DNA of 64,000 nucleotides from Siphonodentalium dalli (Eukaryota > Mollusca > Scaphopoda > Gadilida > Siphonodentaliidae): the NCBI GenBank assembly GCA_032622095.1, contig CP136064.1, forward strand, positions 190,451,794 through 190,515,793. The letters are read 5' to 3'. A program made the translations under genes and the position numbers. Of the stretch, positions 1 through 64,000 are shown one piece after another. Position 1 is the stretch's first letter, and the number at the start of each line of letters is the position of its first letter. The notes under the pieces were generated by a model that ran no database searches, was not told the origin of the DNA, and saw only the letters and a program-made list of their open reading frames with translations.

Positions 1-68
1 TTTTTTCGTGGGAAATCAAAGGATTTATTATTTGTCGACAATAATATGGCCTTGCAATTTTACGGGCC

Positions 69-140
69 GGGGATGTAGCTCAGTGGTAGAGCGTTTGCTT
101 CGCATGTGAAAGGCCCCGGGTTCAATCCCCGGCATCTCCA
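69..140 (+). tRNA. tRNA-Ala-CGC: tRNA-Ala (CGC), unit 1
   Basis: A 72-nt gene without intron or encoded CCA. The acceptor GGGGATG pairs with CATCTCC and includes the G3:U70 wobble pair, the main identity signal for alanyl-tRNA synthetase. The D stem is GCTC/GAGC. The anticodon loop TTCGCAT puts CGC at 34-36, reading Ala codon GCG. The T arm is CCGGG-TTCAATC-CCCGG. Internal Pol III promoters are intact: A box TAGCTCAGTGG and B box GGTTCAATCCC. A TTTT terminator lies 12 nt downstream. This copy has C29T, which only turns a C-G pair of the anticodon stem into U-G. It is first of the three tRNAs in its unit. Confidence 0.93.
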
Positions 141-151
141 AGGAAGGCGAA

Positions 152-155
152 TTTT
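152..155 (+). terminator. Pol III terminator after Ala-CGC (unit 1; same in every unit)
   Basis: A run of four T 12 nt past the tRNA end, in 'gcgaattttg'. It is minimal for Pol III and is conserved in all units at the same distance. Confidence 0.6.
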
Positions 156-194
156 GTTACAATATCTTGCACTATATTTCATCAATGGCGGGTT

Positions 195-912
195 TTGGTA
201 AATTTTTACCCCATTCAATCTCATACAAAATTTATAGCACTCGATCTATTTTATCAGAGGCTGCTTTTTGGTAATGTTTTGCACTATTCAAATCTCGCAC
301 AAAATCCCATGTGTACATTGTCCTGTATTTTTTATAATTTGTTTTATATATCAGTTCGTTTCATCCCATATTTTAGTTGCGGGAGGTAGCGTCTGTTTCA
401 CAGCATCACCCATAGAGACAAGTTGACGTGACAGACATGATGCACCATTCGTTCGCAATATGGACACCCAATAATTTAGTTGGTTGTTTGATTACGACAT
501 GTTCAAGATCGAAAATTGGGATCGTCAAGGTCGGTCTCGGAATATTGTTAAATGGACACAACTCGTTTAAACCTCAAACACTACGTATACCTAATATGGA
601 AGTCGGAACAATGCAGGTCGATAAATACACGAAACACCGTTATACTCTAAAAATAGTCTTATCGAAATCACATTAATTTGACAGCTGTTTTCAATTATTT
701 TTTCTCACAGATTGAGACAAACGCTCTTTATGCGTACCGTATAAGGAATATATAAACAATGAACGCTCGATCTTTATTGTCTCGTGCTGATTAATTTTCC
801 GAAAACAATATGACTTGAATAAGTCACGACATGATATGTATACATTTCATGTATTTCTCGACACATTTTGACCCCGAACCGGGCCTGACGAGGAGGGTAT
901 GTTCTTTGGCCT
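195..912. other. Spacer between Ala-CGC and the first Ala-UGC (unit 1; representative)
   Basis: About 720 bp with no gene I can support. It contains 64-codon and 79-82-codon ORFs, which look accidental: there is no codon-position bias between unit copies and no recognisable domain. Most other units contain TGACGTCA (a perfect CRE-type palindrome) here, for example around 1,933-1,940; units 1 and 4 have TGACGTGA instead. A 'ttattttttctcacag' stretch looks like a splice acceptor but has no exon after it. Confidence 0.6.
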
Positions 913-984
913 GGGGATGTAGCTCAGTGGTAGAGCGTTCGCTTTGCATGTGAAAGGCCCCGGGTTCGATCCCCGGCATCTCCA
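913..984 (+). tRNA. tRNA-Ala-UGC: tRNA-Ala (UGC), second gene of unit 1
   Basis: A 72-nt cloverleaf that matches the neighbouring Ala-CGC except for loop TTTGCAT (anticodon TGC, reading GCA and probably GCG) and T loop TTCGATC. G3:U70 is present and all stems pair. The A box TAGCTCAGTGG and B box GGTTCGATCCC are intact. It is followed by a small GCAC/GTGC inverted repeat and a strong T-rich terminator (TTTCTTTTT). Confidence 0.95.
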
Positions 985-993
985 GCACAGTGC

Positions 994-1002
994 TTTCTTT
1001 TT
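994..1002 (+). terminator. Pol III terminator after first Ala-UGC (unit 1; same in every unit)
   Basis: TTTCTTTTT beginning 10 nt past the tRNA end, the strongest of the three terminators in the unit. Confidence 0.7.
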
Positions 1003-1224
1003 ATTTGTATGTATGAAGTTTTAATTGCACATGCCGCTGTTATGACTGACTGTCGTGATTTCATATACTGGAAAGTCACCATTTGTGAATCGAAACGTTC
1101 CGTCCTATATGCATAGCTATTAAATCACAACAAAGCAAATTTACCACTTCATCTGACTTCTCATCGAATAATAAATAGCTGTCTAATGTAGTCTCCAAAC
1201 TTTGACGGACAAATTCTATCAGTT

Positions 1225-1296
1225 GGGGATGTAGCTCAGTGGTAGAGCGTTCGCTTTGCATGTGAAAGGCCCCGCGTTCGATCCCCGGCATCTCCA
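1225..1296 (+). tRNA. tRNA-Ala-UGC: tRNA-Ala (UGC), third gene of unit 1, T-stem variant
   Basis: Same cloverleaf as the second gene of the unit, but G52C (CCGCG instead of CCGGG) leaves a C-C mismatch with position 62 in the T stem and alters the base just before the B box. Only units 1 and 4 carry this change, suggesting that one was copied from the other. It may fold poorly. TTTT follows at 1,305-1,308. Confidence 0.85.
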
Positions 1297-1304
1297 AGAA
1301 ATAC

Positions 1305-1308
1305 TTTT
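1305..1308 (+). terminator. Pol III terminator after second Ala-UGC (unit 1; same in every unit)
   Basis: A run of four T in 'aatacttttgc' ('aaaacttttgc' in subfamily B), 8 nt past the tRNA end. Confidence 0.6.
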
Positions 1309-1576
1309 GCACGAAAGTTAAAATTCGATTATGACGGTTTTGGTGATATAATAGAAACAGCTTTCCCATCGTTTTTCCGCGTGAAATCACGAAAACGAAA
1401 AAATTACTTTTCTGTATGCTCCGATGATATGATCCGATGCTCCGTGGTATTGTGTTCTTATATTGCAGTGTAATTTCTATCATTTTATATTGAGATTAAC
1501 ATACTTCTTTTTTTCGTGGGAAATCAAAGGATTTATTATTTGTCGACAATAATATGGCCTTGCAATTTTACGGGCC

Positions 1577-1648
1577 GGGGATGTAGCTCAGTGGTAGAGC
1601 GTTCGCTTCGCATGTGAAAGGCCCCGGGTTCAATCCCCGGCATCTCCA
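1577..1648 (+). tRNA. tRNA-Ala-CGC: tRNA-Ala (CGC), unit 2
   Basis: Consensus copy: anticodon stem TTCGC/GTGAA, loop TTCGCAT, G3:U70, both promoter boxes intact. Confidence 0.94.
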
Positions 1649-2420
1649 AGGAAGGCGAATTTTGTTACAATATCTTGCACTATATTTCATCAATGGCGGG
1701 TTTTGGTAAATTTTTACCCCATTCAATCTCATACAAAATGTATAGCACTCGATCTATTTTATCAGAGGCTGCTTTTTGGTAATGTTTTGCACTATTCAAA
1801 TCTCGCACAAAATCCCATGTGTACATTGTCCTGTATTTTTTATAATTTGTTTTATATATCAGTTCGTTTCATCCCATATTTTAGTTGCGGGAGGTAGCGT
1901 CTGTTTCACAGCATCACCCATAGAGACAAGTTGACGTCACAGACATGATGCACCATTCGTTCGCAATATGGACACCCAATAATTTAGTTGGTTGTTTGAT
2001 TACGACATGTTCAAGATCGAAAATTGGGATCGTCAAGGTCGGTATCGGAATATTGTTAAATGGACACAACTCGTTTAAACCTCAAACACTACGTATACCT
2101 AATATGGAAGTCGGAACAATGCAGGTCGATAAATACACGAAACACCGTTATACTCTAAAAATAGTCTTATCGAAATCACATTAATTTGACAGCTGTTTTC
2201 AATTATTTTTTCTCACAGATTGAGACAAACGCTCTTTATGCGTACCGTATAAGGAATATATAAACAATGAACGCTCGATCTTTATTGTCTCGTGCTGATT
2301 AATTTTCCGAAAACAATATGACTTGAATAAGTCACGACATGATATGTATACATTTCATGTATTTCTCGACACATTTTGACCCCGAACCGGGCCTGACGAG
2401 GAGGGTATGTTCTTTGGCCT

Positions 2421-2492
2421 GGGGATGTAGCTCAGTGGTAGAGCGTTCGCTTTGCATGTGAAAGGCCCCGGGTTCGATCCCCGGCATCTCCA
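2421..2492 (+). tRNA. tRNA-Ala-UGC: tRNA-Ala (UGC), unit 2 second gene
   Basis: Consensus UGC copy with all stems paired, strong terminator downstream. Confidence 0.94.
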
Positions 2493-2732
2493 GCACAGTG
2501 CTTTCTTTTTATTTGTATGTATGAAGTTTTAATTGCACATGCCGCTGTTATGACTGACTGTCGTGATTTCATATACTGGAAAGTCACCATTTGTGAATCG
2601 AAACGTTCCGTCCTATATGCATAGCTATTAAATCACAACAAAGCAAATTTACCACTTCATCTGACTTCTCATCGAATAATAAATAGCTGTCTAATGTAGT
2701 CTCCAAACTTTGACGGACAAATTCTATCAGTT

Positions 2733-2804
2733 GGGGATGTAGCTCAGTGGTAGAGCGTTCGCTTTGCATGTGAAAGGCCCCGGGTTCGATCCCCGGCATC
2801 TCCA
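2733..2804 (+). tRNA. tRNA-Ala-UGC: tRNA-Ala (UGC), unit 2 third gene
   Basis: Consensus UGC copy; G52 is intact here, unlike unit 1. Preceded by 'atcagtt'. Confidence 0.94.
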
Positions 2805-3085
2805 AGAAATACTTTTGCACGAAAGTTAAAATTCGATTATGACGGTTTTGGTGATATAATAGAAACAGCTTTCCCCATCGTTTTTCCGCGTGAAATCACG
2901 AAAACGAAAAAATTACTTTTCTGTATGCTCCGATGATATGATCCGATGCTCCGTGGTATTGTGTTCTTATATTGCAGTGTAATTTCTATCATTTTATATT
3001 GAGATTAACATACTTCTTTTTTTCGTGGGAAATCAAAGGATTTATTATTTGTCGACAATAATATGGCCTTGCAATTTTACGGGCC

Positions 3086-3157
3086 GGGGATGTAGCTCAG
3101 TGGTAGAGCGTTCGCTTCGCATGTGAAAGGCCCCGGGTTCAATCCCCGGCATCTCCA
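3086..3157 (+). tRNA. tRNA-Ala-CGC: tRNA-Ala (CGC), unit 3
   Basis: Consensus CGC copy, first gene of a long-type (1,523-bp) unit. Confidence 0.94.
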
Positions 3158-3929
3158 AGGAAGGCGAATTTTGTTACAATATCTTGCACTATATTTCATC
3201 AATGGCGGGTTTTGGTAAATTTTTACCCCATTCAATCTCATACAAAATTTATAGCACTCGATCTATTTTATCAGAGGCTGCTTTTTGGTAATGTTTTGCA
3301 CTATTCAAATCTCGCACAAAATCCCATGTGTACATTGTCCTGTATTTTTTATAATTTGTTTTATATATCAGTTCGTTTCATCCCATATTTTAGTTGCGGG
3401 AGGTAGCGTCTGTTTCACAGCATCACCCATAGAGACAAGTTGACGTCACAGACATGATGCACCATTCGTTCGCAATATGGACACCCAATAATTTAGTTGG
3501 TTGTTTGATTACGACATGTTCAAGATCGAAAATTGGGATCGTCAAGGTCGGTCTCGGAATATTGTTAAATGGACACAACTCGTTTAAACCTCAAACAGTA
3601 CGTATACCTAATATGGAAGTCGGAACAATGCAGGTCGATAAATACACGAAACACCGTTATACTCTAAAAATAGTCTTATCGAAATCACATTAATTTGACA
3701 GCTGTTTTCAATTATTTTTTCTCACAGATTGAGACAAACGCTCTTTATGCGTACCGTATAAGGAATATACAAACAATGAACGCTCGATCTTTATTGTCTC
3801 GTGCTGATTAATTTTCCGAAAACAATATGACTTGAATAAGTCACGACATGATATGTATACATTTCATGTATTTCTCGACACATTTTGACCCCGAACCGGG
3901 CCTGACGAGGAGGGTATGTTCTTTGGCCT

Positions 3930-4001
3930 GGGGATGTAGCTCAGTGGTAGAGCGTTCGCTTTGCATGTGAAAGGCCCCGGGTTCGATCCCCGGCATCTCC
4001 A
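3930..4001 (+). tRNA. tRNA-Ala-UGC: tRNA-Ala (UGC), unit 3 second gene
   Basis: Consensus UGC copy. Confidence 0.94.
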
Positions 4002-4241
4002 GCACAGTGCTTTCTTTTTATTTGTATGTATGAAGTTTTAATTGCACATGCCGCTGTTATGACTGACTGTCGTGATTTCATATACTGGAAAGTCACCATT
4101 TGTGAATCGAAACGTTCCGTCCTATATGCATAGCTATTAAATCACAACAAAGCAAATTTACCACTTCATCTGACTTCTCATCGAATAATAAATAGCTGTC
4201 TAATGTAGTCTCCAAACTTTGACGGACAAATTCTATCATTT

Positions 4242-4313
4242 GGGGATGTAGCTCAGTGGTAGAGCGTTCGCTTTGCATGTGAAAGGCCCCGGGTTCGATC
4301 CCCGGCATCTCCA
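4242..4313 (+). tRNA. tRNA-Ala-UGC: tRNA-Ala (UGC), unit 3 third gene
   Basis: Consensus UGC copy; the upstream base differs ('atcattt'), a marker mostly seen in long-type units. Confidence 0.94.
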
Positions 4314-4608
4314 AGAAATACTTTTGCACGAAAGTTAAAATTCGATTATGACGGTTTTGGTGATATTAATGGATGTAAATAATAGAAACAGCTTTCCCCA
4401 TCGTTTTTCCGCGTGAAATCACGAAAACGAAAAAATTACTTTTCTGTATGCTCCGATGATATGCTCCGATGCTCCGTGGTATTGTGTCCTTATATTGCAG
4501 TGTAATTTCTATCATTTTATATTGAGATTAACATACTTCTTTTTTTCGTGGGAAATCAAAGGATTTATTATTTGTCGACAATAATATGGCCTTGCAATTT
4601 TACGGGCC

Positions 4609-4680
4609 GGGGATGTAGCTCAGTGGTAGAGCGTTCGCTTCGCATGTGAAAGGCCCCGGGTTCAATCCCCGGCATCTCCA
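4609..4680 (+). tRNA. tRNA-Ala-CGC: tRNA-Ala (CGC), unit 4
   Basis: Consensus CGC copy. The following spacer shares TGACGTGA with unit 1. Confidence 0.94.
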
Positions 4681-5452
4681 AGGAAGGCGAATTTTGTTAC
4701 AATATCTTGCACTATATTTCATCAATGGCAGGTTTTGGTAAATTTTTACCCCATTCAATCTCATACAAAATTTATAGCACTCGATCTATTTTATCAGAGG
4801 CTGCTTTTTGGTAATGTTTTGCACTATTCAAATCTCGCACAAAATCCCATGTGTACATTGTCCTGTATTTTTTATAATTTGTTTTATATATCAGTTCGTT
4901 TCATCCCATATTTTAGTTGCGGGAGGTAGCGTCTGTTTCACAGCATCACCCATAGAGACAAGTTGACGTGACAGACATGATGCACCATTCGTTCGCAATA
5001 TGGACACCCAATAATTTAGTTGGTTGTTTGATTACGACATGTTCAAGATCGAAAATTGGGATCGTCAAGGTCGGTCTCGGAATATTGTTAAATGGACACA
5101 ACTCGTTTAAACCTCAAACACTACGTATACCTAATATGGAAGTCGGAACAATGCAGGTCGATAAATACACGAAACACCGTTATACTCTAAAAATAGTCTT
5201 ATCGAAATCACATTAATTTGACAGCTGTTTTCAATTATTTTTTCTCACAGATTGAGACAAACGCTCTTTATGCGTACCGTATAAGGAATATATAAACAAT
5301 GAACGCTCGATCTTTATTGTCTCGTGCTGATTAATTTTCCGAAAACAATATGACTTGAATAAGTCACGACATGATATGTATACATTTCATGTATTTCTCG
5401 ACACATTTTGACCCCGAACCGGGCCTGACGAGGAGGGTATGTTCTTTGGCCT

Positions 5453-5524
5453 GGGGATGTAGCTCAGTGGTAGAGCGTTCGCTTTGCATGTGAAAGGCCC
5501 CGGGTTCGATCCCCGGCATCTCCA
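5453..5524 (+). tRNA. tRNA-Ala-UGC: tRNA-Ala (UGC), unit 4 second gene
   Basis: Consensus UGC copy. Confidence 0.94.
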
Positions 5525-5764
5525 GCACAGTGCTTTCTTTTTATTTGTATGTATGAAGTTTTAATTGCACATGCCGCTGTTATGACTGACTGTCGTGATT
5601 TCATATACTGGAAAGTCACCATTTGTGAATCGAAACGTTCCGTCCTATATGCATAGCTATTAAATCACAACAAAGCAAATTTACCACTTCATCTGACTTC
5701 TCATCGAATAATAAATAGCTGTCTAATGTAGTCTCCAAACTTTGACGGACAAATTCTATCAGTT

Positions 5765-5836
5765 GGGGATGTAGCTCAGTGGTAGAGCGTTCGCTTTGCA
5801 TGTGAAAGGCCCCGCGTTCGATCCCCGGCATCTCCA
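5765..5836 (+). tRNA. tRNA-Ala-UGC: tRNA-Ala (UGC), unit 4 third gene, T-stem variant
   Basis: Carries the same G52C T-stem mismatch as the third gene of unit 1; the only other copy to do so. Confidence 0.85.
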
Positions 5837-6117
5837 AGAAATACTTTTGCACGAAAGTTAAAATTCGATTATGACGGTTTTGGTGATATAATAGAAACAG
5901 CTTTCCCCATCGTTTTTCCGCGTGAAATCACGAAAACGAAAAAATTACTTTTCTGTATGCTCCGATGATATGATCCGATGCTCCGTGGTATTGTGTTCTT
6001 ATATTGCAGTGTAATTTCTATCATTTTATATTGAGATTAACATACTTCTTTTTTTCGTGGGAAATCAAAGGATTTATTATTTGTCGACAATAATATGGCC
6101 TTGCAATTTTACGGGCC

Positions 6118-6189
6118 GGGGATGTAGCTCAGTGGTAGAGCGTTCGCTTCGCATGTGAAAGGCCCCGGGTTCAATCCCCGGCATCTCCA
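6118..6189 (+). tRNA. tRNA-Ala-CGC: tRNA-Ala (CGC), unit 5
   Basis: Consensus CGC copy in a short-type unit. Confidence 0.94.
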
Positions 6190-6961
6190 AGGAAGGCGAA
6201 TTTTGTTACAATATCTTGCACTATATTTCATCAATGGCGGGTTTTGGTAAATTTTTACCCCATTCAATCTCATACAAAATTTATAGCACTCGATCTATTT
6301 TATCAGAGGCTGCTTTTTGGTAATGTTTTGCACTATTCAAATCTCGCACAAAATCCCATGTGTACATTGTCCTGTATTTTTTATAATTTGTTTTATATAT
6401 CAGTTCGTTTCATCCCATATTTTAGTTGCGGGAGGTAGCGTCTGTTTCACAGCATCACCCATAGAGACAAGTTGACGTCACAGACATGATGCACCATTCG
6501 TTCGCAATATGGACACCCAATAATTTAGTTGGTTGTTTGATTACGACATGTTCAAGATCGAAAATTGGGATCGTCAAGGTCGGTCTCGGAATATTGTTAA
6601 ATGGACACAACTCGTTTAAACCTCAAACACTACGTATACCTAATATGGAAGTCGGAACAATGCAGGTCGATAAATACACGAAACACCGTTATACTCTAAA
6701 AATAGTCTTATCGAAATCACATTAATTTGACAGCTGTTTTCAATTATTTTTTCTCACAGATTGAGACAAACGCTCTTTATGCGTACCGTATAAGGAATAT
6801 ATAAACAATGAACGCTCGATCTTTATTGTCTCGTGCTGATTAATTTTCCGAAAACAATATGACTTGAATAAGTCACGACATGATATGTATACATTTCATG
6901 TATTTCTCGACACATTTTGACCCCGAACCGGGCCTGACGAGGAGGGTATGTTCTTTGGCCT

Positions 6962-7033
6962 GGGGATGTAGCTCAGTGGTAGAGCGTTCGCTTTGCATGT
7001 GAAAGGCCCCGGGTTCGATCCCCGGCATCTCCA
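6962..7033 (+). tRNA. tRNA-Ala-UGC: tRNA-Ala (UGC), unit 5 second gene
   Basis: Consensus UGC copy. Confidence 0.94.
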
Positions 7034-7273
7034 GCACAGTGCTTTCTTTTTATTTGTATGTATGAAGTTTTAATTGCACATGCCGCTGTTATGACTGACT
7101 GTCGTGATTTCATATACTGGAAAGTCACCATTTGTGAATCGAAACGTTCCGTCCTATATGCATAGCTATTAAATCACAACAAAGCAAATTTACCACTTCA
7201 TCTGACTTCTCATCGAATAATAAATAGCTGTCTAATGTAGTCTCCAAACTTTGACGGACAAATTCTATCAGTT

Positions 7274-7345
7274 GGGGATGTAGCTCAGTGGTAGAGCGTT
7301 CGCTTTGCATGTGAAAGGCCCCGGGTTCGATCCCCGGCATCTCCA
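7274..7345 (+). tRNA. tRNA-Ala-UGC: tRNA-Ala (UGC), unit 5 third gene
   Basis: Consensus UGC copy. Confidence 0.94.
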
Positions 7346-7626
7346 AGAAATACTTTTGCACGAAAGTTAAAATTCGATTATGACGGTTTTGGTGATATAA
7401 TAGAAACAGCTTTCCCCATCGTTTTTCCGCGTGAAATCACGAAAACGAAAAAATTACTTTTCTGTATGCTCCGATGATATGATCCGATGCTCCGTGGTAT
7501 TGTGTTCTTATATTGCAGTGTAATTTCTATCATTTTATATTGAGATTAACATACTTCTTTTTTTCGTGGGAAATCAAAGGATTTATTATTTGTCGACAAT
7601 AATATGGCCTTGCAATTTTACGGGCC

Positions 7627-7698
7627 GGGGATGTAGCTCAGTGGTAGAGCGTTCGCTTCGCATGTGAAAGGCCCCGGGTTCAATCCCCGGCATCTCCA
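7627..7698 (+). tRNA. tRNA-Ala-CGC: tRNA-Ala (CGC), unit 6
   Basis: Consensus CGC copy. Units 5 and 6 appear identical by eye. Confidence 0.94.
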
Positions 7699-8470
7699 AG
7701 GAAGGCGAATTTTGTTACAATATCTTGCACTATATTTCATCAATGGCGGGTTTTGGTAAATTTTTACCCCATTCAATCTCATACAAAATTTATAGCACTC
7801 GATCTATTTTATCAGAGGCTGCTTTTTGGTAATGTTTTGCACTATTCAAATCTCGCACAAAATCCCATGTGTACATTGTCCTGTATTTTTTATAATTTGT
7901 TTTATATATCAGTTCGTTTCATCCCATATTTTAGTTGCGGGAGGTAGCGTCTGTTTCACAGCATCACCCATAGAGACAAGTTGACGTCACAGACATGATG
8001 CACCATTCGTTCGCAATATGGACACCCAATAATTTAGTTGGTTGTTTGATTACGACATGTTCAAGATCGAAAATTGGGATCGTCAAGGTCGGTCTCGGAA
8101 TATTGTTAAATGGACACAACTCGTTTAAACCTCAAACACTACGTATACCTAATATGGAAGTCGGAACAATGCAGGTCGATAAATACACGAAACACCGTTA
8201 TACTCTAAAAATAGTCTTATCGAAATCACATTAATTTGACAGCTGTTTTCAATTATTTTTTCTCACAGATTGAGACAAACGCTCTTTATGCGTACCGTAT
8301 AAGGAATATATAAACAATGAACGCTCGATCTTTATTGTCTCGTGCTGATTAATTTTCCGAAAACAATATGACTTGAATAAGTCACGACATGATATGTATA
8401 CATTTCATGTATTTCTCGACACATTTTGACCCCGAACCGGGCCTGACGAGGAGGGTATGTTCTTTGGCCT

Positions 8471-8542
8471 GGGGATGTAGCTCAGTGGTAGAGCGTTCGC
8501 TTTGCATGTGAAAGGCCCCGGGTTCGATCCCCGGCATCTCCA
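8471..8542 (+). tRNA. tRNA-Ala-UGC: tRNA-Ala (UGC), unit 6 second gene
   Basis: Consensus UGC copy. Confidence 0.94.
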
Positions 8543-8782
8543 GCACAGTGCTTTCTTTTTATTTGTATGTATGAAGTTTTAATTGCACATGCCGCTGTTA
8601 TGACTGACTGTCGTGATTTCATATACTGGAAAGTCACCATTTGTGAATCGAAACGTTCCGTCCTATATGCATAGCTATTAAATCACAACAAAGCAAATTT
8701 ACCACTTCATCTGACTTCTCATCGAATAATAAATAGCTGTCTAATGTAGTCTCCAAACTTTGACGGACAAATTCTATCAGTT

Positions 8783-8854
8783 GGGGATGTAGCTCAGTGG
8801 TAGAGCGTTCGCTTTGCATGTGAAAGGCCCCGGGTTCGATCCCCGGCATCTCCA
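8783..8854 (+). tRNA. tRNA-Ala-UGC: tRNA-Ala (UGC), unit 6 third gene
   Basis: Consensus UGC copy. Confidence 0.94.
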
Positions 8855-9135
8855 AGAAATACTTTTGCACGAAAGTTAAAATTCGATTATGACGGTTTTG
8901 GTGATATAATAGAAACAGCTTTCCCCATCGTTTTTCCGCGTGAAATCACGAAAACGAAAAAATTACTTTTCTGTATGCTCCGATGATATGATCCGATGCT
9001 CCGTGGTATTGTGTTCTTATATTGCAGTGTAATTTCTATCATTTTATATTGAGATTAACATACTTCTTTTTTTCGTGGGAAATCAAAGGATTTATTATTT
9101 GTCGACAATAATATGGCCTTGCAATTTTACGGGCC

Positions 9136-9207
9136 GGGGATGTAGCTCAGTGGTAGAGCGTTCGCTTCGCATGTGAAAGGCCCCGGGTTCAATCCCCGGC
9201 ATCTCCA
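9136..9207 (+). tRNA. tRNA-Ala-CGC: tRNA-Ala (CGC), unit 7
   Basis: Consensus CGC copy. The spacer after it has a local rearrangement ('ttcgttattatccc' for 'ttcgtttcatccc') that is unique to this unit. Confidence 0.94.
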
Positions 9208-9980
9208 AGGAAGGCGAATTTTGTTACAATATCTTGCACTATATTTCATCAATGGCGGGTTTTGGTAAATTTTTACCCCATTCAATCTCATACAAAATTT
9301 ATAGCACTCGATCTATTTTATCAGAGGCTGCTTTTTGGTAATGTTTTGCACTATTCAAATCTCGCACAAAATCCCATGTGTACATTGTCCTGTATTTTTT
9401 ATAATTTGTTTTATATATCAGTTCGTTATTATCCCATATTTTAGTTGCGTGAGGTAGCGTCTGTTTCACAGCATCACCCATAGAGACAAGTTGACGTCAC
9501 AGACATGATGCACCATTCGTTCGCAATATGGACACCCAATAATTTAGTTGGTTGTTTGATTACGACATGTTCAAGATCGAAAATTGGGATCGTCAAGGTC
9601 GGTCTCGGAATATTGTTAAATGGACACAACTCGTTTAAACCTCAAACACTACGTATACCTAATATGGAAGTCGGAACAATGCAGGTCGATAAATACACGA
9701 AACACCGTTATACTCTAAAAATAGTCTTATCGAAATCACATTAATTTGACAGCTGTTTTCAATTATTTTTTCTCACAGATTGAGACAAACGCTCTTTATG
9801 CGTACCGTATAAGGAATATATAAACAATGAACGCTCGATCTTTATTGTCTCGTGCTGATTAATTTTCCGAAAACAATATGACTTGAATAAGTCACGACAT
9901 GATATGTATACATTTCATGTATTTCTCGACACATTTTGACCCCGAACCGGGCCTGACGAGGAGGGTATGTTCTTTGGCCT

Positions 9981-10052
9981 GGGGATGTAGCTCAGTGGTA
10001 GAGCGTTCGCTTTGCATGTGAAAGGCCCCGGGTTCGATCCCCGGCATCTCCA
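9981..10052 (+). tRNA. tRNA-Ala-UGC: tRNA-Ala (UGC), unit 7 second gene
   Basis: Consensus UGC copy, shifted by one base relative to other units because of the spacer insertion. Confidence 0.94.
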
Positions 10053-10292
10053 GCACAGTGCTTTCTTTTTATTTGTATGTATGAAGTTTTAATTGCACAT
10101 GCCGCTGTTATGACTGACTGTCGTGATTTCATATACTGGAAAGTCACCATTTGTGAATCGAAACGTTCCGTCCTATATGCATAGCTATTAAATCACAACA
10201 AAGCAAATTTACCACTTCATCTGACTTCTCATCGAATAATAAATAGCTGTCTAATGTATTCTCCAAACTTTGACGGACAAATTCTATCAGTT

Positions 10293-10364
10293 GGGGATGT
10301 AGCTCAGTGGTAGAGCGTTCGCTTTGCATGTGAAAGGCCCCGGGTTCGATCCCCGGCATCTCCA
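10293..10364 (+). tRNA. tRNA-Ala-UGC: tRNA-Ala (UGC), unit 7 third gene
   Basis: Consensus UGC copy; upstream marker 'tgtattctcc' is shared with units 9, 13 and 18. Confidence 0.94.
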
Positions 10365-10659
10365 AGAAATACTTTTGCACGAAAGTTAAAATTCGATTAT
10401 GACGGTTTTGGTGATATTAATGGTTGTAAATAATAGAAACAGCTTTCCCCATCGTTTTTCCGCGTGAAATCACGAAAACGAAAAAATTACTTTTCTGTAT
10501 GCTCCGATGATATGCTCCGATGCTCCGTGGTATTGTGTCCTTATATTGCAGTGTAATTTCTATCATTTTATATTGAGATTAACATACTTCTTTTTTTCGT
10601 GGGAAATCAAAGGATTTATTATTTGTCGACAATAATATGGCCTTGCAATTTTACGGGCC

Positions 10660-10731
10660 GGGGATGTAGCTCAGTGGTAGAGCGTTCGCTTCGCATGTGA
10701 AAGGCCCCGGGTTCAATCCCCGGCATCTCCA
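10660..10731 (+). tRNA. tRNA-Ala-CGC: tRNA-Ala (CGC), unit 8
   Basis: Consensus CGC copy. Confidence 0.94.
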
Positions 10732-11503
10732 AGGAAGGCGAATTTTGTTACAATATCTTGCACTATATTTCATCAATGGCGGGTTTTGGTAAATTTTTAC
10801 CCCATTCAATCTCATACAAAATTTATAGCACTCGATCTATTTTATCAGAGGCTGCTTTTTGGTAATGTTTTGCACTATTCAAATCTCGCACAAAATCCCA
10901 TGTGTACATTGTCCTGTATTTTTTATAATTTGTTTTATATATCAGTTCGTTTCATCCCATATTTTAGTTGCGGGAGGTAGCGTCTGTTTCACAGCATCAC
11001 CCATAGAGACAAGTTGACGTCACAGACATGATGCACCATTCGTTCGCAATATGGACACCCAATAATTTAGTTGGTTGTTTGATTACGACATGTTCAAGAT
11101 CGAAAATTGGGATCGTCAAGGTCGGTCTCGGAATATTGTTAAATGGACACAACTCGTTTAAACCTCAAACAGTACGTATACCTAATTTGGAAGTCGGAAC
11201 AATGCAGGTCGATAAATACACGAAACACCGTTATACTCTAAAAATAGTCTTATCGAAATCACATTAATTTGACAGCTGTTTTCAATTATTTTTTCTCACA
11301 GATTGAGACAAACGCTCTTTATGCGTACCGTATAAGGAATATACAAACAATGAACGCTCGATCTTTATTGTCTCGTGCTGATTAATTTTCCGAAAACAAT
11401 ATGACTTGAATAAGTCACGACATGATATGTATACATTTCATGTATTTCTCGACACATTTTGACCCCGAACCGGGCCTGACGAGGAGGGTATGTTCTTTGG
11501 CCT

Positions 11504-11575
11504 GGGGATGTAGCTCAGTGGTAGAGCGTTCGCTTTGCATGTGAAAGGCCCCGGGTTCGATCCCCGGCATCTCCA
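11504..11575 (+). tRNA. tRNA-Ala-UGC: tRNA-Ala (UGC), unit 8 second gene
   Basis: Consensus UGC copy. Confidence 0.94.
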
Positions 11576-11815
11576 GCACAGTGCTTTCTTTTTATTTGTA
11601 TGTATGAAGTTTTAATTGCACATGCCGCTGTTATGACTGACTGTCGTGATTTCATATACTGGAAAGTCACCATTTGTGAATCGAAACGTTCCGTCCTATA
11701 TGCATAGCTATTAAATCACAACAAAGCAAATTTACCACTTCATCTGACTTCTCATCGAATAATAAATAGCTGTCTAATGTAGTCTCCAAACTTTGACGGA
11801 CAAATTCTATCATTT

Positions 11816-11887
11816 GGGGATGTAGCTCAGTGGTAGAGCGTTCGCTTTGCATGTGAAAGGCCCCGGGTTCGATCCCCGGCATCTCCA
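11816..11887 (+). tRNA. tRNA-Ala-UGC: tRNA-Ala (UGC), unit 8 third gene
   Basis: Consensus UGC copy with the 'atcattt' upstream marker. Confidence 0.94.
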
Positions 11888-12182
11888 AGAAATACTTTTG
11901 CACGAAAGTTAAAATTCGATTATGACGGTTTTGGTGATATTAATGGATGTAAATAATAGAAACAGCTTTCCCCATCGTTTTTCCGCGTGAAATCACGAAA
12001 ACGAAAAAATTACTTTTCTGTATGCTCCGATGATATGATCCGATGCTCCGTGGTATTGTGTTCTTATATTGCAGTGTAATTTCTATCATTTTATATTGAG
12101 ATTAACATACTTCTTTTTTTCGTGGGAAATCAAAGGATTTATTATTTGTCGACAATAATATGGCCTTGCAATTTTACGGGCC

Positions 12183-12254
12183 GGGGATGTAGCTCAGTGG
12201 TAGAGCGTTCGCTTCGCATGTGAAAGGCCCCGGGTTCAATCCCCGGCATCTCCA
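12183..12254 (+). tRNA. tRNA-Ala-CGC: tRNA-Ala (CGC), unit 9
   Basis: Consensus CGC copy. Confidence 0.94.
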
Positions 12255-13026
12255 AGGAAGGCGAATTTTGTTACAATATCTTGCACTATATTTCATCAAT
12301 GGCGGGTTTTGGTAAATTTTTACCCCATTCAATCTCATACAAAATTTATAGCACTCGATCTATTTTATCAGAGGCTGCTTTTTGGTAATGTTTTGCACTA
12401 TTCAAATCTCGCACAAAATCCCATGTGTACATTGTCCTGTATTTTTTATAATTTGTTTTATATATCAGTTCGTTTCATCCCATATTTTAGTTGCGGGAGG
12501 TAGCGTCTGTTTCACAGCATCACCCATAGAGACAAGTTGACGTCACAGACATGATGCACCATTCGTTCGCAATATGGACACCCAATAATTTAGTTGGTTG
12601 TTTGATTACGACATGTTCAAGATCGAAAATTGGGATCGTCAAGGTCGGTCTCGGAATATTGTTAAATGGACACAACTCGTTTAAACCTCAAACACTACGT
12701 ATACCTAATATGGAAGTCGGAACAATGCAGGTCGATAAATACACGAAACACCGTTATACTCTAAAAATAGTCTTATCGAAATCACATTAATTTGACAGCT
12801 GTTTTCAATTATTTTTTCTCACAGATTGAGACAAACGCTCTTTATGCGTACCGTATAAGGAATATATAAACAATGAACGCTCGATCTTTATTGTCTCGTG
12901 CTGATTAATTTTCCGAAAACAATATGACTTGAATAAGTCACGACATGATATGTATACATTTCATGTATTTCTCGACACATTTTGACCCCGAACCGGGCCT
13001 GACGAGTAGGGTATGTTCTTTGGCCT

Positions 13027-13098
13027 GGGGATGTAGCTCAGTGGTAGAGCGTTCGCTTTGCATGTGAAAGGCCCCGGGTTCGATCCCCGGCATCTCCA
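13027..13098 (+). tRNA. tRNA-Ala-UGC: tRNA-Ala (UGC), unit 9 second gene
   Basis: Consensus UGC copy; upstream flank reads 'gacgagtaggg' instead of 'gacgaggaggg'. Confidence 0.94.
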
Positions 13099-13338
13099 GC
13101 ACAGTGCTTTCTTTTTATTTGTATGTATGAAGTTTTAATTGCACATGCCGCTGTTATGACTGACTGTCGTGATTTTATATACTGGAAAGTCACCATTTGT
13201 GAATCGAAACGTTCCGTCCTATATGCATAGCTATTAAATCACAACAAAGCAAATTTACCACTTCATCTGACTTCTCATCGAATAATAAATAGCTGTCTAA
13301 TGTATTCTCCAAACTTTGACGGACAAATTCTATCAGTT

Positions 13339-13410
13339 GGGGATGTAGCTCAGTGGTAGAGCGTTCGCTTTGCATGTGAAAGGCCCCGGGTTCGATCCCC
13401 GGCATCTCCA
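13339..13410 (+). tRNA. tRNA-Ala-UGC: tRNA-Ala (UGC), unit 9 third gene
   Basis: Consensus UGC copy with the 'tgtattctcc' upstream marker. Confidence 0.94.
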
Positions 13411-13691
13411 AGAAATACTTTTGCACGAAAGTTAAAATTCGATTATGACGGTTTTGGTGATATAATAGAAACAGCTTTCCCCATCGTTTTTCCGCGTGAA
13501 ATCACGAAAACGAAAAAATTACTTTTCTGTATGCTCCGATGATATGCTCCGATGCTCCGTGGTATTGTGTCCTTATATTGCAGTGTAATTTCTATCATTT
13601 TATATTGAGATTAACATACTTCTTTTTTTCGTGGGAAATCAAAGGATTTATTATTTGTCGACAATAATATGGCCTTGCAATTTTACGGGCC

Positions 13692-13763
13692 GGTGATGTA
13701 GCTCAGTGGTAGAGCGTTCGCTTCGCATGTGAAAGGCCCCGGGTTCAATCCCCGGCATCTCCA
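13692..13763 (+). tRNA. tRNA-Ala-CGC: tRNA-Ala (CGC), unit 10, G3T variant lacking the G3:U70 pair
   Basis: The acceptor strand reads GGTGATG, so position 3 is T and faces U70. This removes the G3:U70 pair that alanyl-tRNA synthetase depends on. The rest of the cloverleaf and both promoter boxes are intact, so the gene could be transcribed but its product should be charged poorly or not at all. It is the only copy with this change. Functionally it may be a pseudogene. Confidence 0.8.
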
Positions 13764-14535
13764 AGGAAGGCGAATTTTGTTACAATATCTTGCACTATAT
13801 TTCATCAATGGCGGGTTTTGGTAAATTTTTACCCCATTCAATCTCATACAAAATTTATAGCACTCGATCTATTTTATCAGAGGCTGCTTTTTGGTAATGT
13901 TTTGCACTATTCAAATCTCGCACAAAATCCCATGTGTACATTGTCCTGTATTTTTTATAATTTGTTTTATATATCAGTTCGTTTCATCCCATATTTTAGT
14001 TGCGGGAGGTAGCGTCTGTTTCACAGCATCACCCATAGAGACAAGTTGACGTCACAGACATGATGCACCATTCGTTCGCAATATGGACACCCAATAATTT
14101 AGTTGGTTGTTTGATTACGACATGTTCAAGATCGAAAATTGGGATCGTCAAGGTCGGTCTCGGAATATTGTTAAATGGACACAACTCGTTTAAACCTCAA
14201 ACACTACGTATACCTAATATGGAAGTCGGAACAATGCAGGTCGATAAATACACGAAACACCGTTATACTCTAAAAATAGTCTTATCGAAATCACATTAAT
14301 TTGACAGCTGTTTTCAATTATTTTTTCTCACAGATTGAGACAAACGCTCTTTATGCGTACCGTATAAGGAATATACAAACAATGAACGCTCGATCTTTAT
14401 TGTCTCGTGCTGATTAATTTTCCGAAAACAATATGACTTGAATAAGTCACGACATGATATGTATACATTTCATGTATTTCTCGACACATTTTGACCCCGA
14501 ACCGGGCCTGACGAGGAGGGTATGTTCTTTGGCCT

Positions 14536-14607
14536 GGGGATGTAGCTCAGTGGTAGAGCGTTCGCTTTGCATGTGAAAGGCCCCGGGTTCGATCCCCGGC
14601 ATCTCCA
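14536..14607 (+). tRNA. tRNA-Ala-UGC: tRNA-Ala (UGC), unit 10 second gene
   Basis: Consensus UGC copy. Confidence 0.94.
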
Positions 14608-14847
14608 GCACAGTGCTTTCTTTTTATTTGTATGTATGAAGTTTTAATTGCACATGCCGCTGTTATGACTGACTGTCGTGATTTCATATACTGGAAAGTC
14701 ACCATTTGTGAATCGAAACGTTCCGTCCTATATGCATAGCTATTAAATCACAACAAAGCAAATTTACCACTTCATCTGACTTCTCATCGAATAATAAATA
14801 GCTGTCTAATGTAGTCTCCAAACTTTGACGGACAAATTCTATCAGTT

Positions 14848-14919
14848 GGGGATGTAGCTCAGTGGTAGAGCGTTCGCTTTGCATGTGAAAGGCCCCGGGT
14901 TCGATCCCCGGCATCTCCA
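14848..14919 (+). tRNA. tRNA-Ala-UGC: tRNA-Ala (UGC), unit 10 third gene
   Basis: Consensus UGC copy. Confidence 0.94.
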
Positions 14920-15200
14920 AGAAATACTTTTGCACGAAAGTTAAAATTCGATTATGACGGTTTTGGTGATATAATAGAAACAGCTTTCCCCATCGTTTTT
15001 CCGCGTGAAATCACGAAAACGAAAAAATTACTTTTCTGTATGCTCCGATGATATGATCCGATGCTCCGTGGTATTGTGTTCTTATATTGCAGTGTAATTT
15101 CTATCATTTTATATTGAGATTAACATACTTCTTTTTTTCGTGGGAAATCAAAGGATTTATTATTTGTCGACAATAATATGGCCTTGCAATTTTACGGGCC

Positions 15201-15272
15201 GGGGATGTAGCTCAGTGGTAGAGCGTTCGCTTCGCATGTGAAAGGCCCCGGGTTCAATCCCCGGCATCTCAA
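15201..15272 (+). tRNA. tRNA-Ala-CGC: tRNA-Ala (CGC), unit 11, C72A variant
   Basis: The 3' end reads CATCTCA-A, so the terminal acceptor pair G1-C72 becomes a G-A mismatch. That could impair RNase P/Z processing or aminoacylation. The same change occurs in the next unit. Confidence 0.85.
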
Positions 15273-16044
15273 AGGAAGGCGAATTTTGTTACAATATCTT
15301 GCACTATATTTCATCAATGGCGGGTTTTGGTAAATTTTTACCCCATTCAATCTCATACAAAATTTATAGCACTCGATCTATTTTATCAGAGGCTGCTTTT
15401 TGGTAATGTTTTGCACTATTCAAATCTCGCACAAAATCCCATGTGTACATTGTCCTGTATTTTTTATAATTTGTTTTATATATCAGTTCGTTTCATCCCA
15501 TATTTTAGTTGCGGGAGGTAGCGTCTGTTTCACAGCATCACCCATAGAGACAAGTTGACGTCACAGACATGATGCACCATTCGTTCGCAATATGGACACC
15601 CAATAATTTAGTTGGTTGTTTGATTACGACATGTTCAAGATCGAAAATTGGGATCGTCAAGGTCGGTCTCGGAATATTGTTAAATGGACACAACTCGTTT
15701 AAACCTCAAACAGTACGTATACCTAATATGGAAGTCGGAACAATGCAGGTCGATAAATACACGAAACACCGTTATACTCTAAAAATAGTCTTATCGAAAT
15801 CACATTAATTTGACAGCTGTTTTCAATTATTTTTTCTCACAGATTGAGACAAACGCTCTTTATGCGTACCGTATAAGGAATATACAAACAATGAACGCTC
15901 GATCTTTATTGTCTCGTGCTGATTAATTTTCCGAAAACAATATGACTTGAATAAGTCACGACATGATATGTATACATTTCATGTATTTCTCGACACATTT
16001 TGACCCCGAACCGGGCCTGACGAGGAGGGTATGTTCTTTGGCCT

Positions 16045-16116
16045 GGGGATGTAGCTCAGTGGTAGAGCGTTCGCTTTGCATGTGAAAGGCCCCGGGTTCG
16101 ATCCCCGGCATCTCCA
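16045..16116 (+). tRNA. tRNA-Ala-UGC: tRNA-Ala (UGC), unit 11 second gene
   Basis: Consensus UGC copy. Confidence 0.94.
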
Positions 16117-16356
16117 GCACAGTGCTTTCTTTTTATTTGTATGTATGAAGTTTTAATTGCACATGCCGCTGTTATGACTGACTGTCGTGATTTCATATAC
16201 TGGAAAGTCACCATTTGTGAATCGAAACGTTCCGTCCTATATGCATAGCTATTAAATCACAACAAAGCAAATTTACCACTTCATCTGACTTCTCATCGAA
16301 TAATAAATAGCTGTCTAATGTAGTCTCCAAACTTTGACGGACAAATTCTATCAGTT

Positions 16357-16428
16357 GGGGATGTAGCTCAGTGGTAGAGCGTTCGCTTTGCATGTGAAAG
16401 GCCCCGGGTTCGATCCCCGGCATCTCCA
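16357..16428 (+). tRNA. tRNA-Ala-UGC: tRNA-Ala (UGC), unit 11 third gene
   Basis: Consensus UGC copy. Confidence 0.94.
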
Positions 16429-16709
16429 AGAAATACTTTTGCACGAAAGTTAAAATTCGATTATGACGGTTTTGGTGATATAATAGAAACAGCTTTCCCC
16501 ATCGTTTTTCCGCGTGAAATCACGAAAACGAAAAAATTACTTTTCTGTATGCTCCGATGATATGATCCGATGCTCCGTGGTATTGTGTTCTTATATTGCA
16601 GTGTAATTTCTATCATTTTATATTGAGATTAACATACTTCTTTTTTTCGTGGGAAATCAAAGGATTTATTATTTGTCGACAATAATATGGCCTTGCAATT
16701 TTACGGGCC

Positions 16710-16781
16710 GGGGATGTAGCTCAGTGGTAGAGCGTTCGCTTCGCATGTGAAAGGCCCCGGGTTCAATCCCCGGCATCTCAA
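16710..16781 (+). tRNA. tRNA-Ala-CGC: tRNA-Ala (CGC), unit 12, C72A variant
   Basis: Same C72A change as unit 11. The two adjacent units evidently share a recent common copy. Confidence 0.85.
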
Positions 16782-17553
16782 AGGAAGGCGAATTTTGTTA
16801 CAATATCTTGCACTATATTTCATCAATGGCGGGTTTTGGTAAATTTTTACCCCATTCAATCTCATACAAAATTTATAGCACTCGATCTATTTTATCAGAG
16901 GCTGCTTTTTGGTAATGTTTTGCACTATTCAAATCTCGCACAAAATCCCATGTGTACATTGTCCTGTATTTTTTATAATTTGTTTTATATATCAGTTCGT
17001 TTCATCCCATATTTTAGTTGCGGGAGGTAGCGTCTGTTTCACAGCATCACCCATAGAGACAAGTTGACGTCACAGACATGATGCACCATTCGTTCGCAAT
17101 ATGGACACCCAATAATTTAGTTGGTTGTTTGATTACGACATGTTCAAGATCGAAAATTGGGATCGTCAAGGTCGGTCTCGGAATATTGTTAAATGGACAC
17201 AACTCGTTTAAACCTCAAACAGTACGTATACCTAATATGGAAGTCGGAACAATGCAGGTCGATAAATACACGAAACACCGTTATACTCTAAAAATAGTCT
17301 TATCGAAATCACATTAATTTGACAGCTGTTTTCAATTATTTTTTCTCACAGATTGAGACAAACGCTCTTTATGCGTACCGTATAAGGAATATACAAACAA
17401 TGAACGCTCGATCTTTATTGTCTCGTGCTGATTAATTTTCCGAAAACAATATGACTTGAATAAGTCACGACATGATATGTATACATTTCATGTATTTCTC
17501 GACACATTTTGACCCCGAACCGGGCCTGACGAGGAGGGTATGTTCTTTGGCCT

Positions 17554-17625
17554 GGGGATGTAGCTCAGTGGTAGAGCGTTCGCTTTGCATGTGAAAGGCC
17601 CCGGGTTCGATCCCCGGCATCTCCA
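17554..17625 (+). tRNA. tRNA-Ala-UGC: tRNA-Ala (UGC), unit 12 second gene
   Basis: Consensus UGC copy. Confidence 0.94.
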
Positions 17626-17865
17626 GCACAGTGCTTTCTTTTTATTTGTATGTATGAAGTTTTAATTGCACATGCCGCTGTTATGACTGACTGTCGTGAT
17701 TTCATATACTGGAAAGTCACCATTTGTGAATCGAAACGTTCCGTCCTATATGCATAGCTATTAAATCACAACAAAGCAAATTTACCACTTCATCTGACTT
17801 CTCATCGAATAATAAATAGCTGTCTAATGTAGTCTCCAAACTTTGACGGACAAATTCTATCATTT

Positions 17866-17937
17866 GGGGATGTAGCTCAGTGGTAGAGCGTTCGCTTTGC
17901 ATGTGAAAGGCCCCGGGTTCGATCCCCGGCATCTCCA
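17866..17937 (+). tRNA. tRNA-Ala-UGC: tRNA-Ala (UGC), unit 12 third gene
   Basis: Consensus UGC copy with the 'atcattt' upstream marker. Confidence 0.94.
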
Positions 17938-18232
17938 AGAAATACTTTTGCACGAAAGTTAAAATTCGATTATGACGGTTTTGGTGATATTAATGGATGT
18001 AAATAATAGAAACAGCTTTCCCCATCGTTTTTCCGCGTGAAATCACGAAAACGAAAAAATTACTTTTCTGTATGCTCCGATGATATGATCCGATGCTCCG
18101 TGGTATTGTGTTCTTATATTGCAGTGTAATTTCTATCATTTTATATTGAGATTAACATACTTCTTTTTTTCGTGGGAAATCAAAGGATTTATTATTTGTC
18201 GACAATAATATGGCCTTGCAATTTTACGGGCC

Positions 18233-18304
18233 GGGGATGTAGCTCAGTGGTAGAGCGTTCGCTTCGCATGTGAAAGGCCCCGGGTTCAATCCCCTGCATC
18301 TCCA
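18233..18304 (+). tRNA. tRNA-Ala-CGC: tRNA-Ala (CGC), unit 13, G64T variant
   Basis: The 3' side of the T stem reads CCCTG, so C50 faces T64 (mismatch). All other elements are consensus. Confidence 0.87.
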
Positions 18305-19076
18305 AGGAAGGCGAATTTTGTTACAATATCTTGCACTATATTTCATCAATGGCGGGTTTTGGTAAATTTTTACCCCATTCAATCTCATACAAAATTTATA
18401 GCACTCGATCTATTTTATCAGAGGCTGCTTTTTGGTAATGTTTTGCACTATTCAAATCTCGCACAAAATCCCATGTGTACATTGTCCTGTATTTTTTATA
18501 ATTTGTTTTATATATCAGTTCGTTTCATCCCATATTTTAGTTGCGGGAGGTAGCGTCTGTTTCACAGCATCACCCATAGAGACAAGTTGACGTCACAGAC
18601 ATGATGCACCATTCGTTCGCAATATGGACACCCAATAATTTAGTTGGTTGTTTGATTACGACATGTTCAAGATCGAAAATTGGGATCGTCAAGGTCGGTC
18701 TCGGAATATTGTTAAATGGACACAACTCGTTTAAACCTCAAACAGTACGTATACCTAATATGGAAGTCGGAACAATGCAGGTCGATAAATACACGAAACA
18801 CCGTTATACTCTAAAAATAGTCTTATCGAAATCACATTAATTTGACAGCTGTTTTCAATTATTTTTTCTCACAGATTGAGACAAACGCTCTTTATGCGTA
18901 CCGTATAAGGAATATATAAACAATGAACGCTCGATCTTTATTGTCTCGTGCTGATTAATTTTCCGAAAACAATATGACTTGAATAAGTCACGACATGATA
19001 TGTATACATTTCATGTATTTCTCGACACATTTTGACCCCGAACCGGGCCTGACGAGGAGGGTATGTTCTTTGGCCT

Positions 19077-19148
19077 GGGGATGTAGCTCAGTGGTAGAGC
19101 GTTCGCTTTGCATGTGAAAGGCCCCGGGTTCGATCCCCGGCATCTCCA
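19077..19148 (+). tRNA. tRNA-Ala-UGC: tRNA-Ala (UGC), unit 13 second gene
   Basis: Consensus UGC copy. Confidence 0.94.
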
Positions 19149-19388
19149 GCACAGTGCTTTCTTTTTATTTGTATGTATGAAGTTTTAATTGCACATGCCG
19201 CTGTTATGACTGACTGTCGTGATTTCATATACTGGAAAGTCACCATTTGTGAATCGAAACGTTCCGTCCTATATGCATAGCTATTAAATCACAACAAAGC
19301 AAATTTACCACTTCATCTGACTTCTCATCGAATAATAAATAGCTGTCTAATGTATTCTCCAAACTTTGACGGACAAATTCTATCAGTT

Positions 19389-19460
19389 GGGGATGTAGCT
19401 CAGTGGTAGAGCGTTCGCTTTGCATGTGAAAGGCCCCGGGTTCGATCCCCGGCATCTCCA
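19389..19460 (+). tRNA. tRNA-Ala-UGC: tRNA-Ala (UGC), unit 13 third gene
   Basis: Consensus UGC copy with the 'tgtattctcc' upstream marker. Confidence 0.94.
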
Positions 19461-19741
19461 AGAAATACTTTTGCACGAAAGTTAAAATTCGATTATGACG
19501 GTTTTGGTGATATAATAGAAACAGCTTTCCCCATCGTTTTTCCGCGTGAAATCACGAAAACGAAAAAATTACTTTTCTGTATGCTCCGATGATATGCTCC
19601 GATGCTCCGTGGTATTGTGTCCTTATATTGCAGTGTAATTTCTATCATTTTATATTGAGATTAACATACTTCTTTTTTTCGTGGGAAATCAAAGGATTTA
19701 TTATTTGTCGACAATAATATGGCCTTGCAATTTTACGGGCC

Positions 19742-19813
19742 GGGGATGTAGCTCAGTGGTAGAGCGTTCGCTTCGCATGTGAAAGGCCCCGGGTTCAATC
19801 CCCGGCATCTCCA
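19742..19813 (+). tRNA. tRNA-Ala-CGC: tRNA-Ala (CGC), unit 14
   Basis: Consensus CGC copy. Confidence 0.94.
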
Positions 19814-20585
19814 AGGAAGGCGAATTTTGTTACAATATCTTGCACTATATTTCATCAATGGCGGGTTTTGGTAAATTTTTACCCCATTCAATCTCATACA
19901 AAATTTATAGCACTCGATCTATTTTATCAGAGGCTGCTTTTTGGTAATGTTTTGCACTATTCAAATCTCGCACAAAATCCCATGTGTACATTGTCCTGTA
20001 TTTTTTATAATTTGTTTTATATATCAGTTCGTTTCATCCCATATTTTAGTTGCGGGAGGTAGCGTCTGTTTCACAGCATCACCCATAGAGACAAGTTGAC
20101 GTCACAGACATGATGCACCATTCGTTCGCAATATGGACACCCAATAATTTAGTTGGTTGTTTGATTACGACATGTTCAAGATCGAAAATTGGGATCGTCA
20201 AGGTCGGTCTCGGAATATTGTTAAATGGACACAACTCGTTTAAACCTCAAACACTACGTATACCTAATATGGAAGTCGGAACAATGCAGGTCGATAAATA
20301 CACGAAACACCGTTATACTCTAAAAATAGTCTTATCGAAATCACATTAATTTGACAGCTGTTTTCAATTATTTTTTCTCACAGATTGAGACAAACGCTCT
20401 TTATGCGTACCGTATAAGGAATATATAAACAATGAACGCTCGATCTTTATTGTCTCGTGCTGATTAATTTTCCGAAAACAATATGACTTGAATAAGTCAC
20501 GACATGATATGTATACATTTCATGTATTTCTCGACACATTTTGACCCCGAACCGGGCCTGACGAGGAGGGTATGTTCTTTGGCCT

Positions 20586-20657
20586 GGGGATGTAGCTCAG
20601 TGGTAGAGCGTTCGCTTTGCATGTGAAAGGCCCCGGGTTCGATCCCCGGCATCTCCA
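20586..20657 (+). tRNA. tRNA-Ala-UGC: tRNA-Ala (UGC), unit 14 second gene
   Basis: Consensus UGC copy. Confidence 0.94.
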
Positions 20658-20897
20658 GCACAGTGCTTTCTTTTTATTTGTATGTATGAAGTTTTAATTG
20701 CACATGCCGCTGTTATGACTGACTGTCGTGATTTCATATACTGGAAAGTCACCATTTGTGAATCGAAACGTTCCGTCCTATATGCATAGCTATTAAATCA
20801 CAACAAAGCAAATTTACCACTTCATCTGACTTCTCATCGAATAATAAATAGCTGTCTAATGTAGTCTCCAAACTTTGACGGACAAATTCTATCATTT

Positions 20898-20969
20898 GGG
20901 GATGTAGCTCAGTGGTAGAGCGTTCGCTTTGCATGTGAAAGGCCCCGGGTTCGATCCCCGGCATCTCCA
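20898..20969 (+). tRNA. tRNA-Ala-UGC: tRNA-Ala (UGC), unit 14 third gene
   Basis: Consensus UGC copy with the 'atcattt' marker. Units 14-17 form a run of four long-type units. Confidence 0.94.
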
Positions 20970-21264
20970 AGAAATACTTTTGCACGAAAGTTAAAATTCG
21001 ATTATGACGGTTTTGGTGATATTAATGGATGTAAATAATAGAAACAGCTTTCCCCATCGTTTTTCCGCGTGAAATCACGAAAACGAAAAAATTACTTTTC
21101 TGTATGCTCCGATGATATGATCCGATGCTCCGTGGTATTGTGTTCTTATATTGCAGTGTAATTTCTATCATTTTATATTGAGATTAACATACTTCTTTTT
21201 TTCGTGGGAAATCAAAGGATTTATTATTTGTCGACAATAATATGGCCTTGCAATTTTACGGGCC

Positions 21265-21336
21265 GGGGATGTAGCTCAGTGGTAGAGCGTTCGCTTCGCA
21301 TGTGAAAGGCCCCGGGTTCAATCCCCGGCATCTCCA
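21265..21336 (+). tRNA. tRNA-Ala-CGC: tRNA-Ala (CGC), unit 15
   Basis: Consensus CGC copy. Confidence 0.94.
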
Positions 21337-22108
21337 AGGAAGGCGAATTTTGTTACAATATCTTGCACTATATTTCATCAATGGCGGGTTTTGGTAAATT
21401 TTTACCCCATTCAATCTCATACAAAATTTATAGCACTCGATCTATTTTATCAGAGGCTGCTTTTTGGTAATGTTTTGCACTATTCAAATCTCGCACAAAA
21501 TCCCATGTGTACATTGTCCTGTATTTTTTATAATTTGTTTTATATATCAGTTCGTTTCATCCCATATTTTAGTTGCGGGAGGTAGCGTCTGTTTCACAGC
21601 ATCACCCATAGAGACAAGTTGACGTCACAGACATGATGCACCATTCGTTCGCAATATGGACACCCAATAATTTAGTTGGTTGTTTGATTACGACATGTTC
21701 AAGATCGAAAATTGGGATCGTCAAGGTCGGTCTCGGAATATTGTTAAATGGACACAACTCGTTTAAACCTCAAACACTACGTATACCTAATATGGAAGTC
21801 GGAACAATGCAGGTCGATAAATACACGAAACACCGTTATACTCTAAAAATAGTCTTATCGAAATCACATTAATTTGACAGCTGTTTTCAATTATTTTTTC
21901 TCACAGATTGAGACAAACGCTCTTTATGCGTACCGTATAAGGAATATATAAACAATGAACGCTCGATCTTTATTGTCTCGTGCTGATTAATTTTCCGAAA
22001 ACAATATGACTTGAATAAGTCACGACATGATATGTATACATTTCATGTATTTCTCGACACATTTTGACCCCGAACCGGGCCTGACGAGGAGGGTATGTTC
22101 TTTGGCCT

Positions 22109-22180
22109 GGGGATGTAGCTCAGTGGTAGAGCGTTCGCTTTGCATGTGAAAGGCCCCGGGTTCGATCCCCGGCATCTCCA
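22109..22180 (+). tRNA. tRNA-Ala-UGC: tRNA-Ala (UGC), unit 15 second gene
   Basis: Consensus UGC copy. Confidence 0.94.
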
Positions 22181-22420
22181 GCACAGTGCTTTCTTTTTAT
22201 TTGTATGTATGAAGTTTTAATTGCACATGCCGCTGTTATGACTGACTGTCGTGATTTCATATACTGGAAAGTCACCATTTGTGAATCGAAACGTTCCGTC
22301 CTATATGCATAGCTATTAAATCACAACAAAGCAAATTTACCACTTCATCTGACTTCTCATCGAATAATAAATAGCTGTCTAATGTAGTCTCCAAACTTTG
22401 ACGGACAAATTCTATCATTT

Positions 22421-22492
22421 GGGGATGTAGCTCAGTGGTAGAGCGTTCGCTTTGCATGTGAAAGGCCCCGGGTTCGATCCCCGGCATCTCCA
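22421..22492 (+). tRNA. tRNA-Ala-UGC: tRNA-Ala (UGC), unit 15 third gene
   Basis: Consensus UGC copy. Confidence 0.94.
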
Positions 22493-22787
22493 AGAAATAC
22501 TTTTGCACGAAAGTTAAAATTCGATTATGACGGTTTTGGTGATATTAATGGATGTAAATAATAGAAACAGCTTTCCCCATCGTTTTTCCGCGTGAAATCA
22601 CGAAAACGAAAAAATTACTTTTCTGTATGCTCCGATGATATGATCCGATGCTCCGTGGTATTGTGTTCTTATATTGCAGTGTAATTTCTATCATTTTATA
22701 TTGAGATTAACATACTTCTTTTTTTCGTGGGAAATCAAAGGATTTATTATTTGTCGACAATAATATGGCCTTGCAATTTTACGGGCC

Positions 22788-22859
22788 GGGGATGTAGCTC
22801 AGTGGTAGAGCGTTCGCTTCGCATGTGAAAGGCCCCGGGTTCAATCCCCGGCATCTCCA
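22788..22859 (+). tRNA. tRNA-Ala-CGC: tRNA-Ala (CGC), unit 16
   Basis: Consensus CGC copy. Confidence 0.94.
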
Positions 22860-23631
22860 AGGAAGGCGAATTTTGTTACAATATCTTGCACTATATTTCA
22901 TCAATGGCGGGTTTTGGTAAATTTTTACCCCATTCAATCTCATACAAAATTTATAGCACTCGATCTATTTTATCAGAGGCTGCTTTTTGGTAATGTTTTG
23001 CACTATTCAAATCTCGCACAAAATCCCATGTGTACATTGTCCTGTATTTTTTATAATTTGTTTTATATATCAGTTCGTTTCATCCCATATTTTAGTTGCG
23101 GGAGGTAGCGTCTGTTTCACAGCATCACCCATAGAGACAAGTTGACGTCACAGACATGATGCACCATTCGTTCGCAATATGGACACCCAATAATTTAGTT
23201 GGTTGTTTGATTACGACATGTTCAAGATCGAAAATTGGGATCGTCAAGGTCGGTCTCGGAATATTGTTAAATGGACACAACTCGTTTAAACCTCAAACAG
23301 TACGTATACCTAATATGGAAGTCGGAACAATGCAGGTCGATAAATACACGAAACACCGTTATACTCTAAAAATAGTCTTATCGAAATCACATTAATTTGA
23401 CAGCTGTTTTCAATTATTTTTTCTCACAGATTGAGACAAACGCTCTTTATGCGTACCGTATAAGGAATATATAAACAATGAACGCTCGATCTTTATTGTC
23501 TCGTGCTGATTAATTTTCCGAAAACAATATGACTTGAATAAGTCACGACATGATATGTATACATTTCATGTATTTCTCGACACATTTTGACCCCGAACCG
23601 GGCCTGACGAGGAGGGTATGTTCTTTGGCCT

Positions 23632-23703
23632 GGGGATGTAGCTCAGTGGTAGAGCGTTCGCTTTGCATGTGAAAGGCCCCGGGTTCGATCCCCGGCATCT
23701 CCA
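23632..23703 (+). tRNA. tRNA-Ala-UGC: tRNA-Ala (UGC), unit 16 second gene
   Basis: Consensus UGC copy. Confidence 0.94.
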
Positions 23704-23943
23704 GCACAGTGCTTTCTTTTTATTTGTATGTATGAAGTTTTAATTGCACATGCCGCTGTTATGACTGACTGTCGTGATTTCATATACTGGAAAGTCACCA
23801 TTTGTGAATCGAAACGTTCCGTCCTATATGCATAGCTATTAAATCACAACAAAGCAAATTTACCACTTCATCTGACTTCTCATCGAATAATAAATAGCTG
23901 TCTAATGTAGTCTCCAAACTTTGACGGACAAATTCTATCATTT

Positions 23944-24015
23944 GGGGATGTAGCTCAGTGGTAGAGCGTTCGCTTTGCATGTGAAAGGCCCCGGGTTCGA
24001 TCCCCGGCATCTCCA
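23944..24015 (+). tRNA. tRNA-Ala-UGC: tRNA-Ala (UGC), unit 16 third gene
   Basis: Consensus UGC copy. Confidence 0.94.
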
Positions 24016-24310
24016 AGAAATACTTTTGCACGAAAGTTAAAATTCGATTATGACGGTTTTGGTGATATTAATGGATGTAAATAATAGAAACAGCTTTCCC
24101 CATCGTTTTTCCGCGTGAAATCACGAAAACGAAAAAATTACTTTTCTGTATGCTCCGATGATATGATCCGATGCTCCGTGGTATTGTGTTCTTATATTGC
24201 AGTGTAATTTCTATCATTTTATATTGAGATTAACATACTTCTTTTTTTCGTGGGAAATCAAAGGATTTATTATTTGTCGACAATAATATGGCCTTGCAAT
24301 TTTACGGGCC

Positions 24311-24382
24311 GGGGATGTAGCTCAGTGGTAGAGCGTTCGCTTCGCATGTGAAAGGCCCCGGGTTCAATCCCCGGCATCTCCA
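24311..24382 (+). tRNA. tRNA-Ala-CGC: tRNA-Ala (CGC), unit 17
   Basis: Consensus CGC copy. Confidence 0.94.
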
Positions 24383-25154
24383 AGGAAGGCGAATTTTGTT
24401 ACAATATCTTGCACTATATTTCATCAATGGCGGGTTTTGGTAAATTTTTACCCCATTCAATCTCATACAAAATTTATAGCACTCGATCTATTTTATCAGA
24501 GGCTGCTTTTTGGTAATGTTTTGCACTATTCAAATCTCGCACAAAATCCCATGTGTACATTGTCCTGTATTTTTTATAATTTGTTTTATATATCAGTTCG
24601 TTTCATCCCATATTTTAGTTGCGGGAGGTAGCGTCTGTTTCACAGCATCACCCATAGAGACAAGTTGACGTCACAGACATGATGCACCATTCGTTCGCAA
24701 TATGGACACCCAATAATTTAGTTGGTTGTTTGATTACGACATGTTCAAGATCGAAAATTGGGATCGTCAAGGTCGGTCTCGGAATATTGTTAAATGGACA
24801 CAACTCGTTTAAACCTCAAACACTACGTATACCTAATATGGAAGTCGGAACAATGCAGGTCGATAAATACACGAAACACCGTTATACTCTAAAAATAGTC
24901 TTATCGAAATCACATTAATTTGACAGCTGTTTTCAATTATTTTTTCTCACAGATTGAGACAAACGCTCTTTATGCGTACCGTATAAGGAATATATAAACA
25001 ATGAACGCTCGATCTTTATTGTCTCGTGCTGATTAATTTTCCGAAAACAATATGACTTGAATAAGTCACGACATGATATGTATACATTTCATGTATTTCT
25101 CGACACATTTTGACCCCGAACCGGGCCTGACGAGGAGGGTATGTTCTTTGGCCT

Positions 25155-25226
25155 GGGGATGTAGCTCAGTGGTAGAGCGTTCGCTTTGCATGTGAAAGGC
25201 CCCGGGTTCGATCCCCGGCATCTCCA
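25155..25226 (+). tRNA. tRNA-Ala-UGC: tRNA-Ala (UGC), unit 17 second gene
   Basis: Consensus UGC copy. Confidence 0.94.
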
Positions 25227-25466
25227 GCACAGTGCTTTCTTTTTATTTGTATGTATGAAGTTTTAATTGCACATGCCGCTGTTATGACTGACTGTCGTGA
25301 TTTCATATACTGGAAAGTCACCATTTGTGAATCGAAACGTTCCGTCCTATATGCATAGCTATTAAATCACAACAAAGCAAATTTACCACTTCATCTGACT
25401 TCTCATCGAATAATAAATAGCTGTCTAATGTAGTCTCCAAACTTTGACGGACAAATTCTATCATTT

Positions 25467-25538
25467 GGGGATGTAGCTCAGTGGTAGAGCGTTCGCTTTG
25501 CATGTGAAAGGCCCCGGGTTCGATCCCCGGCATCTCCA
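25467..25538 (+). tRNA. tRNA-Ala-UGC: tRNA-Ala (UGC), unit 17 third gene
   Basis: Consensus UGC copy. Confidence 0.94.
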
Positions 25539-25833
25539 AGAAATACTTTTGCACGAAAGTTAAAATTCGATTATGACGGTTTTGGTGATATTAATGGATG
25601 TAAATAATAGAAACAGCTTTCCCCATCGTTTTTCCGCGTGAAATCACGAAAACGAAAAAATTACTTTTCTGTATGCTCCGATGATATGATCCGATGCTCC
25701 GTGGTATTGTGTTCTTATATTGCAGTGTAATTTCTATCATTTTATATTGAGATTAACATACTTCTTTTTTTCGTGGGAAATCAAAGGATTTATTATTTGT
25801 CGACAATAATATGGCCTTGCAATTTTACGGGCC

Positions 25834-25905
25834 GGGGATGTAGCTCAGTGGTAGAGCGTTCGCTTCGCATGTGAAAGGCCCCGGGTTCAATCCCCGGCAT
25901 CTCCA
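25834..25905 (+). tRNA. tRNA-Ala-CGC: tRNA-Ala (CGC), unit 18
   Basis: Consensus CGC copy. Confidence 0.94.
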
Positions 25906-26677
25906 AGGAAGGCGAATTTTGTTACAATATCTTGCACTATATTTCATCAATGGCGGGTTTTGGTAAATTTTTACCCCATTCAATCTCATACAAAATTTAT
26001 AGCACTCGATCTATTTTATCAGAGGCTGCTTTTTGGTAATGTTTTGCACTATTCAAATCTCGCACAAAATCCCATGTGTACATTGTCCTGTATTTTTTAT
26101 AATTTGTTTTATATATCAGTTCGTTTCATCCCATATTTTAGTTGCGGGAGGTAGCGTCTGTTTCACAGCATCACCCATAGAGACAAGTTGACGTCACAGA
26201 CATGATGCACCATTCGTTCGCAATATGGACACCCAATAATTTAGTTGGTTGTTTGATTACGACATGTTCAAGATCGAAAATTGGGATCGTCAAGGTCGGT
26301 CTCGGAATATTGTTAAATGGACACAACTCGTTTAAACCTCAAACAGTACGTATACCTAATATGGAAGTCGGAACAATGCAGGTCGATAAATACACGAAAC
26401 ACTGTTATACTCTAAAAATAGTCTTATCGAAATCACATTAATTTGACAGCTGTTTTCAATTATTTTTTCTCACAGATTGAGACAAACGCTCTTTATGCGT
26501 ACCGTATAAGGAATATATAAACAATGAACGCTCGATCTTTATTGTCTCGTGCTGATTAATTTTCCGAAAACAATATGACTTGAATAAGTCACGACATGAT
26601 ATGTATACATTTCATGTATTTCTCGACACATTTTGACCCCGAACCGGGCCTGACGAGGAGGGTATGTTCTTTGGCCT

Positions 26678-26749
26678 GGGGATGTAGCTCAGTGGTAGAG
26701 CGTTCGCTTTGCATGTGAAAGGCCCCGGGTTCGATCCCCGGCATCTCCA
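26678..26749 (+). tRNA. tRNA-Ala-UGC: tRNA-Ala (UGC), unit 18 second gene
   Basis: Consensus UGC copy. Confidence 0.94.
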
Positions 26750-26989
26750 GCACAGTGCTTTCTTTTTATTTGTATGTATGAAGTTTTAATTGCACATGCC
26801 GCTGTTATGACTGACTGTCGTGATTTCATATACTGGAAAGTCACCATTTGTGAATCGAAACGTTCCGTCCTATATGCATAGCTATTAAATCACAACAAAG
26901 CAAATTTACCACTTCATCTGACTTCTCATCGAATAATAAATAGCTGTCTAATGTATTCTCCAAACTTTGACGGACAAATTCTATCAGTT

Positions 26990-27061
26990 GGGGATGTAGC
27001 TCAGTGGTAGAGCGTTCGCTTTGCATGTGAAAGGCCCCGGGTTCGATCCCCGGCATCTCCA
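26990..27061 (+). tRNA. tRNA-Ala-UGC: tRNA-Ala (UGC), unit 18 third gene
   Basis: Consensus UGC copy with the 'tgtattctcc' upstream marker. Confidence 0.94.
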
Positions 27062-27342
27062 AGAAATACTTTTGCACGAAAGTTAAAATTCGATTATGAC
27101 GGTTTTGGTGATATAATAGAAACAGCTTTCCCCATCGTTTTTCCGCGTGAAATCACGAAAACGAAAAAATTACTTTTCTGTATGCTCCGATGATATGCTC
27201 CGATGCTCCGTGGTATTGTGTCCTTATATTGCAGTGTAATTTCTATCATTTTATATTGAGATTAACATACTTCTTTTTTTCGTGGGAAATCAAAGGATTT
27301 ATTATTTGTCGACAATAATATGGCCTTGCAATTTTACGGGCC

Positions 27343-27414
27343 GGGGATGTAGCTCAGTGGTAGAGCGTTCGCTTCGCATGTGAAAGGCCCCGGGTTCAAT
27401 CCCCGGCATCTCCA
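27343..27414 (+). tRNA. tRNA-Ala-CGC: tRNA-Ala (CGC), unit 19
   Basis: Consensus CGC copy. The following spacer holds a 14-bp tandem duplication ('tagtcttatcgaaa') near 27,930-27,955. Confidence 0.94.
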
Positions 27415-28200
27415 AGGAAGGCGAATTTTGTTACAATATCTTGCACTATATTTCATCAATGGCGGGTTTTGGTAAATTTTTACCCCATTCAATCTCATAC
27501 AAAATTTATAGCACTCGATCTATTTTATCAGAGGCTGCTTTTTGGTAATGTTTTGCACTATTCAAATCTCGCACAAAATCCCATGTGTACATTGTCCTGT
27601 ATTTTTTATAATTTGTTTTATATATCAGTTCGTTTCATCCCATATTTTAGTTGCGGGAGGTAGCGTCTGTTTCACAGCATCACCCATAGAGACAAGTTGA
27701 CGTCACAGACATGATGCACCATTCGTTCGCAATATGGACACCCAATAATTTAGTTGGTTGTTTGATTACGACATGTTCAAGATCGAAAATTGGGATCGTC
27801 AAGGTCGGTCTCGGAATATTGTTAAATGGACACAACTCGTTTAAACCTCAAACACTACGTATACCTAATATGGAAGTCGGAACAATGCAGGTCGATAAAT
27901 ACACGAAACACCGTTATACTCTAAAAATAGTCTTATCGAAATAGTCTTATCGAAATCACATTAATTTGACAGCTGTTTTCAATTATTTTTTCTCACAGAT
28001 TGAGACAAACGCTCTTTATGCGTACCGTATAAGGAATATATAAACACTGAACGCTCGATCTTTATTGTCTCGTGCTGATTAATTTTCCGAAAACAATATG
28101 ACTTGAATAAGTCACGACATGATATGTATACATTTCATGTATTTCTCGACACATTTTGACCCCGAACCGGGCCTGACGAGGAGGGTATGTTCTTTGGCCT

Positions 28201-28272
28201 GGGGATGTAGCTCAGTGGTAGAGCGTTCGCTTTGCATGTGAAAGGCCCCGGGTTCGATCCCCGGCATCTCCA
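28201..28272 (+). tRNA. tRNA-Ala-UGC: tRNA-Ala (UGC), unit 19 second gene
   Basis: Consensus UGC copy, displaced 14 bp by the duplication upstream. Confidence 0.94.
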
Positions 28273-28512
28273 GCACAGTGCTTTCTTTTTATTTGTATGT
28301 ATGAAGTTTTAATTGCACATGCCGCTGTTATGACTGACTGTCGTGATTTCATATACTGGAAAGTCACCATTTGTGAATCGAAACGTTCCGTCCTATATGC
28401 ATAGCTATTAAATCACAACAAAGCAAATTTACCACTTCATCTGACTTCTCATCGAATAATAAATAGCTGTCTAATGTAGTCTCCAAACTTTGACGGACAA
28501 ATTCTATCAGTT

Positions 28513-28584
28513 GGGGATGTAGCTCAGTGGTAGAGCGTTCGCTTTGCATGTGAAAGGCCCCGGGTTCGATCCCCGGCATCTCCA
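28513..28584 (+). tRNA. tRNA-Ala-UGC: tRNA-Ala (UGC), unit 19 third gene
   Basis: Consensus UGC copy. Confidence 0.94.
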
Positions 28585-28879
28585 AGAAATACTTTTGCAC
28601 GAAAGTTAAAATTCGATTATGACGGTTTTGGTGATATTAATGGATGTAAATAATAGAAACAGCTTTCCCCATCGTTTTTCCGCGTGAAATCACGAAAACG
28701 AAAAAATTACTTTTCTGTATGCTCCGATGATATGCTCCGATGCTCCGTGGTATTGTGTCCTTATATTGCAGTGTAATTTCTATCATTTTATATTGAGATT
28801 AACATACTTCTTTTTTTCGTGGGAAATCAAAGGTTTTATTATTTGTCGACAATAATATGGCCTTGCAATTTTACGGACC

Positions 28880-28951
28880 GGGGATGTAGCTCAGTGGTAG
28901 AGCGTTCGCTTCGCATGTGAAAGGCCCCGGGTTCAATCCCCGGCATCTCCA
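28880..28951 (+). tRNA. tRNA-Ala-CGC: tRNA-Ala (CGC), unit 20
   Basis: Consensus CGC copy; 5' flank reads 'acggaccgggg' instead of 'acgggccgggg'. Confidence 0.94.
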
Positions 28952-29723
28952 AGGAAGGCGAATTTTGTTACAATATCTTGCACTATATTTCATCAATGGC
29001 GGGTTTTGGTAAATTTTTACCCCATTCAATCTCATACAAAATTTATAGCACTCGATCTATTTTATCAGAGGCTGCTTTTTGGTAATGTTTTGCACTATTC
29101 AAATCTCGCACAAAATCCCATGTGTACATTGTCCTGTATTTTTTATAATTTGTTTTATATATCAGTTCGTTTCATCCCATATTTTAGTTGCGGGAGGTAG
29201 CGTCTGTTTCACAGCATCACCCATAGAGACAAGTTGACGTCACAGACATGATGCACCATTCGTTCGCAATATGGACACCCAATAATTTAGTTGGTTGTTT
29301 GATTACGACATGTTCAAGATCGAAAATTGGGATCGTCAAGGTCGGTCTCGGAATATTGTTAAATGGACACAACTCGTTTAAACCTCAAACAGTACGTATA
29401 CCTAATATGGAAGTCGGAACAATGCAGGTCGATAAATACACGAAACACCGTTATACTCTAAAAATAGTCTTATCGAAATCACATTAATTTGACAGCTGTT
29501 TTCAATTATTTTTTCTCACAGATTGAGACAAACGCTCTTTATGCGTACCGTATAAGGAATATATAATCACTGAACGCTCGATCTTTATTGTCTCGTGCTG
29601 ATTAATTTTCCGAAAACAATATGACTTGAATAAGTCACGACATGATATGTATACATTTCATGTATTTCTCGACACATTTTGACCCCGAACCGGGCCTGAC
29701 GAGGAGGGTATGTTCTTTGGCCT

Positions 29724-29795
29724 GGGGATGTAGCTCAGTGGTAGAGCGTTCGCTTTGCATGTGAAAGGCCCCGGGTTCGATCCCCGGCATCTCCA
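29724..29795 (+). tRNA. tRNA-Ala-UGC: tRNA-Ala (UGC), unit 20 second gene
   Basis: Consensus UGC copy. Confidence 0.94.
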
Positions 29796-30035
29796 GCACA
29801 GTGCTTTCTTTTTATTTGTATGTATGAAGTTTTAATTGCACATGCCGCTGTTATGACTGACTGTCGTGATTTCATATACTGGAAAGTCACCATTTGTGAA
29901 TCGAAACGTTCCGTCCTATATGCATAGCTATTAAATCACAACAAAGCAAATTTACCACTTCATCTGACTTCTCATCGAATAATAAATAGCTGTCTAATGT
30001 AGTCTCCAAACTTTGACGGACAAATTCTATCAGTT

Positions 30036-30107
30036 GGGGATGTAGCTCAGTGGTAGAGCGTTCGCTTTGCATGTGAAAGGCCCCGGGTTCGATCCCCGGC
30101 ATCTCCA
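30036..30107 (+). tRNA. tRNA-Ala-UGC: tRNA-Ala (UGC), unit 20 third gene
   Basis: Consensus UGC copy. Confidence 0.94.
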
Positions 30108-30402
30108 AGAAATACTTTTGCACGAAAGTTAAAATTCGATTATGACGGTTTTGGTGATATTAATGGATGTAAATAATAGAAACAGCTTTCCCCATCGTTT
30201 TTCCGCGTGAAATCACGAAAACGAAAAAATTACTTTTCTGTATGCTCCGATGATATGCTCCGATGCTCCGTGGTATTGTGTCCTTATATTGCAGTGTAAT
30301 TTCTATCATTTTATATTGAGATTAACATACTTCTTTTTTTCGTGGGAAATCAAAGGTTTTATTATTTGTCGACAATAATATGGCCTTGCAATTTTACGGG
30401 CC

Positions 30403-30474
30403 GGGGATGTAGCTCAGTGGTAGAGCGTTCGCTTCGCATGTGAAAGGCCCCGGGTTCAATCCCCGGCATCTCCA
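30403..30474 (+). tRNA. tRNA-Ala-CGC: tRNA-Ala (CGC), unit 21 (last intact CGC of the consensus type)
   Basis: Consensus CGC copy. Unit 21 is a hybrid: its first half is subfamily A and its second half, from about 31,090, is subfamily B. Confidence 0.94.
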
Positions 30475-31244
30475 AGGAAGGCGAATTTTGTTACAATATC
30501 TTGCACTATATTTCATCAATGGCGGGTTTTGGTAAATTTTTACCCCATTCAATCTCATACAAAATTTATAGCACTCGATCTATTTTATCAGAGGCTGATT
30601 TTTGGTAATGTTTTGCACTATTCAAATCTCGCACAAAATCCCATGTGTACATTGTCCTGTATTTTTTATAATTTGTTTTATATATCAGTTCGTTTCATCC
30701 CATATTTTAGTTGCGGGAGGTAGCGTCTGTTTCACAGCATCACCCATAGAGACAAGTTGACGTCACAGACATGATGCACCATTCGTTCGCAATATGGACA
30801 CCCAATAATTTAGTTGGTTGTTTGATTACGACATGTTCAAGATCGAAAATTGGGATCGTCAAGGTCGGTCTCGGAATATTGTTAAATGGACACAACTCGT
30901 TTAAACCTCAAACAGTACGTATACCTAATATGGAAGTCGGAACAATGCAGGTCGATAAATACACGAAACACCGTTATACTCTAAAAATAGTCTTATCGAA
31001 ATCACATTAATTTGACAGCTGTTTTCAATTATTTTTTCTCACAGATTGAGACAAACGCTCTTTATGCGTACCGTATAAGGAATATATAAACAATAAACGC
31101 TCGATCTTTATTGTCTCGTGCTGATTAATTTTCCGAAAACAATATGACTTGAATAAGTCACGACATATGTATACATTTCATGTATTTCTCGACACATTTT
31201 GACCCCCGAACCGGGCCTGACGAGGAGTGTATACTATTTGGCCT

Positions 31245-31316
31245 GGGGATGTAGCTCAGTGGTAGAGCGTTCGCTTTGCATGTGAAAGGCCCCGGGTTCG
31301 ATCCCCGGCATCTCCA
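31245..31316 (+). tRNA. tRNA-Ala-UGC: tRNA-Ala (UGC), unit 21 second gene
   Basis: Consensus cloverleaf within subfamily B flanks ('agaacagtgc' follows instead of 'agcacagtgc', so the small post-tRNA hairpin is lost). Confidence 0.93.
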
Positions 31317-31558
31317 GAACAGTGCTTTCTTTTTATTTGTATGTATCAAGTTTTAATTGCACATGCCGCTGTTATGACTGACTCTCGTGATTTCATATAT
31401 ACTGGAAAGTCACGATTTGTGAATCGAAACTTTCCGTCCTATATGCATAGCTATTAAATCACAACAAAGCAAATTTACCACTTCATCTGACTTCTCATCG
31501 AATAATAAATAGCTGTCTAATGTAGTGTCCAAACATTGACGGACAAATTCTATCAGTT

Positions 31559-31630
31559 GGGGATGTAGCTCAGTGGTAGAGCGTTCGCTTTGCATGTGAA
31601 AGGCCCCGGGTTCGATCCCCGGCATCTCCA
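31559..31630 (+). tRNA. tRNA-Ala-UGC: tRNA-Ala (UGC), unit 21 third gene
   Basis: Consensus cloverleaf, followed by 'agaaaaactttt'. First copy whose downstream spacer carries the TTAA inverted-repeat element. Confidence 0.93.
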
Positions 31631-31686
31631 AGAAAAACTTTTGCACGAAAGTTAAAATTCGATCATGACGGTTTTGGTGATATTAA

Positions 31687-32095
31687 GGGGGAGGTCAAGT
31701 GAAAAATTTTGAATAGGGATTTCCATGGAAATCTCCGGAGCAACAGTTACAGAGTTGCATATACTTCTGAGTGGGACTTGATGTGGTATTGGAAACAACA
31801 GGTATTTATCTGGCGGTTCAGCTTGGTAAATTATAAAATTTAGCAACAGATATATTTTTGAGAATTTTTTTCGGGAATTACATCACTTGACCTACATTTG
31901 AAAAATCTAAATAAAATTCAAAAATAAATACACCAACATTATAACGGAACAAGTTCAAAGCGGACAAGCCAGATAAATACCTGTTGTTTCCAATACCACA
32001 TCAATTCACACATAGAATTATGTGGAACTCTGTAACCTTTGCTCCGCAGATTTGCATGGAAATCCTCATTCAATATTGTTCACTTGACATCCCCC
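31687..32095. mobile_element. TTAA-flanked inverted-repeat element (MITE-like), copy 1
   Basis: A 409-bp element bounded by TTAA at 31,683-31,686 and 32,096-32,099. Two arms of about 128 bp (31,687-31,814 and 31,968-32,095), roughly 85% complementary by eye, flank a ~150-bp AT-rich centre. Ends are GGGGGAGGTCAAGTGAA and the complement of GGGGGATGTCAAGTGAA. Long-type units of array A carry the uninterrupted site 'gatattaatggatg', so this is a precise insertion with TTAA duplicated. TTAA target duplication is typical of piggyBac-mobilised elements. No transposase is encoded. Confidence 0.88.
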
Positions 32096-32325
32096 TTAAT
32101 GGATGTAAATAATAGAAACAGCTTTCCCCATCGTTTTTCCACGTGAAATCACGAAAACGAAAAAAATACTTTTCTGTATGCTCCGATGCTCCGTGGTATT
32201 GTGTCCTTATATTGCAGTGTAATTTCTATCATTTTATATTGAGATAAACATACTTCTTTTATTCGTGGGAAATCAAAGGATTTATTATTTGTCAACAATA
32301 ATATGGCCTTGCAATTTTACGGGCC

Positions 32326-32397
32326 GGGGATGTAGATCAGTGGTAGAGCGTTCGCTTCGCATGTGAAAGGCCCCGGGTTTAATCCCCGACATCTCCA
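32326..32397 (+). pseudogene. tRNA-Ala (CGC) pseudogene, unit 22
   Basis: Full length, with three changes shared by the whole subfamily. C11A breaks the D stem and the A box (TAGATCAGTGG). C56T breaks the near-invariant B-box C (GGTTTAATCCC). G65A opens the T stem. Loss of the B-box C should block TFIIIC binding. Confidence 0.85.
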
Positions 32398-33168
32398 AGG
32401 AAGGCGAATTTTGTTACAATATCTTGCACTATATTTCATCAATGGCGGATTTTGGTAAATTTTTGCCCCATTCAATCTCATACAAAATTTCTAGCACTCG
32501 ATCTATTTTATCAGAGGCTGCTTTTGGTAATGTTTTGCACTATTCAAATCTCGCACAAAATCCCATGTGTACATTGTCCTGTATTTTTTATAATTTGTTT
32601 TATATATCAGTTCGTTTCATCCCATATTTTAGTTGCGAGAGGTAGCGTCTGTTTCATAGCATCACCCATAGAGACAATTTGACGTCACAGACATGATGCA
32701 CCAGTCGTTCGCAATATGGACACCCAATAATTTAGTTGGTTGTTTGATTACAGCATGTTCAAGATCGGAATTGGGATCATCAATGTCGGTCTCGGAATAT
32801 TGTTAAATGGACACAACTCGTTTAAACCTCAAACAGTACGTATACCTAATATGGAAGTCGGAACAATGCAGGTCGATAAATACACGAAACACCGTTATAC
32901 TCTAAAAATAATCTTACCGAAATCACATTAATTTGACAGCTGTTTTCATTTATTTTTTCTCACAGATTGAGACAAACGCTCTTTATTCGTACCGTATAAG
33001 GAATATATAAACAATAAACGCTCGATCTTTATTGTCTCGTGCTGATTAATTTTCCGAAAACAATATGACTTGAATAAGTCACGACATGATATGTATACAT
33101 TTCATGTATTTCTCGACACATTTTGACCCCCGAACCGGGCCTGACGAGGAGGGTATATTATTTGGCCT

Positions 33169-33240
33169 GGGGATGTAGCTCAGTGGTAGAGCGTTCGCTT
33201 TGCATGTGAAAGGCCCCGGGTTCGATCCCCGGCATCTCCA
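33169..33240 (+). tRNA. tRNA-Ala-UGC: tRNA-Ala (UGC), unit 22 second gene
   Basis: Consensus cloverleaf, intact promoter boxes. Confidence 0.93.
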
Positions 33241-33482
33241 GAACAGTGCTTTCTTTTTATTTGTATGTATCAAGTTTTAATTGCACATGCCGCTGTTATG
33301 ACTGACTCTCGTGATTTCATATATACTGGAAAGTCACGATTTGTGAATCGAAACTTTCCGTCCTATATGCATAGCTATTAAATCACAACAAAGCAAATTT
33401 ACCACTTCATCTGACTTCTCATCGAATAATAAATAGCTGTCTAATGTAGTGTCCAAACATTGACGGACAAATTCTATCAGTT

Positions 33483-33554
33483 GGGGATGTAGCTCAGTGG
33501 TAGAGCGTTCGCTTTGCATGTGAAAGGCCCCGGGTTCGATCCCCGGCATCTCCA
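33483..33554 (+). tRNA. tRNA-Ala-UGC: tRNA-Ala (UGC), unit 22 third gene
   Basis: Consensus cloverleaf. Confidence 0.93.
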
Positions 33555-33610
33555 AGAAAAACTTTTGCACGAAAGTTAAAATTCGATCATGACGGTTTTG
33601 GTGATATTAA

Positions 33611-34020
33611 GGGGAGGTCAAGTGAAAATTTTTGAATAGGGATATTTCCATGGAAATCTCCGGAGCAACAGTTACAGAGTTGCATATACTTCTGAGTGGG
33701 ACTTGATGTGGTATTGGAAACAACATGTATTTATCTGGCGGTTCAGCTTGGTAAATTATAAAATTTTGCAACAGATATATTTTTGAGAATTTTTTTCGGG
33801 AATTACATCACTTGACCTACATTTGAAAAATCAAAATAAAATTCAAAAATAAATACACCAACATTATAACGGAACAAGTTCAAAGCGGACAAGCCAGATA
33901 AATACCTGTTGTTTCCAATACCACATCAATTCACACATAGAATTATGTGGAACTCTGTAACCTTTGCTCCGCAGATTTGCATGGAAATCCTCATTCAATA
34001 TTGTTCACTTGACATCCCCC
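33611..34020. mobile_element. TTAA inverted-repeat element, copy 2
   Basis: Flanked by TTAA at 33,607-33,610 and 34,021-34,024. It has one fewer G at the left end and an extra 'at' in 'gggatatttcc', both shared with copy 6, its higher-order duplicate. Confidence 0.87.
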
Positions 34021-34250
34021 TTAATGGATGTAAATAATAGAAACAGCTTTCCCCATCGTTTTTCCACGTGAAATCACGAAAACGAAAAAATTACTTTTCT
34101 GTATGCTCCGATGCTCCGTGCTATTGTGTCCTTATATTGCAGTGTAATTTCTATCATTTTATATTGAGATAAACATACTTCTTTTATTCGTGGGAAATCA
34201 AAGGATTTATTATTTGTCAACAATAATATGGCCTTGCAATTTTACGGGCC

Positions 34251-34322
34251 GGGGATGTAGATCAGTGGTAGAGCGCTCGCTTCGCACGTGAAAGGCCCCG
34301 GGTTTAATCCCCGACATCTCCA
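34251..34322 (+). pseudogene. tRNA-Ala (CGC) pseudogene, unit 23
   Basis: Has C11A, C56T and G65A plus T27C (27-43 mismatch in the anticodon stem) and T38C in the anticodon loop. Confidence 0.87.
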
Positions 34323-35091
34323 AGGAAGGCGAATTTTGTTACAATATCTTGCACTATATTTCATCAATGGCGGATTTTGGTAAATTTTTGCCCCATTCAA
34401 TCTCATACAAAATTTCTAGCACTCGATCTATTTTATCAGAGGCTGCTTTTTGGTAATGTTTTGCACTATTCAAATCTCGCACAAAATCCCATGTGTACAT
34501 TGTCCTGTATTTTTTATAATTTGTTTTATATATCAGTTCGTTTCATCCCATATTTTAGTTGCGAGAGGTAGCGTCTGTTTCATAGCATCACCCATAGAGT
34601 CAATTTGACGTCACAGACATGATGCACCAGTCGTTCGCAATATGGACACCCAATAATTTTGTTGGTTGTTCGATTACAGCATGTTCAAGATCGGAATTGG
34701 GATCATCAATGTCGGTCTCGGAATATTGTTAAATGGACACAACTCGTTTAAACCTCAAACAGTACGTATACCTAATATGGAAGTCGGAACAATGCAGGTC
34801 GATAAATACACGAAACACCGTTATACTCTAAAAATAATCTTACCCAAATCACATTAATTTGACAGCTGTTTTCATTTATTTTTTCTCACAGATTGAGACA
34901 AACGCTCTTTATTCGTACCGTATAAGGAATATATAAACAATAAACGCTCGATCTTTATTGTCTCGTGCTGATTAATTTTCCGAAAACAATATGACTTGAA
35001 TAAGTCACGACATATGTATACATTTCATGTATTTCTCGACACATTTTGACCCCCGAACCGGGCCTGACGAGGAGGGTATATTATTTGGCCT

Positions 35092-35163
35092 GGGGATGTA
35101 GCTCAGTGGTAGATCGTTCGCTTTGCACGTGAAAGGCCCCGGGTTCGATCCCCGGCATCTCCA
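35092..35163 (+). tRNA. tRNA-Ala-UGC: tRNA-Ala (UGC), unit 23 second gene, D-stem variant
   Basis: G24T (GATC for GAGC) leaves C11 unpaired in the D stem, and T38C alters the anticodon loop. Promoter boxes are intact, so it may be transcribed but fold poorly. Confidence 0.75.
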
Positions 35164-35405
35164 GAACAGTGCTTTCTTTTTATGTGTATGTATCAAGTTT
35201 TAATTGCACATGCCGCTGTTATGACTGACTCTCGTGATTTCATATATACTGGAAAGTCACGATTTGTGAATCGAAACTTTCCGTCCTATATGCATAGCTA
35301 TTAAATCACAACAAAGCAAATTTACCACTTCATCTGACTTCTCATCGAATAATAAATAGCTGTCTAATGTAGTGTCCAAACATTGACGGACAAATGCTAT
35401 CAGTT

Positions 35406-35477
35406 GGGGATGTAGCTCAGTGGTAGAGCGTTCGCTTTGCATGTGAAAGGCCCCGGGTTCGATCCCTGGCATCTCCA
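35406..35477 (+). tRNA. tRNA-Ala-UGC: tRNA-Ala (UGC), unit 23 third gene
   Basis: C63T converts one T-stem pair to G-U ('gatccctggc'); otherwise consensus and probably functional. Confidence 0.88.
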
Positions 35478-35533
35478 AGAAAAACTTTTGCACGAAAGTT
35501 AAAATTCGATCATGACCGTTTTGGTGATATTAA

Positions 35534-35941
35534 GGGGGAGGTCAAGTGAAAATTTTTGAATAGGGATTTCCATGGAAATCTCCGGAGCAACAGTTACAGA
35601 GTTGCATATACTTCTGAGTGGGACTTGAATTGGTATTGGAAACAACAGGTATTTATCTGGCGGTTCAGCTTGGTAAATTATAAAATTTTGCAACAGATAT
35701 ATTTTTGAGAATTTTTTTCGGGAATTACATCACTTGACCTACATTTGAAAAATCAAAATAAAAATCAAAAATAAATACACCAACATTATAACGGAACAAG
35801 TTAAAGCGGACAAGCCAGATAAATACCTGTTGTTTCCAATACCACATCAATTCACACATAGAATTATGTGGAACTCTGTAACCTTTGCTCCGCAGATTTG
35901 CATGGAAATCCTCATTCAATATTGTTCACTTGACATCCCCC
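35534..35941. mobile_element. TTAA inverted-repeat element, copy 3
   Basis: Flanked by TTAA at 35,530-35,533 and 35,942-35,945. Marked by 'gacttgaattggtatt' in place of 'gacttgatgtggtatt' and by loss of one C in 'gttaaagcgg'; copy 7 has the same marks. Confidence 0.87.
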
Positions 35942-36171
35942 TTAATGGATGTAAATAATAGAAACAGCTTTCCCCATCGTTTTTCCACGTGAAATCACGA
36001 AAACGAAAAAATTACTTTTCTGTATGCTCCGATGCTCCGTGGTATTGTGTCCTTATATTGCAGTGTAATTTCTATCATTTTATATTGAGATAAACATACT
36101 TCTTTTATTCGTGGGAAATCAAAGGATTTATTATTTGTCAACAATAATATGGCCTTGCAATTTTACGGGCC

Positions 36172-36243
36172 GGGGATGTAGATCAGTGGTAGAGCGCTCG
36201 CTTCGCACGTGAAAGGCCCCGGGTTTAATCCCCGACATCTCCA
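36172..36243 (+). pseudogene. tRNA-Ala (CGC) pseudogene, unit 24
   Basis: Same set of five changes as the unit 23 copy (C11A, T27C, T38C, C56T, G65A). Confidence 0.87.
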
Positions 36244-37012
36244 AGGAAGGCGAATTTTGTTACAATATCTTGCACTATATTTCATCAAAGGCGGATTTTG
36301 GTAAATTTTTGCCCCATTCAATCTCATACAAAATTTCTAGCACTCGATCTATTTTATCAGAGGCTGCTTTTTGGTAATGTTTTGCACTATTCAAATCTCG
36401 CACAAAATCCCATGTGTACATTGTCCTGTATTTTTTATAATTTGTTTTATATATCAGTTCGTTTCATCCCATATTTTAGTTGCGAGAGGTAGCGTCTGTT
36501 TCATAGCATCACCCATAGAGACAATTTGACGTCACAGACATGATGCACCAGTCGTTCGCAATATGGACACCCAATAATTTTGTTGGTTGTTTGATTACAG
36601 CATGTTCAAGATCGGAATTGGGATCATCAATGTCGGTCTCGGAATATTGTTAAATGGACACAACTCGTTTAAACCTCAAACAGTACGTATACCTAATATG
36701 GAAGTCGGAACAATGCAGGTCGATAAATACACGAAACACCGTTATACTCTAAAAATAATCTTACCGAAATCACATTAATTTGACAGCTGTTTTCATTTAT
36801 TTTTTCTCACAGATTGAGACAAACGCTCTGTATTCGTACCGTATAAGGAATATATAAACAATAAACGCTCGATCTTTATTGTCTCGTGCTGATTAATTTT
36901 CCGAAAACAATATGACTTGAATAAGTCACGACATATGTATACATTTCATGTATTTCTCGACACATTTTGACCCCCGAACCGGGCCTGACGAGGAGGGTAT
37001 ATTATTTGGCCT

Positions 37013-37084
37013 GGGGATGTAGCTCAGTGGTAGAGCGTTCGCTTTGCATGTGAAAGGCCCCGGGTTCGATCCCCGGCATCTCCA
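37013..37084 (+). tRNA. tRNA-Ala-UGC: tRNA-Ala (UGC), unit 24, product of recombination between the two UGC genes
   Basis: The 5' flank ('tatttggcct') belongs to the second tRNA of the unit and the 3' flank ('agaaaaactttt') to the third. The ~314 bp between them, including one gene's worth of tRNA, is missing. The resulting gene is a perfect 72-nt consensus UGC. The unit therefore has two tRNA loci and is 1,608 bp long. Confidence 0.93.
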
Positions 37085-37140
37085 AGAAAAACTTTTGCAC
37101 GAAAGTTAAAATTCGATCATGACGTTTTTGGTGATATTAA

Positions 37141-37549
37141 GGGGGAGGTCAAGTGAAAAATTTTGAATAGGGATTTCCATGGAAATCTCCGGAGCAACAG
37201 TTACAGAGTTGCATATACTTCTGAGTGGGACTTGATGTGGTATTGGAAACAACAGGTATTTATCTGGCGGTTCAGCTTGGTAAATTATAAAATTTTGCAA
37301 CAGATATATTTTTGAGAATTTTTTTCGGGAATTACATCACTTGACCTACATTTGAAAAATCAAAATAAAATTCAAAAATAAATACACCAACATTATAACG
37401 GAACAAGTTCAAAGCGGACAAGCCAGATAAATACCTGTTGTTTCCAATACCACATCAATTCACACATAGAATTATGTGGAACTCTGTAACTTTTGCTCCG
37501 CAGATTTGCATGGAAATCCTCATTCAATATTGTTCACTTGACATCCCCC
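37141..37549. mobile_element. TTAA inverted-repeat element, copy 4
   Basis: Flanked by TTAA at 37,137-37,140 and 37,550-37,553. Right arm reads 'gtaacttttgctcc' instead of 'gtaacctttgctcc', as in copy 8. Confidence 0.87.
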
Positions 37550-37779
37550 TTAATGGATGTAAATAATAGAAACAGCTTTCCCCATCGTTTTTCCACGTGA
37601 AATCACGAAAACGAAAAAATTACATTTCTGTATGCTCCGATGCTCCGTGGTATTGTGTCCTTATATTGCAGTGTAATTTCTATCATTTTATATTGAGATA
37701 AACATACTTCTTTTATTCGTGGGAAATCAAAGGATTTATTATTTGTCAACAATAATATGGCCTTGCAATTTTACGGGCC

Positions 37780-37851
37780 GGGGATGTAGATCAGTGGTAG
37801 AGCGTTCGCTTCGCATGTGAAATGCCCCGGGTTTAATCCCCGACATCTCCA
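37780..37851 (+). pseudogene. tRNA-Ala (CGC) pseudogene, unit 25
   Basis: C11A, C56T and G65A plus a G-to-T change in the variable region (aaatgcc for aaaggcc). Anticodon arm is intact. Confidence 0.85.
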
Positions 37852-38619
37852 AGGAAGGCGAATTTTGTTACAATATCTTGCACTATATTTCATCAATGGC
37901 GGATTTTGGTAAATTTTTGCCCCATTCAATCTCATACAAAATTTCTAGCACTCGATCTATTTTATCAGAGGCTGCTTTTGGTAATGTTTTGCACTATTCA
38001 AATCTCGCACAAAATCCCATGTGTACATTGTCCTGTATTTTTTATAATTTGTTTTATATATCAGTTCGTTTCATCCCATATTTTAGTTGCGAGAGGTAGC
38101 GTCTGTTTCATAGCATCACCCATAGAGACAATTTGACGTCACAGACATGATGCACCAGTCGTTCGCAATATGGACACCCAATAATTTAGTTGGTTGTTTG
38201 ATTACAGCATGTTCAAGATCGGAATTGGGATCATCAATGTCGGTCTCGGAATATTGTTAAATGGACACAACTCGTTTAAACCTCAAACAGTACGTATACC
38301 TTATATGGAAGTCGGAACAATGCAGGTCGATAAATACACGAAACACCGTTATACTCTAAAAATAATCTTACCCAAATCACATTAATTTGACAGCTGTTTT
38401 CATTTATTTTTTCTCACAGATTGAGACAAACGCTCTTTATTCGTACCGTATAAGGAATATATGAACAATAAACGCTCGATCTTTATTGTCTCGTGCTGAT
38501 TAATTTTCCGAAAACAATATGACTTGAATAAGTCACGACATATGTATACATTTCATGTATTTCTCGACACATTTTGACCCCCGAACCGGGCCTGACGAGG
38601 AGGGTATATTATTTGGCCT

Positions 38620-38691
38620 GGGGATGTAGCTCAGTGGTAGAGCGTTCGCTTTGCATGTGAAAGGCCCCGGGTTCGATCCCCGGCATCTCCA
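38620..38691 (+). tRNA. tRNA-Ala-UGC: tRNA-Ala (UGC), unit 25 second gene
   Basis: Consensus cloverleaf. Confidence 0.93.
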
Positions 38692-38933
38692 GAACAGTGC
38701 TTTCTTTTTATTTGTATGTATCAAGTTTTAATTGCACATGCCGCTGTTATGACTGACTCTCGTGATTTCATATATACTGGAAAGTCACGATTTGTGAATC
38801 GAAACTTTCCGTCCTATATGCATAGCTATTAAATCACAACAAAGCAAATTTACCACTTCATCTGACTTCTCATCGAATAATAAATAGCTGTCTAATGTAG
38901 TGTCCAAACATTGACGGACAAATTCTATCAGTT

Positions 38934-39005
38934 GGGGATGTAGCTCAGTGGTAGAGCGTTCGCTTTGCATGTGAAAGGCCCCGGGTTCGATCCCCGGCAT
39001 CTCCA
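38934..39005 (+). tRNA. tRNA-Ala-UGC: tRNA-Ala (UGC), unit 25 third gene
   Basis: Consensus cloverleaf. Confidence 0.93.
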
Positions 39006-39061
39006 AGAAAAACTTTTGCACGAAAGTTAAAATTCGATCATGACGGTTTTGGTGATATTAA

Positions 39062-39470
39062 GGGGGAGGTCAAGTGAAAAATTTTGAATAGGGATTTCCA
39101 TGGAAATCTCCGGAGCAACAGTTACAGAGTTGCATATACTTCTGAGTGGGACTTGATGTGGTATTGGAAACAACAGGTATTTATCTGGCGGTTCAGCTTG
39201 GTAAATTATAAAATTTTGCAACAGATATATTTTTGAGAATTTTTTTCGGGAATTACATCACTTGACCTACATTTGAAAAATCAAAATAAAATTCAAAAAT
39301 AAATACACCAACATTATAACGGAACAAGTTCAAAGCGGACAAGCCAGATAAATACCTGTTGTTTCCAATACCACATCAATTCACACATAGAATTATGTGG
39401 AACTCTGTAACCTTTGCTCCGCAGATTTGCATGGAAATCCTCATTCAATATTGTTCACTTGACATCCCCC
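39062..39470. mobile_element. TTAA inverted-repeat element, copy 5
   Basis: Flanked by TTAA at 39,058-39,061 and 39,471-39,474; near-consensus copy. Confidence 0.87.
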
Positions 39471-39700
39471 TTAATGGATGTAAATAATAGAAACAGCTTT
39501 CCCCATCGTTTTTCCACGTGAAATCACGAAAACGAAAAAATTACTTTCCTGTATGCTCCGATGCTCCGTGGTATTGTGTCCTTATATTGCAGTGTAATTT
39601 CTATCATTTTATATTGAGATAAACATACTTCTTTTATTCGTGGGAAATCAAAGGATTTATTATTTGTCAACAATAATATGGCCTTGCAATTTTACGGGCC

Positions 39701-39767
39701 GGGGATGTAGATCAGTGGTAGAGCGTTCGCATGTGAAAGGCCCCGGGTTTAATCCCCGACATCTCCA
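39701..39767 (+). pseudogene. tRNA-Ala (CGC) pseudogene with 5-nt anticodon-arm deletion, unit 26
   Basis: In addition to C11A, C56T and G65A, one of two adjacent TTCGC repeats (5' anticodon stem and loop) is gone, leaving 67 nt and no normal anticodon arm. Slippage between the direct repeats explains it. Confidence 0.9.
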
Positions 39768-40538
39768 AGGAAGGCGAATTTTGTTACAATATCTTGCACT
39801 ATATTTCATCAATGGCGGATTTTGGTAAATTTTTGCCCCATTCAATCTCATACAAAATTTCTAGCACTCGATCTATTTTATCAGAGGCTGCTTTTGGTAA
39901 TGTTTTGCACTATTCAAATCTCGCACAAAATCCCATGTGTACATTGTCCTGTATTTTTTATAATTTGTTTTATATATCAGTTCGTTTCATCCCATATTTT
40001 AGTTGCGAGAGGTAGCGTCTGTTTCATAGCATCACCCATAGAGACAATTTGACGTCACAGACATGATGCACCAGTCGTTCGCAATATGGACACCCAATAA
40101 TTTAGTTGGTTGTTTGATTACAGCATGTTCAAGATCGGAATTGGGATCATCAATGTCGGTCTCGGAATATTGTTAAATGGACACAACTCGTTTAAACCTC
40201 AAACAGTACGTATACCTAATATGGAAGTCGGAACAATGCAGGTCGATAAATACACGAAACACCGTTATACTCTAAAAATAATCTTACCGAAATCACATTA
40301 ATTTGACAGCTGTTTTCATTTATTTTTTCTCACAGATTGAGACAAACGCTCTTTATTCGTACCGTATAAGGAATATATAAACAATAAACGCTCGATCTTT
40401 ATTGTCTCGTGCTGATTAATTTTCCGAAAACAATATGACTTGAATAAGTCACGACATGATATGTATACATTTCATGTATTTCTCGACACATTTTGACCCC
40501 CGAACCGGGCCTGACGAGGAGGGTATATTATTTGGCCT

Positions 40539-40610
40539 GGGGATGTAGCTCAGTGGTAGAGCGTTCGCTTTGCATGTGAAAGGCCCCGGGTTCGATCCCC
40601 GGCATCTCCA
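40539..40610 (+). tRNA. tRNA-Ala-UGC: tRNA-Ala (UGC), unit 26 second gene
   Basis: Consensus cloverleaf. Confidence 0.93.
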
Positions 40611-40852
40611 GAACAGTGCTTTCTTTTTATTTGTATGTATCAAGTTTTAATTGCACATGCCGCTGTTATGACTGACTCTCGTGATTTCATATATACTGGA
40701 AAGTCACGATTTGTGAATCGAAACTTTCCGTCCTATATGCATAGCTATTAAATCACAACAAAGCAAATTTACCACTTCATCTGACTTCTCATCGAATAAT
40801 AAATAGCTGTCTAATGTAGTGTCCAAACATTGACGGACAAATTCTATCAGTT

Positions 40853-40924
40853 GGGGATGTAGCTCAGTGGTAGAGCGTTCGCTTTGCATGTGAAAGGCCC
40901 CGGGTTCGATCCCCGGCATCTCCA
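40853..40924 (+). tRNA. tRNA-Ala-UGC: tRNA-Ala (UGC), unit 26 third gene
   Basis: Consensus cloverleaf. Confidence 0.93.
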
Positions 40925-40980
40925 AGAAAAACTTTTGCACGAAAGTTAAAATTCGATCATGACGGTTTTGGTGATATTAA

Positions 40981-41390
40981 GGGGAGGTCAAGTGAAAAAT
41001 TTTGAATAGGGATATTTCCATGGAAATCTCCGGAGCAACAGTTACAGAGTTGCATATACTTCTGAGTGGGACTTGATGTGGTATTGGAAACAACATGTAT
41101 TTATCTGGCGGTTCAGCTTGGTAAATTATAAAATTTTGCAACAGATATATTTTTGAGAATTTTTTTCGGGAATTACATCACTTGACCTACATTTGAAAAA
41201 TCAAAATAAAATTCAAAAATAAATACACCAACATTATAACGGAACAAGTTCAAAGCGGACAAGCCAGATAAATACCTGTTGTTTCCAATACCACATCAAT
41301 TCACACATAGAATTATGTGGAACTCTGTAACCTTTGCTCCGCAGATTTGCATGGAAATCCTCATTCAATATTGTTCACTTGACATCCCCC
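40981..41390. mobile_element. TTAA inverted-repeat element, copy 6
   Basis: Flanked by TTAA at 40,977-40,980 and 41,391-41,394; higher-order duplicate of copy 2. Confidence 0.87.
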
Positions 41391-41620
41391 TTAATGGATG
41401 TAAATAATAGAAACAGCTTTCCCCATCGTTTTTCCACGTGAAATCACGAAAACGAAAAAATTACTTTTCTGTATGCTCCGATGCTCCGTGCTATTGTGTC
41501 CTTATATTGCAGTGTAATTTCTATCATTTTATATTGAGATAAACATACTTCTTTTATTCGTGGGAAATCAAAGGATTTATTATTTGTCAACAATAATATG
41601 GCCTTGCAATTTTACGGGCC

Positions 41621-41692
41621 GGGGATGTAGATCAGTGGTAGAGCGCTCGCTTCGCACGTGAAAGGCCCCGGGTTTAATCCCCGACATCTCCA
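41621..41692 (+). pseudogene. tRNA-Ala (CGC) pseudogene, unit 27
   Basis: Duplicate of the unit 23 pseudogene, with the same five changes. Confidence 0.87.
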
Positions 41693-42461
41693 AGGAAGGC
41701 GAATTTTGTTACAATATCTTGCACTATATTTCATCAATGGCGGATTTTGGTAAATTTTTGCCCCATTCAATCTCATACAAAATTTCTAGCACTCGATCTA
41801 TTTTATCAGAGGCTGCTTTTTGGTAATGTTTTGCACTATTCAAATCTCGCACAAAATCCCATGTGTACATTGTCCTGTATTTTTTATAATTTGTTTTATA
41901 TATCAGTTCGTTTCATCCCATATTTTAGTTGCGAGAGGTAGCGTCTGTTTCATAGCATCACCCATAGAGACAATTTGACGTCACAGACATGATGCACCAG
42001 TCGTTCGCAATATGGACACCCAATAATTTTGTTGGTTGTTTGATTACAGCATGTTCAAGATCGGAATTGGGATCATCAATGTCGGTCTCGGAATATTGTT
42101 AAATGGACACAACTCGTTTAAACCTCAAACAGTACGTATACCTAATATGGAAGTCGGAACAATGCAGGTCGATAAATACACGAAACACCGTTATACTCTA
42201 AAAATAATCTTACCCAAATCACATTAATTTGACAGCTGTTTTCATTTATTTTTTCTCACAGATTGAGACAAACGCTCTTTATTCGTACCGTATAAGGAAT
42301 ATATAAACAATAAACGCTCGATCTTTATTGTCTCGTGCTGATTAATTTTCCGAAAACAATATGACTTGAATAAGTCACGACATATGTATACATTTCATGT
42401 ATTTCTCGACACATTTTGACCCCCGAACCGGGCCTGACGAGGAGGGTATATTATTTGGCCT

Positions 42462-42533
42462 GGGGATGTAGCTCAGTGGTAGATCGTTCGCTTTGCACGT
42501 GAAAGGCCCCGGGTTCGATCCCCGGCATCTCCA
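42462..42533 (+). tRNA. tRNA-Ala-UGC: tRNA-Ala (UGC), unit 27 second gene, D-stem variant
   Basis: Duplicate of the unit 23 copy, with G24T and T38C. Confidence 0.75.
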
Positions 42534-42775
42534 GAACAGTGCTTTCTTTTTATGTGTATGTATCAAGTTTTAATTGCACATGCCGCTGTTATGACTGACT
42601 CTCGTGATTTCATATATACTGGAAAGTCACGATTTGTGAATCGAAACTTTCCGTCCTATATGCATAGCTATTAAATCACAACAAAGCAAATTTACCACTT
42701 CATCTGACTTCTCATCGAATAATAAATAGCTGTCTAATGTAGTGTCCAAACATTGACGGACAAATGCTATCAGTT

Positions 42776-42847
42776 GGGGATGTAGCTCAGTGGTAGAGCG
42801 TTCGCTTTGCATGTGAAAGGCCCCGGGTTCGATCCCTGGCATCTCCA
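42776..42847 (+). tRNA. tRNA-Ala-UGC: tRNA-Ala (UGC), unit 27 third gene
   Basis: Carries C63T (G-U in the T stem), like its unit 23 counterpart. Confidence 0.88.
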
Positions 42848-42903
42848 AGAAAAACTTTTGCACGAAAGTTAAAATTCGATCATGACGGTTTTGGTGATAT
42901 TAA

Positions 42904-43311
42904 GGGGGAGGTCAAGTGAAAATTTTTGAATAGGGATTTCCATGGAAATCTCCGGAGCAACAGTTACAGAGTTGCATATACTTCTGAGTGGGACTTGAAT
43001 TGGTATTGGAAACAACAGGTATTTATCTGGCGGTTCAGCTTGGTAAATTATAAAATTTTGCAACAGATATATTTTTGAGAATTTTTTTCGGGAATTACAT
43101 CACTTGACCTACATTTGAAAAATCAAAATAAAAATCAAAAATAAATACACCAACATTATAACGGAACAAGTTAAAGCGGACAAGCCAGATAAATACCTGT
43201 TGTTTCCAATACCACATCAATTCACACATAGAATTATGTGGAACTCTGTAACCTTTGCTCCGCAGATTTGCATGGAAATCCTCATTCAATATTGTTCACT
43301 TGACATCCCCC
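42904..43311. mobile_element. TTAA inverted-repeat element, copy 7
   Basis: Flanked by TTAA at 42,900-42,903 and 43,312-43,315; duplicate of copy 3. Confidence 0.87.
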
Positions 43312-43541
43312 TTAATGGATGTAAATAATAGAAACAGCTTTCCCCATCGTTTTTCCACGTGAAATCACGAAAACGAAAAAATTACTTTTCTGTATGCTCC
43401 GATGCTCCGTGGTATTGTGTCCTTATATTGCAGTGTAATTTCTATCATTTTATATTGAGATAAACATACTTCTTTTATTCGTGGGAAATCAAAGGATTTA
43501 TTATTTGTCAACAATAATATGGCCTTGCAATTTTACGGGCC

Positions 43542-43613
43542 GGGGATGTAGATCAGTGGTAGAGCGCTCGCTTCGCACGTGAAAGGCCCCGGGTTTAATC
43601 CCCGACATCTCCA
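43542..43613 (+). pseudogene. tRNA-Ala (CGC) pseudogene, unit 28
   Basis: Duplicate of the unit 24 pseudogene. Confidence 0.87.
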
Positions 43614-44382
43614 AGGAAGGCGAATTTTGTTACAATATCTTGCACTATATTTCATCAATGGCGGATTTTGGTAAATTTTTGCCCCATTCAATCTCATACA
43701 AAATTTCTAGCACTCGATCTATTTTATCAGAGGCTGCTTTTTGGTAATGTTTTGCACTATTCAAATCTCGCACAAAATCCCATGTGTACATTGTCCTGTA
43801 TTTTTTATAATTTGTTTTATATATCAGTTCGTTTCATCCCATATTTTAGTTGCGAGAGGTAGCGTCTGTTTCATAGCATCACCCATAGAGACAATTTGAC
43901 GTCACAGACATGATGCACCAGTCGTTCGCAATATGGACACCCAATAATTTTGTTGGTTGTTTGATTACAGCATGTTCAAGATCGGAATTGGGATCATCAA
44001 TGTCGGTCTCGGAATATTGTTAAATGGACACAACTCGTTTAAACCTCAAACAGTACGTATACCTAATATGGAAGTCGGAACAATGCAGGTCGATAAATAC
44101 ACGAAACACCGTTATACTCTAAAAATAATCTTACCGAAATCACATTAATTTGACAGCTGTTTTCATTTATTTTTTCTCACAGATTGAGACAAACGCTCTG
44201 TATTCGTACCGTATAAGGAATATATAAACAATAAACGCTCGATCTTTATTGTCTCGTGCTGATTAATTTTCCGAAAACAATATGACTTGAATAAGTCACG
44301 ACATATGTATACATTTCATGTATTTCTCGACACATTTTGACCCCCGAACCGGGCCTGACGAGGAGGGTATATTATTTGGCCT

Positions 44383-44454
44383 GGGGATGTAGCTCAGTGG
44401 TAGAGCGTTCGCTTTGCATGTGAAAGGCCCCGGGTTCGATCCCCGGCATCTCCA
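44383..44454 (+). tRNA. tRNA-Ala-UGC: tRNA-Ala (UGC), unit 28, recombinant single UGC gene
   Basis: Duplicate of the merged gene of unit 24, with second-gene upstream flank and third-gene downstream flank. Confidence 0.93.
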
Positions 44455-44510
44455 AGAAAAACTTTTGCACGAAAGTTAAAATTCGATCATGACGTTTTTG
44501 GTGATATTAA

Positions 44511-44919
44511 GGGGGAGGTCAAGTGAAAAATTTTGAATAGGGATTTCCATGGAAATCTCCGGAGCAACAGTTACAGAGTTGCATATACTTCTGAGTGGGA
44601 CTTGATGTGGTATTGGAAACAACAGGTATTTATCTGGCGGTTCAGCTTGGTAAATTATAAAATTTTGCAACAGATATATTTTTGAGAATTTTTTTCGGGA
44701 ATTACATCACTTGACCTACATTTGAAAAATCAAAATAAAATTCAAAAATAAATACACCAACATTATAACGGAACAAGTTCAAAGCGGACAAGCCAGATAA
44801 ATACCTGTTGTTTCCAATACCACATCAATTCACACATAGAATTATGTGGAACTCTGTAACTTTTGCTCCGCAGATTTGCATGGAAATCCTCATTCAATAT
44901 TGTTCACTTGACATCCCCC
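44511..44919. mobile_element. TTAA inverted-repeat element, copy 8
   Basis: Flanked by TTAA at 44,507-44,510 and 44,920-44,923; duplicate of copy 4. Confidence 0.87.
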
Positions 44920-45149
44920 TTAATGGATGTAAATAATAGAAACAGCTTTCCCCATCGTTTTTCCACGTGAAATCACGAAAACGAAAAAATTACATTTCTG
45001 TATGCTCCGATGCTCCGTGGTATTGTGTCCTTATATTGCAGTGTAATTTCTATCATTTTATATTGAGATAAACATACTTCTTTTATTCGTGGGAAATCAA
45101 AGGATTTATTATTTGTCAACAATAATATGGCCTTGCAATTTTACGGGCC

Positions 45150-45221
45150 GGGGATGTAGATCAGTGGTAGAGCGTTCGCTTCGCATGTGAAATGCCCCGG
45201 GTTTAATCCCCGACATCTCCA
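45150..45221 (+). pseudogene. tRNA-Ala (CGC) pseudogene, unit 29
   Basis: Duplicate of the unit 25 pseudogene, including the variable-region change. Confidence 0.85.
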
Positions 45222-45989
45222 AGGAAGGCGAATTTTGTTACAATATCTTGCACTATATTTCATCAATGGCGGATTTTGGTAAATTTTTGCCCCATTCAAT
45301 CTCATACAAAATTTCTAGCACTCGATCTATTTTATCAGAGGCTGCTTTTGGTAATGTTTTGCACTATTCAAATCTCGCACAAAATCCCATGTGTACATTG
45401 TCCTGTATTTTTTATAATTTGTTTTATATATCAGTTCGTTTCATCCCATATTTTAGTTGCGAGAGGTAGCGTCTGTTTCATAGCATCACCCATAGAGACA
45501 ATTTGACGTCACAGACATGATGCACCAGTCGTTCGCAATATGGACACCCAATAATTTAGTTGGTTGTTTGATTACAGCATGTTCAAGATCGGAATTGGGA
45601 TCATCAATGTCGGTCTCGGAATATTGTTAAATGGACACAACTCGTTTAAACCTCAAACAGTACGTATACCTTATATGGAAGTCGGAACAATGCAGGTCGA
45701 TAAATACACGAAACACCGTTATACTCTAAAAATAATCTTACCCAAATCACATTAATTTGACAGCTGTTTTCATTTATTTTTTCTCACAGATTGAGACAAA
45801 CGCTCTTTATTCGTACCGTATAAGGAATATATGAACAATAAACGCTCGATCTTTATTGTCTCGTGCTGATTAATTTTCCGAAAACAATATGACTTGAATA
45901 AGTCACGACATATGTATACATTTCATGTATTTCTCGACACATTTTGACCCCCGAACCGGGCCTGACGAGGAGGGTATATTATTTGGCCT

Positions 45990-46061
45990 GGGGATGTAGC
46001 TCAGTGGTAGAGCGTTCGCTTTGCATGTGAAAGGCCCCGGGTTCGATCCCCGGCATCTCCA
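45990..46061 (+). tRNA. tRNA-Ala-UGC: tRNA-Ala (UGC), unit 29 second gene
   Basis: Consensus cloverleaf. Confidence 0.93.
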
Positions 46062-46303
46062 GAACAGTGCTTTCTTTTTATTTGTATGTATCAAGTTTTA
46101 ATTGCACATGCCGCTGTTATGACTGACTCTCGTGATTTCATATATACTGGAAAGTCACGATTTGTGAATCGAAACTTTCCGTCCTATATGCATAGCTATT
46201 AAATCACAACAAAGCAAATTTACCACTTCATCTGACTTCTCATCGAATAATAAATAGCTGTCTAATGTAGTGTCCAAACATTGACGGACAAATTCTATCA
46301 GTT

Positions 46304-46375
46304 GGGGATGTAGCTCAGTGGTAGAGCGTTCGCTTTGCATGTGAAAGGCCCCGGGTTCGATCCCCGGCATCTCCA
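46304..46375 (+). tRNA. tRNA-Ala-UGC: tRNA-Ala (UGC), unit 29 third gene
   Basis: Consensus cloverleaf. Confidence 0.93.
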
Positions 46376-46431
46376 AGAAAAACTTTTGCACGAAAGTTAA
46401 AATTCGATCATGACGGTTTTGGTGATATTAA

Positions 46432-46840
46432 GGGGGAGGTCAAGTGAAAAATTTTGAATAGGGATTTCCATGGAAATCTCCGGAGCAACAGTTACAGAGT
46501 TGCATATACTTCTGAGTGGGACTTGATGTGGTATTGGAAACAACAGGTATTTATCTGGCGGTTCAGCTTGGTAAATTATAAAATTTTGCAACAGATATAT
46601 TTTTGAGAATTTTTTTCGGGAATTACATCACTTGACCTACATTTGAAAAATCAAAATAAAATTCAAAAATAAATACACCAACATTATAACGGAACAAGTT
46701 CAAAGCGGACAAGCCAGATAAATACCTGTTGTTTCCAATACCACATCAATTCACACATAGAATTATGTGGAACTCTGTAACCTTTGCTCCGCAGATTTGC
46801 ATGGAAATCCTCATTCAATATTGTTCACTTGACATCCCCC
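46432..46840. mobile_element. TTAA inverted-repeat element, copy 9 (last)
   Basis: Flanked by TTAA at 46,428-46,431 and 46,841-46,844. No copy follows in unit 30. Confidence 0.87.
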
Positions 46841-47070
46841 TTAATGGATGTAAATAATAGAAACAGCTTTCCCCATCGTTTTTCCACGTGAAATCACGAA
46901 AACGAAAAAATTACTTTCCTGTATGCTCCGATGCTCCGTGGTATTGTGTCCTTATATTGCAGTGTAATTTCTATCATTTTATATTGAGATAAACATACTT
47001 CTTTTATTCGTGGGAAATCAAAGGATTTATTATTTGTCAACAATAATATGGCCTTGCAATTTTACGGGCC

Positions 47071-47137
47071 GGGGATGTAGATCAGTGGTAGAGCGTTCGC
47101 ATGTGAAAGGCCCCGGGTTTAATCCCCGACATCTCCA
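47071..47137 (+). pseudogene. tRNA-Ala (CGC) pseudogene with 5-nt deletion, unit 30
   Basis: Same 67-nt deleted form as unit 26. It places the right end of the higher-order duplication past this gene. Confidence 0.9.
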
Positions 47138-47897
47138 AGGAAGGCGAATTTTGTTACAATATCTTGCACTATATTTCATCAATGGCGGATTTTGGTAAAT
47201 TTTTGCCCCATTCAATCTCATACAAAATTTCTAGCACTCGATCTATTTTATCAGAGGCTGCTTTTGGTAATGTTTTGCACTATTCAAATCTCGCACAAAA
47301 TCCCATGTGTACATTGTCCTGTATTTTTTATAATTTGTTTTATATATCAGTTCGTTTCATCCCATATTTTAGTTGCGAGAGGTAGCGTCTGTTTCATAGC
47401 ATCACCCATAGAGACAATTTGACGTCACAGACATGATGCACCAGTCGTTCGCAATATGGACACCCAATAATTTAGTTGGTTGTTTGATTACAGCATGTTC
47501 AAGATCGGAATTGGGATCATCAATGTCGGTCTCGGAATATTGTTAAATGGACACAACTCGTTTAAACCTCAAACAGTACGTATACCTAATATGGAAGTCG
47601 GAACAATGCAGGTCGATAAATACACGAAACACCGTTATACTCTAAAAATAATCTTACCCAAATCACATTAATTTGACAGCTGTTTTCATTTATTTTTTCT
47701 CACAGATTGAGACAAACGCTCTTTATTCGTACCGTATAAGGAATATATAAACAATAAACGCTCGATCTTTATTGTCTCGTGCTGATTAATTTTCCGAAAA
47801 CATGACTTGAATAAGTCACGACATATGTATACATTTCATGTATTTCTCGACACATTTTGCGAACCGGGCCTGACGAGGAGGGTATATTATTTGGCCT

Positions 47898-47969
47898 GGG
47901 GATGTAGCTCAGTGGTAGAGCGTTCGCTTTGCATGTGAAAGGCCCCGGGTTCGATCCCCGGCATCTCCA
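47898..47969 (+). tRNA. tRNA-Ala-UGC: tRNA-Ala (UGC), unit 30 second gene
   Basis: Consensus cloverleaf. Two short deletions lie just upstream ('gaaaacatgact', 'acattttgcgaacc'). Confidence 0.93.
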
Positions 47970-48211
47970 GAACAGTGCTTTCTTTTTATTTGTATGTATC
48001 AAGTTTTAATTGCACATGCCGCTGTTATGACTGACTCTCGTGATTTCATATATACTGGAAAGTCACGATTTGTGAATCGAAACTTTCCGTCCTATATGCA
48101 TAGCTATTAAATCACAACAAAGCAAATTTACCACTTCATCTGACTTCTCATCGAATAATAAATAGCTGTCTAATGTAGTGTCCAAACATTGACGGACAAA
48201 TTCTATCAGTT

Positions 48212-48283
48212 GGGGATGTAGCTCAGTGGTAGAGCGTTCGCTTTGCATGTGAAAGGCCCCGGGTTCGATCCCCGGCATCTCCA
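48212..48283 (+). tRNA. tRNA-Ala-UGC: tRNA-Ala (UGC), unit 30 third gene (last UGC gene)
   Basis: Consensus cloverleaf. The downstream site reads 'gatattgatggatg': TTAA is mutated to TTGA and the inverted-repeat element is absent. Confidence 0.93.
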
Positions 48284-48557
48284 AGAAAAACTTTTGCACG
48301 AAAGTTAAAATTCGATCATGACGGTTTTGGTGATATTGATGGATGTAAATAATAGAAACAGCTTTCCCCATCGTTTTTCCACGTGAAATCACGAAAACGA
48401 AAAAATTACTTTTCTGTATGCTCCGTGGTATTGTGTCCGTATATTGCAGTGTAATTTCTATCATTTTATATTGAGATAAACATACTTTTTTTATTCGTGG
48501 GAAATCAAAGAATTTATTATTTGTCAACAATAATATGGCCTTGCAATTTTACGGGCC

Positions 48558-48629
48558 GGGGATGTAGCTCAGTGGTAGAGCGTTCGCTTCGCATGTGAAA
48601 GGCCACGGGTTCAATCCCCGGCATCTTCA
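48558..48629 (+). tRNA. tRNA-Ala-CGC: tRNA-Ala (CGC), unit 31, edge copy with two stem changes
   Basis: It lacks the subfamily B mutations (D stem GCTC, T loop TTCAATC, both promoter boxes intact). It has C49A (T-stem mismatch with G65) and C71T (G2-U71 wobble; 3' end CATCTTC). Its flanks are the most diverged in the array. It may still be expressed; otherwise it is a slowly decaying edge copy. Confidence 0.65.
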
Positions 48630-48962
48630 AGGAAGGCGAATTTTGTTACAATATCTTGCACTATATTTCATCAATGGCGGATTTTGGTAAATTTATGCAC
48701 CATTCAATCTCAAATAAAATTTCTAGCACTCGATCTATTTTATCAGAGGCTGCTTTTGGTAATGTTTTGCACCATTAAAATCACGCACAAAATCCAATGT
48801 GTACATTGTTCTATATTTTTTATAATTCGTTTTATATATCATTTCTTTTCATCCCATATTTTAGTTGCGAGAGGTAGCGTCTGTTTCATAGCATCACCCA
48901 TAGAGACAAGTTGGTGTCACAGACATGACGCGCCCTGTCGTTCGCAATATGGACTAATTTAG

Positions 48963-49690
48963 TTGGTTCACAATTTTGGTTTGTCGAGTATCCAGTTCGA
49001 ACAATTGGACAAAATTTTATTGGCCAATTTTGCTTTCCAAGAAAAGGTGCAAAAAAAGAAGTTCAATGCCGCTCAAGTCAATTAATGTGTAGTTTTCTAT
49101 TATCCTATACATAGATGAGTTGGCTTCCAGTCCAGAACATACCCTATAAAGAATGAAGAACAGCAATATAACATCACTTCACAATTTATTCATAATAACA
49201 CATTAAGTACTGACTGAATTTCATAGAAATCACAGAGATATTATTGTCACAAAAAACAAAGAGATAAATATCACAGTACATAAAACAGTTTTCGTATTAA
49301 TGAGGCATGCCTGGTATGTCTAATTACATAACTCAATACATAACACAACCATTCCACATGACTAAGAGAATATTTCAGGCTTCATAAAGAAGAGATAACA
49401 TTGATGGTTTGTTCCCGGTTTGGGAACAAATACAAGGCAATGTCCGAAGTTCCGAACACCATGACATTCCATGAATAAATATAATGAATTTCAATTAAAT
49501 CATGAATACATAACAATGTATTCAAATACATTATGAATACAAAAACATATTTCAAGTCTCAAAATGGGCTTTGTTGATCAAATACCTAAATATAAGGTAT
49601 AAAATTTTCTCATGATGTCTGGTACATATGCAGAAAAGACAAATCGAGTATCAGCTGTGGCCCTCAAATGAAGTCATACTCCTTTATTAC
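48963..49690. other. AT-rich single-copy DNA right of the array; no gene seen
   Basis: The array sequence stops at about 48,962. The following ~730 bp is AT-rich, with no ORF, tRNA or repeat I can support. Confidence 0.6.
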
Positions 49691-49704
49691 AGTATTAAAG
49701 ATAC

Positions 49705-50455
49705 TCTGTCAGATTTACCACCCATATGTTACTATTTATTCTGATATAATACCCATACATTACTATTTGTTCAGATTTAATTACCATACATTACTATTTC
49801 TTCCGATTTAACACCCACACATTACTATTTCTTCAAATTTAACACCCACACATTACTATTTTTCAGATTTAACACCCATTCATTACTATTTCTTCTGATT
49901 TAACACCCACGCATTACTATTTGTTCTGATTTAACACCCACATTACTATTCAGATTTAACACCCATACATTTATATTTCTTCTGATTTAACACCCATACA
50001 TTACTATTTCTTCTGATTTAACACCCATACATTACTATTCTTCAGATATAACACCCATACATTACTATTTCTTCTGATTTTAACACCCATACATTACTAT
50101 TTCTTCTGATTTTAACACCCATACATTACTATTCTTCTGATTTTAACACCCATACATTACTATTTCTTCTGATTTTAACACCCATACATTACTATTTCTT
50201 CTGATTTTAACACCTATACATTACCATTTCTTCTGATTTAACACCCACACATTACTATTCTTCAGATTTAACACCCATACATTACTATTTCTTCTGATTT
50301 AACACCCATATATTACTATTTCTTCTGATTTAACACCCAGACATTACTATTCAGATTTAAACCCATACATTACTATTTCTTCTGATTTAACACCCACACA
50401 TTACTATTTTTTTTCAGATTTAACACCCATGGATACATTACTATTCTTCATATTT
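49705..50455. repeat. Minisatellite, ~31-32-bp unit, about 24 copies
   Basis: Imperfect head-to-tail copies of 'ttctgatttaacacccatac' followed by 'attactatttc'. Two unit lengths alternate (gatttaac 31 bp, gattttaac 32 bp), the longer clustered at about 50,070-50,220. Some copies are shortened to 28-30 bp. The end copies are the most diverged, as expected for an array turning over in its middle. Confidence 0.92.
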
Positions 50456-51300
50456 CATTTGAATCAAGGATAGCTCAGGGGTATTAGATTTTGATTTTTG
50501 ATATCTATTTATTTTCTCCACCTCGTATTGTTATCAGCCTAACCAAAAATTCCACCGGAAATATACAGGGACATGGCTGATGCCATAACAGGAGTTTGGG
50601 AAGTAACACAAGGTTGTAGTGGTTTTCAAGTTTTGGTGATTGGAAATGATTCTCGGAATAAAAAACAATGACAATTATTGCCAGAAACAAAATTAGCAAT
50701 ATCTTGTGATAATAGGCATGTTGATACATAGGTATACTTGTTCCCAATTCAGTAATAATGTTTTATACATTAAAATAGACTAGTTATAATTCCGTGTCGA
50801 TCACACGCGAAAAGTTATTTGTTTAAATTAGTGATGCACATGCTGGGGAATTCATGTTTGAACCTGGCATCTCCAAATATGGAACTCGAAGTCAAATCAC
50901 TTTAAAACAAGTAGTTATAAACAGGGACATAGCTAGATGGTCTTCTTTGACAGGCAGAGGGTGTTCAACTTGAAATTTCCAACTGCAAACCCCTGACTTA
51001 TAGCCAGTCAACTCCCAACTGGACCAAACTATATATTTTATAACTGGTACTTCAAGCTCTCCAACTGTTGGATATTTCCAACGTGACATCCCTCATAAAG
51101 TTTGAAATATTCTTGGCCATTTGTTGGTCTAATTACAACTTATTTTCCACTAACAAGAATTCCCCCACTTTCCACCCCCCCCCCAATTAAGAGGTTCTAC
51201 ACTCAGCTTATAAATCAACCCATGAAGTTAACAGTCCATATATCGGGTAAATCTCATATATCTGCTCCTATTTGAACCAAATGTAAAACCCAATCTATGA
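50456..51300. other. No gene recognised
   Basis: AT-rich DNA with a C-rich run near 51,175-51,184. At 50,854-50,874, 'gaacctggcatctcca' resembles the 3' end of the array tRNA, but no cloverleaf accompanies it. Confidence 0.5.
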
Positions 51301-51311
51301 GATCCACTGAT

Positions 51312-51895
51312 CAGGGTTCGATCTTCCACTTGCCAAATTTGCCAATGGCAAAAATAATTCACATTTGACAAAAAATATTTTCATTTGGCAAGTCACTTTT
51401 TAATTCCTCAAGAAAGTTGAAAAAATATTGGTCAATCAATACCATTCATTTCAGGAAACTCTTACAACATAATCATATTAGTTGTGTTTTTTCAGGTTTA
51501 GAAAAAGTAATCACCTCTATTAAGATACAGTTAATCTCATAGCATTAGTACCAATGGTTGGAGGGATTACTAGTATTTAGCGTGGTGGTAGTGTTTACAT
51601 AGCTAATCCCCCTGTGATTTGCCCTTCTGATGAAGCAACCCTTCTACCATTGTATTGTTCGGTGATTGGCTTATTGTTATATGAAACACCACAATAGAGA
51701 TGCGAGTAGAATTAATTATTAACTAAGTGATTTTCTATCGATATCAAAAGTCGTTCAAACCATGAGTGTCGAAACATAAGACTTTAAGGTTGCAGAAAAT
51801 GATACTATCGGGGATAGCATTTGGCAAATGCTAAAATAATTTGGCCAAAAATATTTTCATTTGGCAAAAGTAAATTTTGGTCCAGGGCGGACCCT
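51312..51895. repeat. Interspersed repeat with ~50-bp direct repeats at its ends
   Basis: Sequence near 51,340-51,395 ('aatattttcatttggcaag') recurs near 51,825-51,875 ('aatattttcatttggcaaa'), with similar flanks rich in 'ttggcaaa' and 'ttgcc'. The interior shows no coding capacity. Probably a mobile-element remnant; the family is not recognised. Confidence 0.45.
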
Positions 51896-51899
51896 GCCA

Positions 51900-52450
51900 T
51901 TAATCTAGTAATTTCAAAGAGTATATTTCAGGAGCTGAAGTGAACTCATTTTCCTCAAGATTATGGCACTGGTTTTTCTCCCAGACCTTGGACAGATTTC
52001 AACCAAATTTCGTGTGGTGATTCGGAGTACCCCAGTGGAGGGTGATAGTTTTTGAAAATTTTAATTAAAAAAAAAAAATTCACATTTAAAATCTAAAAAA
52101 AAAAAAAAAATATGTTATGTCCCTGGCTCTGCCCACATTTGAACTAATCTGAACTGCAGTCACCCAAGGACCCTTCATACCAAATATGAACCAATTCAGC
52201 CCGATGGTACTTGAGAAGAAGTTGTTTTAAGAATTACTATGGAGGGAAAGACTTATGGTGCTGGCTTCGCAATTATTTGACCCTGTGATCTCCTTTGAAC
52301 AAATCTGAATGTGAGTCACCTAGGGAACATCCACACCAAATATGTTCCCATTCGGTCTGATGGTTCTGGAGAAGATGTTTACTGAATTGTTGATGGACAG
52401 ACAAGGAGTGATGACTATAGCTCCACTTCGTCTCAGGTGAGCTCTGAGCT
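51900..52450. repeat. Mollusc-type interspersed repeat in two or three diverged modules, with poly-A tracts
   Basis: Modules with a common pattern, 'ccaaatatg..ccattc..g..tgatggt.ctggagaaga', lie near 52,130-52,260 and 52,270-52,445, with a more diverged one near 51,960-52,060. The last ends in 'cgtctcaggtgagct'. A-runs lie at about 52,067-52,077 and 52,097-52,110. From memory this resembles a repeat common in molluscs. Confidence 0.5.
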
Positions 52451-53030
52451 GTGAAAGTTAAATCTGACATGGTATTTTTAAGCAGAATATGTTCAACAGA
52501 ATATGAATTTCTGAAAATCGTAGAAAGCATCTGTTGTATTGGCAATAAATATTAAACAAGGAGATGCTGCAGTTGAATTGTGGACATAACAGCACTTCCA
52601 TACTGAGTGCACAAATCAAGTTGATTCGACTAATTGTAACACACATGGTGCAATGAGCGTGTGCAGATGGTGTACAAAGCAAGCGAATCGCAAAATTCAT
52701 AGAAAACATCACAGAATTAAGTACTGCTTAATCTGGAGATCGGCGTGTATCGTGTGTGTTCTGTCTGTGTTTGTTTGGCGAATTCTGACAATTACAATAA
52801 AGGATAAAAGGCCGCTCGGCCACAGTGTCCCCCGAACCGGTGGCTTCATTTGGAGCGGAGGCTTTGTAGAAGTATACTATATGGATAAGACACTTGTGCA
52901 TTGTCTCATTACTGACATGCATACAAATAACCAAATCTTAAAAAAACTCTTAAAGTCAAAATATAACCTCAAATTGGCACAAAATGAAGAAAACTACAAG
53001 AAAAATTGAATTTTCTAAGTCGAAAAGCCC
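52451..53030. other. No gene recognised
   Basis: ORFs of up to 118 codons occur on both strands but overlap one another, lack domains or splice context, and look accidental. Confidence 0.5.
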
Positions 53031-53562
53031 ATAACTCTGAGAAAAATCATCGGTTCAAACTCAATTCGAACTTGACCTGTATCGTGATATGACTGATCCA
53101 CATAAAAACGGTATTTGCAATTAAAGGATCCAAACTTGAGATATCATCCGGAAACCGAAAAAGTGAGAAATTTTCTAAGTAAAACAAGTCGAAAAAGGGC
53201 CACAACTCTCGCAAAATTGGGCGGAGCATACCCATATTCGAACTTGACCTGTACATAGGGCTGATAAACTCACAAACCAAATTTGGTTCAGATATGATCA
53301 TACAAACTGAAGTTATCATCCGGAAACCAGAAAATTACAAGATTCTAAGTAATAAAAGGGCCATAACTCTCGCAAAAATGGGCAGAGCAAACCCATATTC
53401 CAACTTGACCTGTATTTTGGTCTGATAAACTCACCTATGAAATTTGCTTTTGATCTAATAACCGAAACTAAAGTTATCATCCGGAAACCATTTCCGGACG
53501 GACGACACACGGACGGACATCGGCTATTTTAATAGTCCCCCGAATTTTTTTCGGGGGACAAA
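53031..53562. repeat. Mollusc-type interspersed repeat, three ~170-bp modules ending in a hairpin
   Basis: Three tandem, diverged modules each contain 'cataactctcgcaaaa', 'cgaacttgacctgta', and 'gttatcatccggaaacc'. After the third comes 'cggacggacgacacacggac' and a near-terminal perfect inverted repeat, GTCCCCCGAA (53,535-53,544) and TTCGGGGGAC (53,550-53,559). The ordering of modules, GGAC-rich track and GC hairpin resembles a repeat family I remember from bivalve genomes. Confidence 0.7.
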
Positions 53563-55018
53563 AAGAACGTATACACTGGAAGCACAATAGTTTTCTGTTA
53601 AGGTATGTTTTGCCTTATACTTAATATGCGAGCAATTACTACTCAATTGGCAGGTTGTTGAAAAGAGCAATAAAGCTTTTGATTGATAAGGTATTGAATG
53701 CCGAGAATCACAGTAGAACTAATAATTTTGTCCCTACATGCATGGTAAAGCAGGAAAGCTGACCATGTGGTACTGCTTTTATGTAAATTGAGGCCCAAAA
53801 GAGGGTAAAGTTACAATCACAGCAGTTCTTTATAACTGACATAAATTCAACACTATTATTACATGTAGAGGAGTGGAAAATGACCATACAGCATTGTTGA
53901 GATTCCAAAGGAGTGAAGATAGAGGCTAATAAAATAGAATTTTTTTCCTGACACTAAACTGGCACAATATGCAACAATGTTGCTGGCAATAATATTCATG
54001 GAAACATTCATGGTGGGAAAGCTGATCATGAGGCATTGTTGACATGGATTGGGGAAATATTCTACCATCGGATATTTATATATGACGTAAATACCAGTAT
54101 ATAATAGTAAACTGGTGCAAATGCGAAATTACTCAGCAGTGAACATTTTGCAGCCGCTGATCAACAGAATATAGAGTTCAGCACCTCGTCTTGTACAGAA
54201 CCGTCGACTAAATTTTCTGTAGTCAATGGCGACGAGTTTTCAGCTCAGTGGAATAAAAGTAAGTAATTTTGTCTGATCCCCGGGCATTGCTAGGCCGTAG
54301 TTTTCTTTTATAAAAATCTTCCTTCAGACTCGCATCTATTGTGAATCTATTCAACTGACATTTTGTGAATGTATTAAACTGACAATTCAACATTTCATTA
54401 GCCGTGACGTCACACAAGTGCATGGGCAACCTTCTGTAGTAGCGAAAACCATGTTATTGTTGGTAAAATCTGGTGATATACACTGATGTAGGCTTTCCTT
54501 GACTCAAATGTTTTGTTCAAATGCTGAAACAACAATTATTAAGACAAAAAATGATTTGGCTTGTTTCACAGGCAAGCAGTAAGGCAAAGAGCGTTTTAAT
54601 ATATATCATTCCTGGTAACAGCATCATACAGATTCTCATCATAAACAATAGATAGGGGCCATTACAAAACATTAACTAGTATATAAGTGAAAACAAACAT
54701 CTGATGTAGTGCGATCCCCTACAGAAATGATCAGATTGTTTTCAAGAAATATTAAATACAAACTATAAATACCCTCGACCCCAATAAAATAGACCAAATT
54801 AGGCCCTCAAAAATCAGTGTGGGATTTCCCTGACAGAAATAATATATGTTTTTCCCTCTATATACATAGAATATTGGGGGAGTCAAGTTTGGTAAGACGG
54901 CTTTAGGGGAAAAAACTGACAACTATGTTTTACCCTTGTGTTCATATACAAACAGGAAAGATGACCCACACAGTAACCATACATAGAACATTTGATGTGA
55001 TAAATAATGAGCTGCCAT
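53563..55018. other. No gene recognised; may include the 3' untranslated region of the minus-strand gene
   Basis: AT-rich with short ORFs only. On the minus strand an ATTAAA at 54,595-54,600 lies ~420 bp past the stop codon at 55,019 and could be a polyadenylation signal. Confidence 0.4.
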
Positions 55019-55191
55019 TTAGTTATTTTTGATGAATGTTTCCAATGAGGAGTTGCTGTTGTTGAGATTGGTGTTTTTGTTAAAGCAGGCAGCAGCGCCG
55101 CACATCACTGATGCACTCCCCATGGCAGCGAGTTCTGTTCTATCCTCTCCAACAGGTATTTTGTTAGGAATACTGAAGGATGCATCAGTTC
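55019..55191 (-). CDS. Candidate terminal exon of the minus-strand USP-family gene
   Basis: On the minus strand a good acceptor ('tttatctctttag', AG at 55,193-55,192) opens a frame of 56 codons ending in TAA at 55,021-55,019. The phase is 1: two bases (GA) complete a codon begun in the previous exon. This matches the phase-1 donor of the USP exon at 63,363, and joining them gives a Gly codon. The peptide is polar, starting TDASFSIPNK and ending in an Asn/Ser-rich tail; it has no domain I recognise. It could be the short C-terminal tail after the USP domain or belong to another gene. Cysteine-containing segment ASVMCGAAACF is unexplained. Confidence 0.45.
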
Positions 55192-55439
55192 CTAAAGAGA
55201 TAAACAAGATATCATTCAATGTAATGTTTCCAAACTATTATCACCCATGCCTATAAATAACCCCAAGTTCATGATGGTGAATTCTGTGCTAAAAAATGGG
55301 TGAAGAATTTTTGGCAGCTTTTTCAACTTTTCTTAAACTAGATTTCAAACTTGCCTCACATTCTATACTGTAACGAAAGTTTGTAAACTTAAACAGTAGA
55401 TTTGAAGAGACTAGAATAGTAAAGTAATTACATAAAGCA

Positions 55440-55745
55440 ATGCATTAACCCCTTCATGATGGGAGCCATGCTGGTGCAGCATTAAAGATTCCGTGCCTTC
55501 TCTTATATATGTGAGTCTCCCATAGGGAACCTCGGATATATAAGAGAATGCACTGGCTTACAAGTTCAAGGTAAATATTGTTAGGCCACTGCATTCTCTT
55601 ATATATAATATACATAGCACATTCTCTTATATATATAGAATACACCCATAGTAGCCGAGAATACAAAATTTTGAGCAGAATTGTGGTTAAAACAACAATA
55701 CTACGAGCAGTGAAAAATTTAAACTCTCGGCTACTATGCTTGTAT
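55440..55745. repeat. Hairpin-rich repeat (MITE-like), copy 1
   Basis: Begins 'ttaaccccttcatgatggga'. It contains the inverted repeat TATATAAGAGAATGCACTG ... complement, with arms at about 55,533-55,553 and 55,585-55,606 around 'caagttcaaggtaaatattg'. A further inverted pair, ATAGTAGCCGAGA (about 55,648) and TCTCGGCTACTAT (about 55,726), follows. No coding capacity. A diverged copy occurs near 56,309. Confidence 0.6.
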
Positions 55746-56308
55746 TTTATTTATGCCATAATTATGAGTTTTTATTTGATCAGCAAATTCAACTACTCCG
55801 CTGTTTACACCAAGAGACACAAATACGATGCTACAAGGAATGTGCATATGTTAATGCGTAGCGATGCATACATTTACGTCATGATGTCAGCATGTTTCTG
55901 AGCGATCAGTAAATTTGAAATTACCATTCATATATTTCCTAGTTCATATAACACTAGCAAGCTACAATGCTACATGTGATTGAAATATAGACAATTTTCC
56001 TCATATCTAATTTATATCATGACAATATCCAATTTTAAATTAATGTGACATACATGTAGGAACTATTTTGATAACTACGATGTAGTTCTACTATATGTAT
56101 ATCATTTAACACATACAATTACGTTTAAACATTTACACCCACAGTAGAAATTTATACCCGCATTAGAAGCTGTATACCCAGAGTAGGGTGTAAAGATGAA
56201 GTTTACAAAACAGGTGTTATACAATAGAATAGGCAATTATGGTATAATTTTTGTTATACATACATGTACATTGTATAAAAATAACCTTGAAAACTACAAT
56301 GCGTGTTT

Positions 56309-56458
56309 TCATGATGGGAGATGTACTGTTGCATAGGTATCCTCACATATATAAGAGAATGTACTGACTTACAAAGTCAAGGTAAATATTGTTTGGCAAA
56401 TGTATTCTCATATACTAGTATATGCAAGACTCCCTGTGGGAGACTCGCATAAATAAGA
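56309..56458. repeat. Hairpin-rich repeat, copy 2
   Basis: Matches copy 1 over 'catgatgggag', 'atataagagaatg.actg', 'aagtcaaggtaaatattgtt' and 'tgtattctcatata'. It also carries 'ctccctgtgggag', related to 'ctcccatagggaa' in copy 1. Confidence 0.55.
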
Positions 56459-56941
56459 AAATATAATTTTTAAAAGTAAAATTACTTTTTCCTTAAGGGA
56501 AGCCCGAAACTGAACTATATGGATTATTATCCTCGGCCTTGTGTTATCAGGAGGGTTAAAATTTATTGTCCGTCTATTGCCTACTCAGGTCAATCAGTGC
56601 TCGGTATTAGCTACACATGGATGCGTCTCGTGTAACTCTCGCGTGATTCTCGCGTTGGTAACAATCCATCTAGTCAGTTTTTAATTTTCCGACCGAATCA
56701 TAGGATTGCGAGTCGCGGGGTTGGGAACGGCACCGCCATGGGAGGGATCTCTGATAGTTCAGTTTCGGGCTTCCCTTCAGTTCTGGTAAGACTGGTAAGC
56801 TTTTTTTTTTAATAACAATTTTAATAATTTATTCATATATTCTTTAACAGACTTATTTTGTAGGTTTAGGGCCGATGAGATCGGCCCCTGGCACTCAAAG
56901 GGTTAAGGAAAAAGTAATTTTACTTTTAAAAATTATATTTT
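56458..56941. repeat. Perfect 39-bp inverted repeat flanking a 406-bp core
   Basis: 56,458-56,496 and 56,903-56,941 are exact reverse complements over 39 bases, both ending inward at TTAA. The left copy runs 'aaaatataatttttaaaagt...ttccttaa'. Between them lie the 283-bp element and, at the right end, '..tggcactcaaaggg' abutting TTAA, the form of a piggyBac-type terminus. Confidence 0.85.
56495..56777. mobile_element. 283-bp non-autonomous element with 24-bp terminal inverted repeats
   Basis: Ends are AAGGGAAGCCCGAAACTGAA plus CTAT at 56,495-56,518 and the exact reverse complement at 56,754-56,777. Its left ~195 bp (56,499-56,693) match, in inverted orientation, the right end of the larger element at 63,028-63,224. 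No coding capacity. Confidence 0.75.
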
Positions 56942-57163
56942 TCCGCCAAGGAGAAGCCCTCAACTGAACTATATGGATTAGAATGCAAGCCCAGGAGGAG
57001 GCAACGAGCAATAAATTTAATATCCCAGTTTGACGGGAATGTACTCTTCCGAAAACATATTTCATGTAAATGTGATTTAGTCATGAATCAGCCTTGATAT
57101 GTTATGTGAAAGAGCTCATAAATTCAGATTCCAGTATTGCTCAAGCTTGTACCTGCCCCCCCC

Positions 57164-57177
57164 CCCCCCTGGTTTTA
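57164..57177 (+). repeat. Poly-C tract
   Basis: A run of about 14 C inside the left part of the large element; length may be unreliable. Confidence 0.7.
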
Positions 57178-57219
57178 GGAAGAAACGTCCCAGGCAGTGC
57201 CACACCATACGCGCCAGCT

Positions 57220-59345
57220 AGAAACCGAGCAAGTAGAGACTTCTTCTTCTGCTGCTGACTTCACTGCGTCTTCTTCTCGTTTTCATGTGATGAGAGTAAT
57301 TTCTGTAGATATCTTCCAAAATAGAAAGCGCTATTGACAGTATGCGACATCGAGTCGTCCCCGCACAGAACAGCCTCCAAAGGCTCGGGTGCGATTGTCC
57401 TGGAGGATTGGTTGCCCGAATCTCCGAGAACGGCACCCCGCCTGCCACGGACTGCTGGTGCAGGACCATGGGGCTCGAACTGGTTCATCCCGAGGTAAAG
57501 ACTGGTACAGTTGTGCAAGTTTGTGGAAGTCAGTTGACACATATCCTGTGATGAAGTTTTGTACAAGAGATCGACCCATGTCGTTTCCATACGCAAAGCG
57601 AGTTCCTTAGGAACGACAGAATCCCGTGATTCTTGCCCATCGTCGTCAAAGCCATCAGACGCCATGAGAAGTATAGGAAGCATGTCAGTATCGACCACAG
57701 CAACAGAACACCCTGCATCAGGTTGAGATAAGGTACTATAGGGAAGCCCACTCGGGGAATGGCTCGAACGAGGTATAAATGCTCTCGCAGTTGAAGTTAA
57801 GGTGCTTTGGCCCACCCCAATGCCAGAAGGTCAGCAAAAAGATAAAATTAGAAGGATCCATTTGACCAGAGAAAACCCCCCACCGAATCTCCCGAATACA
57901 GGTGGTCCAGACAAGCTGGAATAAACGTCGATGACATACCACTAGGATCCCATGACGGCAGAGGAGCAGGCCTGGACGTATCACGTGGGATGACGTTTCC
58001 AGGGGGACAAGACCGACCCTCGTAATGGGGTGGGCCACAGCGCCGTGGGGAAGCGTCAGAAGGCCTTTTGGCTGGAGCGCATTGAGCGGCACCGGACATC
58101 GAGACTTCCCCACCCAGAACAGCCTCCAAAGGCGAGTGTGCGGGTGTTCTGAAGGATTGGTTGCCCGAATCTCCGAGAACTGCACGCTGCCACCCAAAGT
58201 CTGCTGATGCATGACCAGGGGGGGTGAACTGGTCCTGCCCGAGGTAAGACTGGTACGTTTGCTCAAAATGTTTAACCATGGACCAACGGGCCCTCATCCA
58301 ACAATGACAATACCGCATATTGCCGCGTTTATTTCTTGAGCAACCTGCACGGTGTGTGGCCATCAAAGTCGAATCTCGTCGACTATAAGCAAGACAAGAC
58401 ATTCTGTTAGTTATTAGCAAGCGTAATACACAAAACATTTTGTTAGTTAATGCAAAATAATGTTAATAAGGTAAATTCCATTCATTAAGTGGCCACATGG
58501 TCTTACCTGCTAGAAATTAAACTGCAGGTAAGATACTGTCACTTCTCGGCGAAGAGGACGATGAGAACCGATTTCTCCTGTGCAAGAACAGTTTTCGCGG
58601 TGCCCTTGCTTACGGTGAGGAGAATGTTTTATACGCGTACGGAAAGTCCTCCGAAGGTAGAGCAGGCCTGGACATATCCCGAGGGAGAATGATTCCAGGG
58701 GGACAAGACCCACTCTCGTAATGGAGTGGGCCATGGACCGTGGGGAAGAGTCAGAAGTCTCAGTCCCTCCCAGATGACAGGAGCAATTGTACTCGCACCC
58801 GTATGCACTTGTAATTCTCTAATTCACGAGCATTAAACTTTGCACTCTCCCTCTTGACAAAATGTGCATGGTTACAGTAACTGTTGATTCAATATTAAAC
58901 TATTGGAGGTATATTTAAAAACCGGTCCCATCGCAGTTAAAGTATATGGGAATGTGAAAGTGCAACTAAACATGCATGTATCGAGGTCTAACCCACAAAG
59001 ACATTTAATTTGAGAGAAACACAACGAACGATTATATTACGGATGCAATTACATCCGTCTTCTGAATTGTGAGAGAAAATGAGAGCTTGAGCTGCATTTT
59101 CATCTGGGAAGAACTGAAGGCTGGTTGGCTGGTGCGCTGTCAGCGGCACATGACGAGTCTTCCCCACCCTAAGGCTCAGGTGCTGAGGCGTGCGCCCATG
59201 AAGATTGGTTTTCCGAATCAACGATAGTAGCACCCCGCCAGTCACTGGTACTGGGCAGTGGTCATACACGATATAGAGGCTTCTTGCGGAACGGCGCTGT
59301 ATATGTGTGATGATACAAAAGCTGTCATTTGTGTTAGTCATTTAG
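57220..59345 (-). repeat. Unrecognised protein-like module repeated three times
   Basis: A ~140-170-bp module occurs at about 57,335-57,510, 58,085-58,260 and, degenerate, 59,125-59,260. In one minus-strand frame the first two read GG(V)xFSEIRATNP...LWRLF; in another they read AVLGDSGNQS.RT...PLEAVL. A second ~97-bp module occurs at about 57,964-58,065 and 58,661-58,757 ('ccagggggacaaga', 'cgtggggaag'). Open frames reach 184-196 codons but overlap in different frames and change frame between modules. I do not recognise the family. Possibly decayed exons of a transposon gene or a noncoding repeat. Confidence 0.5.
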
Positions 59346-59990
59346 GTATTCTATTCACCAGATAATCATATGGATATTTAGTAATAGAAGGAGAAGAGAT
59401 ATGTTTTGGACTCTTCTGAAATTGGCACTGGCAGGTCTGCGGAATGCAAAATATGCGCAAGCCGTAACATACTAGTATGTGTCGGCTGTCTGGTTATCCT
59501 TAGGTACCCATAAGTTACACAAACAGTTATAATCAGTATCGCGAGAGCCTCACACAACCTTGGCGCAACCTAGATTTCGCAACCGTCATGTGAACCGAAC
59601 CGTCGTGTGCCTCCAATACGCAGGCCTGCCGTGGTCGTGCGCAATATAAATCTAAATGCTGTTCATGTAAACGCACTTAATTTGTGTGACAATACAAATG
59701 CTGTCCTTTTTGTTATTTGCCTGATAATCAATTGGATATGAGGCAATAGAAAGAAAAAGACCCATGTGTTGGTCTCTGTTGAAAATTATAGTGGCAGCGG
59801 CCCTGCGCAATATAAATGCATGTTATGTAACTGTGCTTTATACGTGAGTGAAGGCTATTTCACATTTGATCTTTTCGATATGTGGAAATAGAAGGTTGAG
59901 AGCCAAGTGATGGGCTCAGTGGGAAAGGCTATTGGCAATGCATCTGGAGCACGTGACAATATATATGCATAGTGGTTCGCCGTTACTATT
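59300..59990. repeat. Diverged direct repeats of ~150-170 bp, two to three copies
   Basis: Segment 59,300-59,470 ('gatacaaaagctgtcatttg ... aatagaaggagaag ... gcaaaatatgcgc') recurs at about 59,680-59,840 ('aatacaaatgctgtcctttt ... caatagaaagaaaaag ... gcgcaatataaat') and, more weakly, at 59,865-59,985 ('gaaatagaaggttgag'). Confidence 0.5.
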
Positions 59991-60510
59991 CACGGATTGA
60001 AAGCGCAGAAGTATGTCGGTATCGATGAAAAAATTGTCGCCATATTGACATAGTCAGTTCTTATGTCATTGAGCAGTTAAGGCACTGATACCATTGGTAT
60101 GGAACTATTACGGCTGGCCATACATGTGTCATGTTCACCATTTGACCGGTTATGTGGCGATGAGGCACTGATACCATATTGGTCCTGATTAACACTTTCG
60201 CTGCCAAACGCGCATAAATGCGAACTTCGTAGACGCTGCCAATCGCGCATTTTTGCGAATTTGGTATGTAGTCTAATGTATGGGATATAACTCTATTCTT
60301 TCCGGCATGTTTGACAGTGTACAATGTATTTATCTGTAGTACTGTTGCGCGCGAACAATTTAAAGCGACAATGTCCTCAAGGTCATGCTATTTCTGACGT
60401 TATGGAGGTACAGTCAGAGCCGGAATATTGCGTCATTGTTATTAGCACGTGGTTATCAGTCGAAAATGGCTTCTCGCAAAAGACTCAGGACTGAAGAAGT
60501 TATTGTTATT

Positions 60511-60860
60511 ACCTCTATACTCTAATGATCGAGGGGCGCCTGTGGCGCATAAGTTACTTATACCTATTATCTGTGTGGGCAGTAGCCTCTATTATAGGGG
60601 CGCCTGCGTCGCATAAGATACTATGGGTGGGGTGGTGGATGGGTAACTAACCTCTATACTATAATGATCGAGGGGCGCATGCGGCGCATAAGATACTTAT
60701 ACCTATTATTTATGTGGGCAGTAGCCTCTATAGGGGCGCCTGCGGCGCATAAGATACTATGGGTGGCGGGATGGGGTGGTGGGTGGGTAACTAACCTCTA
60801 CACTCTAATGATCGAGGTGGCGCCTGCGGCGCATAAGATACTTATACCTATTATTTATAA
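60511..60860. repeat. ~140-bp tandem repeat, about 2.5 copies
   Basis: Units begin 'acctctatactctaatgatc' at about 60,511, 60,650 and 60,793 (spacing ~139 and ~143). Each contains GC-rich 'ggggcgcctgcggcgcataa' twice, within the first and second halves. Nested within the TTAA-flanked element. Confidence 0.75.
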
Positions 60861-61020
60861 TACACCTCTACTGGTTTTGAACAACCCTCGTCTATTGTGT
60901 CGTTTTCCAGTGGTGATAACAGGCAACTAAATTAATAATGCTGGTGAGTTGACCATGCGTACGCCCGCGTGACCCATATAATTCACATAAATCATCGTAA
61001 AACCCAATTTTCCTGAAATT

Positions 61021-61442
61021 CAAGTTGGCCGTCAAGATCACGTGACTTATAAGGGGCGAAGCAGGGTCATATGTCCCCCTGCAGGTATATATACATATGG
61101 GTATGGTTATATTATATATATCTACATGTATATTTGGAATTGTACCTATCGGGGAATATTCAAGCAACAAAAGCATGAACTCAACAAAGTGCGCCATTGT
61201 ATCTCATTTTGCTACAAATAGGTGGCAACTTGCATAAATCCAAGATGGACGCCAAGGTCACGTGACCTATTTTATGTCCAAAGTGGGTTCATATAGGTTA
61301 CTCCCGTGTACCTTACTGTTGGACATCGTATAATTGGGTTGAAAATTAGAAAACAAACAACACACCCATTCATACCCAAACAAACTGTACATATACAGGC
61401 AAATAGCCACTAATCCAAGATGGCCGCCAATGTCACGTGACC
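61021..61442 (+). repeat. Three diverged units carrying an AAGATGGCCGCC / CACGTGAC motif
   Basis: 'caagttggccgtcaagatca cgtgac' at 61,021-61,046, 'caagatggacgccaaggtca cgtgac' at 61,241-61,266 and 'ccaagatggccgccaatgtc acgtgac' at 61,415-61,441 recur with 220- and ~174-bp spacing. The flanks are related ('ggcaact', 'tgcataaatcc'). A fourth, weaker copy may lie near 60,957. Confidence 0.65.
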
Positions 61443-61639
61443 TTGGTGGGCATGTCCACCGCGGCATTCGACAGGGTATACCTATGTCTATATACATGTG
61501 AAGTTTCAACTAATTATATATGAAACTGCTTGAGATATAATGTATTACCCATATATACCTGAAATACATGGATATATGTACAGGATGCGTGGCACTGGGG
61601 GGTACGTCTGTGGTGGCGGGTGGCAGCGAAAGAGTTAAT

Positions 61640-63025
61640 GGACCAATGAATGTTGAATGTATCGATACACTAATGTCTGAGGATAACAGTTCATGCCAGG
61701 TCACATCGGATAAGGCGACTTGCCACAAGTAGGCCAGTAGGCTCGCAACAAGGATCTCATCCAAAATGTCACCAAAGAGTTCTGACCACGGATGGAATTA
61801 ACATTGTATAGGTAAGCAAACTATAGCTGAAGGTTCAGGCTACTGCGCTTGCATGGCTGTGCAGTCTTGGAACAGGGGAACCCATTCAGCAAAATACAGT
61901 AAGTAATTGCAAAGAAACGGACACATTTGTCGCCGAGAGAAAGTCAGATTATGATTTGATGGAGATCGCCATTCGATAATGTAAACTAGAAACGAAAATC
62001 CTTGTTGTCAAATCGTGTGTCAGATAATCCTATTCCCCAATCAAACCAGTTGCACGAGTCGTAGCAACCGGACACTGTCAACTCATACTATCCATGTACT
62101 TAAAGAAAGAGACTATTATAGTATTACAGCATTATTTGACACTAGATGTATAACTAACAGAATCGCCTTGTTTCTAACTATTATTCCATTGATACAATGA
62201 TGGAAAGTGAATGGAATCGCAAGAACAGAGTCAGGATTGTCAAATAAATATTGTGAAGTCACTAACATCCGTGCCAACGTTCCAAGTATCCAAATACAAG
62301 CCCTCATGTTAAGACATTCGGGCTAGCTAAGATTTGCAAATATTAATCGCTTAAGCACAATTAATGATAAGGACATAATGTATATGTACAATGTTGTTCT
62401 TCGATAATCATTTCCCCAAACGTCGATGAAGTTCCAGTTGCTCAACGTCAACTTACAAAATACAATTAGTTGAGGCAAAGGAAATTACATCAGGTAACAA
62501 GTTCTATCTTTGTTATTTATTCATGTAAATTAGTGCCAAAGGAGATATTTCTGTCCTGGACAACGTTCAGCGCACTAACATAGCTGTTGCATATATGATA
62601 TGGCAGTATACATAACCTGAACGGGGCGAAGAGACGACGTCAGGAAATAGAATGTGTAGCGCGAAATTAGGCTACTCCGCATACCGCACCACGTGGATTC
62701 CGAAATTCGACGAGTCATGCCACCGTATATGTTGCACAATAATGCAATATAGGTTGGCCATCAATGGCGAATATGCCAACGTGATTCCAATGGAGTTTTT
62801 GTCAAATTCAATCACAAATTCGTAGACGAAATGTGTCGATAGAAAACACGGAATTCGCGCATACAATGAAACGAAGAGTTTCTGCGAGTTCGTAAATTTT
62901 TTATTAAAAGACTGGGTAAGCAACGGATAAATTGCAAGTTGTTATCAACAATAAATATTGAGTTGATAACGCGCAATACAGAATAATACTTCCTTAAAAT
63001 TAACCACGTCCGATAGCTGGAGGAG
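61640..63025. other. No gene recognised inside the right part of the large element
   Basis: Short ORFs only (up to ~84 codons). No domain, tRNA or clear repeat seen. Confidence 0.5.
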
Positions 63026-63362
63026 GAATTAAAAACTGACTAGATGGATTGTTACCAACGCGAGAATCACGCGAGAGTTACACGAGACGCATCCATGCGT
63101 AGCTAATCCCGAGCACTGATTGACCTGAGTAGGCAATAGACGGAAATAAATTTTAACCCTCCTGATAACACAAGGCCGAGGATAATAATCCATATAGTTC
63201 AGTTGAGGGCTTCTCCTTGGCGGAAAAATGCATTGGCACAGGATTTTCAGGAAGCTCCAGTCATAGAAGGGTTAAATTGAAGCTGCATATTTCCTCCATT
63301 TCTCATATCATGTCTTGTGCATTTATGTAATGTCTGACTGATGACTGATGAAGGATAATCAC

Positions 63363-63506
63363 CTTGTCTTTGATAGACCAGAACATAAGCGCTGCTGCAG
63401 TCCTCACTAACAGGCTGTCGCTGAGTAATACATTCATCATTATAGTAGAACCATTCACCATTCAACGGGTGCTTTGTGTAAGCTGTGTAGTGACCAGAAT
63501 GTACTC
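63363..63506 (-). CDS. Ubiquitin-specific protease (USP) catalytic-domain exon, partial gene
   Basis: A 144-bp internal exon, phase 1 at both ends. Acceptor 'gttttacag' has AG at 63,508-63,507 and donor is CAAG|GTGATT at 63,362. It encodes the His box of a C19 cysteine protease: V-H-S-GHYTAY with the catalytic His, then KHPLNGEWFYYND, where the Asn of YND takes the third catalytic position, and AYVLVYQR, the final strand of the fold. USPs remove ubiquitin from proteins. The NGEW/YYND and YVL.YQR pattern resembles the USP4/11/15 group, but that is tentative. The Cys box and rest of the domain must lie beyond the window, on the minus strand to the right. If the frame read through the donor it would stop at 63,247. 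Confidence 0.85.
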
Positions 63507-63985
63507 CTGTAAAACAAATCACAAGTATATGGTCACCAAGGTCAAAGGTTAGGAGTTCACCAATCAAAGGGTGCTTAGTGTAGGCTGTGTAGTGACCAGA
63601 ATGTACTCCTGTAAAAACAAATCACATGGTTAGGGTCACCAAGGTCGAAGGTCAGGAGTTCACCATTCAAAGGGTGCTTAGTTTAACCTGTGTGGTGACT
63701 AGAATGTACTCCTGTAAATAGTGGACAACAGATTAACTGGAACGGCAATCAGAATCGGCCGAAATTTGGGTAATCGGTCAGGCTCACCAAGATCAAAGGT
63801 CAGGAGTTCACCATTCAAAGGTTGCTAAGTGTGATCTGAGCAGTGAACAGAATGTACTCCTGTAAATAGAAATAACAAGGTCAGGGTCACCAAGGTCAAA
63901 GGTCAGGAGTTCACCATTCAAAGGGTGCTTAGAATGCACCACAATGCATCCTGCAACAACGAATAAAAACTATAGGGTGAGCATG
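63507..63985 (-). repeat. Tandem partial copies of the USP intron/exon boundary
   Basis: The acceptor plus about the first 45-50 bp of the USP exon, followed by 'ggtgaactcctgacctttga' and 'ccttggtgaccctgac', recurs upstream in gene direction. Boundary copies lie at 63,612, 63,715 and 63,863, and a ruined one near 63,950. The first copy still reads VHSGHYTAYTKHPL; the next two have lost residues and carry stops. The repeat unit is ~100-150 bp and runs toward the window edge. Confidence 0.8.
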
Positions 63986-64000
63986 GTCGCAATGTCCGAG

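What the first reader, a model, noticed from the sequence alone, without database searches (positions are those of the whole stretch)
1..48960. Megaarray of 89 alanine tRNA loci in about 49 kb
Thirty-odd head-to-tail units each carry Ala-CGC, Ala-UGC and Ala-UGC in the same orientation, making one isoacceptor family the sole content of ~49 kb, and the left end is not reached. tRNA gene tandem arrays are known (the 3.18-kb Xenopus tRNA repeat; Entamoeba tRNA arrays), but an array devoted to only one amino acid, with three genes per unit, is unusual. The sequence shows the array; its biological role is open. Candidates are high Ala demand for Ala-rich secreted proteins (silk-gland tRNA-Ala in Bombyx is the precedent), tRNA-fragment production, TFIIIC-based chromatin boundary activity, or neutral amplification.
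Basis: partly seen in the sequence, partly recalled or inferred. Interest (0 to 1): 0.88.

Follow-up and report, generated by a model that had tools for sequence, protein, structure and literature searches.

The report
Giant alanine tRNA gene array
This stretch is the right-hand end of a 422,000-base block of roughly 800 near-identical alanine tRNA genes that appears to hold nearly every gene of two alanine tRNA types in a large eukaryotic genome, one of several such blocks for different tRNAs.

Summary
Confirmed: Rfam finds 89 tRNA-Ala loci (31 CGC, 58 UGC), all on one strand at 69-48,629, in head-to-tail units ending near 48,968. The window shows only the right end: in its own 2.23-Gb genome the array spans C4:190,078,763-190,500,761, 422 kb. 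A whole-genome exact pattern gives 797 Ala-UGC/CGC anticodon arms; 796 lie on the array's strand and their number fits the array alone, though 229 were not placed. Other tRNAs show the same layout: initiator-type Met 710 matches, Glu 1065, Thr 509, Asp 235, Lys 227, Ala-AGC 225, and at least 14 tRNA-Sec genes, 9 in one row. So it is no alanine speciality. Best reading: an rDNA-like locus, the main and perhaps only source of tRNA-Ala(UGC/CGC), kept uniform by unequal exchange. Among 145 units UGC genes are no more conserved than spacer and CGC genes are more variable: no copy-by-copy selection seen. Expression was not tested. Tandem tRNA arrays are known (Entamoeba, Arabidopsis, human); the size, single-amino-acid content and near-exclusive use are unusual.

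The parts
1..48968 (+). Right-hand 49 kb of the tRNA-Ala array (whole array C4:190,078,763-190,500,761, 422 kb)
   Evidence: extension
6058..7566 (+). A typical 1509-bp A-type unit: CGC 6118-6189, UGC1 6962-7033, UGC2 7274-7345
1..30342 (+). A-type units u1-u20, pairwise 0-10 mismatches per ~1.5 kb
30343..32265 (+). Transitional unit u21: CGC gene still scores 68.8 bits; first unit with the TTAA-flanked insertion
32266..48497 (+). B-type units u22-u30 (u30 without the insertion); the CGC genes of all nine have lost A-box and B-box consensus
31683..32099 (.). Insertion with ~143-nt inverted-repeat arms (86% complementary) between TTAA copies, MITE-like; further copies end at 34024, 35945, 37553, 39474, 41394, 43315, 44923, 46844 (9 in all, u21-u29); the uninterrupted TTAA site is seen in some A-type units
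37013..37084 (+). Hybrid UGC gene of u24: 5' flank of UGC1, 3' flank of UGC2, i.e. a ~313-bp deletion by exchange between the two genes
44383..44454 (+). Same hybrid UGC gene in u28
34251..48340 (+). Four-unit higher-order repeat, period 7370 bp; the two copies differ by 5 substitutions and 3 short indels over ~6.7 kb
39701..39767 (+). Defective CGC copy, 5 nt of the anticodon arm deleted (same in 47071-47137)
48558..48968 (+). Last, partial unit (CGC gene 48558-48629, 58.7 bits) and right edge of the array

Best explanation
It is an rDNA-like multicopy locus for tRNA-Ala. One ancestral unit with three tRNA-Ala genes (UGC, UGC and a CGC copy that differs by 2 of 72 nt, one of them in the anticodon) was amplified head to tail to 422 kb and roughly 800 genes. 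Shown: the genes, their internal promoter boxes, terminators and alanine identity pair; the array's two ends; its near-exclusive hold on this gene type in the assembly (by exact pattern); and concerted evolution by local exchange. Inferred: RNA polymerase III transcribes some or most copies; the array is the main and probably only source of tRNA-Ala(UGC/CGC); selection acts on the total dose, not on single copies; recombination keeps the copies alike while single copies, above all CGC, are free to decay. It is one instance of a wider habit of this genome of keeping tRNA genes in tandem arrays.
For: Genes: 52 of 58 UGC genes in the window are identical over 72 nt. A TTTT follows all 89 within 40 nt, and the G3:U70 alanine identity pair (recalled rule) is present in 88 of 89; in the longer stretch both boxes are kept in 460 of 478 and a TTTT in 461 of 478. 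Extent: both edges were read without Ns; 478 tRNA genes in C4:190,251,794-190,500,761, all + strand (320 UGC, 157 CGC, 1 CGG). Near-exclusive source: 797 whole-genome matches to the Ala-YGC anticodon arm, 796 forward; 99 are listed at 190,079,151-190,129,490 and 468 counted in the part I read; the remaining 229 fit the 122.3 kb not seen (229.9 expected at array density); none is listed on C1-C3, and the one reverse match lies in an Ala-AGC array. The same kind of search does list copies without listed neighbours for Lys (11 places) and for Glu (3 matches at 2 places), so it is not blind to dispersed genes. Concerted evolution: mean unit divergence 0.47%, rising from 0.30% for neighbours to 0.56% at 61-150 units apart; gene variants mostly confined to stretches of tens of kb; 37 of 1035 site pairs fail the four-gamete test; hybrid genes; a recent 7.37-kb block duplication. 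Wider habit.
Against: No expression data. Among 145 units the UGC genes are not less variable than spacer (11/144 vs 106/1307 segregating sites, Fisher p=1.0) and the CGC genes are more variable (16/72, p=0.0003), which is also what a silent array would show. The only hint of longer constraint is 0/144 UGC versus 35/1275 spacer differences between A and B consensus (two-sided p=0.043; not corrected for several tests). 229 of the 797 matches were not placed; the pattern needs an exact match, so diverged dispersed copies would be missed; the spacer search scored only 40 of 523 candidates. Copy number rests on the assembly, and 73 pairs among the 145 units are identical.
Confidence: 0.6

Rival explanations
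1. Mostly silent amplification: a few units (or diverged dispersed genes) supply the tRNA, and the rest is neutral tandem expansion held in closed chromatin, as reported for the Arabidopsis SYY cluster in most tissues.
For: No excess conservation of UGC genes over spacer and faster change of CGC genes among 145 units; all nine CGC copies of u22-u30 have decayed together; SYY is described as silenced in most tissues (PMC12308677, abstract and passages).
Against: No dispersed Ala-YGC genes seen by exact pattern in the places listed or implied by the count, so at least part of the array must work. CpG is not depleted in the spacers (o/e 1.32 and 1.07 against 0.71 in the right flank), which speaks weakly against heavy germline CpG methylation.
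Confidence: 0.25
2. Dosage adaptation to alanine-rich secreted protein.
For: Only that the array is devoted to Ala; silk glands do raise tRNA-Ala (PMC12308677, discussion passage).
Against: Copy numbers of the same order for initiator-type Met (710), Glu (1065) and Thr (509), and a row of tRNA-Sec genes. AGC, the isoacceptor for GCU/GCC (decoding rule recalled), is not in the part of the array read and has 225 matches against 797.
Confidence: 0.04
3. Chromatin boundary or architectural element made of TFIIIC sites, tRNA output being secondary.
For: Both A and B box kept in 78 of 89 window copies and 460 of 478 in the longer stretch; the human 1q23.3 tRNA VNTR is a proposed boundary (PMC4041453, Discussion).
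Against: No match to a recalled CTCF-like core in the window; hundreds of copies seem far more than a boundary needs (inference); anticodon, identity pair and terminators are also kept in most copies.
Confidence: 0.05
4. Assembly inflation of a much smaller array.
For: Some units are identical (73 pairs among 145 units) and two 7.37-kb blocks differ at only 5 positions and 3 short indels.
Against: 105 distinct haplotypes of 145 units, local variant clusters, divergence rising with distance; both edges read through into non-array flank without Ns. Similar arrays for other tRNAs would all have to be inflated too.
Confidence: 0.06

Closest known systems
Entamoeba tRNA gene arrays (PMC2652664; abstract and passages)
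   Same: Almost all tRNA genes of E. histolytica in tandem arrays with units of up to 5 genes, including units of one amino acid; function unresolved; inactive surplus copies considered.
   Different: E. histolytica and E. dispar carry short tandem repeats between genes; here none comparable. Here a 2.23-Gb genome and one array of 422 kb.
Arabidopsis SYY (tRNA-Ser/Tyr/Tyr) cluster (PMC12308677; abstract, Introduction and passages)
   Same: Tandem units of three tRNA genes, two of them for the same amino acid, expanded by tandem duplication; a major sequence plus variants and tRNA-like pseudogenes.
   Different: SYY mixes two amino acids, has 54 clustered tRNA-Tyr genes and dispersed tRNA-Tyr genes besides; it is methylated and mostly silent. 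Here one amino acid, roughly 800 genes, no dispersed copies seen by exact pattern.
Human 1q23.3 tRNA VNTR (PMC4041453; passages and Discussion)
   Same: Large homogeneous tandem repeat holding tRNA genes, units ~98% alike, CpG-rich.
   Different: Human unit 7.3 kb with tRNAs for several amino acids, GC-rich, CTCF site; 9-43 units per allele. Here a ~1.5-kb AT-rich unit, Ala only, no CTCF-like core found in the window.
Large tDNA clusters of Nematostella and teleosts (PMC2888827; passages)
   Same: Clusters of fifty and more tRNA genes exist in animals; in Danio and Xenopus nearly all neighbouring pairs are parallel. Homogeneous pairs are common in drosophilids, Monosiga and Tetrahymena.
   Different: Neighbours in Nematostella, Xenopus and zebrafish are reported as mostly for different amino acids; a homogeneous array of this length was not described in the passages I saw.
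Mercenaria mercenaria tRNA-Ala and tRNA-Thr excess (PMC9679248; section 3.2 with Table 3 and passages)
   Same: A bivalve with 465 tRNA-Ala and 791 tRNA-Thr genes; Ala and Thr also have single-amino-acid units in this genome.
   Different: The arrangement of those genes is not described in the section I read; relation of that species to this genome untested.
Helenus/Ajax LTR elements with tRNA-like sequences (PMC10886601; passages)
   Same: Can inflate tRNA gene counts; present in some bivalves.
   Different: Dispersed elements; here head-to-tail units, and the flanks of the three genes are unrelated to each other beyond a few bases.

Membership tests
Homogeneous tDNA cluster (definition in PMC2888827) | Successive tRNA genes less than 1000 nt apart | tested here: met
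   Largest gap 786 nt among the 89 window genes; the rest of the array was not measured this way
Homogeneous tDNA cluster (definition in PMC2888827) | All genes for the same amino acid | tested here: met
   89 of 89 in the window; 477 of 478 in the larger stretch, one Ala-bodied gene with anticodon CGG
Entamoeba-type tRNA array organisation | Tandem array units of one to several tRNA genes | tested here: met
Entamoeba-type tRNA array organisation | Almost all tRNA genes of the genome in such arrays | tested here: inconclusive
   Runs at unit spacing seen for every family probed that gave matches, but Lys and Glu also have matches outside arrays, most isotypes were not probed, and only the first 100 places are listed
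Entamoeba-type tRNA array organisation | Short tandem repeats between genes (E. histolytica and E. dispar only, so not strictly defining) | tested here: not met
   Within the window's array only ~2-copy 13- or 14-nt repeats at score 50 or more
Human 1q23.3-type tRNA VNTR | CTCF motif in the unit, GC-rich unit | tested here: not met
   No match to a CTCF-like core (recalled pattern) and spacer GC 0.35-0.36
Arabidopsis SYY cluster | Ser/Tyr genes | tested here: not met
   Ala only
Arabidopsis SYY cluster | Transcriptionally silent in most tissues | not testable with these tools
   No RNA data
tRNA-derived SINE or LTR element (Helenus/Ajax) | Same flanks or element body around each tRNA-like part; dispersed copies | tested here: not met
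   Self-comparison of a unit: the genes share at most ~5 flanking bases; the only other matches are a 59-bp 76% internal spacer repeat and short inverted matches. The 40 best spacer places scored (of 523 candidates) and 3 partial ones all lie in this array
Functional cytosolic tRNA-Ala | tRNA covariance-model score, A box, B box, terminator, G3:U70 | tested here: met
   89 of 89 above gathering score; both boxes 78 of 89, terminator 89 of 89, G3:U70 88 of 89
Functional cytosolic tRNA-Ala | Transcribed, processed and charged | not testable with these tools
   No RNA data

The most novel reading that the evidence does not exclude
In this 2.23-Gb genome (an animal, by recall only) the nuclear tRNA genes as a whole are kept the way rRNA genes are: each family largely confined to one or a few long tandem arrays that are its main or only source (roughly 800 Ala-UGC/CGC genes in one 422-kb block; 710 initiator-type Met, 1065 Glu and 509 Thr matches; even a row of tRNA-Sec genes), so that translation depends on array dosage, exchange and chromatin state rather than on scattered single genes.
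Probability: 0.5. Interest if true: 0.82.

Novelty: new variant of a known kind. Interest (0 to 1): 0.66.

Why it matters
If one array is the only source of an essential tRNA, tRNA supply behaves like rDNA: copy number can vary between individuals, the whole family can be regulated by chromatin at one place, and unequal exchange rather than selection on each gene keeps the tRNA uniform. That makes an old question directly testable: how a multigene tRNA family stays identical, and how many of its genes are used. It also warns that tRNA gene counts are not a simple read-out of amino-acid demand, since initiator-type Met and tRNA-Sec are multiplied here too.

Tried and rejected
Silk-like alanine demand: rejected as the main cause, because arrays of the same sort exist for unrelated tRNAs. 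Copy-level purifying selection: a first count on the window alone hinted that UGC genes were protected (A/B consensus 0/144 vs 35/1275, p=0.043; segregating sites in the window 4/144 vs 71/1280, p=0.23); with 145 units from the longer stretch there is no effect (p=1.0), so I dropped that claim. Transcription-associated mutation next to genes: spacer sites within 20 nt of a gene vary more (0.150 of sites against 0.050-0.091 further out); in the window alone the trend is weak. I do not build on it. A regular ~45-kb higher-order repeat, suspected from four hits left of the window: no clear dip in divergence at that lag. SINE/LTR origin: rejected. Other genes in the spacer: longest ATG-to-stop reading frames 67-79 aa in one A and one B unit; the 71-aa one starts on the antisense of a tRNA T arm (read by eye); none convincing. 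Relatives in viral contigs and genome contigs: no exact match of the tRNA patterns (both collections) or of one spacer word (viral contigs only), as expected for a eukaryotic nuclear array. A search with the Thr unit as DNA was answered but could not be scored. A His pattern from memory gave no match, inconclusive. CpG o/e is high in this array, 1.06-1.37 in samples L039, L040, L044, L046 and L047, but 0.85-0.95 in the Thr and one C8 sample, so it is not a rule for all arrays. Species: not named by any tool; the flank repeats looked mollusc-like to me from memory only. Paper searches listed no paper that I recognised as describing such an array in a mollusc; I saw listings and passages only, and subscription journals are mostly not held.

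Full report
OBSERVATION. Rfam's tRNA model finds 89 hits in the 64-kb window, all on the + strand between 69 and 48,629; ARAGORN, all tRNA-Ala. There are 31 genes with anticodon CGC (two of them with the anticodon arm cut short) and 58 with UGC. They lie in head-to-tail units of 1508-1537 bp (u1-u20), 1920-1925 or 1608 bp (u21-u29) and 1487 bp (u30). No other RNA family reaches threshold in the window, a permissive scan of 30,300-34,300 finds no other convincing RNA, and spacer reading frames in the two units checked are short. The array's unit sequence ends at about 48,968.

THE ARRAY IS NEARLY NINE TIMES LARGER. The window is C4:190,451,794-190,515,793 of a 2,226,750,531-base genome in nine contigs. 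The 200 kb to its left were read: with the window they hold 478 tRNA genes by ARAGORN, all + strand, 320 UGC, 157 CGC and one CGG. The left edge is at C4:190,078,763, next to sequence unlike the unit except for one relic, so the array measures 421,999 bp (190,078,763-190,500,761).

IT APPEARS TO HOLD ESSENTIALLY ALL GENES OF THIS TYPE. An exact whole-genome pattern for the Ala anticodon arm with YGC gives 796 forward and 1 reverse match. Places are listed in contig order, first 100 only: none is on C1-C3, none on C4 before the array except the reverse one at C4:12,652,730, which lies in an Ala-AGC array. The stretch I read contains 468 matches and the list shows 99 between 190,079,151 and 190,129,490, leaving 229 for the 122.3 kb in between; at the density of the read part 229.9 are expected. 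So nearly all 796 are accounted for by the array, although 229 were not placed one by one and diverged copies would not match. The same kind of search lists copies without listed neighbours for Lys (11 places on C1, C2, C3, C5, C6 and C8) and for Glu (3 matches at 2 places on C1), so it can see dispersed copies.

OTHER tRNA FAMILIES DO THE SAME. Counts are whole-genome and exact; only the first 100 places of each are listed. Ala-AGC: 225, the listed ones at C4:7.79-7.86 Mb (mostly 688-bp spacing; Pro-UGG genes in 3 of the 4 loci read) and C4:12.63-12.65 Mb. Met of initiator type (type by recall): 710, the listed ones at C2:217.64-217.81 Mb, mostly at ~1028-bp spacing, alternating with Gly-GCC in the two loci read. 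Thr: 509, all on one strand, the listed ones at C5:144.28-144.33 Mb. Glu: 1065; 97 of the 100 listed at C1:42.24-42.54 Mb, mostly at ~903-bp spacing. Asp: 235, the listed ones all on C8, 4 at 109.1 Mb and the rest from 186.0 Mb on. Lys: 227, the listed ones besides the 11 scattered places all on C8. Mixed units of Arg/Lys/Val/Trp/Asp lie on C8 and of Arg/Met/Gly/Leu on C4:252.6 Mb. tRNA-Sec: 14 matches over the family's cut-off, 9 of them at C3:91.436-91.451 Mb; only 53 of 106,728 first-look candidates were scored, so this is a floor; three bivalves tabulated in PMC9679248 have 1 or 2. The general tRNA search scored 63 of 112,462 candidates. Most isotypes were not probed.

GENES. In the window 52 of 58 UGC genes are identical over 72 nt; 16 of 31 CGC genes share one sequence that differs from UGC by two bases, one of them in the anticodon. 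A TTTT follows every gene within 40 nt; A-box consensus is met by 58 of 58 UGC and 22 of 31 CGC, B-box by 56 of 58 and 22 of 31; G3:U70 in 88 of 89. All nine CGC genes of u22-u30 carry the same three changes (positions 11, 55 and 64 of the gene) and fail both box patterns; two also lack five bases of the anticodon arm. In the longer stretch both boxes are kept in 460 of 478, a TTTT within 40 nt in 461 of 478, and 279 of 320 UGC and 121 of 157 CGC genes show the main sequence. One gene has an alanine body with anticodon CGG.

HOW IT EVOLVES. Of 149 CGC-to-CGC intervals left of the insertion-bearing part, 145 of 1480-1560 bp were aligned and 4 longer ones dropped. Mean divergence is 0.47%, rising from 0.30% between neighbours to 0.56% between units 61-150 apart. 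There are 105 distinct haplotypes and 73 identical pairs, and the gene variants I traced sit mostly in local clusters of tens of kb; 37 of 1035 informative site pairs fail the four-gamete test. In u24 and u28 one UGC gene has the 5' flank of UGC1 and the 3' flank of UGC2: a ~313-bp deletion by exchange inside the tRNA genes. Near the right end an insertion with ~143-nt inverted arms between TTAA copies occurs in nine units, and a four-unit block of 7370 bp is duplicated with 5 substitutions and 3 short indels in ~6.7 kb. A 66-bp fragment 80% like the UGC1-UGC2 spacer lies 0.7 kb outside the left edge. I read these as marks of unequal exchange with homogenisation in the body of the array, and of older, more diverged units at the right edge.

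SELECTION. Among the 145 units segregating sites are 11 of 144 in UGC genes, 16 of 72 in CGC genes and 106 of 1307 in spacer: UGC does not differ from spacer (p=1.0), CGC is higher (p=0.0003). So the identity of UGC genes within the array needs no copy-by-copy selection; exchange is enough. Between the A and B consensus UGC has 0 of 144 and spacer 35 of 1275 differences (p=0.043), a weak sign of longer-term constraint.

WHAT IT MOST LIKELY DOES. Shown: tRNA-Ala genes with promoter boxes, terminators and identity pair, in one array, nearly exclusive in this assembly by exact pattern. Established knowledge (recalled): such genes are transcribed by Pol III, and a cell needs tRNA-Ala(UGC). Inferred: the array works as the source of this tRNA, like rDNA for rRNA, probably with surplus copies. 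The high CpG ratio of the spacers (1.32 and 1.07 against 0.71 in the flank; GpC control 0.93-1.00) is compatible with an unmethylated state in the germ line but is indirect, and two of seven samples of other arrays do not share it. An alanine-specific demand is unlikely, because initiator-type methionine, glutamate, threonine and selenocysteine tRNAs are multiplied too.

KNOWN RELATIVES. Entamoeba histolytica keeps almost all tRNA genes in arrays (PMC2652664, abstract and passages); Arabidopsis has the SYY cluster (PMC12308677, abstract, Introduction and passages); human 1q23.3 has a tRNA VNTR whose authors call homogeneous tRNA tandem repeats uncommon outside Entamoeba (PMC4041453, Discussion); Nematostella and teleosts have clusters of fifty and more genes, with mostly mixed neighbours in Nematostella and zebrafish (PMC2888827, passages). 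The kind is known; the scale, the single-amino-acid content and the near-exclusive use are a new variant.

LIMITS. No RNA or chromatin data; copy number rests on the assembly; pattern counts need exact matches and list only the first 100 places; only a few tRNA families were probed.

Noticed in passing
C3:91,435,809-91,450,537 (L046, L047): Nine tRNA-Sec genes in a row at 1.6 and 2.2 kb spacing, plus five more on C3 (209.35 x3, 210.16, 221.24 Mb); three bivalves tabulated in PMC9679248 have one or two.
   Followed up: partly
C4:190,377,493: One gene of the array has an alanine tRNA body with anticodon CGG (a proline anticodon); if expressed it could put alanine at CCG codons.
   Followed up: no
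C8:163,268,352-163,411,082: A further array at ~1.7 kb spacing whose genes match the tRNA-Sec model just below its cut-off (46.2 against 47 bits); perhaps long-variable-arm tRNAs such as Ser or Leu, not checked.
   Followed up: no
C1, C2, C3, C5, C6, C8 (11 places): Lys-CUU type matches also occur without listed neighbours, unlike Ala-YGC.
   Followed up: no
63247-63621 (-): Fragment of a ubiquitin-specific protease (Pfam UCH, E 1.4e-11; nearest solved structures USP4/USP15) overlapping a 103-bp tandem repeat (63454-63718) that duplicates part of the coding sequence.
   Followed up: partly
49712-50430: A 31-bp tandem repeat of 23.5 copies about 0.7 kb outside the array's right edge.
   Followed up: no
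31683-32099 and eight further copies: MITE-like element with ~143-nt inverted arms and TTAA ends (piggyBac-like by recall) inside the units near the right end, carried along by unit amplification.
   Followed up: partly
Spacer within 20 nt of the genes, C4:190,252,038 to about 190,482,000: Sites within 20 nt of a tRNA gene vary more (0.150) than those further away (0.050-0.091), as expected if transcription raises mutation; weak in the window alone.
   Followed up: no
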